The notes under the pieces are model-generated. The model did no database searches. It saw only the letters and a program-made list of their open reading frames with translations, and was not told the origin of the DNA. A stretch of 64,000 nt of DNA from assembly GCA_030272155.1 (NCBI GenBank), contig CP126196.1, positions 4,588,501 through 4,652,500 on the forward strand. The letters run 5' to 3'. Below are positions 1 through 64,000 of this stretch, piece by piece. Every line of letters starts with the position of its first letter. The first letter of the stretch is position 1. The position numbers and the translations under genes are program-made. Source of the stretch: Tetradesmus obliquus. Its lineage: Eukaryota; Chlorophyta; Chlorophyceae; Sphaeropleales; Scenedesmaceae.

Positions 1-60
1 ATGTTACCATTTAAGCCATAGCAACGTCGCCATCGGCCCCGTGTGTTGCAATGCTTGCAG

Positions 61-724
61 GAGGACTTGTACCAGCGGCTGTCAGGCACCAGCATGGTGA
101 GTGGCAGCAGCAGCAGCAGCAGCAGCAGCCTCTCGCCACTGGTGCAGCAACCTAAACAATGCTGCTTGCTTGCTGTGTGATTTCCATACAGCAGCAACAG
201 CAACTTGCGCCGCTATGCAGCACAGCAGCCTGCGGCGCAAGCACTTGACACAGCAGCAGCAAGGCACAGCAGGTGGCATGCATTTAAGTACCTGGCAATG
301 CTGCAGCCACTGCCAGCAAGCTATCACTCTTACTTGCTGCCGCTGCTGCCGCTGTTGCGCTCACACTGCTGTTACATGTTACACCCTTGCTGCTGCTGCT
401 GCAGGCTGTGCCGCACGTCTCTGGTGCCATTGCACGTGTGTGGTCTGCATTCCCCGGCTGCAACGCCAGCAGTGTGCGGACAGCCTTCCAAGAGTCAGCA
501 TTGGACCTTGGGCCAAAAGGCTTTGATGTGCAGTATGGCTATGGCCTAGTCCAAGCAGAAGCAGCGTATGATTACCTGGCGAGGCAACCATGTGCAAAGG
601 GGTGGGCATTGTCATCACTTGCGCAGCAGGCTGCAGCAGCAGATGCAGCAGACAAGGCGGCTGACAAGGGTCAGAGCAGCAGTGGTGGCAGCACAGGGCT
701 GGCTGAGGCCACTGGCAGCAATGC

Positions 725-770
<46 letters not shown>

Positions 771-1259
771 CAGCAAGGAATACCCATAGCCGACCTCGGA
801 CCAGCAATAGATGTAGGCACACCCGCACCAGCAGCACCTGCAGCTGCTGCATCGCCAAGCACGCCACCCGATGTTGCAGCAGATGGCGCAGCAGCAGGAC
901 CTCCTGCAGCAGCAAGTGGTGCAGCAGCAGGGGTGCCTGCCACAGCAACTGGAGCAGCAGCAGGACCTCCTGCAGCAGCAAGTGGCGCAACAGCAGGGGC
1001 CCCTGCAGCAGCAAGTGGCGCAGCAGCAGCAACCCCTGCAGCCGCTGCTACTGTGGAAGCCCGACCACCGCTGCTTGAGGAGCCATCCCGGCCACAGCTA
1101 CAGCCAGTGCTTGCAGCCCCTGCTGCTGCAGCAGCAGCATCGCCTGCATTGCCTGCTGCTGCTGCTGCTGCTGCTGCTAGCAATCAGGGAACGCAGGCGG
1201 TGCCGAGTGATTGGATGCCGCGCACAATCCGGCAGCCAGTGTTTGGCAGGCGGCGGTGA
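61..1259 (+). CDS. Subtilisin-like serine protease (S8), C-terminal part
   Basis: Two exons are visible, 61-96 and 405-1259 (phase 0, stop TGA); upstream exons lie outside the window. The first exon ends in the S8 active-site motif L-S-G-T-S-M, with the catalytic Ser codon at 91-93. The second continues A-V-P-H-V-S-G and then the usual end of a subtilase catalytic domain (A-F-P-G-C...G-Y-G-L-V-Q-A-E-A-A-Y-D-Y-L). The Asp and His of the triad must be upstream. About 220 residues of Ser/Gln/Ala/Pro-rich low-complexity sequence follow, built from CAG/GCA/AGC repeats, and end in a short basic tail (GRRR). The intron 97-404 has a CAG run just inside the donor and a CTG run just before the acceptor. 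I see no membrane anchor. The substrate is unknown. The family call is secure; whether the tail is functional is unknown. Confidence 0.85.
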
Positions 1260-2844
1260 GCACAGCAGCAGCAGCAGCAGCAGCAGCAGCTGCTAGCTGA
1301 TTGATCTCTGGCGATGCACAGCTTACTGCGAAGCCATATTACTGTGTTGCTTTTAGGCGGGTGAGTGTCGCTTGATCATGTACATAGCACAGTAGCACAC
1401 GTGTACATACACTCATACATTGTGTACATTGTCACCATGGTTTATTTGTGTCTGAGCCTCAACCGGGGCTGAGCTTTCCCTGTACAGCGTAGGCGTTTTT
1501 AATCGTGCCTATGTTTAAAATTGCAGTGAGAGAATCACTAGCATAGCGTCTGCACAGCAACGGCCTGCGTGACTGGGACTGTCATGCGGTGTGCGATACT
1601 TTCGACTGCTGAATCACTCAGCAGCCATGATGGCTGCACGTTGTTATGCTGGCAGCAGAGCTATGCTGCCATAGGGCTGAAAGAAGCCCCGGATAATGTT
1701 CAGCAGTAACTTTTGACACATTCGGTTTCAATCAGTCAGCATGGCTGGGGAACTGGCTCCAGTGAATGAACGGCAGCCACCTGATTGGAGTTCCCATTCC
1801 TAGGGTAGTGCCAAACCTCGCAAATGAAACGTAACCATACTCCGCCAGGTTTACGTTGCTTTGAGCTGGGTGTCAACATAACATTACAAAGTGTAACATA
1901 ACGCAGCCGAGGCATCACACATGGAGGCTGCAGATGGTTATCAGCTGCGCTGCTGCCAGGCTGCCAGAGGCGCCTTTGCCTTACCAGTCAGCCGCTGCAA
2001 ATCATGCCATACAACTTGCTGCAGTTGGCGATGTGCCTGCCTGGACACGAACCGTGTCAGGACACGTATGTAAATGAGCAATACACGTTTCCCAGAGAAC
2101 AGAGACGTGTCCGTCACAAATACACACAGCCAGCTAGCTCATCATCGTAGTACCTATCAAGCCTATGCTGGCTGAGCAGTGCCAAGCAGCCTTACACCTG
2201 ATAATGCGTTTGTTCCTTCGCTGATTGGTGCGCCAGATAATGTGTTGTGCCCGCCAAACGCCAAGCCTGGGGGGGGCATGCTGGCTACTTCCAGGCAGGA
2301 GCTGATGCTGCTGAGACATACTGATCGGGTTTGTTCAGAGACGACACTGTTCGCTTCCCCACTGCATGATTGTCTTGGACATGATAGACATGATGCCACC
2401 ATATACAAGACTGCAGTGCAGCACCCACCATGACTCATTCAATGAAGTTTATAAGTCATGCGCCATGGCCAATACAACAACTGCCAGCTTGGCGGGCTGG
2501 CAGCAGCAGCAGCCTCACCCTCTGACCGTGAACGCCAAGTGTGCTGCGCTGCATGGCTGGCGTAACAACACGGCTTGCCTGCTGCACTTTTTATTTTATG
2601 GCATCAGGGCCTGCAGCATGCAAGGGTAATCGCTGGAAAAAACAACGAGCTGCGCAGCTCGCACATGCATGCATGTGACTGATGTTCAAGATGCTGCTGC
2701 TGCTGCTGCTGCTGACCATGATGTCCGACATGGACGGTCCATGCTTACATGTCAACATGCCTATATGGCACTGCTGCTGTCCAGTGCGCGCATGCACTGT
2801 GAACCAGCGCTGTACAGTAAACAGACTCATTCTGCTATGTCTGC
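1260..2844. other. Intergenic region, no gene seen
   Basis: This holds the 3' flank of the protease gene and the 3' flank of the opposite-strand gene at 2845. It starts with a CAG run (about 1262-1290). Short open frames here have no recognisable domain and no phase-compatible splice partners. Confidence 0.5.
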
Positions 2845-3531
2845 TCAAACGCCATGCGAAAGCTGGTGCTGGTGGTCCCGCTGTTGCTGCTGCTCATCAG
2901 TTGTGCTGTGCTGCAGCTGCTGGCAGCAGCTTCCACTGCACTGGCAGGCAGTGCCGAGCACTGCTGCAGGAGCTGCCATGGCCTGTACTCCTGCTGCTGC
3001 TGCTGCTGCTGCTGCCTGTGCTTCCTGCATCAGTGCTGCTGCTTGCTTCTGCGTGGTCAACGCAGCAATCAGGATGTGCTGTGCACCGAGCTTCAGCTGC
3101 TCCAGCTGCTGCTTTTGCCGCCACTGCTCCCTGTACTGCCGCAGCAGCAGCTTGCCTAAGCAGGAGCTCAGGCCTCCATATGCACATGCATGGTTGGCTA
3201 GCTCTGCATGCTGCTCCTCGGGCACTCCTGCAAGCAGTGCCTCCAGTGTTGCTGTGTCCCTAACATGGGAAAGGATGTTTTGAGGAGCTCTCACGCCGCA
3301 GGTAAGCAGATGCTTCACAAGTCCTGGCCAGCTGTGCTGCACAGCAAGCATGAGCAGCCTGCACTGCTGCTCTTCATTTTGGTATTGCGGCAGCTGCACT
3401 ACGGTCTTGGCTACGTCCTCCTGCCCTGCTTGCACGGCACTACCAATCATCGTCAGCGCAACAGAGAAAGGCATGTCTTCGCTGCTACACGAGAGCAGCT
3501 GCTTCGCCCGCTCATAGTCTGCTGCGTTCAT
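2845..3531 (-). CDS. Hypothetical protein, ankyrin-like helical repeats
   Basis: A single open frame of 228 codons begins with ATG at 3531. I do not recognise a named family. The first ~150 residues look like paired amphipathic helices; the stretch around residues 58-75 (L-L-M-L-A-V-Q...V-K-H-L-L-T-C-G-V) resembles the second half of an ankyrin repeat, but no full ankyrin consensus is present. Residues ~165-180 are poly-Ala from a GCA/CTG run. The C-terminus is Cys/Gln/His-rich. There is no signal peptide or membrane span. An extra upstream exon cannot be excluded. Frame length and amino-acid-like composition support a real gene better than neighbouring frames do, but this is the least certain single-exon gene in the window. 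Confidence 0.5.
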   Translation of the reverse strand: MNAADYERAKQLLSCSSEDMPFSVALTMIGSAVQAGQEDVAKTVVQLPQYQNEEQQCRLLMLAVQHSWPGLVKHLLTCGVRAPQNILSHVRDTATLEALLAGVPEEQHAELANHACAYGGLSSCLGKLLLRQYREQWRQKQQLEQLKLGAQHILIAALTTQKQAAALMQEAQAAAAAAAAGVQAMAAPAAVLGTACQCSGSCCQQLQHSTTDEQQQQRDHQHQLSHGV

Positions 3532-4541
3532 GTTTCTGTACGTGCGGTGGTGTACGGCCTACATGCTGACACAGGCTGCCGATCAGCATATACACATCTT
3601 GATCGTTACAACTTCAGCTACTACCAATATGCAAAAGGTGCAGCTTACTGCAGCCAACGCCAGCTGTCATCGCGTGCTCATCGATTACGGCATGCCAACC
3701 TTGGGTAATGACATCACCCACAATGACACCAGTTACCTCAAGGCAGACCCAGTGCACCTACAACTAGCTTAAGCACTCTCCAAACAAGTAACAGGCGCTA
3801 GAAACTCTTGCCATGGCTACAAGCTGCACCTTCAGCTGCAACTGCTGCTGCTCTGCTGCTGCAACAACCGTTGTTGCAGGCAGTGAGTCACTGCCCGTTG
3901 TAGGCAGCACCAGTGGTTGGCACCACTGTTTCTTACGTGCTGCCCAAGTGGTGCTTCCACTTGAATCTTGTCACACCCCATGCCGCCGGCTTATGCCAGA
4001 ACGGCACGTTGCACCCCTAAACACCCCACACAACCCAGCGTGTGCCACGGCAAACATGAAAGGCACAATCTGTACAGGCACATGCCATGCGGCAGGCACA
4101 CACCAAGCATGCAAAACGACGAATTGATTTCATGCGTGCGACCCTCGGCGCGTGGTGATGTTGGCTTCAAGGCAGTTAGTGCAAGCAGCTGAACAATTGG
4201 CTGCTGCTGTCGGCATTCACGCAACTGTGAACAAAAGCAGCCCTACAACATACCAGCTGGCGCAGACAGTCTGCTGCACAACACACAATGCCGACAATGC
4301 ATAAACATCAACTGTATGTTAAAAGCATCAGCCTCAGCAACTGCAGCATCGCCGCACTACCTCACCGCAGCATGCTGAACCTGCGCGCCAGATGCAGACC
4401 ATCATGTTGCAGCACTCATCAAATCACACCAGCGCTACCGCCGTGGATGCGGAACCAGGGATCGACACACCATCTTTGCCCGATACCATTCAAACCCACT
4501 GCAATGAGCCGCTAAGCAGCTGCTCTGACAGTATGTTGTCA

Positions 4542-4577
4542 CTACAGCTTGCGCAGGATGAACAGGTTGTCCTTGTC
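4542..4577 (-). repeat. Decayed copy of fibrillin last-exon end
   Basis: About 36 bp closely match 4674-4709, the stop-codon end of the fibrillin gene. The copy lies downstream in the 3' flank. The rest of 3532-4673 shows no gene. Confidence 0.7.
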
Positions 4578-4673
4578 GCATGCAAAAGGCATCCAAACAC
4601 CATCTTTGTCTGAGGCCATGTATACAAACTGCAACTCACAAAAAGCCGCCAGACAGCTGCTGACAGTGTATTA

Positions 4674-7412
4674 CTACAGCTTGCGCAGGATGAACATGTT
4701 GTCCTTGTTGGTGTAGAACACCCTGAAGTCACCATCCACGTAGCTCATGCGCCAGTAGCCGCGCATCTGGCCGGCCTCAAACACCTGCAGGTGATCGCAC
4801 AGCAAACAGCACCAGTGAATGACAATTCAGCGTGCACCCAATCTGTTGGAAGCACGCTCAATACAGGAGCATGCATCAGAAGGCAGCCGCTATGACAGGT
4901 GTTGGTCATGCCAACCAGATGCATATGCTTGGGCAGCACCGCAGCACAGCAGCAGCACCACACACCTTTTCTGCTGCTTGGAAGGGCCCAACCTTCAGCA
5001 CCAGGTTTTGAACTCCAGGTCAACCCTGTCATCGCATGTGACGGCAAACTCGCCGCGCAGCACAGCACTATTAGCCGCCAAACAAACAAAACTACTTACT
5101 CCGCTGCCTGGAATGGCCCAACCTTCAGCACAACATGATTGTGCAAGGGTCCACCAAGCCACACACCTTTTCTGCTGCCTGGAGTGGCCCAACCTTCAGC
5201 ACCAGGTTTTTGAACTCCAGATCAACCCTGTCATCGCGCGCGACGGCATACTCGCCCCGCAGCCTTGCAGACACCAGGCCCAGGCTGCTCACATTGTAAT
5301 ACACACCCGGCTCTGCGGCAGGGAACTCCTGTCAGACATAACAAAGTAACATGTTAAGTGACAGGGTGTGGCAAGTTCAGGCCCAGGCTGCTCACGTTGT
5401 AGTACACACCCGGCTCCGCGGCAGGGAACTCCTGTGAGTCATAACAAAGTAACGTGTTGAGTAACAGGGTGTGGCAAGTTCAGGCTGATTGTTCTGCTCA
5501 CGTTGTAGTAAACGCCCGTCTCTGCGGCTGAAAAACTCCTGTTCGCCAACACATTGTGACATGTTATACAACTGGGCATGGCAAGTTCAAAGTAAAATTA
5601 TTTCGGCAGTTGCACATGCTGACGTTAGCCAACAAACAACAAATGGGCGTGCATTTTGATCAAGCTGTGACTTCACTGTTGAGGCGCGAATGCGTCCAAT
5701 GCAAGCATTGCCGTATTTGCACTAAGTATTTCGTAACAAAAATTGTATTATTTGTCGCGCACAACGAACAATTGTGAAAAACGGGAAATTATCGGCCACA
5801 TTGTCGATCAAAAACAGCGAAATTTGTCACATTTTCACTGTGTTTGCCGCCTCCGTGACGAAAAACTATCGCTTCAGGAAAAGTTCAGATATTATTGAGG
5901 TCTGTGACGAATAATTAGGGCACGAAAGACTTAGTGCAAATACGGTACTGGCACACACAGAGGTGCCGCATGTCCCCAGGACAGAGGGGCGCAAGGTGCG
6001 GGACTCAGCTGGCATGTGCGGCTCTGTAGGCTAAGCAGCTGTCAAATTACAGCAGCACAGGCGCAGCGCTTTCACCAGCCCAGCGCATCTGCTTGTGGCC
6101 CACACTAGGCCTCCAACAGGTTATTGTGGTCAGTTTGCTAGTCCCGCAATGCTGCACAATCAACTGCAGCTGGAAGCTGCATTGTGTGCACAATCAACTG
6201 CAGCTGGAAGCTGCATTGTGGCAGTTGTGCTGGACATGGCTGTGCGTTTCAGCTGTGACTTTGCTTTGTGCGCGCACCAGCACCACATATGTTGTTGACA
6301 GCTGCACAATCAGCAGCTGTAGGATATGGCTGCGAGTATAAGCTGTGCTTTGCTTTGTGCGCGCACCGGCACCACACATGCTGTTGACAGCTGCACAACT
6401 AGCAGCTGTAGGACATGGCTGCGCATATCAGCCGTGCTTCGCTGTGTGCTCCTACCTGCACCACATCTGTGATGAAGGGGCCAACCTTGCCTGAGCTGGT
6501 GCCTGCAAGCAGCAGCAGCAAGAGCAGCAGCAGCCAGCACGCATTATTGCATGCATGTGACGTTGTGCAAGGTGCTGTGGGCATATACATCACGGCAGCG
6601 GGCGGCGGTAACACCGCAGGTGGCTACATGTAAAACAACCCTTGAAAAGCATACCATGTTGATTCAATCATGCACTGGCAGTGCATGCTGGGCAAGAGCA
6701 CTGTTGGTTGATGCACCAACGGCCGAACGAACACCCTTGGCGACAGCTCAAAAGCCCAACCACATGTTCAGCTTTGCGGTTCATATCGCCTCCTAGTACA
6801 TTGCTAAGCACACCGTGTTGATCAAGCTGGCAGCTGCACTGCTGCTGCAAACTGCTACGCACCGTCCGATGTTGTGAACACCGTTGTCCACTTGCTGCCA
6901 GTGAGTGCACCCTGTTCTACCTTCACTGGCAGTTGCAGCGCCTCCAGCTGCTTCACTTTTGCCTGTACTGCCTCCCTAGTTGCTGCATCCAGGTCATGCC
7001 CATACTTGCTGCCTGACATGCGGATGATGTCCTGCTTGAGCTGCTGCGCTGCTGCTGCAGGCTTTGTTGCATCTGGCGCTGCCTGTGCTGCTGCCCGTAC
7101 ACGTACTGCTGCACTGCGGCAAGGCCTGCTGGAACAAAAGAGACAAGATTCATGGTTTTTCTTGGTTTAGGTAAATGTAAATGAACGCATCTAGCAACTC
7201 ATTAAGCTGCAGTGGCCGCAGGGAATGCAATGCATGTGATGCATGGATGCAGCGGGTGGAAGCAGAAGCTCCAACGTAGTGTGGTGCCTGCACTCAACAT
7301 GTGCAGCTGCAGCTGCCCACCTGCATGGTATGCATCCATGACTCCCAGCAGCTAGACGTGCTGGGGTTCTGCTGCTGGCACGTTGCAGACTGCTTTGCAC
7401 CTGCATGGACAT
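4674..7412 (-). CDS. Plastid lipid-associated protein (PAP/fibrillin family)
   Basis: Five exons, read 7412-7321, 7125-6863, 6502-6456, 5328-5167 and 4784-4674, join in phase to a 224-residue protein. PAP/fibrillins are plastid lipid-binding proteins of plastoglobules, thylakoids and stroma. Residues 1-~60 are Arg/Ser/Ala-rich, like a chloroplast transit peptide. Then come the family landmarks: a helix ending V-K-Q-L-E-A-L, the strand L-T-G-S-K-W-T-T-V-F-T-T-S, the motif S-S-G-K-V-G-P-F-I-T-D-V-V-Q, a beta-rich middle, and the C-terminal R-G-Y-W-R-M-S-Y-V-D-G-D-F-R-V with N-M-F-I-L at the end. Size fits a small fibrillin. The gene is divergent from 7711, with 298 bp between the ATGs. Exon ends are repeated in the introns (separate entries). 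The family is clear; the subgroup is not assigned. Confidence 0.88.
4964..5140 (-). repeat. Donor-side copies of fibrillin exon 4
   Basis: Two partial copies of the 3' end of exon 5167-5328: one at about 4964-5063 (near full, ~90% alike by eye) and a shorter one at about 5101-5137. The 4964 copy keeps the GTGTGT donor. They lie downstream of the true exon in the sense direction. Confidence 0.85.
5277..5550 (-). repeat. Acceptor-side array of fibrillin exon 4 (period ~103-107)
   Basis: The 5' end of exon 5167-5328 plus ~50 bp of upstream intron occurs three times, starting near 5277 (true exon), 5380 and 5488. The first two units are nearly identical over ~100 bp; the third is more diverged. 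Confidence 0.9.
6155..6470. repeat. Intronic tandem repeats next to fibrillin exon 3
   Basis: A 34-bp direct repeat occurs twice at 6155-6222. A ~90-bp unit then occurs about three times at 6230-6470, the last copy running into the donor end of exon 6456-6502. This looks like an older, more decayed donor-side array. Confidence 0.7.
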
Positions 7413-7710
7413 GTTGTTCAGCACTGGCGCTGGGGGTGTGTTCTGCAGAGAGAGATGTGCCAGTAAGACCAGTGTATGCGGCACAGAGCAGCTGATCACA
7501 GTCACAAGACAAAGCAAAGTCACAAACCTGCCAGACTGACGCCGGAACAAGTGAACTGCGGTAGAAGAAAAAAAAGAACAGTGGCAAGTCACTAGCAAGA
7601 ATAACATGTGTTACGCTCTGCACAATTCAGACGAATATCAACGTGCTCAGCACGACGTCGCCATGTGTCGCCACGATGCAACTCATTTAATGTAAGGAAG
7701 AAACGCAACA
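7413..7710. promoter_or_regulatory. Putative shared promoter, fibrillin / membrane protein
   Basis: The 298 bp between two divergent start codons must hold both 5' UTRs and both promoters. I see no clear TATA box. Inferred from gene layout only. Confidence 0.4.
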
Positions 7711-8427
7711 ATGGAGCTGCCACCAACATCTGACGACCTGCTTGTTGCTGGCCTGGTGATTCTGGTAGCGCTGGTAGCTTTCATCGCAGTCCTGTACTTG
7801 AACAGGGAGAACGCAGGAAAGAACAAGAAGAATGCTAAGTCAGAAGGGGAGGAAGCTGGAGGCACAGTGCTCGTGGAGGAGGGGGGCAGGACAGTGAGGC
7901 GCAGCACCAGGCAGCACAAGCCCGTGTTGCCCACCGAGGAGGCTGCAAAGTCCCCTGCAGCTACAAGGGTGAGCAGCTGGCTGCGATGCGAGCGTGCAGC
8001 TGACAGTGCCACGCCGGGCACGGCCTGTTGTTGAGCAGGCTGGTCAACCGCTTGCGGTGGTCCGCACAAGGCCGCATCACGCTTGATTTATATTTCTACA
8101 TGCTAGTATACGTGTCCCGCCTGCGCCAATGGCTTCCTCGTTTGTACTGCTTTTCAAACCCATCGCCAACGCACCTGTTGCCCATTGCAGACGCCCCGCG
8201 CCACGCGGACGGCAGAGGCAGGAGCTTCAACGCCACTGACTGCTCTGCGGACTCCCAGGACAGCTGAGCGGCCCACTTCACCCGCCAGGGGGAGGAGGAC
8301 GACAGCCAAGTCACCTGCTCCAGGCAGCAGGCGTGCCACCAAGTCCCCAGGGCCTGCAGGCACCCCTATCTCTCCGCTTGCCACCACCCCACGCAGGGGC
8401 CCTGGACGTCCCAAGAAGGAGGCATAA
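7711..8427 (+). CDS. Small single-span membrane protein with basic AT-hook-like tail
   Basis: Exons 7711-7968 and 8191-8427 (phase 0, stop TAA) give 164 residues. Residues ~10-30 are one strong hydrophobic span (L-L-V-A-G-L-V-I-L-V-A-L-V-A-F-I-A-V-L) after a short acidic N-terminus, with no Lys/Arg before it. The rest is hydrophilic and rich in Thr/Pro/Arg/Lys with repeated T-P-R / S-P-A style motifs, like linker-histone or chromatin tails. The C-terminus R-R-G-P-G-R-P-K-K contains the Gly-Arg-Pro core of an AT-hook. An inner-nuclear-membrane or ER protein that touches DNA is possible but unproven. The intron 7969-8190 is conventional. I recognise no family. Confidence 0.7.
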
Positions 8428-10619
8428 GGTGCAGTTGCCGCATGAGGAGAGCACCTGCAAGTTGCTGCTTTTACTGCTGCTGCTAGCAGCGGTGGGAGCT
8501 GCAGCAACTGGCCTGCAGCAGCGCAGGCACATGGATAGTGCTGCAGCTGCTGCTGAAGGGCCAATGTAGGCGTGCAGATGCTGGGTTGTGCAGCAGCTTT
8601 CGTGGGTCAGGTTTAGCAGCGAGGCGGGGTTACCAGCAACTCTTGCTCATACATCCTGGAAGCAGCAGCTGCTGCTTCTGCGGTTGGTATGATACCCCTC
8701 GACAAGCGCAGCAACATGCCTGGCTGCCCGCAGTGCGTATGCTTAGTCACTGCTTGTGCTGCGCGCATGCAGCGCCTGCTGTGATCTAGTGGAAATTCGG
8801 CATTCATAGCACCAGCTGCTGCAGGCAGGATGGGCTGTGAGGGCGCTGTTACTGCTGAGAACGTACTAGGATGCTCGTTGCGCTGTGCTTGCTTGCTTGG
8901 TGGGCATGTGTACGGCCCAAGTCGTGTGGGGCAGTGGGCAAGGTCGAGTGAGGCAGCCTCCTTCGCTAGCTCTGCTAGCGGGTGGTGCCGCCTAGGTGGT
9001 GGACCGCTGCTGCTGAATGGGCGCCTGCAGCAGGGACTGTTGATGTCCTGCAAGCGTCACACCTTTTTGTTTTTGTCTTAGTTGGAGCACTGGACTTGGT
9101 TAGCAAGAGGTCTTCTGTTCGTGTCAAGTTGGGCCCCGTTTGAACACCTGCACCCTCATTGGTGGCGTTCTTGTGGGTTTCAATCACTGTTGCCACGAGT
9201 CATGATGAAGCGAGTGTCACTCACCTCAGCATGTGTGTTCGGTTGCTGTTCACACGTGCCTGCAGTGCATGCAGTGGGGTCATTGGATGCACTGGCGTTT
9301 GAGTAGCTGCTGCTTGGCCTCTTGATCAAGATCTTGATGGCATGATTTGTTGGCGACAATGCTTTGGCAATGACGCACAGCTTGCAGCTGGCTAGCCACT
9401 TGCCAGGTTGTGCAGTTCAACCGTTCAACCAGTGGTACAGCAGCAGTGGCTGGCATCAGCTGTGTCGTATCACATCAGCATGTGCATGTGTATTACACTC
9501 TCATCTATGTGCAACGAACCAAGCATTCAGTAACTGCTCATGTCGTGACGTACCTTGTACATGTTATGTAAGGACGCAAATGTGTAACTATTTGAAACTT
9601 TGAAGCAATGGTGATGTGGGCTATTGGTACGGTTACCAGTTCAGCTGACACCAACAGGCAGTGCCTGTAGTACAGACAACACATATGACAGACAATACAC
9701 TACTAGTGTCTGGTAGCGGCTACCCAGCCTGCGCAGGCATGCTGGCTAAAACTCATAATACTGGCTAAGCCTGGTCACTGACCGCCGTTGAACGGCGGCG
9801 CAAAACAAACAAACCTCAAACAAGATGTTACAACAACTTGTTGAAAGCCCGCTGTCTGCCGCTGGTGGCAGCTTGCAACCGCACATGGCAGTACTGCTAT
9901 AGCGGTAGCTGCCCGAGTAACTGCAGTAGGCATAGCTATGGCTCTATACAGGCCATGGCATGATGCCATCAAGGCGTGATGTGCCACATACCACAGTGTG
10001 CACAGACATCCGACAGTTGCCAAGCACTGCACATCTGTACATGTACACATGCTGCGCAGAGCCTCAGAGCAACCATCGTTGCACTTTGAATATCGTGCCA
10101 TGAGCAATTAAGTGCCACCTGTACCACTGCTGCGACAGTTGTCACAAGCTTAGTGCATCATGCAGTCACTGTCAACTGCTGAGTACTACAGGACAGCCAG
10201 AAGCACGCAGGGCTGCAAAGCACATCCAGCACGACCGCCCACAGCCGCGCCAAGACACTCTACTGTCTTTCGCCAATGCATCCAGTGCGCCCTGAACTCC
10301 ATGAGTGGATCAACTCAAAACTAGCTGCAACGACTGGCTGTGATTGCATACGCTTCAATGCCAGCCCAGAACAAAGGCGCTGCTGCAGTGCAGTGAAGCT
10401 GCAGTGGGTGCAGCATTTGGTGGGCAACAGCAGTGGCCAGCCACCAACTAGCACAGCCTGTGGCGACTTGGAAACGTGGCGGTCAGGACAAAGTGGCCTG
10501 CCAGTTCAAGCAGCAGCAGCCAGCACACATGCATACCTAAGCACGCCCCGGTTCGCCCCTTGGCAAAAACTAAGCAACACCTGCTGACACTCAACACGCC
10601 CTCCATCGCCAGGGCTTGA
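8428..10619. other. Intergenic region, no gene seen
   Basis: This is the 3' flank of the small membrane protein and the distal 3' flank of the LON gene. Open frames on both strands are short and of low complexity. No splice-compatible exon series, tRNA or recognisable domain was seen. Confidence 0.5.
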
Positions 10620-10981
10620 TTAACTGTGAGGGTTTATAAACCTCCACAGTTCCATCACCAACTAAACCCCTCAGCCCGGCCCGTTGAGCGGCGGCTGCAC
10701 CTTGGATGATGAGGCGCCCTTCGCTCCTTCAGTGGAGAAGGAGGAAGAGGAACTGCCTCCGCTGCCTCCGCAAAACACGCCCTCCAGCGCCAGGGCCTAA
10801 ACCCTGCGATCACTACCACTTCTTAAACCCTTAGTCGGGCCCGCCGGGCGGCGGCTGCACCTCGGATGAGGATGCGCCCTTGGCTCCTTCAGTGCAAGAG
10901 CAACTGCCTCCGCTGCCTCCGCCAAACACGCCGTCCAGCGCAAAGGCCTAAACCCTCGCAATCACCACAATTATTAAACCC
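10620..10981 (-). repeat. Copies of the LON last exon (stop-codon end) in its 3' flank
   Basis: Two extra copies of the end of exon 10982-11206 follow the real stop codon, at about 10825-10955 and 10665-10795, each with the Gly/Pro/Ser-rich coding tail and flanking non-coding bases. The nearer copy keeps the stop codon; in the farther copy it is lost. Confidence 0.88.
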
Positions 10982-13900
10982 TTAGTCGGGCCCGCCGGGC
11001 GGCGGCTGCACCTCGGATGAGGATGCTCCCTTTGCTCCTTCGGTCGATGACGCAGAGCTTGATCCGCTGCCTCCGCCAAACACGCCCTCCAGTGCTGTTG
11101 CTGCAGAGTAGTATTTGAGTGTGCCTTCCAGCAGCGCCTTCTCTTCCTGCAGCCGCTCCATGGTCTTATTGACCTCCAGCAGGGTCTGCTGCGTGAGCCG
11201 GCTGTCCTGCTGGGGCAGAAATGAAAGAAACACAGAGGGAAACACACAGCAGGGGCGGGAGGAGTATTTGTCGATGGTTGTCATGGCTTTGTACATACAG
11301 AAACCAAGTACAGCAGCCGCTCCATGGTCTTTTATCATCTGTGAAGCACTGCACCAGCTTTGCCCAACACACAGCTTCACCTCCTAAGACACATCTAATT
11401 CAAAGCATCCTGTGAGACCCAGCGAGCAGCCTGCAGCTGCATGCAAACTCACCGAGAACGCGTGCGCGATCCAGTACGACAGCTGGCTCGGACTCGACTC
11501 GGTGAGCTCCATCGCCTCAATAACCTCGTCCTCAGCCTCCGAGTTGAGTGGCTCAGCAGCCGCTGAGGAGCCTCGGCTGGCGCCCGGGCGCAGCTTGGCT
11601 CGGGCAATCTTAAGGTGCAGGCGCAGCACGTTGCGGAACAGGTCTGCTACCTGCGCTGCCAGCGCCTTGGCCTGTCACGAAGAAAAAGTAGGTGAAAGCA
11701 GGTGAAGCAGGCAGGCAGGAGTCGGCAGGTGGGCAGAATAGTGAGTACAGATTGGTGCGGCGCTTGAGGTGCAGGCGCAGCACGGTGCGCAACAGGTCTG
11801 CTGCTTGCGGCTTACCCTCATCGCTACGTTCGTTATCCTCAGGCAGCAACTCCACCTGACACAACAGCTGTGCTCAACCCATTTTCTCTACTCCTGCCTC
11901 TAAACCGCAACCCTAGCTGCGTTCAACTAATCCCTGCGGCTTATCCCGTCCCTCTGATAATAACCTTCTAGCAGCACCTCCACCTTGCACACCAGCACTA
12001 AACCGCACTAAGCCCTGCTCTCCACCCCTGCCTAACCCTAGCTCCCAGTTAGCTCAACCCTGCGGCTTACCTCATCGCTCTGGTCGTCATCTTCAGGCAG
12101 CACCTCCACCTCACACACCAGCTGTGCTTAACCCTTTTTCTCGACTCCTGCCTCTAAACCCCAACCCTAGCTGCCAGTTAGCTAAACCCTGCGGCTTACC
12201 TCGTCGCTCTGATCATCATCTTCTGGCAGCACCTCCACCTCGCACACCAGCACTAAATCACACTAAGCCCTGCTCTCCACCCCAGCCTTTCAAACCCCAC
12301 CCCTAGCTCCAAGTTGGCTGAACCCTGCGGCTTACCTCATCGCTCTGGTCGTCATCTTCCGGCAGCACCTCCACCTCACACACCAGCACCGGCTGCTGCT
12401 TGACCACCTTTGTCACTTTAAAGCGCTCGATGCCTTTGTTAGTAACATACATGCGCCCGCTGGACTCGATCAGGAAGTCTTGGATCTCGAGTGTAGTGCC
12501 GATGCCCGAGATGCGGCCGACATCATCGGCGAAGCACATGCCGAAGCGCCGGGAGCCTGCACGTAACATACAATACAACAGGGTGTTACACAGGATAACA
12601 ACAGGATCAGGAATTGTGGATCCCAAGTGCACTGCCAATAGCTGACATGCAGTTGCTGTCGTCCACAAAGCACACGCCAAAGCCCCAACAGCCTGCAAGT
12701 AACATACTAATAACGTGTTACACGACAGGGAGCAACAAGAGGATGAGTTTTTGACTGTGTGTCTCAGAGACAGCTCAGCCAGGCGTTCCACAGCAGGATG
12801 GCACCGCGCGAGGCAAGTAGGCATCAAGGTGCAAGCTGCATGCAAGCTGCTGGAATGATGATGGCAAGAGCATGGCCAGTGCTGTTGCGTGAGTCCACAA
12901 GCCTCCGCATGTGCACGCAGCACATGGCAGGCACAGCGGCAGCGCAGTGCAACCGGCTTTTTAAAAAAATGCTGCTGCTGCTGCTGCCGGCTCACCTGCA
13001 AACGGCGAGTCCTCCTGAACCAAGCCCTCCTCAACCTTCTCTGCTCCCGCCAGCAGCGTGTTGAACAGCACGCGGTACCTGCGGGATCGTCATTTCATCA
13101 TTCTGTTATTATCATTGTTTAACAACAATTCAGGCAGCAGCATGTGGTGGAGTTTAATGATTATTGGTGTTGATTTGACTCCAACGGTTTTGGATGGTAT
13201 TGATGCTTGCCTTACATACAAGCCACGCAGCCGTGTGGCAGCAGCGCAGCCCAGGCCAGGCAGTGTTGGTGGCGCAGCAGTGCATGCGTGGTGCATCAAT
13301 CAGCCAGGCGCACGACACATGGAAGCAGTGCTGCAAAGTTGATGACGCTGCTCTGTACTGTGTTGCAGCAGAAAGGAGGCCAGAACACCAGGCGACATTG
13401 CAGTTGCGACAAGCTCGACAAGCAATGCAATGCAATGCAGTGTAGTGAGTGCTGCGGTACAGGAAGCCGTGCAGCGACGGACAATGAAGGTGTCTGTCCA
13501 CACATACAGCAGCACAGATGTAGAGGGAACGGGCGGTTGTGATTCCAGTTCGCTGTAGCACTGCACATGCTAGGGGCAAGAAAGTAGTAACTAGGCCACG
13601 CAAAACGCGTAGCCTACTTACTACTAAAATTTAGAGCATGAGGGCAGCTGCATGGACAAGGAGCCTGGGGTGTCCTGTGCTGAATGTGCAGGTGCATGTC
13701 CTCACAAGACGACACCAGTGCAGTGTGTCATGTTCATCATCTATGGTTTTGCTAATTCGTATCTCTTGCACTGCACTGTAGATGCCATGCCGCGTTTGAA
13801 GCTGTGTAGCTGTGCAGCAGCACAGCATCCAGTTCAACCACAACAGCTGCTGCTGTGCTGCACCAGCTCCACTACTACATCACAGGACGCACCTGGCCTC

Positions 13901-14164
13901 AAAGATCATGAGGGGCACCACTGCCGTAGGCAGCGCCACAACATTGAGCGGAAATATGGGCAGCTGCTTCTTGGTGCCTGCAGGATCAGGCCCAGCTCCT
14001 GCTGCTGCTTGGCACACCAGGCTGTGCCCTGCCTGTCGCTGCCTTTGAGTGGTCGAGCTGCATCGGGCGCTGCTAGGAGCCACACGCAGTGCGTGACGAA
14101 GGATCGTGTCAAGTCTTTGAGAATGCGCTAACCGTGGCTGCTGGAGAGCCCTTGTGTTCAGCAT
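10982..14164 (-). CDS. LON substrate-binding-domain protein, plastid type
   Basis: Exons, read 14164-13893, 13078-12996, 12556-12336, 11671-11453 and 11206-10982, join in phase to 339 residues. The N-terminus is Arg/Ser/Ala-rich (likely chloroplast transit peptide). The LON N-terminal (PUA-like) domain follows: L-P-I-F-P-L-N-V-V-A-L-P...P-L-M-I-F-E-A-R-Y-R, S-R-R-F-G-M, I-G-T-T-L-E-I, and N-K-G-I-E-R-F-K-V. Then come an acidic linker, helices ending S-Q-L-S-Y-W-I, and a last helix L-K-Y-Y-S-A-A-T-A-L-E-G-V-F. There is no AAA+ ATPase or Ser/Lys protease domain, so it is not a full Lon protease. The order matches the plant proteins annotated 'ATP-dependent protease La (LON) domain protein' (as in Arabidopsis AT1G19740/AT1G75460, from memory). 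Function unknown; probably peptide or partner binding. Confidence 0.88.
11750..12335 (-). repeat. Donor-side array of LON exon 3, with a chimeric end
   Basis: Copies of the 3' end of exon 12336-12556 with its GTAAGC donor lie at about 12190-12256, 12061-12123, 11935-11998 and 11806-11868, a period of ~125-135 bp. The two near copies are close matches; the two farther ones are decayed. At ~11760-11815 a fragment of exon 4 (11453-11671) is joined directly to the last copy. Confidence 0.88.
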
Positions 14165-14787
14165 GGTGAGGGCGAGGCAGTGGTCAGGCACTCAACATGT
14201 CAGGGGCAGGTAAGCCAATGGATGCTGCTGCTACAGACGTTAACTTGATGAACCGATTCTGAGCGACTCTAAAGCGAAATGCTAGCATGCATGACTGTGA
14301 TGAAGGTGGTAGCGTAGCAATTCTGTGACCAGACTGCTCTACTTGATTGTCTATAATACACGATCCACCAGCAGCACTTGCGGAAGCTTTTTCTGCAGGC
14401 GGATGTGCCACCGCATGTCGTTCTCCCCACAAACCCACCGAGGCACAGCAGGGACAAGACAACTGCAACGACTTCTGTTGCTTTTTGCAAATCGCCAGCA
14501 GTAAACACACTTCCAACCCATTAACTTAACTTTCATGTTAAATTGAAGGCTGACTGTTGCCCACAAAATTTACCACAAGCGTACCACAGGGGTCGCCCCT
14601 AGTGACGGAGCAGGACAGCGAGCGAGAGGCTGTCTTGCGACCAGCAGTTCTCTAGTTGCATTGATTACAGCAGCAAACGGCGTAAAGGTCTAGGCAGAGA
14701 TTCGGTTGGCACTGTACAGCCATCACGTTCAATCACAACTGCTGTTAGCGGCCACCTGCGAGCACAGCAGACTAATTTCTTAGAAAA
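14165..14787. promoter_or_regulatory. Putative shared promoter, LON protein / KCS
   Basis: 623 bp separate the start codons of two divergent genes. No other gene is seen here, so both promoters probably lie within it. No specific motif identified. Confidence 0.4.
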
Positions 14788-17700
14788 ATGGCAGTTTTGG
14801 ATTCTCCAGGCAGGATGCCTGGTGAGCTGCGCGGCTGCTGGCGACGGCTGCGTTTCCTTGCACGGTGCAGTTGATTCTGAGCCTTTTGCGCACTGGATGC
14901 AGACTCGCCTGCACTGGCGCGCTTCAAGAAGGTGCTGGAGTTTGCCTTCAAGCATGCAGTGCCGGGAATCGGCCTGCCTGCTGGTGCAGCCCTGGCGGTA
15001 AGTGCCCTCACTCTCCCGGCTTGACAGTACAGCCTGTAACCAGGCAGCTGCAGGACTGACATGAAATCACGCACTCTTTTTCCTGTTGCGCGCAGGTTAA
15101 GCTGCAGAGCATGTGGGCCACTGGCGAGCTTCAGCAGCTGCTGGTGCTGGCGCGGGAGACGACCTTGACATTCGACCTGGTGAGTAAATGCTAAGACAAG
15201 GCTTCAAGATCCAGCAAAACAGTATGTTCCAAGCATACAATACCAGCAGCTGCGCTACTGTTCACATGGCACCACAGCAGCAGCACCAGGAGCAGCAGCG
15301 GCAGCAGGGGTTTTTGCTGCATGCTGCTGCTGTCGCACATCGCACATCGCATTCAATATCTTGTCAAACGACCACCAGGCCGCCAGCATCACGCTTAGCT
15401 GCGCTCACCACCTTGCTGCTGCTGGTGCTACTGCTGCTGCTGCTGCTGCTGCAGTTCACTTTGGTTGCTGTGTGTGCTCTTGCTCTGGCAGCCGCGCTGG
15501 CCTGGCACGCGCTGCGCAAGCCATCCATTTACCTTGTGGACTACATTGCACAGCGCCCTGATGACAGGTGCGGCAGCAGCAGCAGCAGCAGCAGGGCAGA
15601 AAGTGCAGCAGCAGCAGCAGGCTAGACAGCGCAAGCGGAAGATCACGCAGCGAAGCAGGAGCAGCAGCCACCTGTGTATGCCAGCTGTGGCTGCAAGCGG
15701 ACTTCTTTGTGCAGGAAGGCAACATAGCTGGTGCCGCTATGGAAGCAGCAGCAGCAGCAGGGAAAAGGCAGCCTCACCAGCGCAGGGGTGGCAGCAGTGC
15801 ATGATGCAGCTGGCTGGCCGGCATCCAGCAGCTTGCAGGAACCCGTGTTTTGCTTGCGGAAATCTGGATTATGTGTTACAGGTCAGACCGCAGCTGAAAC
15901 ATCCTTCCTGCAAGCAACCCTGCAGGCGTCTTGTCAACTGCTGCTGCACCATGGACTGCGCGCCCGCCAGCCAGCCAGCCATCAACACCCTTGTCACTGT
16001 TGAATTCAATCGCTCCTCCTCCCCTTGCTCTGCTGCTGCTGCTGTTGCCGATCAATGTTCCTGCAAGCGCGTCCACCTTCAAGCCAAGCTACACATGCAT
16101 GCAAACAAGTGCAGCAGGAAGCACAGCAGGCTGGGCAATGAGCTGCTGCCGCCTGTCATGGACAATAGCCAGGCCTCATTGGTTTCATGCCCCTGTACCA
16201 ACATCAAGCAACCAAGCTTCGTCCTTGCTCTTTCTCTGCTGCTGCCGCCGCTACCGCCAACGGTGATGCATACACTGGCCAATTACTGCAAGCACCGCAA
16301 CTGGAAGCACAACTGGCTGGACAGCGAAGCCTATGCTGAGAACAGCCAGGTCTTCACGCCCGAGGCTGTTGACCTTCAGCGCAAATGCCACTGTTGCCAT
16401 GCTCTTGTAACCAACCTTGCTCTGTCTCTGCTGCTGCTGCTGCTGCTGCTGCCAATGTTGTATTTGTCACTTGCGCAGCTGGAAGCACAGCCGGCTGGAC
16501 AGCGAGGCATATGCCGAGAACAGCCAGGTGTTCACGCCAGAAGCTGTTGACTTCCAGCGCAAGGTGCTGTGGTTTGGCGGGCTGGGCAATGAGACCTACC
16601 TGCCGCCCTGGCTGGGCAACTATCCCCAGACCACCAGCATGGAGAAGGCCAAGCTGGAGTTTGACCTGGTCGTGGTCAAAGCCTGCGCGTGAGTGACGAT
16701 AACATATTTTTGAATACTTATGTGTATCACATGCAAAAGAAAGTAGCACATCTGCAGACCACCAGCAAGGAGAAGGCCAAGCTGGAGATTAACCTGGTGG
16801 TGGTCCTGCTTGTGATGGCCTGCTTGTGATGGCGTTTGACTGATGTTTGACTGCAGATGTTTGACTGCTTTTCAAAGTGATTTGCAGCGTGTTACATCAT
16901 ACGCCTGCACAGCAGCACACAGCTGGAGTATAAAATGTGGTAATCGTGCGGGGAGGTGACAGCGCGGCAGCAGCCATGGTCAAGTTCAGCGTGCCATTCG
17001 CCACCTACTGCAGCTGGAGTTAAGGCCCGACCATTTTGAGGATGCATCGTGCTGCAGCGACCTGTTGGAGACCGGTATGGCCCTGCCCAGGTGAACAGCT
17101 TGGTGTCAACTGCAGTCTCACATAAAAAACAATCTAACACCAAAAATGACTGTCATTCTGTCATTTCCGCCTCGCAGTGATCTCCTGGAGAAGACTGGCA
17201 TCCAGCCCGCCCAGGTGGGCATCCTGGTGGTCAACTGCAGCCTGTTCTGCCCCACCCCCAGCCTGTGCGCGCATATCATGAACCACTTCAAGATGCCCAA
17301 GAGCACCATCACATACAACCTGGGGGGCATGGGCTGCTCAGCCAGCCCCATCGCTGTGGACCTGGCCCGCCAGATGCTGGAGCTGTACCCCGACACGTAT
17401 GCGCTGGTGGTGTCCACCGAGAACATCACTCAGAACATGTACAAGGGCACGCAGCGCTCCATGCTCATCCCCAACGTGCTGTTCCGCGTGGGCGGCGCCG
17501 CCATGCTCATGACAAACAAGCGCAGCGAGGCGCGGTGAGTGCAGAGGTGGCGGGCGCGCTTGCAGGAAAGGCATGTCTGCTTGCAGGAAAGGAGAAGGCC
17601 TTGCAGGAAACAGCAGGATCTTGCAGGAAAGCGATGCCATAGTTGCTGCGCATCATGGCATGCTGTGTTTGTGGCAGCTGGCAGACGATCACCATGACAT

Positions 17701-17903
17701 GCAGCATCGCTGACAGCCCACTGCTGCTGCTGCTGTATCACATCTGCAGCCGCTCCAAGTACCGTCTGGACAGCGTGGTGCGCACAACGCTGTCTGGTGA
17801 CGACACCAGCTACAACTGCGTGATGGAGATGGAGGACAGCCTGGGCAACAGGGGCGTGAAGCTGAGCAAGGAGCTCATGAAGATTGCAGGTGCGATGCAT
17901 TGT

Positions 17904-17936
<33 letters not shown>

Positions 17937-20019
17937 GTCAAGCTGAGCAAGGAGCGCATGAAGATCGCAGGTGCAGATAGGAGAAAGATGTTGCTTCTTG
18001 CTTGGGAAGGGGGGTGTTGTTTAGTGATGGTGTTATTTGGTGGTGGTGGTGCTGCTGTATGGCGCTGAGCAAGGAGCTGATGAAAATTGCAGGTGCGTGT
18101 GTGCTGGGCGGTGCAGTTGCGTGTGGCGACTGGTGTTTGCTGCTGCTGCTGCTGCTGCATGAAGCTGAGCAAGGAGCTAATGAAGATCGCAGGTGCGTGT
18201 GGTCACTGGTGCAGGAAGGACAGCAGCTTGTGGGTTTGCTGTGCAGCAGTTGAGAACTTGCAGGGAACTGGGTCTAGCACAATGTTGTTATCCAACCGCT
18301 GGTTCTGCTGCTGCTGGGTCCGATGTCGCTTTGCTGCTGCAGGCAAGGCGCTGAAGGACAACATCACCAGCCTGGGCCCCCGCGTGCTGCCCATGAGCGA
18401 GCATGCGCTCTTCACACATTGTTATAACACTGTCACATCTGTTACTTTGGTTGTCACTTTCAGGCAAGGCGCTGAAGGACAACATCACCAGCCTGGGCCC
18501 CCGTGTGCTGCCCATGAGCGAGATGCTGGTGTTTGGCGCAAACATGGCTGCACGGAAGTTGCTGGGTATGAAGCTGGCGCCATACATCCCAGACTTCCAG
18601 GTGGCAGCACAGCACATCTGCATCCACACAGGTGAGACGACACTGCTGCTGCTACCTGCGTGTATATCGGTGGCTAAATTCATGATCTAGGGATGCACAT
18701 AATGCCGTACATTCCAGACTTCCAGGTGGCAGCACAGCACATCTGCATCCACACAGGTGCGACAGCGCTGCTGCTGCTGCCTGCATTTATAGTTTTTCAA
18801 TCCTAGTCATGATCTGTGGATGCACATTATGTCATACATCCCTGACTTCCAGGTGGCAGCGCAGCACATCCGCATTCACACAGGTCAGACGGCAGCACTG
18901 CTGCTACATGCGTTTGTATGTATGGTTGCTTTCATGACCTGGGCATGAAGCTGGCGCCGTACATCCCTGACTTCCAGGTGGCAGCACAGCACATCTGCAT
19001 CCACACAGGTGAGACGGCAACCCTGCTGGTGCCCTTGTTTGCTGTGTGACCTGAGCATTGGGAATGGTGATGCACATCAACGGCATCCACATAAAGCTGA
19101 TACTGCGCACTCAAACACCAATATCTGACGTGTCTTTGCTGCTGCCACATCAATGCAGGCGCGCGTGGCGTGATTGATGCCCATCCACACGGATCTGAGG
19201 CTGAGCACACAACCATTGATTCGACATGCTGACACATCTCTGTTTACTTTTGAATGCATGCAGGGGGCCGCGGCGTGATTGATGCCATCCAGAAGGAGCT
19301 GGGGCTCAGCAACGACTTCGTGGAGCCCTCCAGGGCAGCACTGTACCGCTACGGCAACGTCAGCAGCAGCAGCGTCTGGTGCGTGTTATGTTCGTGTTAC
19401 AACCGTGATATCTTTGTGTTACAACTGTGTTATACACCTAGCAATGCAGAGCAGGCTTCAGGTTTAGCCCTCCAGGGCGGCGCTGCACCGCTACGGCAAC
19501 GTCAGCAGCAGCAGCAGCGTCTGGTGCCCGGCTGGCATGCTGGCGGCTCTAGCATGCTGCCTTGGCTGCATTAGGTGTGGCATGATACGATCAGCTGCCA
19601 GTTGTAGTAAAGTGCTAAAATGCCAACATCAGCTGCTATGGTTACCGGCGGATTGCTTGCCTTGTGATGCTTACCTGTGTGCTGTGTGTGGAAGCCGTCA
19701 GCTGACTCTGGGAGCGTTGCTGCTGCTGCTACTGCTGCTGCTGCTGCCGCAGGTATGTGCTGGCGTTCATTGAGCACTTCCGGGGCGTGACCAAGGGCGA
19801 CAAGGTGCTGCAGCTGGCCTTTGGCAGCGGCTTCAAGTGCAACAGCGCGGTGTGGGTGGCCAACAAGACCTTCAAGGAGCAGTGCTACGCGTGGGAGGTG
19901 AGGCGGCATCTCAAATATGTGTTAATATTTGTGTTACGCAGTGATCAAAAAGTGTTCGACCTGCAGTTTTTGTTTCAGCATGGATATGCTGGAGGTGAAG
20001 CTGCTGGTGCTGCTGCTGG

Positions 20020-20050
<31 letters not shown>

Positions 20051-20285
20051 TGGTTGATCGACTGATTAACTGATTCATTAACTGATTAATTGATTGCAGG
20101 GCTTTGACCTGGAGGCAATGTACGATGACCTTAGCACCCTTGAGGTGAAGCTTAATGCGCTGCTGGAGCACATCGGCCGCAAGCCCATGGCTTCACCCAG
20201 CCCCACGCCGGGCGCCAAGCGCCACGCGGTTGTGGCAGCAGCAGATGCACTGCCGGCAGCAGGAAACGCGGTGGCGGCGCACTAA
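14788..20285 (+). CDS. KCS: 3-ketoacyl-CoA synthase (FAE1/KCS type)
   Basis: Eleven exons (14788-14821, 14903-14997, 15096-15179, 15455-15567, 16479-16688, 17178-17534, 17750-17889, 18464-18631, 19264-19378, 19753-19897, 20100-20285) join in phase to 548 residues. KCS is the condensing enzyme of very-long-chain fatty acid elongation at the ER: acyl-CoA plus malonyl-CoA gives 3-ketoacyl-CoA. One hydrophobic span is in exon 4, followed by Y-L-V-D-Y. Exon 5 has F-Q-R-K-V and G-N-E-T-Y-L-P. The triad is present: Cys232 in G-G-M-G-C-S-A, His399 in C-I-H-T-G-G, Asn432 in Y-G-N-V-S-S-S-S. The 33-residue His-Asn spacing equals that of plant FAE1 (His391/Asn424). The C-terminal F-G-S-G-F-K-C-N-S motif is intact. 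Exons 5-9 have copied ends in the introns. Chain-length preference cannot be told. Confidence 0.93.
16290..16390 (+). repeat. Acceptor-side copy of KCS exon 5
   Basis: About 100 bp resemble the start of exon 16479-16688, with substitutions that break the reading frame's fit. It lies directly upstream of the true exon. A shorter remnant may lie near 16094-16145. Confidence 0.85.
16750..16810 (+). repeat. Donor-side copy of KCS exon 5
   Basis: About 50 bp match 16629-16680 near the end of exon 5 with a few changes. A faint copy of the start of exon 6 follows at about 17050-17130, just upstream of the real one at 17178. Confidence 0.8.
17890..18195 (+). repeat. Donor-side array of KCS exon 7 (three extra copies)
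   Basis: The last ~32 bp of exon 17750-17889 with the GTGC donor recur at about 17938, 18062 and 18161, separated by CTG runs and T/G-rich intron. Together with the true end there are four consecutive donor sites. Confidence 0.92.
18342..18400 (+). repeat. Acceptor-side copy of KCS exon 8
   Basis: The first ~55 bp of exon 18464-18631 with a perfect CAG acceptor occur once upstream, nearly identical, then diverge at the S-E codons. Confidence 0.92.
18690..19015 (+). repeat. Donor-side array of KCS exon 8 (three extra copies)
   Basis: The last ~60 bp of exon 8, including the catalytic-His codon and the donor, recur near 18692, 18819 and 18942, a period of ~115-127 bp. Middle copies have point changes; all keep a GT after CACACAG. 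Confidence 0.92.
19155..19535 (+). repeat. Copies of both ends of KCS exon 9
   Basis: A decayed acceptor-side copy (about 19157-19205) lies before exon 19264-19378. A donor-side copy (about 19469-19530), with one extra AGC and a lost donor (TGGTGCCC), lies after it. Confidence 0.8.
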
Positions 20286-22841
20286 GGCTGCAGCTGGAAC
20301 AGGAGCGGCAGTAGCTACAGATGTGGCTGAAACAGGAGCGGCAGCAGGCCTACTTGCTCTACATGGCAGCTGGAGGTGCAACAGCTGTGGCTGCCGCAGC
20401 AGCAGGAGCGACAGCGGCAGCTGTCATTGCAGGCGGCTGTCAGTGCTAGCTGGTGTTGGATGGAGGCTGTTGTCACAGCAGCAGCAGCGGCGGCGGCGGC
20501 GGCGGCAGCAGCCGTCCACGCAGGCGGGTGTCAGTGCTGGCTGATGTTGGAGGCTGCAGGACGGGTGTGATGCTTCACTGACTCAGCAGGTAGACTACAT
20601 CAGAGACTGTGCAGAACTTGGGGGTATGAATGCTATCCACATTGGAACAGAATGCGCTGCCTGCAGCGCTGCTTGCGCTGTGTTATGCATGGGTTGGGTG
20701 AGAACGCCTTCCCAAGCCTGGTTGTGTACTGTTGTGTGGGGCGAGCTGCGACAGTGGAAGGCATGCATTGTGTTGCTCTCTGCACGCATGCATTGCAGCA
20801 AGGCTGGGCAAAGGGGGCGGTATGTAGCAGGCAGATAGCTTAGCGCAACAGCGCCCTACTGATAGCAGCAACCCAATACACACCCAACGGCAGCCTGTGG
20901 CGTCCCCTGGCCGTCACTGAATGAGTCTGTTGGTTAGGTTTGTGAGTGTAGGACTGGCAGGAATGTGTTATGAATTACATTGTATGACTTGCGCATGAAC
21001 TTGCAGTGCTAGCTAGGCTTGTGTGCAGCACTTCATGCGGTTGAGTCGATGCTAGTGCAGCATCAAACTTCCTGCAGATAGAGCTAGGAAGCTTGCTCGG
21101 AGCCGTCACGTGCTGTGCATGGTGTGGTCGTGTAGGATCCCCGCTACCTGCTGCTGCTGACATGGTACGTGTCACACAGCTGAGTCAGCTGCGTGCTGTG
21201 CTGCTTGTGCAGCCGTGACATTTAGGACTCAAGCACATCTGTACCTGTGTGCCCTGGGCTATGCAAGGTTACCATTGGTCTGGTGTGTTTGTGTAGAACC
21301 TGGGCTTGGAAGGGCACGAGAGCTGACACTTCACTCGATGCGCCTGGCTTTAGGCTTGGTAGCCACAAGCAGCAGCACAGCTGCAGCCTGCGATGCTGCT
21401 GCTTGCTGTTGACAGGGATATAGCTGTGTTGGCTTGATTGCTCAGGATGCATGTAGCTGTCCAGGTCTGGAGTACGTAGATCCATCTGTTGAGAGATTTG
21501 ACTGCATTTTGCTTGGAGTTGCTATGAGCGTTTTGGTTGAAAGCTGTAACGTAGGCCTGATATTTGGAGGCTACTGCAGCATGTGGTGCTGCATACACAA
21601 AGATGGCATTACTAAGGCTTGTATGGCATTATAAGAACGATTATGACCTTTTTGTGCTGTGGCAGCTGAGCAGCTTGCTGGGCCAAGGTAACTTATCTAG
21701 CTGCTGACTGGCTCTGCTGCAGCGGGACATTAGGAATTCAGATCAGTGCCATCCAAGTATGCATGTATCCTGCTGTCGCTGATCATATCATGATAATAGC
21801 TCGTTCTGGAGCGGCCTTGCAGTGCATTCAGCGGCGAAGCGTGAGCCTCACTATCTATTTCAGGTGGGTAGTCAGCTGACAGCAGGCAGGATCCTGCAGG
21901 ACAGCACCTGCTTCAGTGTCCTGCAGGACCACAGCAGGGCCTGCTGTCACAGTGTGACAGCATGTAAGGAGCATCCTTACACAGCACCTGCACTGAGCTA
22001 GTGTCAATGGTGACCATTGGTGTTGTTGGCAGGGAGTCGAGAGGTATACTAGCAAATTTCTGAATAAAACAATGTCTGCTATATCTTGGCGTGAGTGCAC
22101 ATTGCAACGAGGCCCCTGCCAGGTGTGTCTGCCAGGCCTGACCGGGTCATGAACATTCCTGCAATGGCAAAGCGATGACTTGGAAAGCCTGACCCCATAA
22201 ATTAATTAAATGAACTTATTTGGGTTGTATAGAGTTCAAGTTTGCATTGAAGCAAAGCCAGGTTTGCCACAGCAACACAGCAGGCGTAATCGACGTGAGT
22301 GCTCTCGCGCTCGGCCTGGCAAGCTGCGAACTCCAGTGCCGGCAGCACCCTGCACAACGCACAAGCAATGTTTTGCAGCAATTTTATTTAGCAAATTTGT
22401 ATGGGAGTTTTGTTTGTAAAAGATGCTGAGTTCCATAACGCCACGTCATCTGCGCCTGTTTCGGACACTCTACAATTGCACCTACAATCCATCTACAGAA
22501 AACGCGCCCTCCCACAGATGAAATAGAATAGCCGTCTTGTCCTTTGAGTAGTAATCTAAGGTTTTTGCTAAGTTTTGCGTGTTCAAGTGTGCAGAGAAGC
22601 AAATTTCGCGCTCAGCTTTGAAGCCTTGAACAGACAGCCTTCGCAGGTGAGCCAATAAGCGACATCTGTGACGCTCGAAACTGCTTAAGTAGCTGTACTC
22701 ACAGTGTGGTAGTCCGTCTGCGGGCGTGCGGCGTACGCCTATCGCAGGATCGTCGCCTGCTTCTCAACGCCCTGTTTGACCGGACTGAATTGGTCGCTTG
22801 CTGTTCGCAGGAGGCAGAAAGAAGCGATTCAGGTCATTAAG
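20286..22841. other. 3' flank of KCS and intergenic region, no gene seen
   Basis: The first ~260 bp are CAG/GGC-rich simple sequence and probably 3' UTR. The rest has only short frames. Around 21889-21960 there are short inverted repeats built on CTGCAGGA. The 5' UTR of the next gene probably starts after ~22640. Confidence 0.5.
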
Positions 22842-23709
22842 ATGGCATTCAACAACCAATTGGCCTTCGTTGCGCTCCTGCTGTTGGCAGCAGGTAAAGG
22901 CAACACAGCAGCAGTTACACAGCAGTGCTGGCTGAAAGGATCATGAATGGACCATTCTCAGCAGCAGCAGAAGCACTGTTCTTATGCAGTTGCCACGCTG
23001 CCAAACTCCCTCTCCAATGATCCAGAAGTTCAGCCACCATAGCACAGACGAGCATGTGATACAGCGCATGCCGACGTCCACTTCTAACTTCACTGCCAGC
23101 AGCTGCAGCAGCTCATCATCACCTGCAACTCACAACATAAGCAAAAGCAGCCTCCACCATGCACCTACTCACGGCCTCCCCCTGTCTATGCCTGTCCTGC
23201 AAATATCTGCAGTGGCTACCCAGCACTGCGAGGCATCAAGGCTGCTCAGGCAAACCAAGAGCCCCCTACGCAAGCACTTCCAGGACAAGGAGGACCCAGG
23301 AGACCCCAGTGGCTACCTGGCCTTTGCAAACTCCCGTGCTTTTGTGCCCCGCCCCAGCAAGGCCAACAAGCAGGCACTGACACCAGAGGCTGCTGAGGCG
23401 GCCTCCAACAACCTATACAACGGTGCGTGCAGTTGGCACAGCTGGACATCCAGCTAAAGCTATGCATGCATCCCTGAGCAGCATCCTCCTGGCATGTGCA
23501 CAGCAGGAGCCTGTAAAAGAACAAACGGTGCATGCAGCTGGCACAGCTGGCTTATATGCATGCATGCCTTCCTGTGCAGCTTCTGACTGGCATTGCACGG
23601 CAGGTGCTGGTGCAGTAGCAGAGCTTCTATGCATTGATGTCCAGCTTGGAAGTGTGCAGGAATCACAGCCACAGCAGCGCACCCCTCCACGCTACATCAC
23701 TGACCGCTG

Positions 23710-23743
<34 letters not shown>

Positions 23744-25336
23744 GCTGCTGCTGCTGCCGCCCATTTTGTGTCCTGCAGGTATCTACCGTAACATGGCCAG
23801 CGGCAACCGCATGTCGTACGCCACCGTTGAGTCAGACCCTGTGACACTGAACCCCAACCGCAAGGAGGAGGTGGTGCAGGTGGGTTTGGGGACATTTCAG
23901 TGCTACCCTCAGCCACTAGCCAGTGATAACATGAACCCCAGCTGGAAGGCTGAGGTGGTGCAGGCGGGTTTTGTAACTCAAATCTTCTTTCTAAACCCAC
24001 AGCTATCAGCACGTATATGTGTAAGCCGCAGCTGCAGGCAGGAGATTGTGCATGATTAGCAGGCAACGCCCAGCCAGCAGCCACCAGCACCTGGTCCTTC
24101 TGTGCGGGAAACTTGGCTGCCGCAACACACAACTTGCTCTGCAGTGCCTCGTACCGTCCTAGGTGACGCCGAAACCCACATCAACCTAGCTCTCTAAACC
24201 AGGTGCTGTCAATGCTGCCTTTTGCAACTGGCAGGTGCGTGCCCGCTCTGCAATTGACCTGGTGGGCATTGCCCCTCGTGCGCCCAACCTGTCCAACGGA
24301 GCCACCCAGTTCCCCGCCCTGATGATGGGAGGCGTCGCCTACTCCAACACGTGAGCTGCTGCTGACACGGCTGTATGTTAGCTGCCTGTAATGTATACTG
24401 CAAGATATGCTGAAGCTGGGCGAGAACGCAGCGCGCACAGGCAGTGGAAGCTATGTGTGCACATCGAACTCACCACCCTGCAGCAGTGCTACCCGAGCGC
24501 TGGCAGCTGTCTTGTATGTTGCTGTCACTGCTGCACCGCCACCCATACTAACAGTTGTTGTTTTGCTGCTGCTGCTGCACTATTCCACTCTCGCAGCTAC
24601 GAGGGCGCCACAGCAGCAGCAGCCTCCGACAGTATCATGGTCAACCAGGGAGGCAAGCGTGGCCGCCGTGGCACCGTCATCGCCAACAGCATGCTCACCG
24701 GCAGCACCTCCGCACTGCCTGCGGCCAGCCGCCGCGGCTCGTTCGGCACGACGGCGCAGCCTGTGGGCTCGATGGCATTGAGCGGCAACCCCAACGGGAG
24801 GATCCAGATCGCACAGGTGGGGAGGGTTTGGCTGCGCGCTTGTGTGGCTGCAGCGTTTTATGGGCGTGTGGCTGCAAAGCAAAGCTGCTCTGGATGCATC
24901 CAAACAGGTGATCAGACTCAAATGGAGTGAGGTTTGGCAAGTGTGCGTGTCAAGTACATGCTGCTGTGGTCATTTGGCATTTCTGGATAGTGGCTGGCTG
25001 CCGTGGCTCAGTTGAATAATTATGCAGCCGGTGGGATCCATGGCGCTGAGCGGTAACCCCACCGGGCGGATCCAGATCACACAGGTGAGGCTTGCGCTGC
25101 TGCTGCTGTGTGAGGTTGAGGTTCCAAACCTAAATGCTCCCGTCTTGTTCACAAATAGTGTCCAGGTGAGTGTGTGACGCAACTGCTGCGCATTGTTCAA
25201 TGCGTGGTCGACATGTATCTGACACTTCCTGCTGCTGCTGCTGCTGCTGCTGCTGCAGGCTGACCGTGCTGTCGCCATGGCCCAGACTGAGAGGGTGAAC
25301 AGCGACCCCATCAGCCGCACCGCCTGGCAGAACTAA
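22842..25336 (+). CDS. Unrecognised protein with N-terminal signal sequence
   Basis: Six exons (22842-22893, 23213-23422, 23779-23879, 24235-24350, 24597-24816, 25259-25336) join in phase to 258 residues. Residues ~6-17 are hydrophobic (L-A-F-V-A-L-L-L-L-A-A) and look like a signal peptide or anchor. The mature part is hydrophilic, with one Cys soon after the signal, a stretch around S-N-N-L-Y-N-G-I-Y-R-N-M, a basic G-G-K-R-G-R-R-G, and a Ser/Thr/Ala-rich segment. It ends S-R-T-A-W-Q-N. I recognise no domain and propose no function. An optional exon of 57 bp at 25028-25084 would give 277 residues. Exon 2's acceptor at 23212 was chosen because the nearer CAG at 22988 leads to an early stop. 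Confidence 0.72.
23914..23975 (+). repeat. Donor-side copy of exon 3 (unrecognised protein)
   Basis: About 45 bp resemble the end of exon 23779-23879 and its donor (GGTGGTGCAG then a GT-less junction). Clearly decayed. Confidence 0.7.
25028..25084 (+). repeat. In-frame duplicate of exon 5 end, possible cassette exon
   Basis: 57 bp (19 codons) copy the last codons of exon 24597-24816. The copy has a CAG acceptor before it and a GTGAGG donor after it, begins and ends in phase 0, and contains no stop. It could be spliced in whole and would add a second P-V-G-S-M-A-L-S-G-N-P repeat. Confidence 0.85.
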
Positions 25337-27548
25337 GAAGTTCACCGTGCAGAGCTGAGAAGTTCGCTGCGTGAACTCCAACTTCACACCTGGCGCCTGC
25401 CTTCACAGTGAAATTCCCGCACCCAGCAACACAAGTGTTTGGCGCCAAAAAAGCAAAGGAAAAGAAAAGATGTGACTGGCAGTGCTGCCGTATCCCTAGC
25501 GCCAACTTGACGCGAGTTACAAAAGTGCCCTGTGACACTTGGGAGTGAGTCTTCTTCATTGCTTAGGGTCTGCTGCAGCTCAAATGCACCAAGCATGCAA
25601 TAGTAACTGCTGCTGCAGCCAGGTTGCTGCTGTGATGCTGCTGCTGCTGCTGAGGCCACTTCTTTTCGAGGGGTTGTTCAGTGCATGCCTGGGCGTGTAG
25701 TGATGGGGGCCAGGGAATGTCAGCAGCAGCAGCAGCAGCCCTGCTGTGGTTAGGTGGTGGTTTGGGAGCGGCTGAGGTATAAACACTGAAACTTAAGCGT
25801 GATTTGGCCGCTGCAGCATATGGCTGCAGTGTGTTTCTGCGGAATGTCTGTGTGTGTGCGTGTTTGGTCAATGTGTGTGTGTGTGTCTTTCCAGCATATA
25901 TGCCAGAAACAGCACAGAGTTTTGCCACAGGGTGCAGCATGTGGGTTGAATCATGTGCTACATTCATGCCAAGGAGCACCCTCAGAGCCATTTCATTTCA
26001 GCAGCAGCGTAGCGGCGTGTGTTTGTGTTGTGTGTGCTTTCATCTTGGGCTGCAGACCCAAGCAGAGTTTGGTGTTGCGATTGCGATTGATGCCCCAAGT
26101 TTTGTCTGCCTGTCACATTTAAGCAGCTAGCCGCCTGCAGCCGGCGTGCTGCCTACTATTCAATTGATTCAAATGCGAATGTTGTGGCGGGTGTTGGCAC
26201 TTATGATGATGCATACCCGCTTTTCCATGATTCTGCATGAGGGCTGTCAGCATATATGCCTGCGCTTATGCTGGCAGCCTATACAGGCATGCTCCCTACA
26301 TTTTGTTGTGCATCGTATGCGCGCATGGCATGTTGCTGCTGCTGCCAGCTGTCACAGCATACGCAGCATGGCACGGGAAAACCCAGCAGCACAGCATACA
26401 TGCTTGCATTTGGGTTGTGCACCTAGCTGCCGTGGCACAAACAACACAACATAAAAGCCAATGGCATGGTATTCTTTGCATCTTTAGAGCCCCTGTTTGA
26501 GGTGGTGTGTGGCACACCAATATTCTAGTGTGGAAGAACTGCATCCATTCTTCTGTGCTTTTTCAGATAGTGCAGGGACCTGCAGGTTCCTGCAGAGCAC
26601 GTGTGTGGCGAGTCAGCACCTGCAGCCAGATGCTTGATGTGTTGCTGCTGTTGCCAAGGTTGCAGTGTGCTCTGCCAATGACTCCATACTTTGGCATCAC
26701 CTGTGTCCCTTACAAGGCTTGTGCCTGGGTGCACGTTATGCTGTGCATTTTTTGTGTGCTGGCTCGCCATGGCGGCTGCTCCGCCGTGTTTTTTTTTGCA
26801 TGCCGCACCCAAAAGTAACAGCCGTCCGACTGCTCAGGCCATCTGCCTTTCAAAGGAACTCCTGACTCAGTAAGTTACGGTGAGGTCTCAAGGATTTGGC
26901 GCGCAAGAGTGTGCATCGTCTTCTATGGTGCTCCACTCTGGTGCCACGCCATGCGTTGCTCTCGTGGTGGCTCACACCATACCAGGTGGTGGCCACTAAC
27001 ACATGTAACTTCCTGTAGGTGCGCAGCTGTGCATGACCATCGTCCTTTGGGATCCTGGCTTTGTCTAGAACTCTTCATTTTACATGTAACTTCCTGTTCT
27101 TCACCAATTGCGGCTGGAGCACGTGCACTCCCAGCACTGCTTGCATTGCACATTGTGCATGACTGAGCTCCAGACTTCAAAAACGACAGTTAACAGCGAC
27201 AATATGGGTGGCCTTAAAGCACGTCATGCACACCACCTGCTCATGTGCATGTGCGTCACTTGGGCATGGCTATCCGCCATCATCGTCATCGTGTTACCTT
27301 GTTCAACAAGTTAACGCAGCTATCCCTGACATACCAGCCGTAGTATATGACCAGGTCACCACAAAATTCATCCCGCACGTGCTAACTTGATGCACAGCTG
27401 CCAGCCGCAATGACTTTTGGCAATGTCATGCTGCCGTCAGCGTGACATCACACGGCACGATGCTGCTGCCAGCCCCAACATTCTTGCAGCAGCTGCTGCA
27501 GGACACTTGCAGCGCCTGCAGCAGCTGTAGCCGTCACCAGGATTGCGC
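25337..27548. other. 3' flank and intergenic region, no gene seen
   Basis: This holds the 3' flank of the unrecognised protein and distal 3' flank of the Deg gene. No supported gene. It is richer in T/G than the coding regions and has CAG/CTG runs near 25640 and 25725. Confidence 0.5.
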
Positions 27549-28168
27549 CTCATTCCACAGCCGCCGCCTTGCCACACACCCCTGCCTGCTGTTGTGCCGC
27601 ACACAATGAGGTTGAAGGAACCACTGCTGCAACTCCCAGCGCTGCTGCAGTGTGCATGGCTCTGCTGCTGCTGCTGCTGCTGCTGCTGCACAGCTGCGGC
27701 TGATGCTGCTACTAGCACACTTTGCAAGGCAGCAGGCAGCTCAGCCTCGCCGCACGCCCTTGCCAGCTGCCGTGCCATACACGATCAAGTTGGGAACAAC
27801 CGATGCTGCCAGCCTGGCAGTGCCAGCCACAGTCCTGCTGCAGCTGTCACAGCAGCAAGCAGATCAGCCTCGCTGAACCCATTTGCCTCCTGCAGTGCTG
27901 TTCACAATGCGGTCCGGCCCAACCCTGCTGCCAGCCTGGCAGTGCCCACCCCAGCGCTGCTGCGGTGTGCACGGCAGCAAGCAGATCAGCCTCGCGGCAC
28001 GCACTTGCCTGCCGCCACTGCTGCTGCAAGATGAGGTTGGGCACAATCTCTGCTGCCAGCCCCAATCCTGCTGCAGTCTGCAGTGCAGCGCTGCCTGCTG
28101 CAGCCGCCTCAACAATGCATCAGCCATGTTGCTGTAGCTTATGTGTCAGCATGCTGATACGGAAAGGC
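27549..28168 (-). repeat. Copies of the Deg5-like last exon in its 3' flank
   Basis: About four decayed copies of the stop-codon end of exon 28169-28279 follow the gene, near 27990-28100, 27870-27985, 27747-27868 and 27549-27650, a period of ~120 bp. Similarity falls with distance from the gene. Open frames on the + strand here come from this repetition. Confidence 0.78.
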
Positions 28169-28282
28169 TCAGCCCCTGCGCACGCCCTTGCCTGCTGCCG
28201 TGCCGTATACAATCAGGTTGGGCACGATCTCCCGCACCAGGTCAGCAGGCAGCGCAAAGTTCACGCCGCTGCCACGGCCCTG

Positions 28283-28327
<45 letters not shown>

Positions 28328-29102
28328 CCAGCAGCAGCACCAGCAGCATTAGTGCGTGCATTGTTGGCCAGCTGTGCAGCTACTGCACAAAATGCACCAG
28401 GTCAGCAGGCAGCGCGGCATTCACGCCGCTGGCACGGCCCTGGCAGCAGCAGCAGCAGCAGCAGCGGCACCAGCGCGGCAGCACTAGTGTATGCATTGTT
28501 GGTTAGCTGTGCAGCTACTGCACAAAATGCACCAGGTTGGCAGGCAGCGCAAAGTTCACGCCGCTGCCACGGCCCTGGCAGCAGCAGCAGCACCACCACC
28601 AGCAGCATTACTGCGTGCATTGTCGGCTAGCTGTGCAGCTACTGCACAAAATGCATACATTGCAGCACATGATGCGCCTTTCGATACTACTCGAGCTGCA
28701 TGCCACAGTTCACTCAGTGAACTTCACAACTGTGTGTTGGCATGAATGATTGCTACTAGCACATCAGTGGCTTTGCCAGCACATCAGCTGTTGCGAGCAC
28801 ACTGCCCTAGTGAGTGGCAGGCAGCATGCAACCCTCTGCCCAATGCATCTGAATTTCAGCAGCGCAGCTGCAGTTACAAACTAAGCATGCAAGTTCGCAG
28901 CCGGCCTAACCGTGTTGGCGCGCGTGAGGCTGGCTGTACACTTCAGTATAACGTAACCGAGCATAGATTAACATAACATAGAATAACAGAACCCTCACCG
29001 TGTTGGCGCGTGTGAAGCTGGCCGTGTTGACGCCCACCAGCCTGGCAAAGGAGTCCAGCATGGGCCCGCCGCTGTTGCCCTGGTTGACCGACGCGTCACT
29101 CT

Positions 29103-29164
<62 letters not shown>

Positions 29165-32026
29165 GGGTGAGGAGTCCAGCATGGCGCCACCGCTGTTGCC
29201 CTGTTGTGCTGGTCTGCATCAACACCAGTCTGCATGCAGCTTACGTCAAAGGACAGGAGCAGGAGTGATTGGTGCGTCACTCTGGAACAGCAGCAGCAGC
29301 AGCAATAGCCAGGAGCAGCAGCAGCAGCAGCGTGGTAGCGTAGCAGCAGGCGCACCTGAATTGCGCCGTAGATGCGTGTGCCTGTTGGCGCCGGGATGGT
29401 GCGGTTGAGGCCACTGACCACGCCTGCTGTCAGCGTCTTGTCCAAGCCGTAAGGATTGCCCACGGCATACACCGCCTGGCCCACCTGCAGGTTTGTAACA
29501 TGTCAGTAACATGTCAGTACTACGTCAATGACATGTCTCGGCCGACTGCCTGCCAAAGAATTGCCCACGCTGGTGTTGGTACACTTGTGCTGCAGCAACC
29601 TTGTATGTACGCATGCTACTTCACATTCACATGAAAATGCCTGATGTGCTCATTAGATCGCCGGATGCACTGGTGTTGCTATACTTTGTCTTGCAGGAGG
29701 GTACTATGCACAAGGCCTAGTTGCTAGTTAATATCTTGTCACAGGTTTGACAGCAGGCCTGGCCTCACTTTGAGGTCGCCGGATGTGCCCATACGAATCG
29801 GCACCAGCTGGTCCTTGGGCGCGTCAACCTGCAGCAGCAGCAGCAGCAGCAGCAGGAGCGTCAGTCAGGCACAGGCATTCAGCCACAATGGCACAGGTTC
29901 AAGGCCTGGCACCAACTGCATGTTTATGGATTGTATGTGTTGCCCTGCCGCTAGCACTCAGACTAACGCCCTGCCAGTATCTGTTGGATAGCCGAGTCAA
30001 AGTGTACTTCAATGGCAGCATTGCTGCCGCATTTGCCTGCAACTTCAATGTCTGGGCATTCACGCACAAGGGAGGTTGGAAGGCAGTAATTGAGTTCAGA
30101 GGCCGTGCAGTCGTGTCGAGTTGTGCGACTTGTGCAATGCTACAGCAGACAACGTGCGGCATGTACTGAATATGTTGGGATATTGATGCTGGTGCTGTAA
30201 AAGCTTCGTACAGATTTGCGTCGCCCCTTCGCACCTGCAGCACTGCCAGGTCATGCATGGCGTCCGTGCCCACCACCCGGGCCACGTAGGGCTGGCTGCT
30301 GGCGCCCCTACATGGCTGTATTTAAAAGCTCAACGTGCATTTCAGCGGCAGCAGAGCGTTGCTGCCACCGATGCTTGCTACTTGATCATACTTAGGCAAT
30401 CGCTTGTCAAAAAGGTTGAACGCCATTGTTTGAAGTGTTGTATGTGCATGCTCGCACCTGCAGCACTGCCAGGTCATGCATGGCGTCCGTGCCCACCACG
30501 CGAGCCACGTAGGGCTGGCTGCAGCCGCCCGTATGTGGCTGTCTCAACAGCTTGAAGTGCACTTCTGCGGCAGCAGATGTTGCTGCCACCAATGCTTGCT
30601 ACTTCATCATGCTGAGGCATTCACTTTTCGGTGAGAAGGCAGCGTTCTAGGTGGTGCAACCGTGCCAATCCATGTTCTCTGTTATCTGTGCAAAGGCCGC
30701 ACCTGCAGCACTGCCAGGTCATGCATGGCGTCCGTGCCCACCACGCGAGCCACGTAGGGCTGGCTGCCGCCGCTGCCGTCATCCAGCACCACCTTCACCA
30801 CCTGCAGCAGCAGCAGCATCCGCAGCACCAGCAGCAGCATCCGCAGCAGGTGCTGATGTTGTGGCACGGCAGCAACGCGCCAAACGTCGCACTTCCCCGC
30901 AGCATCTGCTGGCCTTGTGCCGGTGCACAAGGTCATCTACATGACAGCAGAGTGTGGTGGCTTTGAAGTGAGCAGCAGCCAGCGCAAAAGAGCTTGTTGA
31001 TGCATTTGCCGTGTGCAGCTGATGTCGAGAATTCCATCCGGCCGTGGGGGCCTGCTTTTACATGCTACATCACGCCGCCTCACAGAAGCTGCATGGCCAG
31101 ATAGTCCGCTGCTGCCAATCTGCTGGAGCTGCTGCTTCTGCAGCAGCATTGCTGCTGCATGACCGCTAGATAGTTCACCGCTGTTGCTGCTCAGCTCAGG
31201 GCCGCGGAACTGCCACTGTCCGCAAGCAGCATCGCACCTGCTGGCCACTCTTGTCCAGCACATACTTGGATACCACATGGTAGTTGGTCACAACTACAGC
31301 AGGCAGCACAGAACAGAGCAGCGCACCACTGCGTTGCATCTGTAAGGCCGTGGCTTGAGCACAACGCCAGCATGCCATTAACGCTGCATGAACTTATGCT
31401 TTGATTGATGTCACTTTGAACTATTTCTGTGAAAGGGGCAGGGTGTCCATGGTTGGAGCACGCGTGTTCCTTGCAAGCACCTGCGTACATTTCCTGCAAG
31501 CACTTGCATGCATTTTCTGCAAGCAATTGCACTCACCGTGGCCGTACTTGTCCCATACAAAGCCAGTGCCAACACCCTCAAAGATTTCAGCGCCTCCTTG
31601 CTGCTTGTAATCATTGATGGATACTACGCTGCGCGCAGCTAGTGCAAATACAGATTGAGCTACTGTCTCATCTACAATGTATGCACTGGCAGCGGGCGGT
31701 TGCAGCAGCTGCAATGCTACTGGTACTGCTGCAGCTGCCCCTGCTGCTGCAAACAGCCCGCGCCTGCTGCTGTGTGGGAGTGCTGCTTTCTGCTGCTGCT
31801 GCTGCTGCTGCAGTTGTTGCTGCTGATGATGATGGTGCTGCCTGTACTGCTGCTGCTGCTGCACTTGCTCTGGCTGTAAATGTGCTTGCACACGGAGGCT
31901 TGTTCTGCGTGTTTTTCTGGTAGCTTTATTGGTTCCTAAGCTGCGAGTTGGCTGCATACTGCACACGTGTCTACTGCTGCAGGTGTGTTGCAGGTGGAGG
32001 GTTTGTACTTGCTGCAGGTGCTGCAT
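28169..32026 (-). CDS. DEG5: Deg5-like serine protease, thylakoid lumen, no PDZ domain
   Basis: Seven exons, read 32026-31537, 31293-31238, 30801-30703, 29828-29769, 29484-29356, 29100-28999 and 28279-28169, join in phase to 348 residues. The N-terminus is a chloroplast transit peptide with a poly-Gln stretch, then R-R-G-L-F followed by an Ala-rich hydrophobic segment ending A-S-A: a twin-arginine lumen signal. The trypsin-like HtrA triad is complete: His169 (V-T-N-Y-H-V-V), Asp210 (M-H-D-L-A-V-L), Ser288 (G-N-S-G-G-P). Y-A-V-G-N-P-Y-G-L-D and G-V-V-S-G-L are also typical. The protein ends shortly after L-I-V-Y-G-T-A, with no PDZ domain, as in plant Deg5, which works with Deg8 in repair of photodamaged photosystem II. 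The start is the first ATG in the frame. It is divergent from 32387. Confidence 0.9.
28395..28590 (-). repeat. Acceptor-side array of Deg5-like exon 7
   Basis: Two extra copies of the first ~50 bp of exon 28169-28279, each with its acceptor and upstream CTG run (sense), lie near 28397-28445 and 28530-28580. The period is ~130-150 bp. Confidence 0.9.
28905..29300 (-). repeat. Copies of Deg5-like exon 6 ends around the true exon
   Basis: A copy of the donor end lies at about 28908-28935, downstream in sense. Decayed acceptor-end copies lie at about 29165-29215 and 29268-29290, upstream in sense. Confidence 0.75.
29101..29162 (-). repeat. (CTG)~20 run ending in the exon 6 acceptor
   Basis: One of the longest simple repeats here. 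On the sense strand it is an uninterrupted CTG run that ends in the CAG acceptor of exon 28999-29100. Confidence 0.95.
30225..30545 (-). repeat. Donor-side array of Deg5-like exon 3 (two extra copies)
   Basis: The last ~75 bp of exon 30703-30801, including the catalytic-Asp codon and the GTGCG donor, recur at about 30463-30535 and 30233-30305, nearly identical. The spacing is ~230-240 bp. Confidence 0.92.
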
Positions 32027-32386
32027 GTTTAGCAACCGAGATCGAAAAGATTGACAGTGTTTATTTCAACGTATTTGATAAAGACAACAGGTCTCGGCAG
32101 TCCTGAGCAGTTGATAAGGGCATTTTCAGTGTTCTCACCACTGGGCACCCTGAGGGCGTAGTGTGGTTGGAGGGGTTCCAATGGACCGAGCACAGGGTTA
32201 CACACTTGGCGCAGCAGCCGCAGCACACCTAGATCTAGCACGTTAACATCTTAACGTTGCATTCGATTGAACTCATCAGCGTAGTTTAAGGTTGGCCTTG
32301 CTGATCAAACGGTGCAATTTGAACCGGTTCCTCGCGCACACTGCAACCGCCAGGAAGACGTTTCAATTGTCTTAAACGCTTACAAT
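32027..32386. promoter_or_regulatory. Putative shared promoter, Deg5-like / plastid membrane protein
   Basis: 360 bp between two divergent start codons, both for predicted plastid proteins. No defined motif seen. Confidence 0.4.
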
Positions 32387-33014
32387 ATGCAGCTCAGTCT
32401 GCAAGGAACCCACCTAGGTGCTGCACGTGCTTCAGCATTGTTGCACAGGACAGCACTTCCTCACCCTGCTCTGCTCAAGACCACACCAGTAGCCCTGCAG
32501 CCGCGGAAACACGTTCTTCACACAATTCCACATGCTGGAAGCGCAGCAGCAGGCCTGCCAGCAGACGATCCCAACAGCAGCAGCAGCAGCAGCAGCAGCA
32601 GTGGCGCGGCGCCGGGTGCAGCTGGCAGCAGCAGTGAGCAGAAGCCGAAGCGGGGTTTCTGGGGCTCAGTCAAGTACTTCTTTGTTGGTGAGTGCTTGCG
32701 CCTTGCAAAATGATCATACCATGCATGCATACTGTACAATATTCCTGGCATCGTACGCCACATTGGCAAGGCACATGCATGCATGCGCTCCTGACAGGTG
32801 TCAGGCTGTTGGGCACTCAGCTCAAGGGGTTGTTGCGTCAAATCAGGGCTGCTGCATGCTACCTCCAGTCCATCTCTGTTCTTAACATCCAGCAGCTGCC
32901 ACGCAGCACACCGCAACACAACACAAGCAGTGGTCACATCCGCGCTGAGCAGCACAGCTACGAGTCTACTTGGCAGCTAGGGTTTCGACACAGACACTGT
33001 GTACGATCATTGTT

Positions 33015-33047
<33 letters not shown>

Positions 33048-35607
33048 TGCTCCCGCTCCCTGCCTGGGCCCCAGGTGATGGCCTGGACAAGGAGCGCATC
33101 AAGGCACTGGGCATGGGAGCCTTCGCAAGGTGGGTGGGGGGAATAAGCTTGCTGTAAGCTTGCTTTAGGCCTACTTTAAGCTTGCTGTAAGCTTGCTTTA
33201 GGCCTACTTTAAGCTTGCTGTAAGCTTGCTTTAGGCCTACTTTGGGTTGGCTGTAAGCTTGCTTCAGGCTTGCTTTAGGCTTGCTGTAAGTTTGTGGATA
33301 ACCTGGACAAGGAGCGCATCAAGGCACTGGGCATGGGAGCCTTTGCCAGGTGAGGAGGGGGGAGGGGGGCTGGCAGGAGGAATTGGCCATAGGTTGCAAG
33401 GTGGGCAGCGAAAAGCTGGCTGTAAGCTTGCTTTAGGCTTGATGTTGATGGACAAGGAGCAGATGAAGGCACTGGGCATGGGAGCCTTTGCAAGGTGGGG
33501 CCAGAGCTAAGCTTGCGGTAAGCTTGCTGTAAGCTTGCTTCAGGCTTGCTTTAGGTCGCTGTAAGTTTGTGGATGGCCTGGACAAGGAGCGAATCAAGGC
33601 ACTGGCCATGGGAGCCTTTGTGGGGGCGGGAAAAAGCTTGTTGTACGCTTTTAGGCTTGCTGTACACTTCCTGTCAGCCTGCTGTAGGCGCGTGATAGCT
33701 TGCTGCAAGCTTGTGGTAGGCTTGTGGCTCTCCCCAGTAAGCTTGTTGCAAGCTTGCTTGTATGCTTGCTGTAAGCCTGCTCTAAGCTTGTGGTAAGCTT
33801 GCTGTACGCTTGCTGTAAGCTTGTTGCTCTCCCCAAGCAGCTGCGTTGCTGCACCGACAGGTAGCTGCAAGGAGCTTGGCTGCTGCTCACAGTCCACTCA
33901 GCAAGTGTACACCAAGGCAGCACATGCTCTGCAACAGTTGACAGTGTGGTTCATGTTATATAGACTCAAGTAATTGAATGGCATCTGGCAAGCAAAATGC
34001 ATGCCATAGCAAGCATACACATGGTTTGGGGTCAGCAGCTGCAGCAGGACATGTCACAACAGCAGTGACCATGAACTGCAGCAGCAACTGATGGAAGAGA
34101 CAAGCAGCACGGTAGCTGCAGGCTTGCCAGCTAGATGCGTGTGTGTGACGGCTTCTTGTGTGTGCTCGTACCGCTGTGTGGCATGGAGACAGCAGCGCAC
34201 GGCTGTAACACATACAGCATGACGCCAGGCACAGGCACCTGCCCAATGGTGATGCGCCGTGCGCCTGCGTACGCTTGCGCAACACAAGTTGCATGCCATT
34301 TGCCGCGCTGCGGCTAGCTGCATTGTGCTGGTTTTGCTGCCGCAGCTGCAGCAAAAATTTTCAACCTCATCTGTGGCACACTCTGCCAATCTATTCATGC
34401 ACTTTATTGTGACAGAGGATCACCAGTTTGACATGTCAGCGTGTTGTGTCTGCTGCCGCAGCTATGGCTTCATCTCCAACCTCAACTACAGCACAATCTG
34501 CCGCTCTATTCAACACACTGTGCTATGTTTGCTGCCACAGCTGCTGCCTTGTTTTAGCCCCAACTACGGCACACTCCGCCATTCCATTCAATGCACGCTG
34601 TTGTTGACAGTGAAACTGTGTGTTGTGTCAGCTGCTGCAGCAGCTACGGCTTCATCTCCAACCTCAACCACGCCACAATCTGCTGCTTTGTTCAATGCAC
34701 TGTGCTATGTTATGCCGCCACAGCTGCTGCCTCATCTCCAGCCTCAACTACGGCACACTCCGCCATTCCATTCAATGCACGCTGTTGTTGACAGTGAGAC
34801 TGTGTGTTGTAGATGGAGAGGTTCCATTTTACAACGCGTAAGCAGGGCTGAAGCTGTTGTGTCTGCTGCTGCCACAGCTATGGCTTCATCTCTAACCTCA
34901 ACTACGGCACGGCGCTGGGTGCGGCGTGGATCGCATTCGTGAAGAAGTACGGAGTGGCACCCACCGCACCCGGGCAGTGGAAGGTGTTCCTGGCCTTCTA
35001 TGCAGGTGCGTCGTCACAGCTGTTTAGAGCTTTCGCACTGCTTGTTTGCTTGTACCAGGATGGCTTCTGTACAGCCCCTGGGCAGTGGAAGGTGTTCCTG
35101 GCCTTCTATGCAGGTGCGTGTGGTCACTGCTGCTTACAGCTGGTGCTGCCTGATGCTGAAAGTGATTGCAGATTGCCTGTAAGCGAGCGAGAGTGCTGTG
35201 GTCTGCTGGCCTAGGCCTAGGTGCATTACCGCATGTCCTCAGCTTCACACCACCATGCTGCTACTGCAGCATGGTGCTGTGGTCTGCCGGTGCAAGCATA
35301 TTGACCCAGCGGCTGTGCTTGCAGGACAATGCTCGCATGACCAATGCTTGCAGGACAATGCAGGCCTGGTGCTGGTGCCTGCCTCCTGACTTCTGTTGCT
35401 GCTGCTGCTGCTGCTGCCGCAGGGCTGTGGACGTTGCAAAACTTTGCGCGCCCGCTGCGCATCAGCCTTGCCCTGGCCCTGGCCCCTGCCTCCTGACCTG
35501 CTGCTGCTGCTGCTGCCGCCGCAGGGCTGTGGACGCTGCAGAACTTTGCGCGCCCGCTGCGCATCAGCCTTGCGCTGGCGCCTGCCTCTTGCCTCCTCAC
35601 CTGCTGC

Positions 35608-35640
<33 letters not shown>

Positions 35641-35857
35641 AGGGCTGTGGACGCTGCAAAACTTTGCGCGCCCGCTGCGCATCAGCCTTGCACTGGCGCT
35701 GGCGCCTGCCTTTGACAAGGCCATCACAGGGCTCGGGGAGAGGCTGGGCATCGACAAGAAGTGGGCGTTTGGCATCTTTTTGGTGTGCATGGGTGCAGTG
35801 ACAACGGTGACGCTGTTTGGGACAATCTACCTGCTGGGTGGCTTCCCTCCAAGCTAA
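32387..35857 (+). CDS. Conserved plastid membrane protein, unknown function (DUF1279/FAM210-like?)
   Basis: Exons 32387-32687, 33075-33129, 34878-35005 and 35643-35857 join in phase to 232 residues. The N-terminal ~75 residues look like a transit peptide with a poly-Ser linker. Then comes R-G-F-W-G-S-V-K-Y-F-F-V-G and a hydrophobic domain: a span around Y-G-F-I-S-N-L-N-Y-G-T-A-L-G-A-A-W-I, then A-P-G-Q-W-K-V-F-L-A-F-Y-A-G-L-W, then R-P-L-R, and a last span F-G-I-F-L-V-C-M-G-A-V. The fold resembles small DUF1279-type membrane proteins, but I am unsure of that family. The start has no upstream in-frame exon evidence. Exons 2-4 all have copied ends, and intron 2 is 1.7 kb, mostly repeats. It is head-to-head with the Deg5-like gene. 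Confidence 0.8.
33145..33830 (+). repeat. Exon 2 copies mixed with a 33-bp minisatellite
   Basis: A 33-bp unit containing AAGCTTGCTGTAAGCTTGC occurs three times at 33145-33243, and shorter variants run to ~33830. Within it lie three donor-side copies of exon 33075-33129, near 33297-33350, 33449-33494 and 33572-33622. The first two keep a GT donor; the last has lost it. Confidence 0.92.
34330..34800 (+). repeat. Acceptor-side array of exon 3 (about five copies)
   Basis: The first ~45 bp of exon 34878-35005 recur near 34345, 34457, 34540, 34640 and 34725. The 34457 and 34640 copies are close and keep CAG; the others are decayed. A longer unit of ~185 bp (34457/34540 repeated as 34640/34725) is visible, so this is a two-level repeat. 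Confidence 0.85.
35070..35125 (+). repeat. Donor-side copy of exon 3
   Basis: About 50 bp match the end of exon 34878-35005 and its GTGCGT donor almost exactly. Confidence 0.9.
35415..35600 (+). repeat. Acceptor-side array of exon 4 (two extra copies)
   Basis: The first ~65-70 bp of exon 35643-35857, each with a CTG/CCG run and CAG acceptor, recur at about 35423 and 35523. They are nearly identical to the true start. Confidence 0.93.
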
Positions 35858-38267
35858 TGTTTAAAGTGGCGATGTGACGATGTTAACTTTCATAAACGCA
35901 TGGCTAGGCACCTTCAAGCCAATGGTGGACCAGGAGACACCATGCGCTAAAAACAGACACCATGCGCTGACGTGCCTGCCAGTGTACAGCCAGAATGCCT
36001 CAACACGCACATATCCGAGTGCATCTTCTCTTTTGATTTGTTAACGCTTCATGCATGGTCTTGAAGCTGTGGCCTGCACTGGCGCATGCTGCTGTTCATA
36101 CTGGAACATGTATGCTGTGCACCGCGCTCTGTGCTCCCTCAGGCTGCATGGCTGCTCTCATGTAAAAACATATGGTGCTGTTATGATGTGTTGTTACGAT
36201 GCTGTACACTCCAAACGGATTGCTTGGAGAAGAGTGTATTACGTGTGCTAGCACGCGGTTATTCAGGCTGCAGTACCGCAGTACAATCCCGCAAACAATC
36301 GGAAGCCTATGCACACCCTATCCCACCCCACCCCAATGTTACGGCCCGGCCATACTGAACGGTTCAGTATGGTGTGATCCAATCGGCTGACGTGTCTCAC
36401 TGCTGCATCCTGCAAAAATTGTCAAACAGTGTCTGCGTCAGTGCCGCCGTGTCAGTAGCTGAGCCACAGTGCCTGAGTGCACACCGGCGGTGAGTGCCAC
36501 TCAACAGTGGGCCACACCTTCCAGGCAGCGTATGGTGTGCCACACCTGCCAGCCGGTGAGTGGCGGGTTAAAGTATGAATGACATGATTTGGCACGGCGT
36601 TGGCTGATGAGATTGCAGTCCAGCTTTGTAAGGAGGGCAGCGGTGCAGGCTTCTCGTAGTACTACTACAGCACACTGCTGTAGCCAATGGGACAACTGCG
36701 CTACTACCACTGATCTTACCGATGTTCATTACGGGTACGAACAGTAAGAGAACGTAATAGAAAACGAATTGGCTGCGCAGTGTCCGGGTCGGTTCCTCAG
36801 TGCGCGCGTGGTTGACACCGCTGAGTCTAGCGGGAGCTGTAGATTGGTGAGCCACCTAGGCTTCTGAACCCTCACAAACTATCACTGAAGCGATTAACAC
36901 GAACTGGGCCTGTTAAAGCGACGTTCCTGGCTTTAATCACAGAGCAAGGTCAAGGTTGACGCATCCCATTGAATCATCAGCTAGCTGTGAGACGAACCTG
37001 AAAGAATCAAATCAGTTGCCCTCGTTATCAGAGCAAGCTCGAGCGCGAGGCTGAGGTGAGGCCGGCGAGTTGAACAGCGCACGCAACCAGCAGCACTGCT
37101 CAGCCACAGGCCCTGCGTCATCATCACCCTAATGCACAAAAGCGGTTCTGCCGCCTGGGTCTACTAGATCGAACATCTGGCAGGCGTCTTCGCTTCATGG
37201 TAGAGACATGTTACTGTGAGACAACCAACTTTGGCAGCCACTGATGTACAAGGCACCCGCCAACAGGCGACATCACGCACTTGATTTGAAGTATGCTTCC
37301 TTTGCTACTTCAGCATTGACCCCGCGAAACAGACGCACTGCCACTGCACAGACTTTCGGCTACCACGCAGCTCCATAGCACCAGTCCGTCTAAATCTATA
37401 GTTTCAACATTTCCTAGCTTTGTGAAGCGCATTCGAATCCCTCCCAGCATCAACGCTGCGCACTGGTGAGGGTCCCTGCAACTCTGCAAGGGGTGTGTGC
37501 ATAGCAAGCCAGGCATGTTTGAGCTGCTAGGCTGCGCATAGTTACTTTGGTTTGCAACGTAATGCCTTTCGATGCAGCTAGATATGCGACATCGTGCGTA
37601 TTTGGTGGCTTCGTCTGGCCCTTGCGTGGCAAAGCTAGTACAAGGCTGCAGCGAATGCAGGGGGCGTTCACTGGTCATCCATCAGCCTAATTGCAAGTCT
37701 ATTAACTCTTAGTGGTTCCTCTGATGCAGGATTGCAGCGCATTGCTCCGGGGGTCACCGCACCAGGATCCGCCAAGGGTCGCTGTCCTGATGCAACCAGC
37801 AGGGGCCACCGTGCTCCTAGGTTCTGACGCTACTCACGGTGAGGCGCAAAGGCGGTCAGGCAGTCAGTGCATGCAGTGACAGCCTGCACGTTGAGTCGTG
37901 CGACCCTGAGGGCGCGGCGTAGCATGCCGAGCGAGATCTGCGTCCAGGGCCGTCTTATGTCGTTTGTCTTGTCATCTCATGCAGGGCGAGCAGTGTTGTG
38001 CATCCTTTGGCGCATGTGCTGAGCCGCAAGTACAACTTGCGTGGCATCCTTGGCAGGCACATTTGTGTTGATGTGAAGACACTCGTATTCATCTTAGATG
38101 TCAACAAATGCGTTCAACATGTGTCCTGCTTGCTCCCTGCTTGCGCAGGCCTGGGAAAACTTCGGCCCACCACCGGCGCGCACAACCACCTGCAGCCTTC
38201 CAGCAGCGCAGAGAGCAGCGAATCGCCGCGCACAGGTCTCGACTGCGAGCACGTCAGCACTTTCAAC
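35858..38267. other. Intergenic region plus probable 5' exon(s) of the next gene
   Basis: No gene supported between 35858 and ~37700. A 122-codon frame on the - strand (37310-37678) has no recognisable domain. An acceptor at 38146-38148 opens a frame that runs into the next gene, so an unlocated 5' exon may exist. Confidence 0.4.
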
Positions 38268-39802
38268 ATGCCCCTGGACGCCCCTGGCATGTCAGTGCTG
38301 GCAGAACCAGCTGCAGATCCAGCGACCTCAGTGATGGCTATCAAGCAGGGCCTATCACACCTGGCACCATCACAGCTGGCTGAGCTGCAGTCAATGCTAC
38401 GACAGCAGCGTCTGCAGCGCCAGCAGCAGGATCTGCTGCCGCCACGGGCTGCAGCGGCACCACCAGCGCTACCTGCAGTACCATCCGTGCTGACAGGGCG
38501 CGAGTTTCCTGCAAGCGCGCCTGGCGCCGCGGCTGCTGCCGCCAACATCATGCAGCAGGTAGCATCAGCAGCAACAGCACTGGCCAACTCTAGCTTAGCG
38601 CATGATGACGCTGCTCGCGTAGCTTTCCTTCAGGCCGCTGCAGCGCACCTGCTGATGCAGCACCAGCAGTACATCGCACCTGCGCCAGCAGCTGCAGCTG
38701 GCTTCCCTGCCGTGCCTGAGCAGCAGCAGCAGCAGCAGCTGGCTGCTTGGCAGCAGCAACTGCAGCAGCAGCAGCAGCAGCACCCAGGGGTGACTTCCTG
38801 CAAGGCAGTGCGCAACACTGCCAGGCGCAGCAGGGGCTGCTTTGACACGTCTGCGCTGCATGATGCTCCTGCAATGCAGCAGCAGCAGCAGCCACAGCAC
38901 GCTGCATGGCAGGTGCTGCCGAGCGCAGCAGACTACGAAATGGCAGCGGCAGCACACAGCAGCATGTACGGCATGCCACCCCACACTGGCATGGCACCTG
39001 CTGTGAGGGCAGCGCTGCTGCAGCAGCTGCATCAGCTGCAGGCGGCAGAGCAGCACCAGGCTGCACGCCGCAGCAGCAGCAGCAAGGCAGCGGCAGCTGG
39101 CGGCAACCAGCGGGTGAGCTATCAACTGATGCAGCCTGCCTACTGCTGCATGGCAGCGCAACTCGCAATGTTGACTGCACAGTGCGCACATGTTGTAAGG
39201 TGCTGGGGGCGGCTGACCGGCAGTTCTTTGGCACATGCGCCGCACATAAAATGCTATGCACAGCAGAGCACTGACAACAACTTGCTTTCTTGCTGCTGCT
39301 CCTGCTGTGGCTGTTTGCTTGCGCTGCCCTGCAGAAGAGTGGCCGCGCCCGCAAGGCCGCAGCCAAGCGCGACTGGGACGCCACCAACAACACCAGCCAG
39401 CAGCAGCAGCAGCCGCACGACAGCGGCAGCAGCGGCAGCCCCGGCCCTGACTCCCCACACGCAGCAGCAGCAGCAGCAGAGGCCGCTCCTGCGCGCGCAG
39501 GCAGCGCCGACGCCAACAACAGCAGCGCCAGCCGCCTCGCCAGCCTGGCTGCCACTGCTGACGCAGCAGCGGCGGCTGCCATGCAGCAGCAGCAGCAGCT
39601 GGTGGTGAAACGTGTGCGCTTTGCGCTTGCTGACGATGCCTCCATGGAGACTGATGATGAGCAGCAGCATGATGGCAGTGAGGATGGGGAGGCAGTGCGG
39701 CATGTGATTGTGCGACGCATCGGCCCGCGCGCGCAGGCGCGCAAGCGCATGCACAAGCGCAGCGCCCGCAGGAGGCGCCCGCAGCGTGCGCCGCTGTGTT
39801 AG
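38268..39802 (+). CDS. Gln/Ala-rich basic protein, probably nuclear
   Basis: Exons 38268-39113 and 39335-39802 (phase 0) give 437 residues from the first ATG. The frame is open upstream to an acceptor at 38148, so the true N-terminus may be longer. The first exon has a predicted helix (S-Q-L-A-E-L-Q-S-M-L-R-Q-Q-R-L) and several poly-Gln and poly-Ala runs. The second begins K-S-G-R-A-R-K-A-A-A-K-R-D-W-D and ends in a strongly basic, NLS-like segment (A-R-K-R-M-H-K-R-S-A-R-R-R-R), with an acidic patch (D-D-E-Q-Q-H-D-G-S-E-D-G-E) between. This suits a transcription or chromatin co-factor, but no DNA-binding domain is recognisable. A small in-frame intron near 38787-38877 is possible. Confidence 0.62.
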
Positions 39803-42800
39803 GCTGCCGAGCTGTGCTGAGCTATGCTCGCCTGATGTGTGCTGTGTGAAGATGCTGAGCTGTGCTACGCTTGCCTGAGGTGTGCTGGGCTGCTGAGTTG
39901 TGACGCCTGCTGTGCGCTGGGTGTATTTTCTGTTAGCATGCGGCTGTGCGCAGGCGATTGCACAGGCGCAGGCTGTGGTTGCGGTTTGTGTTGCTGTTAC
40001 GTGTTACATGTATGGGTAGTCATGCTTTGTTGTATGCCGCCGCCCTGTGTGCTGTGTATGTTTCCTACACCATCATCATGCATCCCTCAGTTGGGTTGCA
40101 CGTGGCTGGCTTGTGCATCAGCTGTGCATTGTGAATCTAGGTCGAGCGTTTGTTGTGTCAAAATGTATACCCCTGTAGTGCATGCTTGGCGGGATTGCAG
40201 CCCTCTGCGGGCCCCTTTTGCGTAGCGTAGACTAGACTTTGGCAGTACTTCGGCATTCTTAACGGCAGCGGCGCGTGAAGGCAGTACAGCAGGTGGCCCG
40301 CGAACCAGCTTGATATGACATTCAGCTCGGAGAGTGTTTCCCCAGCTGAGCTGCGGCTATTAGCTTGCAGGTTTGGATTTTTGCCCTCATAATACCATAG
40401 ATGGTCATGGCGGCAAGCTTGCAGGGTTGAGGGCTTGCCAGCCGCAGCTTGTGCAGGTTTCTGCGGCAGCTGGGTTTAGTGATTGTGATGGCTGCGAATG
40501 CTTCGGCAGGGCTGGCTTGCGATTGCCTGTTTTTTTCCACTCTTGCCAGTTGGCTGGCAAGCAGTTACTGGGCTTGTTACGATCTCCCTGCTTATTACTA
40601 CATGTATTATCATGATGCAGTGATGCATATATCGGCCACATGTTGCAGGGCACCTGCACACAGTCTTGTGTGCCAGGGCCCTGCTGGCCGCCGCTTTTGT
40701 TTTGCAGTTGCGTCTAGGCACGCATCTGCTGTGTTGCCTGCGTGTGCATATCGCCATGCAGAGCAACAACCTCAACAGCCTTATCTGTGCTTGTCTGCTG
40801 CACATTGTGCCAGTTCGTTGGCGAGTGGCAGGCAACACACATACGTACCACAGCAGCAGTATCAAGAGTAGTGTCAATCAAATGTTATGTTGCCGCAGAG
40901 TGATAAGTAGGTATGGCGCCGCGCCCTGAAGTGTATGTACAGTGGGGTGCATTGACTGCACAATCCCTGGCAGTGCAAGTGTGTAGGGTTTGAAGAAGCA
41001 CCCTCTCTTCTTCTGCAGATAGGTTGGAGCGTGACGCTGTGTGCCCCATTATGGTATGGGTAGCGTTCTCCAGCCTCAAAGGATGCTGTGTGCGTGTGTG
41101 CTGCGCAGCTGCCGCCATGGCCGCTTTCAACCGTGGGTCAGCACCCATGTGGTTGCCTGTGCATGCCGCACGACACGAAACAAAGGGCGCTTCAATTGAA
41201 GGCACCTGCAGCTGAATGCCACCCCTGTCCTCTTAGTCTCTGTTTGTCAGCGAGCATTTCGCAGCGCTGTTGGCTAGTCTAGTCTAGTCTGGAAGCACTG
41301 AATCATATACTATATAATATGAGTGGCAGGCGGTGTGTGGGTGGCCAGGGCTTTGTTACTGTTATGTTTTGATGATCGCGGGCTTTGTTACGATCATTGT
41401 TACAAGCTTGTTACAGTAGCGTCACAAGCGGCGTGATCGAATCAAACGGCCTCCTGGCCTGCGTTTCGGAGCGGCGGCAGCAGCAGCAGTGGCACCACCA
41501 TATTTGGTGGCTCACCTGCGGAAGAGTTGGGTGGCTTGGTGGTTCCGCTGCTTAGCTGTGGGTCTTCCACAGCAGCAGACTTGGGATGCTTTGATACTGT
41601 GGCTGGCGGCTTGCATGCACACAATTGCTGCCTTCAGATCCACATTGACGTGCTATGGTCATCAGCTGTCAGGAGCTGCAGTTTGGGAGAAGCTGGTGTG
41701 CGTGTGCAGCAGCCTATGCCTTGCTCTGTGTGGTGACCCGTTAGTGCTAGGGATGCAGCTGCATGTTCCCCGCTTGTCGGAAGTTGCCGCAACAGGTTAT
41801 GCTCGCCTGCTGCAGTGGTGATGGCACCTACAATGGCAGCACCCGTGATTGCCTCTTCCCGTTCTGCGCCCTGCTGTTTGCATCTTGGTGCGTTGTTGAA
41901 GCAACCCTATCATATCTAGCTTGAGTCTTGTCATTTTGTGTGCATGCCGGCATGTGACTCCTCCCGCAGTGCTGCTGCTGCCGTGCGGATGATTGCTGTG
42001 CTACGCACGGCGTACCATGGTTGGCGTAGTGCAGTGTGGTTCTTTTGAGCATGATGATGATGACGCTGGTGCTGATGCTGTCTCTGTGTCTGTGTGTGTT
42101 ATATCAGAGTTGTGCATTATTGTGCAGCGGCTGTGCTTGGTGGGTTCTGCAGCCTACTTGCTGTTTGTGTGTTGGCGGCTTTGCTTTCAATGTTTGCAGT
42201 GCAGGTGACCTGCAGTGGCGGGGCCAGCCCCTAGAGTACAGTACACTACAGGAGCAGTAGGGGTGACCTGCATGCACGCTGTAACTCTTTATAGTGTTGG
42301 CCATGCTGCGGCAGTTGGTGTTTGAAAGCGGTGATCTGTGTGGATTAGGTGTTGATGCGTGCGTGTATCGTTACGCACCGCCATAGCTATCATGTTGCGA
42401 GCGCAGCAGTGTGTCAGGGGTGGACAGAGCGGCATACAATGGCACTAGATGGTGTATCGGTTTGTGAGGTGTGTCACTGGTGGTCTGTTTTTGAGCCGCA
42501 GAGGTACGCAGGGCGCCCTATTTACCACCAATAGCAGGCATTCGCAGCACGCAGGTACTGATTTGTGCACAGCTGCAGGGAGTGGCCCAGCTGTGACAGT
42601 AACGCGCTTCGTGAGGGTGCTCTTTCACAGCAGGAGTCTTGTTCTGCCTTATTCTCACGCTGCTCATACCCATGTGCATATGTTTTGTCACAGTGCAGTA
42701 GTAAACGTAGGTGCACAGTTGGTGCAGCAGCAGCGTTGCTGTGCCTCCGATCAGTCAGTGAGGCATTCCATGCGTGCACCTGGCTGCAGCGCACCTAGCT

Positions 42801-44635
42801 GTCCTTTTACTTTGGATCCCTGTCCATGGCGCAGAGAGAGCAGAATAACAGTTAAATAACACACCGCGTCACTCCCAGAATGGAGCGGTTGCTCTAGTCA
42901 TGGCCTCTGCCGCATTGCCTGGCATCCACAATCTGTTAGGTACTAGATCGCGTGGTGTGCCTTGAGGCACGTGTGTCTGTTGCAGTTTTGCACACTCTGC
43001 CTGTTTTGCAGTGCACATTATGTGCTGCAGCTCGTGTGCGCAACACACAGCAGGGCTCTCCTTGCGTAGATGTGTGCTTCGTGGTTCTAGTTCGGGGTTC
43101 TGTGTGTGGGCATTTGAGCTCTGGTTTGCGGGCTCGGCAGCAGCTGCCTTCTCAAATGTCTGGCGAGCATCTCAACTGGACGATGCTGCCAAGAATAGAC
43201 AATCGAGACAGTGCACTGTCAGTATCATGCATTCGCCGCTGCAGTGTAGCGTAGTAACAGTTGTGTCTGCCCTTTGATGGTGTATGTCCTGATGCATCGG
43301 CGTGACATGCCTCAGGCTGTCCGCTAGATAGAGGGGTTACACGGTGTGTTCAAGCGGCATACGGCACGACAGACCCCTGTTTAAACAGGAAGCCGCAAGC
43401 AGCTCGGCTCGGGCTATCCGCTCAGCCCTCTCTGCAGGGGCAACTGGTCGCCTGTAGGGCCGCTGCTGCATCATGTGGCGGCTGCCATGCACACTTTATC
43501 TTGTTACAGCAAGCGCTGGGCTCCGGGACCTCATTTGTCATGGCTGCTGCAGTGCTGCATGCTGTCACAGCATGTACTGGATGTGTACCTGTAGCCTACA
43601 GGCCCTGTACGGGCCGTGCGAGTTTTGTTATGTTATGTGGGGTGCATTGCTGCTGCATCCGCAGTGCTCATGGTTGCTTGGCATGCTGACGTGCGTGTTG
43701 CAGGAATGAGGTGGTGCTTGTGTTTGTTTTGTACTGGAGTGCACAGTCGTGCCTGGTGCGGCTGGCAGCACGATTGCTTGCCTGGTCTGTGTGTGATATG
43801 CGGTGGGGTTTCCTACACACTGCTGCATGACTGGTGCCTTGTAATTGTACATGTTGTTTTTGCAGTTGCCACATTGCTGCTTGCCGGTTGCCGGTTGCCT
43901 GTTGCACTGCCCTTGATCAGCAGTTGCACTGCGCAGATTGTGGTAGTGTGAAAATCCTTTGAATGGCGGGCGCTCGGGCTGTGATCTAGCAATCAAATCA
44001 CGTGCCTCAGCACTTGCTGTGGTGCCATTGTAAACGATCACCTGCTGCACTTTGATTTGAAAGAACCAGGAACCAGGATCCCAGCCTTGTCATGGACAGG
44101 GTTCGTTGCGAAGCCACGACGTCCCTGCAGCGCATCACTTGAAAGGTCTCCTTGCAGTGGCACCCTTGTCACCAGCCATAAGCCCTAGCACGGCCACAAC
44201 AGGAACGCTGCTGTGCACAGTCAAGGCATACATCGACTTCTACGGTTAATTGATGCCCTTTAGTGTTGTAGGCTTTGCGTGAGTTGGACTGCGAAGGCTG
44301 TGCAGTCGCTACGAGAGCCACCGACACTTTCGAGTTGTGCGGGTGCGTTGCAGAAGGAGGGACCTACTCCAAGGCAGGTAAATCGCTCATGTAAAGATTT
44401 CATTGTTTGTGAAGGATTTGCAGCCGTCTGGATTGCCTGTGCTGCTGACTGCACATCTCCAACTACAGACAATTTGACAGAAGCACTTTACGACGCATCC
44501 CTGTATCCTGATGCCTCTGCTACTTGCCGACGCATTCCATGCTGCAGGCTAGCTACTAGTGCAGCAGCACTGTCCCCTGCCAACACAGCAGCAGCAGCAG
44601 CAGCGACAGCAGCAGCAGGAGCAGCAGCAGCAGCC
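39803..44635. other. 4.8-kb stretch without a supported gene
   Basis: Many short frames on both strands, none with a recognisable domain or exon series. It is richer in T/G than the coding regions and nearly free of long CTG/CAG runs. A perfect 14-bp palindrome lies at 43376-43389. Part must be 3' UTR of the gene before and promoter of the gene after. Confidence 0.45.
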
Positions 44636-44676
44636 ATGGGCAAAACCCTCAAGCGCCAACGCGCACGGCAGCTCAA

Positions 44677-44719
<43 letters not shown>

Positions 44720-45147
44720 GACGCCTCACTCGCACGGCCCTGCAAGCTGCCAAAGCTAGCAGGAGGCCTGCAGCTCAATGCCGGCAGCAGCAGCAGCAAG
44801 TTCACTGCTGCTGTCAGCGCAGCCATGCGGGATCAGGACTGGCTGGCAGCCCTGCAGGCCCTGCAGGCAATGACATGTTATAACAAGGTGCCGAAGCTGG
44901 GTGCCATTCAGCGCTGGGTGAGGGATGCTGATCAGGCGGGGGATGAGGCAGTGACTGCTCGGCTGATAGATGCCATGCTGCGCTGCACCATGCCGCGTGA
45001 GCAGCAGCAGCAAAGTCAGAAGCAGGGCCTGCAGCAGCAGGACAGCAGTCACAAGACGGATGAGACAGCAGCAGCACCGGCACCAGCAGCAGCAGCAGAC
45101 ATGCTGAAAGGGAGCATCAAGCGGCACCGTCCCTGGCTGCCTCAGCT

Positions 45148-45178
<31 letters not shown>

Positions 45179-45851
45179 CCAGGTGATGCTGACAGCATAG
45201 AATCCAGCAATGCACCGGAGAATGAGCAGCAGCAGCAGCAGGCAGATGTTGCAGCACAGCAGCAAGCAGCCCCCAAATATGCTGAGCTGCTGTATCAGGT
45301 GCCCTTCCAGCCAGGGGCAGGTGGGTGGCACTGCTGGCTGCAGCAGCACTCATGTGTTACTTTGGTTTTCAGTTGCTGCAGCAGCCGGCAGCTGTGACTA
45401 GGCATGCCTGCATTTATCCATGCATCTGTAGCGGCTCTGTGCTTCTTTGCATAAACCTCCAGCAGTGCTCTCTCATGTCTGGCCAGCATCAACACTAAAT
45501 CCCAGACAAGCAGCACCCCTGGTTTCATGATCAGCTTCATCCTTTGTTATGACATGTTACCTGACATGTTATATAACATGTTACAAATGTGTTAAATCTG
45601 CAGGCGGCCCAGATGCCATCTTCGCCTACCCACTCAACAGCGTGCTGCAATATGACCCGCAGCACCCTCCAGTGGCTGCTGTGCCTGTCCCTTTTGTGCC
45701 TGGAGCATCATGCTTATTAGGCGTGCTGAGTGCAGCAGAATGCAGGCAGATCATTGCTGCTGCAGAGGCAATCGGCTACAATGCAAATGTGGATTACACG
45801 TTTGGGGGTGCATTGGGTGGGGATGGTGGAGCTGAAGCTGGCGGGACTAGT

Positions 45852-45896
<45 letters not shown>

Positions 45897-46388
45897 GAAG
45901 ATGCGGCGGCTGTGGATGATCCAGCAGCAGCAGCCACCATAGCAACAGATACAGCAGCAGCCGTGGGGGCTGCTGCAGCAGCCGATGGTGAGGCCGCATC
46001 CCCGGCAGCAGCAGCAGCAGCAGCGCAGCAGCAGAGTGCGGCACGCGGGCATGCAGCAGAGCTTGTCGGGCTGCAGCAGGGCGGCCCTGCACAGGGCTGC
46101 GTGTGGCTGGTGGATGACAGCGTGTTACTCCCGTTATATAACAGAGTTAAGCACCTGCTGCCTCAAGAGCTGGGCGGGGGTGCTCTGGCTGGTATCAATG
46201 CGCGCTGGCGGCTGTACCGCTACACCCCAGGTGGGTGCGGTTCTGTGGTTTTGTGGTGTTGAGACTTTGTAGCTGTGCATGTTTTGGTTCAGGCTGATGC
46301 AGGATCGGGGGGTGCTGGGTTGATGGCAGAGTCCCCGCCTTGTCCATGTCAGATACCTGCTGAGCTGCTGCTGATGTGCTGCTGCTGC

Positions 46389-46465
<77 letters not shown>

Positions 46466-46874
46466 GCAGGCAACGTGTACAGGCCACACATTGATGGCGC
46501 CTGGCCAGGCAGTGGACTGGATGGCAACGGGCACTACGTCTTTGACGCGTACGGTGCGCTTTGTTGCCTTTTCTGCACAGTTTGTAACCTTGTTGCCTTT
46601 TTGCACAGTCCTGTAAAGTGCCTGTATCTGTGAAGTGCAGTGAACCAATCATCAAATGTGCGCAACTTTGCATGACAAGTAGGCCAGCTGTTTTGTCAGA
46701 GGCTGTGTGATGGATGGCCACTAGCAGTATGTTCGATGCCTACGGCGCGCTTGTCCAAATGCGTATGTTTAGGTTTGTACAACAAACCAAGCCATTGTGT
46801 ACATGCAAGTTTGCATGACATGTAGCTGAGCTTCTTCTGGACAGAGGATTCCCTGCGTGCATGTGGGAACCCGC

Positions 46875-46937
<63 letters not shown>

Positions 46938-47696
46938 AGGTGACCGCTGGAGCCGGCTGACGTTCCTGGTGTACCTCAACGATGACTTTGAGGGCGGCGC
47001 CACCACCTACTACACCGCAAGCACAGAGCAGGTGTGTACAACAGCAGGCATGCAGCCGGGCAACGTGATGGTCTTCCCGCACGGCGGCAGCCTGGATGCA
47101 CATGGCTTGTTCAACATGCAACTGACTAACAGACACTGTGTACACATGTGCTCACTTGCAGGACGGCTGCTTGCATGCGCCGGGTGCAGCCGGGGTGTAT
47201 GCTTGTCTGCATATCGATTGACTGCCATGTCTGCATACTTACGCCTGCAGGAGGGCTGCCTGGATGCACGCGGTGTGCAGCCGGTGACAGGCAACGTGAT
47301 GGTCTTCCCGCACGGCGGCAGCCAGCATGCGCATGGCTTGGCGTGCTTTTTACTCACTTATTGTGCACATGTGATCACTTGCAGCAGGGCTGCCTCGATG
47401 CGCTTGGACGACGCAACAAGGTGTTTGAGTACACAGCCTGGTTCCATACGTCTGCTGATTTATGCCTGCAGGAGGGCTGCCTGGATGCGCGCGGCGTGCA
47501 GCCGGTGACTGGCAACGTGATGGTCTTCCCGCATGGCGGCACACTCGGGAGCTTGGTGCACGAGGGCAGCGCGGTGCTTCAGGGAGCGAAGTATGTTATT
47601 AGGACGGACGTGCTGTACATGAAGGCGCAGGAGGGCGGGCGGCGGCAGCAGCAGCAGCAGCAGCAGCAGCAGGCTCGGAAGAAGCAGCGGCGGTAG
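44636..47696 (+). CDS. 2OG-Fe(II) oxygenase, prolyl-4-hydroxylase-like
   Basis: Exons 44636-45320, 45604-46230, 46470-46553, 46940-47031 and 47472-47696 join in phase to 570 residues. The ATG lies in a good context (GCCATGG), and the frame upstream lacks a clear start. Residues ~1-230 are basic and rich in Gln/Ala with a 13-15 Gln run. The catalytic domain holds H444-x-D446 (R-P-H-I-D-G), then T-F-L-V-Y-L-N-D-D-F-E-G-G-A-T, F-P-H-G-G, distal His526 (V-H-E-G-S) and Lys536 (A-K-Y-V-I-R-T-D-V-L-Y). The 10-residue His-Lys spacing matches prolyl 4-hydroxylases, where Lys binds 2-oxoglutarate. The tail is poly-Gln and basic (A-R-K-K-Q-R-R). No signal peptide, so cytosolic or nuclear; substrate unknown. 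Poly-Gln/Ala inserts also interrupt exon 2. Confidence 0.87.
46390..46463 (+). repeat. (CTG)~24 run before oxygenase exon 3
   Basis: Uninterrupted CTG run ending just before TTGCAG, the acceptor of exon 46470-46553. A short copy of that exon's end is at ~46732-46755. Confidence 0.95.
46876..46939 (+). repeat. (CTG)~20 run forming the exon 4 acceptor
   Basis: Uninterrupted CTG run ending directly in the CAG acceptor of exon 46940-47031. Confidence 0.95.
47032..47420 (+). repeat. Acceptor-side array of oxygenase exon 5
   Basis: Copies of the first part of exon 47472-47696 lie at ~47045-47105 (middle part, joined to exon 4 without an acceptor), ~47160-47195 (decayed), 47251-47335 (close, with CAG acceptor in phase) and ~47383-47410 (short). 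The copies that reach it diverge just after the F-P-H-G-G codons. Confidence 0.88.
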
Positions 47697-48458
47697 GGTT
47701 AGGTGGTGGTTAGTGAAGTTGGATGCTGAAGTACCGGCGGTAGGTGGCGTGACTGGGCTGATGGCAGATGCAGCATGATGATGTGTGCTTTTTTAATATT
47801 CATGCGTGATGCTGCATGCTGAACTTGGCACTGAAGGCAGCTGTGAACTTGTGCTGTGACTGGTGCAGCGTTGGGCTCGCACGACAGGCACGCGCGGTCG
47901 CTGCTCGGTCAACGACATCTGGACACATTTAAAGTTGCTACGGGCACTTGCGAGTGACTTGTGATGCTTTGCAGACTGATCTAGTGGCCCTGGCCTTATC
48001 GCCAGCCTTGACAGTGTGCACGGAATTATGCGTTGTGACGCATCGAAACGAGTAACATGCATATCTGGTTACAATGCTTGATCACTAGCGGCAGCGGCTG
48101 ACTGTCCATCAACCTGGAACAATACAGGAACATCACAATGTAAATTTGCAGTACCCTGCTCTCTGCTGTGCGTACACCGCCTTGACACCAGCCTCTAACG
48201 ACTGACAGCAAACCATGATCAATTTCAGCACCGCTTGTCACTTGGAAGCACATCTACAAGGGCGACTCACGCCTGGAATCACGATGGCAGAGACGATAAA
48301 CTGAACCGAAGGTGCTATTTCGTTTTTAGTTGATACTAAATTAGTTATAGCTGTGCAGTGGACGCGTTCGTCGATGCAAGGCAGCGTACAGCACCATCAG
48401 CAGTAGGAGCAAGCTGTCCTGAGTGGTTCTACCTACACAACGAGGGGGCTTGAACAGC
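47697..48458. other. Intergenic region, no gene seen
   Basis: 3' flank of the oxygenase and promoter of the next gene, which is in the same direction. No structure beyond short T/A-rich patches near 47790 and 48310-48350. Confidence 0.5.
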
Positions 48459-48616
48459 ATGCAAGCATACCGGTACAGCAGCAGACACAGGTGGCGACCT
48501 CCGGCGTCGCTGGCAGTGCTGCTGTTGATGCTGGTGCTATCACTGCCCATCTGCAGCTCAGATGACCAGCACACCAGCACAGCACAGCAGCAGCAGTCAG
48601 CAGCAGTACAGCAAAA

Positions 48617-48648
<32 letters not shown>

Positions 48649-50815
48649 GCAAGCCTGGCCAATACATAAAGCGTCTCAGCAAGAAGCCTTGGGTGCAGTG
48701 TGTGCCATGTGCCAGGAACACATACGCTGCTGCAGGCAACAGCAGCTTTTGCAGGAAATGCCCCGCTCCATTCGCAAGCAAAGCAGGAGCGGCAAACTGC
48801 ACGCTGTGCGCACCAGGTGACGAGAAGCAAAGATTATGTATTTGAGGATGCTGCACCAGTAGCCTGTGGATTGTGCAGCAGGAAGGTGGCTGCTGCATGT
48901 CAGGCCAGGCACTGCTGATGTCCTAATGTCCCTGCTGATGCCAGCTGTCGCTGCTGTTTGCTATGTTGTGTTACATATGTTGCATGCGCTGTCCAGCCAC
49001 CTGCCAGGCTCAATGACAATGGCTGCTAGGCAGCTAGACAGCTAGGCAGCAAAGCGGCCGTGCAGCCATTCAGAGCCCGCCATGCAGCCACACTACTGCA
49101 GCAGGCCGTATTCTCAACTGCAGTTGGCCATATGGTGCTCTGCTGGAAACACAGCAGTCAGAGCCCAACACCAAGTGCTGCCGCACGCCATGCACACCTG
49201 CTGCATGCCGCAGGCCGCTGTTGTTATATTGGTCAAACATTAGTCAAACCTTGACACTAGCAGTGCCTGCTTCGTGCCCTGCAAACGTACTGCTGCAGGT
49301 CACGGCACCCGCAGCTGCACACCCTGCCCTGACGGCTGGTTCAGCCTCGGGTACTCAAGGTGGGGCCTTTTTTGATTCAGATTTAATTTGGATGTTACTT
49401 TAAGGGTTTATGTAAGCACATATTTGATGCACAGCCAGTAGTTTCAGCTAGCTCTAAAGCATAACCTGCTTGCCTGTCTTGCATGCACCGTTGCTCCTGC
49501 AGGCGCTGCTGCTTGCCATGCTGACATCACATTAAACACGTGTCTGCTACACAGCAGAGGCTCTCCTGCTTGCCCTTTGTCCTATTATTGCTATTGCTGC
49601 TGCTGCTGCTGCCTTCAGGCTCGGCTGCCAGCGCTGCAACTGCGCCGCAAGCTCCTGCCAGCAGCTCGGCTGCAGCCCGACAAGCGGCCGCTGCAAGTTC
49701 AGCAACACCCCAAACGGCATCACTTGCAGGACAGAGCTCGGATTCCAAGGAATCTGCAACAACGGCCGCTGCGGCTGCATTGCCAGGTCCTGCAAGGGGC
49801 AGTATCGTGGCAAATGTGGCGTGGATTTGCCAGATGGCTGTGGCGGCAGGATTACGTGTGCGGCTGCGGAGCAGTGCGCGGATGTGGCGGCAAACTGCAG
49901 CAGCAATGGTGTGCCTGGGGTGGTTGGCAGCTGCGGTTGCGTGCTGAGGAATTGCAGCTCACCAGAGTATGCAGGTGAGTGGGTGTTGTGGCAGCAATGC
50001 GAGTCGACCTTGTTGTGATGTTGCTTCAGTGTGGGTGACGCAGCCACAAGTGGCGGAGGCTGCTGCAGGGACTCCTTGCTGGCGCTATGCCACCCACTGT
50101 GTGCCCATTCTGCATGCTTGCTGGCTGTTCCCACTGTTCCCCCCTACGCATGCACTATCTCCTCCTGAGCATGCACTTTCTCTTTCTGTGTAGGCAAGTG
50201 TGGCACAGCACTTGATGACGGCTGCGGCGGCAAGATCATCTGTGCCTGCAGCGCTGGCGATGCGCCTGCATGCTCCGCAACTGCCCTGGGAGAGCTGGGC
50301 AGCTGCAGCTGCATTCCCCTGAGCTGCAACAGCACACAGTATGCCGGCAAGTGCGTGCGCAACGCCACAGGTGGGCGATGGCGCACACTTGATTTGATGC
50401 ATTCAATTCATCGCAGTGCGGTGTGTTGGCAAGTGCCTGTGCAACACAGCGGGTGGGTGTACAATGCAACAGGTGGGTGGTGATGTGCACGGCTTGGTAA
50501 TGGTGCAGTACAGCAAGCTTGAGTGCAGTGGCCATGGCTGCAGTGCAGGTACAGTGGGTGCTTCATCAGGTTGAGCTGCAACTGCCCGTAGTATGCCGTG
50601 GCGAGTGCATGTGCAACGCAACAGGTGGGTGGACAGTGTGTAACAGGGCGCTAGTGCAAGACAATGACACACCTGACTAGTGTGATGTTTGAGGCATGTG
50701 CAGCAAGCGGTGGGTGTTGCTGCGCACTGCACCCTGCACCCTTCAGTGTGCGGGCGAGTGCATGCGCAGCGCAAAACGTGGTTTTGTAACTCGATTTAAT
50801 GCTGCTGCTGCCGCC

Positions 50816-50848
<33 letters not shown>

Positions 50849-52938
50849 CCTCATGCTGCTGTCATGCAGATGGGTGTGGTGGCTTCATAGACTGTGGGGC
50901 TGCAGCGACGTGCAGCAGCGCTCGCGAGTACAGGCACCAGTGCGCACGGCAGGTGCGCTGAGTGGATGCAGCACACACCAATTGAGCAACGCGAATGGAA
51001 GCTGCATGCAGTGCGTCAGGTGCCAGATTGTGATGTAGTTTTTAGCTGCAAGTTGGCACTGCAGCATTACCGGCGCTGCAGTTTCCAATGCTGAAGTTGG
51101 CAATGCTGCAGCAAGCTGTGCCTGCTTATGAGGTGCGTTTGTACTTTTTGATGGTGCCTGCCCCATCCTGTCCTGTCTTGCCTGCAGGTCCCTGACCTTT
51201 GTGATGGCGGCTCCTCCTTTGTGATGGCGTATGACATTCTTTCATACAATGTGATAGCGGGTGTCCTGTGCTGTCCTCTGCTATCCTGTCCTGTCCTGTC
51301 CTATCCTGCCCTGTCGTGTCCTGCCCGCAGGTCCCTGACCTATGTGATGGCGGCTCCACTTTTGACTGCAGCTGCCCCTTTGCATCTGACACCTGCTCCC
51401 TGGCTGACGCTACAGCAGCAGCAGCAGTAGGATCCTGCAGAGGCACTGACGGGGCCTGTCATAACACGCCACCCCTGCCGGCATCTATTAACACAGCTGA
51501 CAGGGATGCTGTTGCAGCTGCCTTTGTGTCAAACTACCTCCCGTATCATGCTTGCTGGTCAAATCAGCTGCTGGATGGGCCTTATTCCCGCATGTGCTGC
51601 TTAGATCAGGCTTTCACTGCGAGCGGCAGTTTGAAAAGCTGTGCGCCGTTTCAAATTCCGCCAGGCTGGCAAGCTGAGGTGGCGCAGCTGGTCAACTTCT
51701 TCCGACTTGTGGCCGGAGTGCCGGCGGTCGAATTTTCAAACGCGGAAATGACAACTGCGGCGCTCGCGGCAGCACTGGCGATCGCTGCCAACCGCGCAGT
51801 GAATGCAACAGATCTGGCGGCGGGAGGGCAGTGCTATTCAGCTGCTGTGGCAGATACGATTTCGAGCAGCAATACAGCATTGGGAGCTGGCGGCGCACGT
51901 GCAGTTAGTGCGTATATGTTCGGTGGCGGTGGCGGGGCTGCAAGAACAACAGGAACAGCAGATGATGCCTCATTACGCCACCGCCGCTTGCTGCTGAACC
52001 CTGCCACACGAGTAATGGCCAGTGGTGATGCATTCACGTTTGCCCCAGGAGACCCTGATTTCAACATGTGGTGGCCCGCAAATGCGCTGCTGGCCGCACC
52101 AGCTCTCCAAAACATGTCTGGTGCAGTTCCTGATGGCCTAAAGTTTGTGGCGTGGCCGCCGGCAGGGTTTGTGCCGCATCTGCTGGCATTTCCCCGCTGG
52201 CATGTTACATTGGTGAAGGAGGTGCCAGCTGGCTTTTTGGATGCGAGTGTGTTTGTGGTGGCGGCTGCTGAGGGGAGTCAGGCCGGCGTGGAGGTGGTGT
52301 TTCGGGGAGCTGACACGCTGGTGTTTGAGCCAAAGCTGGGCACCAGGTGAGGTGCATTCAACACAATCGCCAGCAGTATCACTGCGCTGGTAGATGAGAT
52401 GCTGCGTATTGCGGTTGAGCATATTTCAGCAGACCTCGCTGCTGCTGGCAGACCATGTGAGCATGAGTCCTGGCGACAGGCTGGTGTGAAGAGGTTCTGC
52501 TGTCACAGCACAAGGCTTATAGCAGCAGCAGCAGCGGCAGCGACAGGGCTAGTAGTGGGATGCCCAAGGCTGAGCAGGGTAGGTCGGCAGCTGTGAGCAT
52601 GGTTGCAAACAAGCGTGTCACACAGCCTGCAAGTCACTGTGAGTCAACCGCTCGTCTTCCTTTCTCTGACACTCCTGTGCATGCTGCTGCTGCTGCTGTT
52701 GTATGTTGCATGTTGCAGAGACAAGCTCGGCTACATTGCTGCTCCAGCCAGTGACACCACATACACAGTCACAGTGCGCCACCCTGACACAGGTGTGACG
52801 TACCTGACCTACAGCGTCACACTTTTTGCGCCGGCTGGCAGTGAGTCTGCTCAGATTGATGTTCCATATGGCAATGCATCAACAGTGGTGAGGCAGCTGC
52901 CGCCAATCCAACTGGGGCCAGCTCCAATGATTCCCTAA
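48459..52938 (+). CDS. Secreted Cys-rich protein with C-terminal CAP-like domain
   Basis: Seven exons (48459-48816, 49299-49359, 49619-49974, 50194-50370, 50870-50952, 51331-52346, 52719-52938) join in phase to 756 residues. Residues ~13-33 are a strong signal peptide (S-L-A-V-L-L-L-M-L-V-L-S-L). Exon 1 ends and exon 2 continues with a TNFR/ephrin-receptor-like Cys pattern (C-V-P-C-A-R-N-T-Y...C-R-K-C). Exons 3-5 hold a repeated motif, G-K-C-G...D-G-C-G-G-x-I-x-C, seen three times. Exon 6 has a last Cys cluster, then a ~270-residue domain with L-V-N-F-F-R-L-V-A-G-V-P-A-V near its start and V-A-W-P-P-A-G-F-V-P with R-W near its end; this pair is typical of CAP/SCP-like proteins. The last exon is beta-rich with V-T-V-R-H-P. 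Likely cell-wall or extracellular. Exact disulphides and function unknown. Confidence 0.78.
50420..50780 (+). repeat. Donor-side array of exon 4 (Cys-rich gene)
   Basis: Three decayed copies of the last ~35 bp of exon 50194-50370 and its GTGGG donor, near 50425-50480, 50590-50635 and 50745-50775. Confidence 0.75.
51180..51330 (+). repeat. Acceptor copy of exon 6 and CCTGT-type pentamer tract
   Basis: 51189-51215 repeats the first bases of exon 51331-52346 after a CTGCAG acceptor. From ~51263 to 51326 a run of TGTCC/TATCC pentamers forms a long pyrimidine-rich tract that ends in the true acceptor. Confidence 0.85.
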
Positions 52939-55417
52939 TATAAAACAACGCTGACAACACTGGCTGCTGTTTGGCGCCATCAACGTGGTTACTACGTGGT
53001 ACAAACAAACCAGTCATTGTCTGGTACAGCTGGCGTGACATGCAGCTACGGCAATGGAAGCGACGAAGTCAGAGGCACATCCTGAGCCAGTTGCATGCAT
53101 CCTTTTGTATGGCACGACATCACTCACTGCGTGCATCACGGCACAAGGCATGAACACAGCATGCTACAATAACCGCAAGCAAAAAAACAGTTTGTTGTGA
53201 ATACAGAGCTATGGGTCAGCCTATCAAACATCACGATGAGTCCTGATTGGCTTCTGATCAGAAAAGGCGGCAGCAGCGGCAGCTGCTAAGCAGGTGAAAC
53301 ATGCATAGTTTGAAGAGACTTGCATGCATGGCATGTGGTGTGTTCTGATGCGTTGTTATGCTGGTGTGCACGCCTGCTGTGGTGATTCAGCAAGGCATCA
53401 TTGCAGTGAGGCATCCTGCCCTGCAGCTGAGGGTGCCATCTGCGCTGTCGGCATTGTTATATAACATATATGACAAACATGGTATGGCACTGCCGACCCC
53501 AGGTTGACAAATGAGTTGAAGGTGGGTGCATGCAAGCCAGGCAAGCCACATGAGCAGGCTCGTGATCTGCACGTTGCAGCAGGTTTGTACCATGACAATT
53601 GGGGTGTGCTTGTCAGCATGCAGCACCCGCTCACTGATTAAATCATCATCCTGGTGCATGCATGGCTGTGTATACATGCACCACTTGATCATGAAGCATG
53701 TACTACATCCCTAGTAGTAATGCTGAATATGCAGTGCCTTCCCCATGCCGTATGGCTGAATCATTGAGCTATCTCTGTCTGTGCTTGTTGGTCCACGCAT
53801 GTGTGCGCATACATGCATGCTGTGCTCATCCCAGAGCAGAAGACAGCACGGTGTGCTGGTTGTGTTTGAAGTTTTGCACACGTTTGGAAGCATCCACACC
53901 AATGCGTCATTGCACTTGCAGCAACCTCAAGGTGTGGCCTGCTACATGCGGTGCATGCTACAGCTGATGCATCTCTTGGACACTTGAAAGATTTGTCTGT
54001 TTCAGTTCATGTGTCTCCAAGTTGAATGGATTCAAGGCATGTTGCAACTTGTCAGCAGGCAGGCTTGGCCCCTGCCTGTCATCCAATGTTGTTTTGATTG
54101 TGATTGTGATCATCATGATTGTGATTTGTGAATTGTGATTGCTGTACAGTCCTGGCTATGGAGCCATGTGTAGCTTGTGCCTGCCTGTCTGCAGCAACAG
54201 TCACAAACTGCTGCGCCAGACAGTACAGCAGATGCTCCCCCCGGCTGCAGTGTGCAGTATGTTAGATGCTGGCAACGACAAAAACAGCATCCCTGTGGCT
54301 CACGCTGTTGCCCTGCTGCCTTTGCCCTTGGTGCCGCTTGGGCTGCTTCATGGCAGCAGCAGCATCAGATGCTTTCCAAAGTCATTGCTGCACTTGGCAA
54401 GGCAGTGTCCCTGATGCAGCGCCAGCGGACTCGGCTTTGCACAGATCAATCTTTGATACCGGCGTCATGAGAAATGCCGTGCTATGCAGGCAGTCACTCT
54501 CCCAGCTAGCCCTTAAGCGGGCTCATCCATTCCTGTAACACAGGGACTAGTACACGGCGTATCTGAAGTTCACACTCTGAATGTGCCAAGTGTCCTTTTA
54601 TGTTGCTGGTACTCAGTTGTCAGCAGTGTTGACTTCCTTCTTGGCTCCTGTGACATGCTTGTTTGTGTCATGCTGGTCGTGATATAACGCTGTAGCTAAG
54701 TTCTTGCCACAGGCTGGCAGAACCATTGCCGCGCGTGCGCCGCCTGAGCCGCTCAAGCTGAGCGCCGCTCTGCGGCAGACTCGCTGCTGCTGAACTTTCT
54801 GCCGCTGCACAGTCACAAACATAAAGTGAGATCTTCAAACGCAACTGAGGCCCTGAATGCACCTGACAGCGAGCTAATCCAACGGATCTTTACGTCCTGC
54901 AAAAACCAGCTGGGGTGTACTTGAAACCTGGTCAGCAGAAGTGTGAGCCTCCGGCAGCGTATCACTGCCTGCGCGGCTGGCAATGCCGCAACACCAAGAA
55001 GTTTTGCTGAAGATCTAAAACAAGCATTAAACAATCTCACGCTCTCGCCCCTCAGGGGCCCAACACATGTAGACAGCCAGCTTGGCGCTGGGTTGGGTTG
55101 TTTGCCTCGCTCATACGAGACGAGGTTTTTACCCAAACAAGTGCCTCATTGAATTGATGAACGTGAGCGCTTGGTGCTGTCACAAGATGGGCAGACAGAT
55201 TGTGTGTCGAACTTGCTAGCAGAGAGGCTGCAAGGACGTTACCGCTCCGTTACATATCTCTGATGATGGTATACAACGATCTTGGGTTAGCATTGATGCT
55301 GCAAACATGCATGGCACTTCGTACTCGTCAAACTGCTGCCCAACCCCTGACCCTGTCTCTCTGGCCGCTCCCGTTGCGCGCAACTCGCAGTGACGCATCA
55401 CCCACATCACAGTCAAC
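52939..55417. other. Intergenic region, no gene seen
   Basis: 3' flank of the Cys-rich gene and 5' flank of NRAMP. Simple TGATTG/TGTGAT sequence lies at 54085-54145. No supported exon. Confidence 0.5.
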
Positions 55418-58400
55418 ATGACAGGCTTTGCAGCAGCGCAAGACACGGCCAGCGTGTTGGACGTGGTGGTGCAGGATGCAGCAGCACCTGCCGCTGTGCC
55501 CTGCAAGGTCCCTGAAGCAGCACCAGCAGCTCCTGCAGGACCGGATTCAGCAGCAGCGGACGAGGAGGATGAGATGCTGTTGCAGACAGGGTGGCACACT
55601 GCGCGCTGCGCGCTGTCTCTGCCTGAGGCTCACGCAACCATCAAGGTTCCTGCAAAGCCCACTCCCTGGCGCATGCTGCTGGCGTTTGCAGGATGCGGCA
55701 CCATCATCTCTGTCGGATACATGTGAGCAAAGTTTATATAAGCAGCACCACCAGCAGTGTGGACAGGAGCAGGAAACTGGACTAGGGCAATACAAGGGCT
55801 ACAGCAGCGGACAGCCGAGGATGCTGTGAGCACAGTGGGTACCCGGCAGCCCCAGCTGAGGGCAATGACGCCTGCATCAGGGCAGTACAAGGGCTAACAG
55901 CAGTAGACCATAGTAAAAATAGTTCTCCTGGAAGCCATATCTTGTGGCATTGGAACCGTGCCTCACCTTGTGGAAAGACGGACAGCAGGGGATGCTGCCA
56001 GTCCTGGACCGGCAGCTCCTGCAGGACCACACAACGTGTCTTGTGCTTCTGGCTCTTACCCTCATGCCCGGCAGGCACTGCTGTGCCGTATGCTGCCACC
56101 CGCTCGCTGCATCCAACAGTGCCTGCTTGCGCTGCATCACCTGGCCCCACGCTTGCAGCCATCTAGCACCTCTGTAGCCTCCTGACGCCACCTGCTGCTG
56201 CATCCATGCTGCTGCTCTCACCTGTTCCTGCAGGGACCCCGGCAACTGGGCCACAGGCCTGGCAGGTGGTGCACGCTTCGGCTACAGTCTGCTGTTTGTC
56301 ATCCTGCTGAGCAGCATTGCAGCCATGTTTTTGCAGCACCTGGCGCTAAAGCTGGGCGTGGCCAGCGGCAGGGACCTGGCGCAGGCCTGCAGGGACGCCT
56401 ACCCAAGGTGCGTATGGCTGGTGCCTTGTACTAACTTCTCCTGCAGCGCTGTGCAGTCGGCTGGGCATGTAGCACACATCGCGTGGGCTTGTGTGCAGTT
56501 GCCCCTGTGCTGCACCACTTGTGTGGCCGTGTTTGTGCGTCACATCACATTTCAACTTGCTCTCCTGCCTGTTACTCCGCACATGCTGTGCGCAGGTGGG
56601 TCAACATCCCGCTGTGGATCATGGCCGAGATCGCCATCTGCGCGTGTGACCTGGCGGAGGTCATCGGCGCTGCCGTGGCGCTGCAGCTGCTGTTTGGCAT
56701 GCCGCTGTGGGCTGGCGTGCTGGTCACGATCGCTGACGTGGCGCTGGTGATGCTGCTGGAGGGACGCGGCTTCAGGTGGCTGGAGGGCTTTGTTATCCTG
56801 CTCATCCTGGTCATCTTCTCCTGGTGAGTGCTCTCTGCTGTTACGCGGAGGCAGATTTTTTTTACTGTTGAACATCGTATGGCAGCAGCTCAAGGTTGTA
56901 GTGTAAGCTGGCTGGGGTATTTTGTCATCCTGCTCATCCTGGTCATCTTCTCCTGGTGAGCGGTTGTTTTGAATTTGATTTTGTGCACTATTAACACTGT
57001 TAGGTATGGGAGGTGTGAAAGAAGGCAGTTGTCACTTCCTTGTTTGGCAGCAGCAAGGGCCAGGGTGTGTTTTGACTGCTGATGTGGCGCTGGTGATGCT
57101 GCTGGAGGGGCAGCTTTGTGTACGAGATGGCGCTGGCGCAGATGGCCTGCCACCTGGTTTCAACCGCCCTACTCTGCCTGCTACCTCCGCTTGCGGCTGC
57201 ACCTGTTGTTTGCAACTTTCTGTACGAGATAGCGCCGGCGCTGTTTCAGCACCTGTTCTTTCAAAAGTGCTGTTCAGGCTGCAATAAACAATCCTGGTGC
57301 TGCGCGCTGTGCCTGCTGCTGCAGCTTCGTGTACGAGATGGCGCTGGCGCAGCCGGCGTGGCCGGACGTGGGCCGCGGCCTGGTGCCCAGCCGATCTGTC
57401 ACCTGTTCTGCCATCCGCTAAACTCCTTACGCTTCTACTGCCTGCTACCTTCTCTGCTCTGCCTTTGTTGCAGCTTTGTGTACGAGATGGCGCTGGCGCA
57501 GCCGGCCTGGCTGGACGTGGGCCGCGGCCTGGTGCCCAGCCGCGAGCTGTTCACCAACCCCGACATGCTGTACATCGCCATAGGCATCATGGGCGCAACC
57601 GTCATGCCGCACAACCTGTGAGTATGTGTATGTGATTATGTTGAGGTGATGTTGTACAAGCAGGTGGTTTGCGCTGTTTGGTTGCGGTGTGGCACTGCTG
57701 TACATCACCATCGGCATCATGGGCGCAGCAGTCATGCCGCACAACCTGCGAGTGTGTATATGTACTGTGTTTTCTGTGCTCGGCAGGTAGTGTGTGCGCT
57801 GCTCCTGTGCGCTGTTTTTTTGCAGGCTGCTGTGGTCACCTGTATTTGGCACTAATCCATACTTGCATGCATTTGCGACAGCAGCACTGCTGTCACATCG
57901 CTTCTGCACACCGTGTGTTCTTTGTGGCTTGTGTTTTGTGTGCACAGCTACCTGCACTTGGCCGTCATGCAGGCGCGTGTTGTACAACTGACGCGTGATG
58001 CACAGCCGTGTGATATTGTGTTGTACAACGCGGGCTGGCCTGTGCACATAAGTATCTGCACTCTGCCGTCATCCAGACGCGCGCCTACGATTGCAGCCCG
58101 CAGGGCCGCATAGCATGCCTGGCAGCTGTATGTAGCTGCCTCACAGCGCGTGTGTTAAATGTCTTTTGTGCTCTGTTCACAGCTACCTTCACTCAGCCGT
58201 CATCCAGACGCGCGCCTACGACCGCAGCCCGCAGGACCGCAGCGCGTGGTGCGCATTGTGTGCAAACACCTGCACAGCTCCTCACACAGTGCGTGTTCTG
58301 TCTGCGTGGTGCTGCATGCTGTCTCTGCAGGTACCTGTACTCGGCCGTGATCCAGACGCGCGCCTACGACCGCAGCCCGCAGGGCCGCATAGCATGCCTG

Positions 58401-61229
58401 GCAGCTGTATGTAGCTGCCTCACAGCGCGTGTGCTGTATGTATCTTGTGCTCTGTTCACAGCTACCTTCACTCAGCCGTCATCCAGACGCGCACCTACGA
58501 CCGCAGCCCGCAGGGCGGCAGCGTGTGTGCAAACACCTGCACAGCTCCTCACACAGTGCGTGTTCTGTCTGCTTTGTGCTGCATGCTGTCTGCAGCTACC
58601 TGCACTCGGCCGTGATCCAGACGCGCGCCTACGACCACAGCCCGCAGGGCCGCAGCGTGTGTTGCGCGTTGTGCGCAAACACCTGCGCAGCTCCTCACAC
58701 AGTGTGTGTTCTGTCTGCTTGTGCTGCATGCCGTCTCTGCAGCTACCTGCACTCAGCCGTGATCCAGACGCGCGCCTATGACCGCAGCCCGCAGGGCCGC
58801 AGCGCGGCCATCCGCTACGGCACGCTGGACTCCTCCTTCAGCCTGCTGTTTGCGTTCCTGATCAATGCGAGCATCCTCATCCTGTCGGGCGCGGCCTTCT
58901 ACTATGGCACACCCCAGCACAGGTGCGCGCACATGCAGTTGTGTGCAGTGCTGATCAGTGCAAACGTCTATATCTTGTTTGGTGCAGTGTCCCAACGCGG
59001 CATGCCGCAGCACAGGCAGGGATGGCGTGGACATCAGCGGCGCCCACAAGCTGCTGTCTGTGCTGTCCAAAGCTTTATTGCTCTGTTCCATCACCTGCGA
59101 TGCCGTGCAGCACTGTCTCACCGATTGCCGTCATCCCACACTATTGTATCAATTGCAGGGAGGGCGTGGACATCAGTGACACCTACAAGCGTGTGTCTAT
59201 GCTGTTCAGTTGTTGCACTTTCCATCAACTGGGTCGCTCTTTGTCATCACCTTTACTTCACCTTATTGTGTCATGCAGGGAGGGCGTGGACATCAGCGAT
59301 GCGTACAAGCTGCTGTCGCCCAGCCTGGGCGCGCGCGGCGCGAGCATAATCTTTGCGCTGGCGCTGCTGGCCAGCGGCCAGAACAGCACAGTGACCGGCA
59401 CGCTGGCTGGGCAAGTCGTGATGGAGGGCTTCCTGCAGGTGGGGCTGTTGAAGGGGTTTAACGCAAAGTATGTACAGTTGTTTGTGTGTGTTTACTGCTT
59501 TTGGGGTTGTTCTGAGCCTGCATCATCTTTGCGCTGGCGCTGCTGGCCAGCGGCCAGAACAGCACCGTGACCGGCACATTAGCTGGGCAGGTCGTGATGG
59601 AGGGCTTCCTGCAGGTGGGGCTGTTGAAGGGTTTAACGCAAAGTATCGCACAGTTATTTGTGTGTGTTTATGGCTTTTGGGGTTGTTGTGAGCCTGCATC
59701 ATCTTTGCGCTGGCGCTGCTGGCCAGCGGCCAGAACAGCACCGTGACCGGCACATTAGCTGGGCAGGTCGTGATGGAGGGCTTCCTGCAGGTGGGGCTGT
59801 TGAAGGGGTTTAACGCAAAGTATCGCACAGTTGTTTGTGTGTGTTTATGGCTTTTGGGGTTGTTCTGAGCCTGCATCATCTTTGCGCTGGCGCTGCTGGC
59901 CAGCGGCCAGAACAGCACCGTGACCGGCAGGCACAGTAGCTGGGCAGGTCGTGATGGAGGGCTTCCTGCAGGTGCGGCTGTTGGAGGGTCTACAGTAGAA
60001 GCTGCTATGGTAAGCGTGTTTCATTGAATCTGAGGTTGTGGCAGGCCTTCTATCATCTTTGCGCTGGCGCTGCTGGCCAGCGGCCAGAACAGCACCGTGA
60101 CCGGGACACTAGCTGGGCAGGTCGTGATGGAGGGCTTCTTGCAGGTGGGCCATGTTGAGAATTTATTGCAACAATGTTTATTATTGCAACAATGTTTTGC
60201 ATGCGTTGAGTTTTCAGGCGAAGATGAGCCCACTGGTTTCTGCAGAATTATTTTGTTCGGGATGACACCTGCGGGTTACAGCAGGTGTGGCATCCGTGGC
60301 CCTTGCCGTTCTGCTTACTTCCGCTGCTGCTGCCGCTGCTGCCGCTGCGGCTCAGATGAATCGCTGCTGCTGCTGCTGCTGCTGCAGCAGCAGCTCAAAT
60401 GAACATGAAGCATGCAATGCGGATGCTGCTGACGCGCGCATGTGCCATCCTGCTGACTGTTGCTGCTGTTGCTGCACTGCAGATGAAGATGAAGCCTGTC
60501 ATGCGGAGGCTGCTGACGCGCGCGCTGGCCGTCATCCCCGCTGTCATCGTTGCTGCGGTGATGGGTGACAAGGCAGTGGGGCAACTGCTCGTCATTTCAC
60601 AGGTGGGGCGGCATGCATTCATGCATGCGTTGCAACACTGCGCAGTAGTTTCAGGCATGGTGCCAGATGATGCGCTGTTGAGAAGGGGCGCTGTTCATCG
60701 CTATTGAGTGCTTGAGCAACCAAGGCAGCAGCTTCAGCTGGCAGCTGTTGACCAAATCGCAACTCAGGCAAGTTGCATGTCAACGCCTCTGCGCCATCGT
60801 GGCGGGCACTAATGTGTGTTCGTGTTTGTTGCTGCATGTGCCGTGCTTTCCTCTCTGCTGCATCACCGTGCAGGTGGTGCTGTCCATGCAGCTGTCGTTC
60901 GCGGTGCTGCCGCTGGTGCACTTCACCAGCAGCGCCAAGCTCGCCAGCCTGTTGTGCAGAACCTGTGTAGTAACGTGACAATTGTTCACATGCATTTCTT
61001 TGTGTTGCCGCCTTGTGTGTGTCTGCAGGTGGTACTGTCCATGCAGCTGTCTTTTGCGGTGCTGCCGCTGGTGCACTTCACCAGCAGCGCCAAGTTCACG
61101 GGGCGCTACGCCAACAGCCTGGCCACCAGCATCGCAGCCGTGCTGACGGCGCTGCTGATCGCAGGGCTCAACGGCTACCTGCTGGTGTCCGTGCTGAGGG
61201 ACCCTGGCAGCCTCAGTGTGCACAAGTAA
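55418..61229 (+). CDS. NRAMP: NRAMP-family divalent metal transporter
   Basis: Eight exons (55418-55722, 56234-56407, 56596-56823, 57474-57617, 58743-58922, 59279-59438, 60483-60602, 61029-61229) join in phase to 503 residues, the usual NRAMP length. NRAMPs move Mn2+, Fe2+ and related ions with protons. An ~85-residue hydrophilic N-terminus precedes the membrane domain. Metal-site residues are present: Asp103 and Asn106 in D-P-G-N-W-A-T (helix 1), Ala277 and Met280 in G-A-T-V-M-P-H-N (helix 6). Other signatures: M-A-E-I-A-I...[17 protein letters not shown], and [16 protein letters not shown]. About 11 hydrophobic spans. In helix 3, a Cys-Ala-Cys replaces the more common Ile-Ala-Thr before Asp. 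Copies of exon ends fill most introns. Whether it is a plasma-membrane or vacuolar type cannot be told. Confidence 0.94.
56905..56960 (+). repeat. Donor-side copy of NRAMP exon 3
   Basis: About 50 bp match the end of exon 56596-56823 and its GTGAG donor almost exactly. Confidence 0.9.
57077..57400 (+). repeat. Acceptor-side array of NRAMP exon 4, first copy chimeric
   Basis: The start of exon 57474-57617 recurs at ~57113 (close), ~57217 (decayed) and ~57324 (close over ~70 bp). The copy at 57113 is joined to ~34 bp of mid-exon-3 sequence at 57077-57110. Confidence 0.9.
57690..57760 (+). repeat. Donor-side copy of NRAMP exon 4
   Basis: About 60 bp match the end of exon 57474-57617 with the metal-site Met codon. 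The donor GT is changed to GC (CCTGCGAG). Confidence 0.9.
57945..58700 (+). repeat. Acceptor-side array of NRAMP exon 5 (six extra copies)
   Basis: The first ~65 bp of exon 58743-58922 plus ~70 bp of intron recur starting near 57950, 58045, 58180, 58330, 58463 and 58596. The period is mostly 130-150 bp. Most keep an AG just before the copied exon start; none has a donor. Confidence 0.95.
59005..59215 (+). repeat. Acceptor-side array of NRAMP exon 6 (two extra copies)
   Basis: The first ~40-45 bp of exon 59279-59438 recur near 59015 and 59155, the second with a CAG acceptor. Confidence 0.9.
59514..60150 (+). repeat. Donor-side array of NRAMP exon 6, 176-177 bp period
   Basis: Four extra copies of the last ~110 bp of exon 59279-59438, each with its GTGGG or GTGCG donor and the following intron, start near 59514, 59690, 59867 and 60040. 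The first three units are almost identical, so they are recent. Confidence 0.96.
60390..60440 (+). repeat. Acceptor-side copy of NRAMP exon 7
   Basis: About 50 bp resemble the start of exon 60483-60602, preceded by a CAG run. Confidence 0.82.
60870..60960 (+). repeat. Acceptor-side copy of NRAMP exon 8
   Basis: About 75 bp match the start of exon 61029-61229 with a CAG acceptor, then diverge. Changes are mostly silent third-position ones. Confidence 0.92.
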
Positions 61230-61369
61230 GCAGCGGCAGGCATGCTACCCAGATGCAGGCGAGGCGTGATCGTCTACCTGCTGGTATCTCTCGAGGCAGA
61301 TTTGTGCCGCTGAGCGCCCACGCGTGAATTGAACCAGCTCAGCCGTGCAGCCGGGGATGTTTGCAGTTT

Positions 61370-61500
61370 GGGCTGTGCTGACAGCGCTGCTGATCGCGGG
61401 GCTGAATGGCTACCTGCTGGTGTCTGTGCTGAGGGACCCTGGCAGCCTGAGCATTCACAGACAGCTCTGCTGCCGTGCAGTGCAGGTTGTCTGTGGTGAG
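61370..61500 (+). repeat. Copy of the NRAMP last-exon end in the 3' flank
   Basis: About 90 bp match the end of exon 61029-61229. The stop codon is not kept (CACAGACAG replaces CACAAGTAA). Fainter remnants lie near 61260-61295 and 61640-61690. Confidence 0.88.
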
Positions 61501-61689
61501 GGCGGTACTGGTGGCGCAGCTGCTTGCGGGCTGCATGTGTACTGGCTAGTGTCTTTTGGAAGGGCCCGCCTGCGTCAGCATGCATGCCTAAGCAGCTGCA
61601 TGCCTGCAGCGCAGCTGCAAGGACGGGTAGGGGTGCTCAGCGCATACCTGCTTGCGTCCTACTGAAGGAGACAGGCAGCTTGAGCGAAC

Positions 61690-64000
61690 ACGTGTAGCTC
61701 TGCATAGCTGAAAAGTTGGCATCTCTGGTCAGCTGTGCGGGGAAGAAGGTGTGTAGCGATGAAGGGCGCAGAGGGGTTCGTTTGCGTCGTTACTGACATG
61801 GGTTGTCTTTGGGCGTGGCTTTGGGCGTGGTGAGTTCTGCCAGTTTTCGCAGTGATGGCACTGACTGCTGAAGTGGCACGCACAGGCAGACCTGTGTGCG
61901 ATTGATTTATCGTCCTAGGTGGTATGCGGCAGTGCATGGCTCAGGCTTTGCATGACGCGCACACATTTTGTTGTTCTTACGCGCGGCATCTGGGAGCGGG
62001 GATGCAGGATTGAGCTCTGGAGGTGGTGTTTTCACATGTTTGCGGCCTTGCATGTTTGCGGCCTTGCATGCATGGCGTTGTTTGCTGGCTGTGCATTGGG
62101 AGTGATGCAGAGGTTCCCACTTGGTAGCTGCCAGTCACTAATTGCTTTGAGATTGATCGCTACTGCACTTGCTCTTCTTATCTCCTGCTTCATGTGTGCA
62201 TATGCCTGGCACATCACGCAGTCATGCAGGCATGCTGTTTTGGCGCGCTTAGCTCTTGTGCTGAGTGCCTTGGGCAGTTTTATGTCCTGGGAGCGGCACC
62301 AGTAGCAATGCACTTGGGACAGAGATACGTTTGGTTGGCGGACGGATGGTATCTCACCACATCTGCTTCAGGTGTTCTTAATGGCATGATGATGTTGCAG
62401 GGCAAGGTTTGTCTTTCCAGATGTCATGCGTCCACTGCACTCTCATACTTACTCTGCGTTGATGGCTCTACCTCTTTCACATTCAGTTCAGGAGTTCGGC
62501 GCTTCGGCAAAGGCGGCTTGCACGTTTGCATCAACCCCTGCTTTGCTGCTCTGATGCCGCGCTCTGCTGTCGGGGGCATCACATCGTCCTTTTACACGAT
62601 TGCATGCCTGTACATGCCGGATTTGGTGCAGGCCGGCTTACATAGGGTGGGTCCCTGTTCTCCCGGGGACGTTGTCAAGCTTCCATCTTCCCCACCTGTG
62701 CCATGATGTTCGATATATAATCTGGGGCGGGTGTGGAAAGGTGTGCAGGGATATGCCGGGTTGGTGCTGTGCCACTGCTGCAATGAAGCAAATTTGGTGT
62801 TGAAGTCCTGGCTGTTGCGCTAATTCTTTCAGCGCGCTGCTGAAGATACTCCCACATGTGCTTGGCGGCCTGCTGCCGAAGTTGCTGCTACCTTTTTGCC
62901 ACAGCTGAAGGTCAAAACTTTGAAGATTGGGCGCATGGCTTTGCAGATTGTCGTTCGCAACGCCGTCTGCCTTGCTGACGTATGCATACGTGATGCAGCG
63001 AGCCAGTTGCTGCGGTTTGTGTGCGCTGCTGTTTGTGTGTGCGGTACGACTGGCACATGCGTGCATGTGCGTGAAGGTGCATGAAGGCCGGTGTACCTGA
63101 CTACGGCGTTTACACACAGAAGTACAGAGGAGTGCTTGTACATGCTGCTGTCATCTACGTGTCCATTGTGTGATGTGGTCTACTGCAGCAGCCCATCAGC
63201 TGATGCACTACTTGTGCAGTTGTGAGAGCTGGGCGTGGCGCCGCTCTTGTGAAGCGGAGGCTACAAAAAGTGGTTCTTGAGCAGAACCAGTGTAACGGGT
63301 CTGCTTCCGCGCGTACCCATATAAGGAAAGTTGCCGAATTGCATTCATTACAAGCATAAGTATCATGCAACATAATGCGCACTCACATGGCAAGAAGTGG
63401 TCCCCCGAAAGGCCACCATGGCTGCTGAGCCTCAGATTAGCATGTGCAGCTCCTGCTTCTGCTCCTATGTCGTCTAGTATTATTCATACGGCTGGAACCT
63501 TATGGGCAGGGTAACGCTCGTGCTACACATCACGCGTGCTGTGTGTTGCAGATGGCATCTGGCTCAGCCGCGCTGGCCGAGCCTGGCAGATCTTTCATCA
63601 AGGCTTGCAAAGTTGGAGAGTCGGTAGGGGTACTAGGCGGACACGATTACAGTGCAGAGTGCATGCACTGCCAGCGTCAAGCTGGGCCAAGCGCTAAAGA
63701 ACAACCCAAATGTATGAAGTTTCGACGCCTCTGTCATCATGGTATAAGCCTTCAGCCTACAGCCGTTGGCTATGCCTTCTATCAACCATACCCCTCTTGA
63801 GCATATGTGCGCTGCTGCCATGCCATGGCCATGGCCGCAACTGTCAGGCCTGCGCCGACCACTAGTAGGGCGTTGTCAGTGCAAATGCATCTAGTCAGCA
63901 GCTGCAAGTGGATCCAGTGACCCCTGACAACCACCTGCTGAGCAGTAGCTTACTGTGGAAGTTCCACACGAATCCCTGCAAGCTTCTATGCGCAGACATT
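61690..64000. other. 3' end of window, no gene firmly seen
   Basis: A frame after a CAG acceptor at 63549-63551 (63552-63800, + strand, starting M-A-S-G-S-A-A-L-A-E-P-G) could be an exon of a gene running off the window, but it shows no known domain. Confidence 0.35.

Follow-up and report, generated by a model that had tools for sequence, protein, structure and literature searches.

The RdRp gene of potato contains a tandem duplication of intron-exon structure, and the same account describes a second tandem duplication, of 83 bp, inside an intron of that gene (Ma, Lan and Niu 2016, PMC4974935). In Drosophila, introns have been described as gained via exon duplication around a proto-splice site (PMC2891723), and the Dscam arrays were reported, in the account consulted, without signs of gene conversion (PMC3236188). 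According to Table 1 of PMC5966456, the mean intron of T. obliquus UTEX393 is 462 bp, compared with 230-302 bp in three relatives and 270 bp in Chlamydomonas. Four further strains of the species, FACHB-14, 276, 417 and 1235, have been sequenced (PMC12571836). In this study, a window of 64,000 nucleotides of Tetradesmus obliquus (C6:4588501-4652500; genome of 104.66 Mb in 17 contigs) was analysed, and here, as in the potato gene, the tandem segment crosses a splice junction and the splice signals are copied too (PMC4974935).

A sequence-only reading of the window had held that introns of nine of its genes contain diverged copies of their own exon ends, which are called copies or decoys below. 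Such exon-end copies were confirmed in eight genes (fibrillin-like, LON, KCS, Deg-like, plastid-membrane-protein-like, P4H-like, NRAMP and a gene at 23-25 kb, taken to be the one that the reading had left unrecognised), and the CAP/Cys-rich gene showed local repeat pairs only. The Pfam matches of NRAMP, KCS and the LON domain were above cut-off, that of Trypsin_2 (Deg) was below cut-off only, and for the fibrillin, P4H, plastid and 24-kb genes no single exon piece matched a Pfam family. The names fibrillin, P4H-like and plastid-membrane-protein are therefore putative labels, in part those of the sequence-only reading.

The exon models of the NRAMP gene were made from homology and splice signals independently of the deposited protein. 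Over all 401 residues queried, the joined exons are 100% identical to the deposited T. obliquus protein OEZ86_004166, which contains no decoy, and a protein of a relative, from a EukProt entry and with 89% identity to the query over its length, is unbroken as well. In NRAMP, therefore, the outermost splice sites are the real ones, as had been proposed. Its features are as follows.

56596..56823, + strand, NRAMP true exon (WVNIPLW...LVIFS), homology/splice model, in deposited protein
56906..56960, + strand, donor-side copy, repeating the 3' end of exon 56596-56823
57110..57149, + strand, acceptor-side copy of exon 57474-57617
57320..57393, + strand, acceptor-side copy of exon 57474-57617
57474..57617, + strand, NRAMP true exon (FVYEM...MPHN)
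57696..57763, + strand, donor-side copy of exon 57474-57617
58052..58742, + strand, array of acceptor-side copies ahead of exon 58743, with exon start and intron tail
58743..58922, + strand, NRAMP true exon
59016..59058, + strand, acceptor-side copy of exon 59279
59279..59438, + strand, NRAMP true exon (EGVDIS...EGFLQ)
59520..60158, + strand, four donor-side copies in an array, period about 176
60483..60602, + strand, NRAMP true exon (MKMKPV...VISQ), with acceptor-side copy 60367-60439
60869..60939, + strand, acceptor-side copy of exon 61029
61029..61225, + strand, NRAMP last true exon (VVLSMQ...SVHK), in deposited protein
61375..61448, + strand, copy of exon 61029 (3' part); in the block compared, all differences fall at third positions

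It was also observed that 57078-57109 is a copy of a piece inside exon 56596-56823 joined directly to the acceptor-side copy 57110-57149, a compound rearrangement.

In the KCS gene, the exon start at 17749 was placed by hand for an in-frame join, the automatic start at 17685 being wrong.

16479..16688, + strand, KCS true exon, with acceptor-side copy 16296-16384 and donor-side copy 16755-16805
17749..17889, + strand, KCS true exon, with donor-side copies 17935-17974, about 18064-18101, and 18160-18197
18340..18401, + strand, acceptor-side copy of exon 18464, homology ending at the acceptor
18464..18631, + strand, KCS true exon (KALKDNITS...ICIHTG)
18704..19015, + strand, three donor-side copies of exon 18464-18631
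19264..19378, + strand, KCS true exon (GRGVIDAIQ...SSSSVW)
19466..19527, + strand, donor-side copy of exon 19264-19378, matched in the C15 paralogue by one whose spacer is similar

The donor-side copies of exon 17749-17889 (window 17857-18200) lie at offsets of 81, 204 and 303 nt, all divisible by three, and the frame is open through all three, in an ORF that runs through the intron, so that use of a decoy donor would add 27, 68 or 101 residues in frame. The remaining genes carry the following exons and copies.

5167..5328, - strand, fibrillin-like exon, with donor-side copies 4964-5061 and 5100-5131
5378-5433 and 5494-5528, - strand, acceptor-side copies of fibrillin-like exon 5167-5328
12336..12556, - strand, LON-domain true exon, with donor-side copies 12198-12253, 12069-12122, 11949-11998 and 11816-11868
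24597..24816, + strand, exon of the unrecognised gene, with donor-side copy 25024-25086
27754-27797 and 27576-27614 (with a donor score slightly below 10), - strand, donor-side copies of Deg-like exon 28184-28279
28184..28279, - strand, Deg-like exon, with acceptor-side copies 28394-28441 and 28529-28576
30703..30852, - strand, Deg-like exon, with donor-side copies 30456-30528 and 30233-30305
35643..35837, + strand, plastid-membrane-protein-like exon, with acceptor-side copies 35421-35491 and 35523-35594
47472..47692, + strand, P4H-like exon, with acceptor-side copies 47249-47320, 47160-47193 and 47047-47089

Self-comparison of the window (BLASTN, E<=1e-6, dust) gave 78 matches, 77 of which were direct and local with a largest offset of 706; the remaining classes held no far direct match, no local inverted match and one far inverted match. 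Beyond the window, eight random 10-kb stretches contained 21 direct and no inverted repeats, 30 kinase loci contained 46 direct repeats (four seen twice, in the overlapping loci L032 and L036) and no inverted ones, and local direct repeats were present in five of the six mitochondrial-carrier stretches examined. They were absent from the 3.2 kb examined of the C16 NRAMP paralogue. Local repeats covered 16.5% of the window, compared with a mean of 3.3% in the eight 10-kb samples, two of which had none. Moreover, exon-end copies were also present in kinase and carrier genes and in KCS paralogues on other chromosomes, so that the scope first given to the phenomenon, that of the window, was too small; such copies occur throughout the genome and are particularly dense in the window.

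Several other repeats were observed. Two mitochondrial-carrier genes, L067 (C17:667000-670200) and L068 (C16:3700000-3704000), held very dense local arrays, and one Pfam match in L068 was itself a decoy. Near the plastid-membrane-protein gene, 33144-33835 formed an array of an 11-mer like TAAGCTTGCTT, with higher-order periods of 33 and 99 nt. CAG/CTG tracts were abundant in intron-like and exon-like stretches (for example 28284-29163 and 46364-46937), and TGTTAT/TGTTAC-like words, possibly a common intron motif, were seen in several introns (window KCS, L058 and L063). Two ubiquitin loci (C13:2851786-2855479 and C5:4477553-4480240) gave many short exon-piece matches at a spacing of about 500 nt, and both may be intron-split polyubiquitin genes.

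The side on which the copies lie was determined for 81 exons built from homology seeds (13 from KCS and NRAMP in the window, 25 from KCS paralogues, 28 from kinases and 15 from mitochondrial carriers), with 45-nt probes and a search within 1.2 kb. Seed 2661 of L068 (itself a copy), ends with a splice score below 10 and low-complexity probes were dropped, and exons shorter than 100 nt were left out of the direction count and those shorter than 60 nt out of the intron-flank test. The automatic exon ends are approximate, and some kinase acceptors fall inside the seed. Donor ends had a downstream copy in 20 of 69 cases and an upstream copy in 0 of 69, and acceptor ends had an upstream copy in 17 of 64 and a downstream copy in 0 of 63. 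In total, 37 of 133 ends had a copy on the side that the sequence-only reading had described (donor ends copied downstream, acceptor ends upstream), against 0 of 132 on the opposite side. Control probes found copies for 1 of 88 exon middles, 15 of 132 intron probes and 11 of 4850 probes of unrelated DNA. Outside the window, 21 of 108 exon ends had a copy on the expected side and none of 107 had one on the wrong side, and copies were found for 0 of 72 exon-middle and 11 of 107 intron probes, the excess of exon ends over intron probes giving p=0.08 there and p=0.001 with the window included.

What is copied is thus one exon end, as the single exon-middle hit indicates, and not a whole exon with both splice sites. 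The rule of sides points to no mechanism beyond this, since any junction-crossing tandem duplication must leave the same pattern: the copy that remains attached to the body of the exon is the true one, the cut-off copy therefore lies on the intron side, and no special mechanism is needed. Furthermore, intron probes also find copies, and the duplications therefore have no tie to splice sites. Copies of exon ends make up a subset of the tandem copies, over-represented at least partly through the slow change of the real exon. A duplicated exon middle alone would alter the protein.

The repeat unit has a narrow size. In a search that reached 1.2 kb where the sequence allowed, and in which copies closer than about 30 nt were undetectable, the nearest copy lay 81-235 nt from the true site (median 136.5, n=36), and successive spacings had a median of 134.5 nt (n=74, central 80% 103-177); repeat offsets in the random stretches were of the same order. 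We know of no splicing reason for a size of about 135 nt. Among 42 nearest copies, six stopped short of the splice site and 36 reached it; of the latter, the intron flank was included fully in 11, partially in two and fully by length only in three (L062 3073 and two in L068, all left out of a stricter set of 13). The other 20 had no intron homology left, though third positions differed by only 16-17%, which plain tandem duplication of that age would not predict. Introns of duplicated units had an indel about every 25 nt; homology that ends at AG/GT may therefore mark the end of constraint. Splice-linked copying of exons only, with homology ending at AG/GT, was considered and rejected as a general account, since 13-16 of the 36 nearest copies include intron; it may apply to the 20 that have no intron homology.

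The copies are of many ages, as had been supposed, and their exon part appears to have changed more slowly than their intron. In the 13 pairs with alignable intron, the intron differed at 169 of 944 sites (17.9%) with 38 gaps, and the exon copy differed at 27 of 202 third positions (13.4%) and 18 of 403 other positions (4.5%), with 3 gaps against the 12.2 expected if only the copy were free to change (p=0.002). The full set of 16 pairs gave 3 gaps against 15.3 expected (p=0.00017), the stricter 13 giving the weaker statistics. In 11 of 13 pairs (p=0.02), and in 14 of the full 16 (p=0.0027), non-third positions had diverged less than half as far as the intron. Third-position divergence was not significantly below intron divergence (10/16 pairs, p=0.1), and silent sites alone therefore do not show homogenisation.

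In the wider set, with low-complexity matches excluded, differences at third and other positions numbered 229:126 for 74 decoys at 40 exon ends, and with these matches included the ratio was 1.72 (bootstrap 1.30-2.19); a sign test across exon ends gave 24 vs 13 (p=0.10), and the 23 ends with a single decoy gave 68:58, nearer neutral. Changes private to one decoy comprised 49 silent, 53 missense and 0 nonsense changes, where 73% would be expected to change the amino acid (p=7e-6), and the 270 changed codons of 64 decoys included no stop (p=0.013, taking 100 amino-acid changes as random). At multi-copy ends, the changes that separate the true exon from all its decoys fell at 18 third and 2 other positions. 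GT/AG was kept in 49 of 60 decoys and lost in 11, and splicing therefore seems not to be what protects them. The count of 60 and the ratio of 1.72 include CAG-tract matches (L012 and L035), which were excluded from the exon-versus-all-decoys, spacing/intron-clock and decoy-private analyses. Frameshifted copies were found (C8_2810 and the third NRAMP donor copy), and the copy offset was a multiple of three in only 11 of 36 cases.

The KCS paralogues showed how exons and copies relate between genes. In most comparisons these paralogues agree at about one half to three quarters of their third positions, like long-separated genes. The C8 gene contains an array in which the first part of one exon occurs four times, with 88-98% identity among the copies and 78-86% to C6. 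The intron tails of this array are mutually 55-70% alike, and the C8_2677 tail is nearer to the C6 tail (0.73) than to other C8 tails (0.56-0.67), with tail-tree bootstraps of 67-84 on about 60 nt. The decoys of exon Ee in C6 and C15 have spacers that resemble each other (none of 3000 random windows scored as well), and each is nearer to its own exon (3/50 and 6/57 differences) than to the other decoy (12/50); a third paralogue, L058, has a decoy at exon Ee with an unrelated spacer. Both cases, the C8 array and exon Ee of C6 and C15, are the pattern that repeated exchange filtered by selection would leave, on short sequences, and intron pieces might instead have moved between paralogues. The likeness is not strictly within a gene: the exon start of the C17 paralogue resembles the C8 exon (0.98) no less closely than C8's own copies do. 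Exons Ec, Ed and Ee are followed by junctions that recur in the C6, C8 and C15 paralogues, and in C17a, C1 and C3 some exons are fused. Intron gain by AGGT exon duplication, which would make the intron from duplicated exon between the two sites, does not fit, since the introns contain intron sequence as well as truncated exon ends. As a separate observation, L062 (C8, 3073) and L052 (C17, 2413), on different chromosomes, share 98% identity over the first 59 nt of the same KCS exon, which is far above the identity at their other third positions and is accompanied by unrelated intron tails, as though a short tract had undergone conversion from one chromosome to another.

Taken together, recurrent tandem duplication across splice junctions combined with exchange between exon and copy, under selection on the real exon, is judged somewhat better than an even bet. 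The duplication part had already been proposed and is well borne out by the direct, local, rule-side copies. The recurrent mutation would be a local tandem duplication of about 135 nt (81-235 nt), a size that the copies themselves display, perhaps by replication slippage on nucleosome- or Okazaki-sized pieces, as a guess from unit length. Duplications that cross a junction would survive because the copy joined to the exon body still gives the full exon, and the other products would be removed by selection. The exon end and its copies may then keep swapping sequence, through either unequal exchange or gene conversion of short tracts, with selection acting on the real exon, so that the copies would decay more slowly than their intron; exchange is the likeliest reason for this slow decay. 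Four-gamete conflicts, the direct mark of exchange, were few, at 2 of 11 informative site pairs, and the excess of silent changes private to decoys is explained by exchange only if exchange is frequent. GC-biased exchange was rejected, differences between true exon and decoy at third positions being equal both ways (93 vs 90). It is conceivable, though doubtful, that intronic copies form a long-lived donor pool that rewrites exon ends, with exon pieces evolving in concert as small multi-copy families.

The simplest rival is the passive account of the sequence-only reading, in which junction-crossing duplicates decay neutrally and exon ends stand out only through the slow real exon. It accommodates the geometry and spacing of the duplications, the intron probes with local copies (15/132), the non-significant exon-end excess outside the window (p=0.08), the 11 of 60 lost splice dinucleotides and the nearly neutral 68:58 of single-decoy ends. 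We hold it to be unlikely, even if somewhat short of improbable, since amino-acid changes and indels in the copies fall below what the intron of the same duplication predicts (non-third divergence under half the intron value in 11/13 and 14/16 pairs; 3 indels against 12.2) and decoy-private changes are too silent. Neutral decay and lengthening alone is accordingly not upheld, and no evidence was found for new cassette exons arising from copies, which it had also foreseen. A weak coding constraint of the copies' own, if they were translated as alternative exon parts, would account for the 229:126 excess at third positions, the lack of stops among the 270 changed codons and the in-frame KCS copies at 81, 204 and 303 nt in the intron ORF; this use is improbable, since a partial copy that has a single splice site cannot stand in for the exon in frame, few offsets (11/36) are multiples of three, GT/AG is lost in 11 of 60, frameshifted copies exist and the deposited NRAMP protein contains no decoy.

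A marginally less probable source is a diverged haplotype or relative, if unequal exchange between divergent chromosomes had united exon ends differing mainly at silent sites. The 18 third to 2 other positions separating true exons from all their decoys and the greater divergence of introns than exons agree with it, but silent differences of 13-17% would require extreme diversity, and a 437-bp piece of NRAMP had no second copy in the assembly apart from a 72% paralogue, although a haploid assembly would hide one. Mobile elements, whether introners or other transposons, are very improbable carriers: NRAMP and KCS DNA matched in the whole genome only themselves, paralogues and simple-repeat tracts (with 40 of 222 candidates scored in one search), so that the dispersed copies named beforehand as a sign of such an origin were not found for these two genes; the window contained no far direct repeat, and nothing was found in favour. 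Duplication with exchange remains our preferred reading.

These findings bear on several questions. With copies at about one fifth of the exon ends sampled outside the window and at nearly fixed spacing, T. obliquus offers a natural system for watching intron growth, and its rows of decoy sites offer one for asking how splicing ignores them. Junction-crossing duplication could help to explain the long introns of strain UTEX393. If exons and copies exchange sequence, introns would be both a source of coding mutations and a store of repair templates. In addition, exon-end copies are a warning for gene finders and short-read assemblers.

In the literature searched, which lay outside most subscription journals, no description of genome-wide exon-end copies in introns was found among the matches listed. 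The potato RdRp case, as described, concerns one gene and a new intron, whereas in T. obliquus about one fifth of sampled exon ends outside the window are involved and existing introns are lengthened (PMC4974935). The Drosophila gains likewise draw intron sequence from local tandem duplication, but in them, by that account, the duplicated AG/GY makes a new intron (PMC2891723), whereas the T. obliquus intron pre-exists. Tandem exon duplications and mutually exclusive exons likewise place adjacent copies of exon sequence in one gene (PMC9013439; Dscam, PMC3236188), but the T. obliquus copies are exon ends with one splice site. Introners, too, generate intron sequence on a genome scale (PMC9860276), although their copies are described as dispersed and mobile and those found in T. 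obliquus are local. In conclusion, single junction-crossing duplications are known, and the genome-wide habit of T. obliquus is mostly explained as this ordinary type of mutation, apparently unusually frequent and of narrow size.
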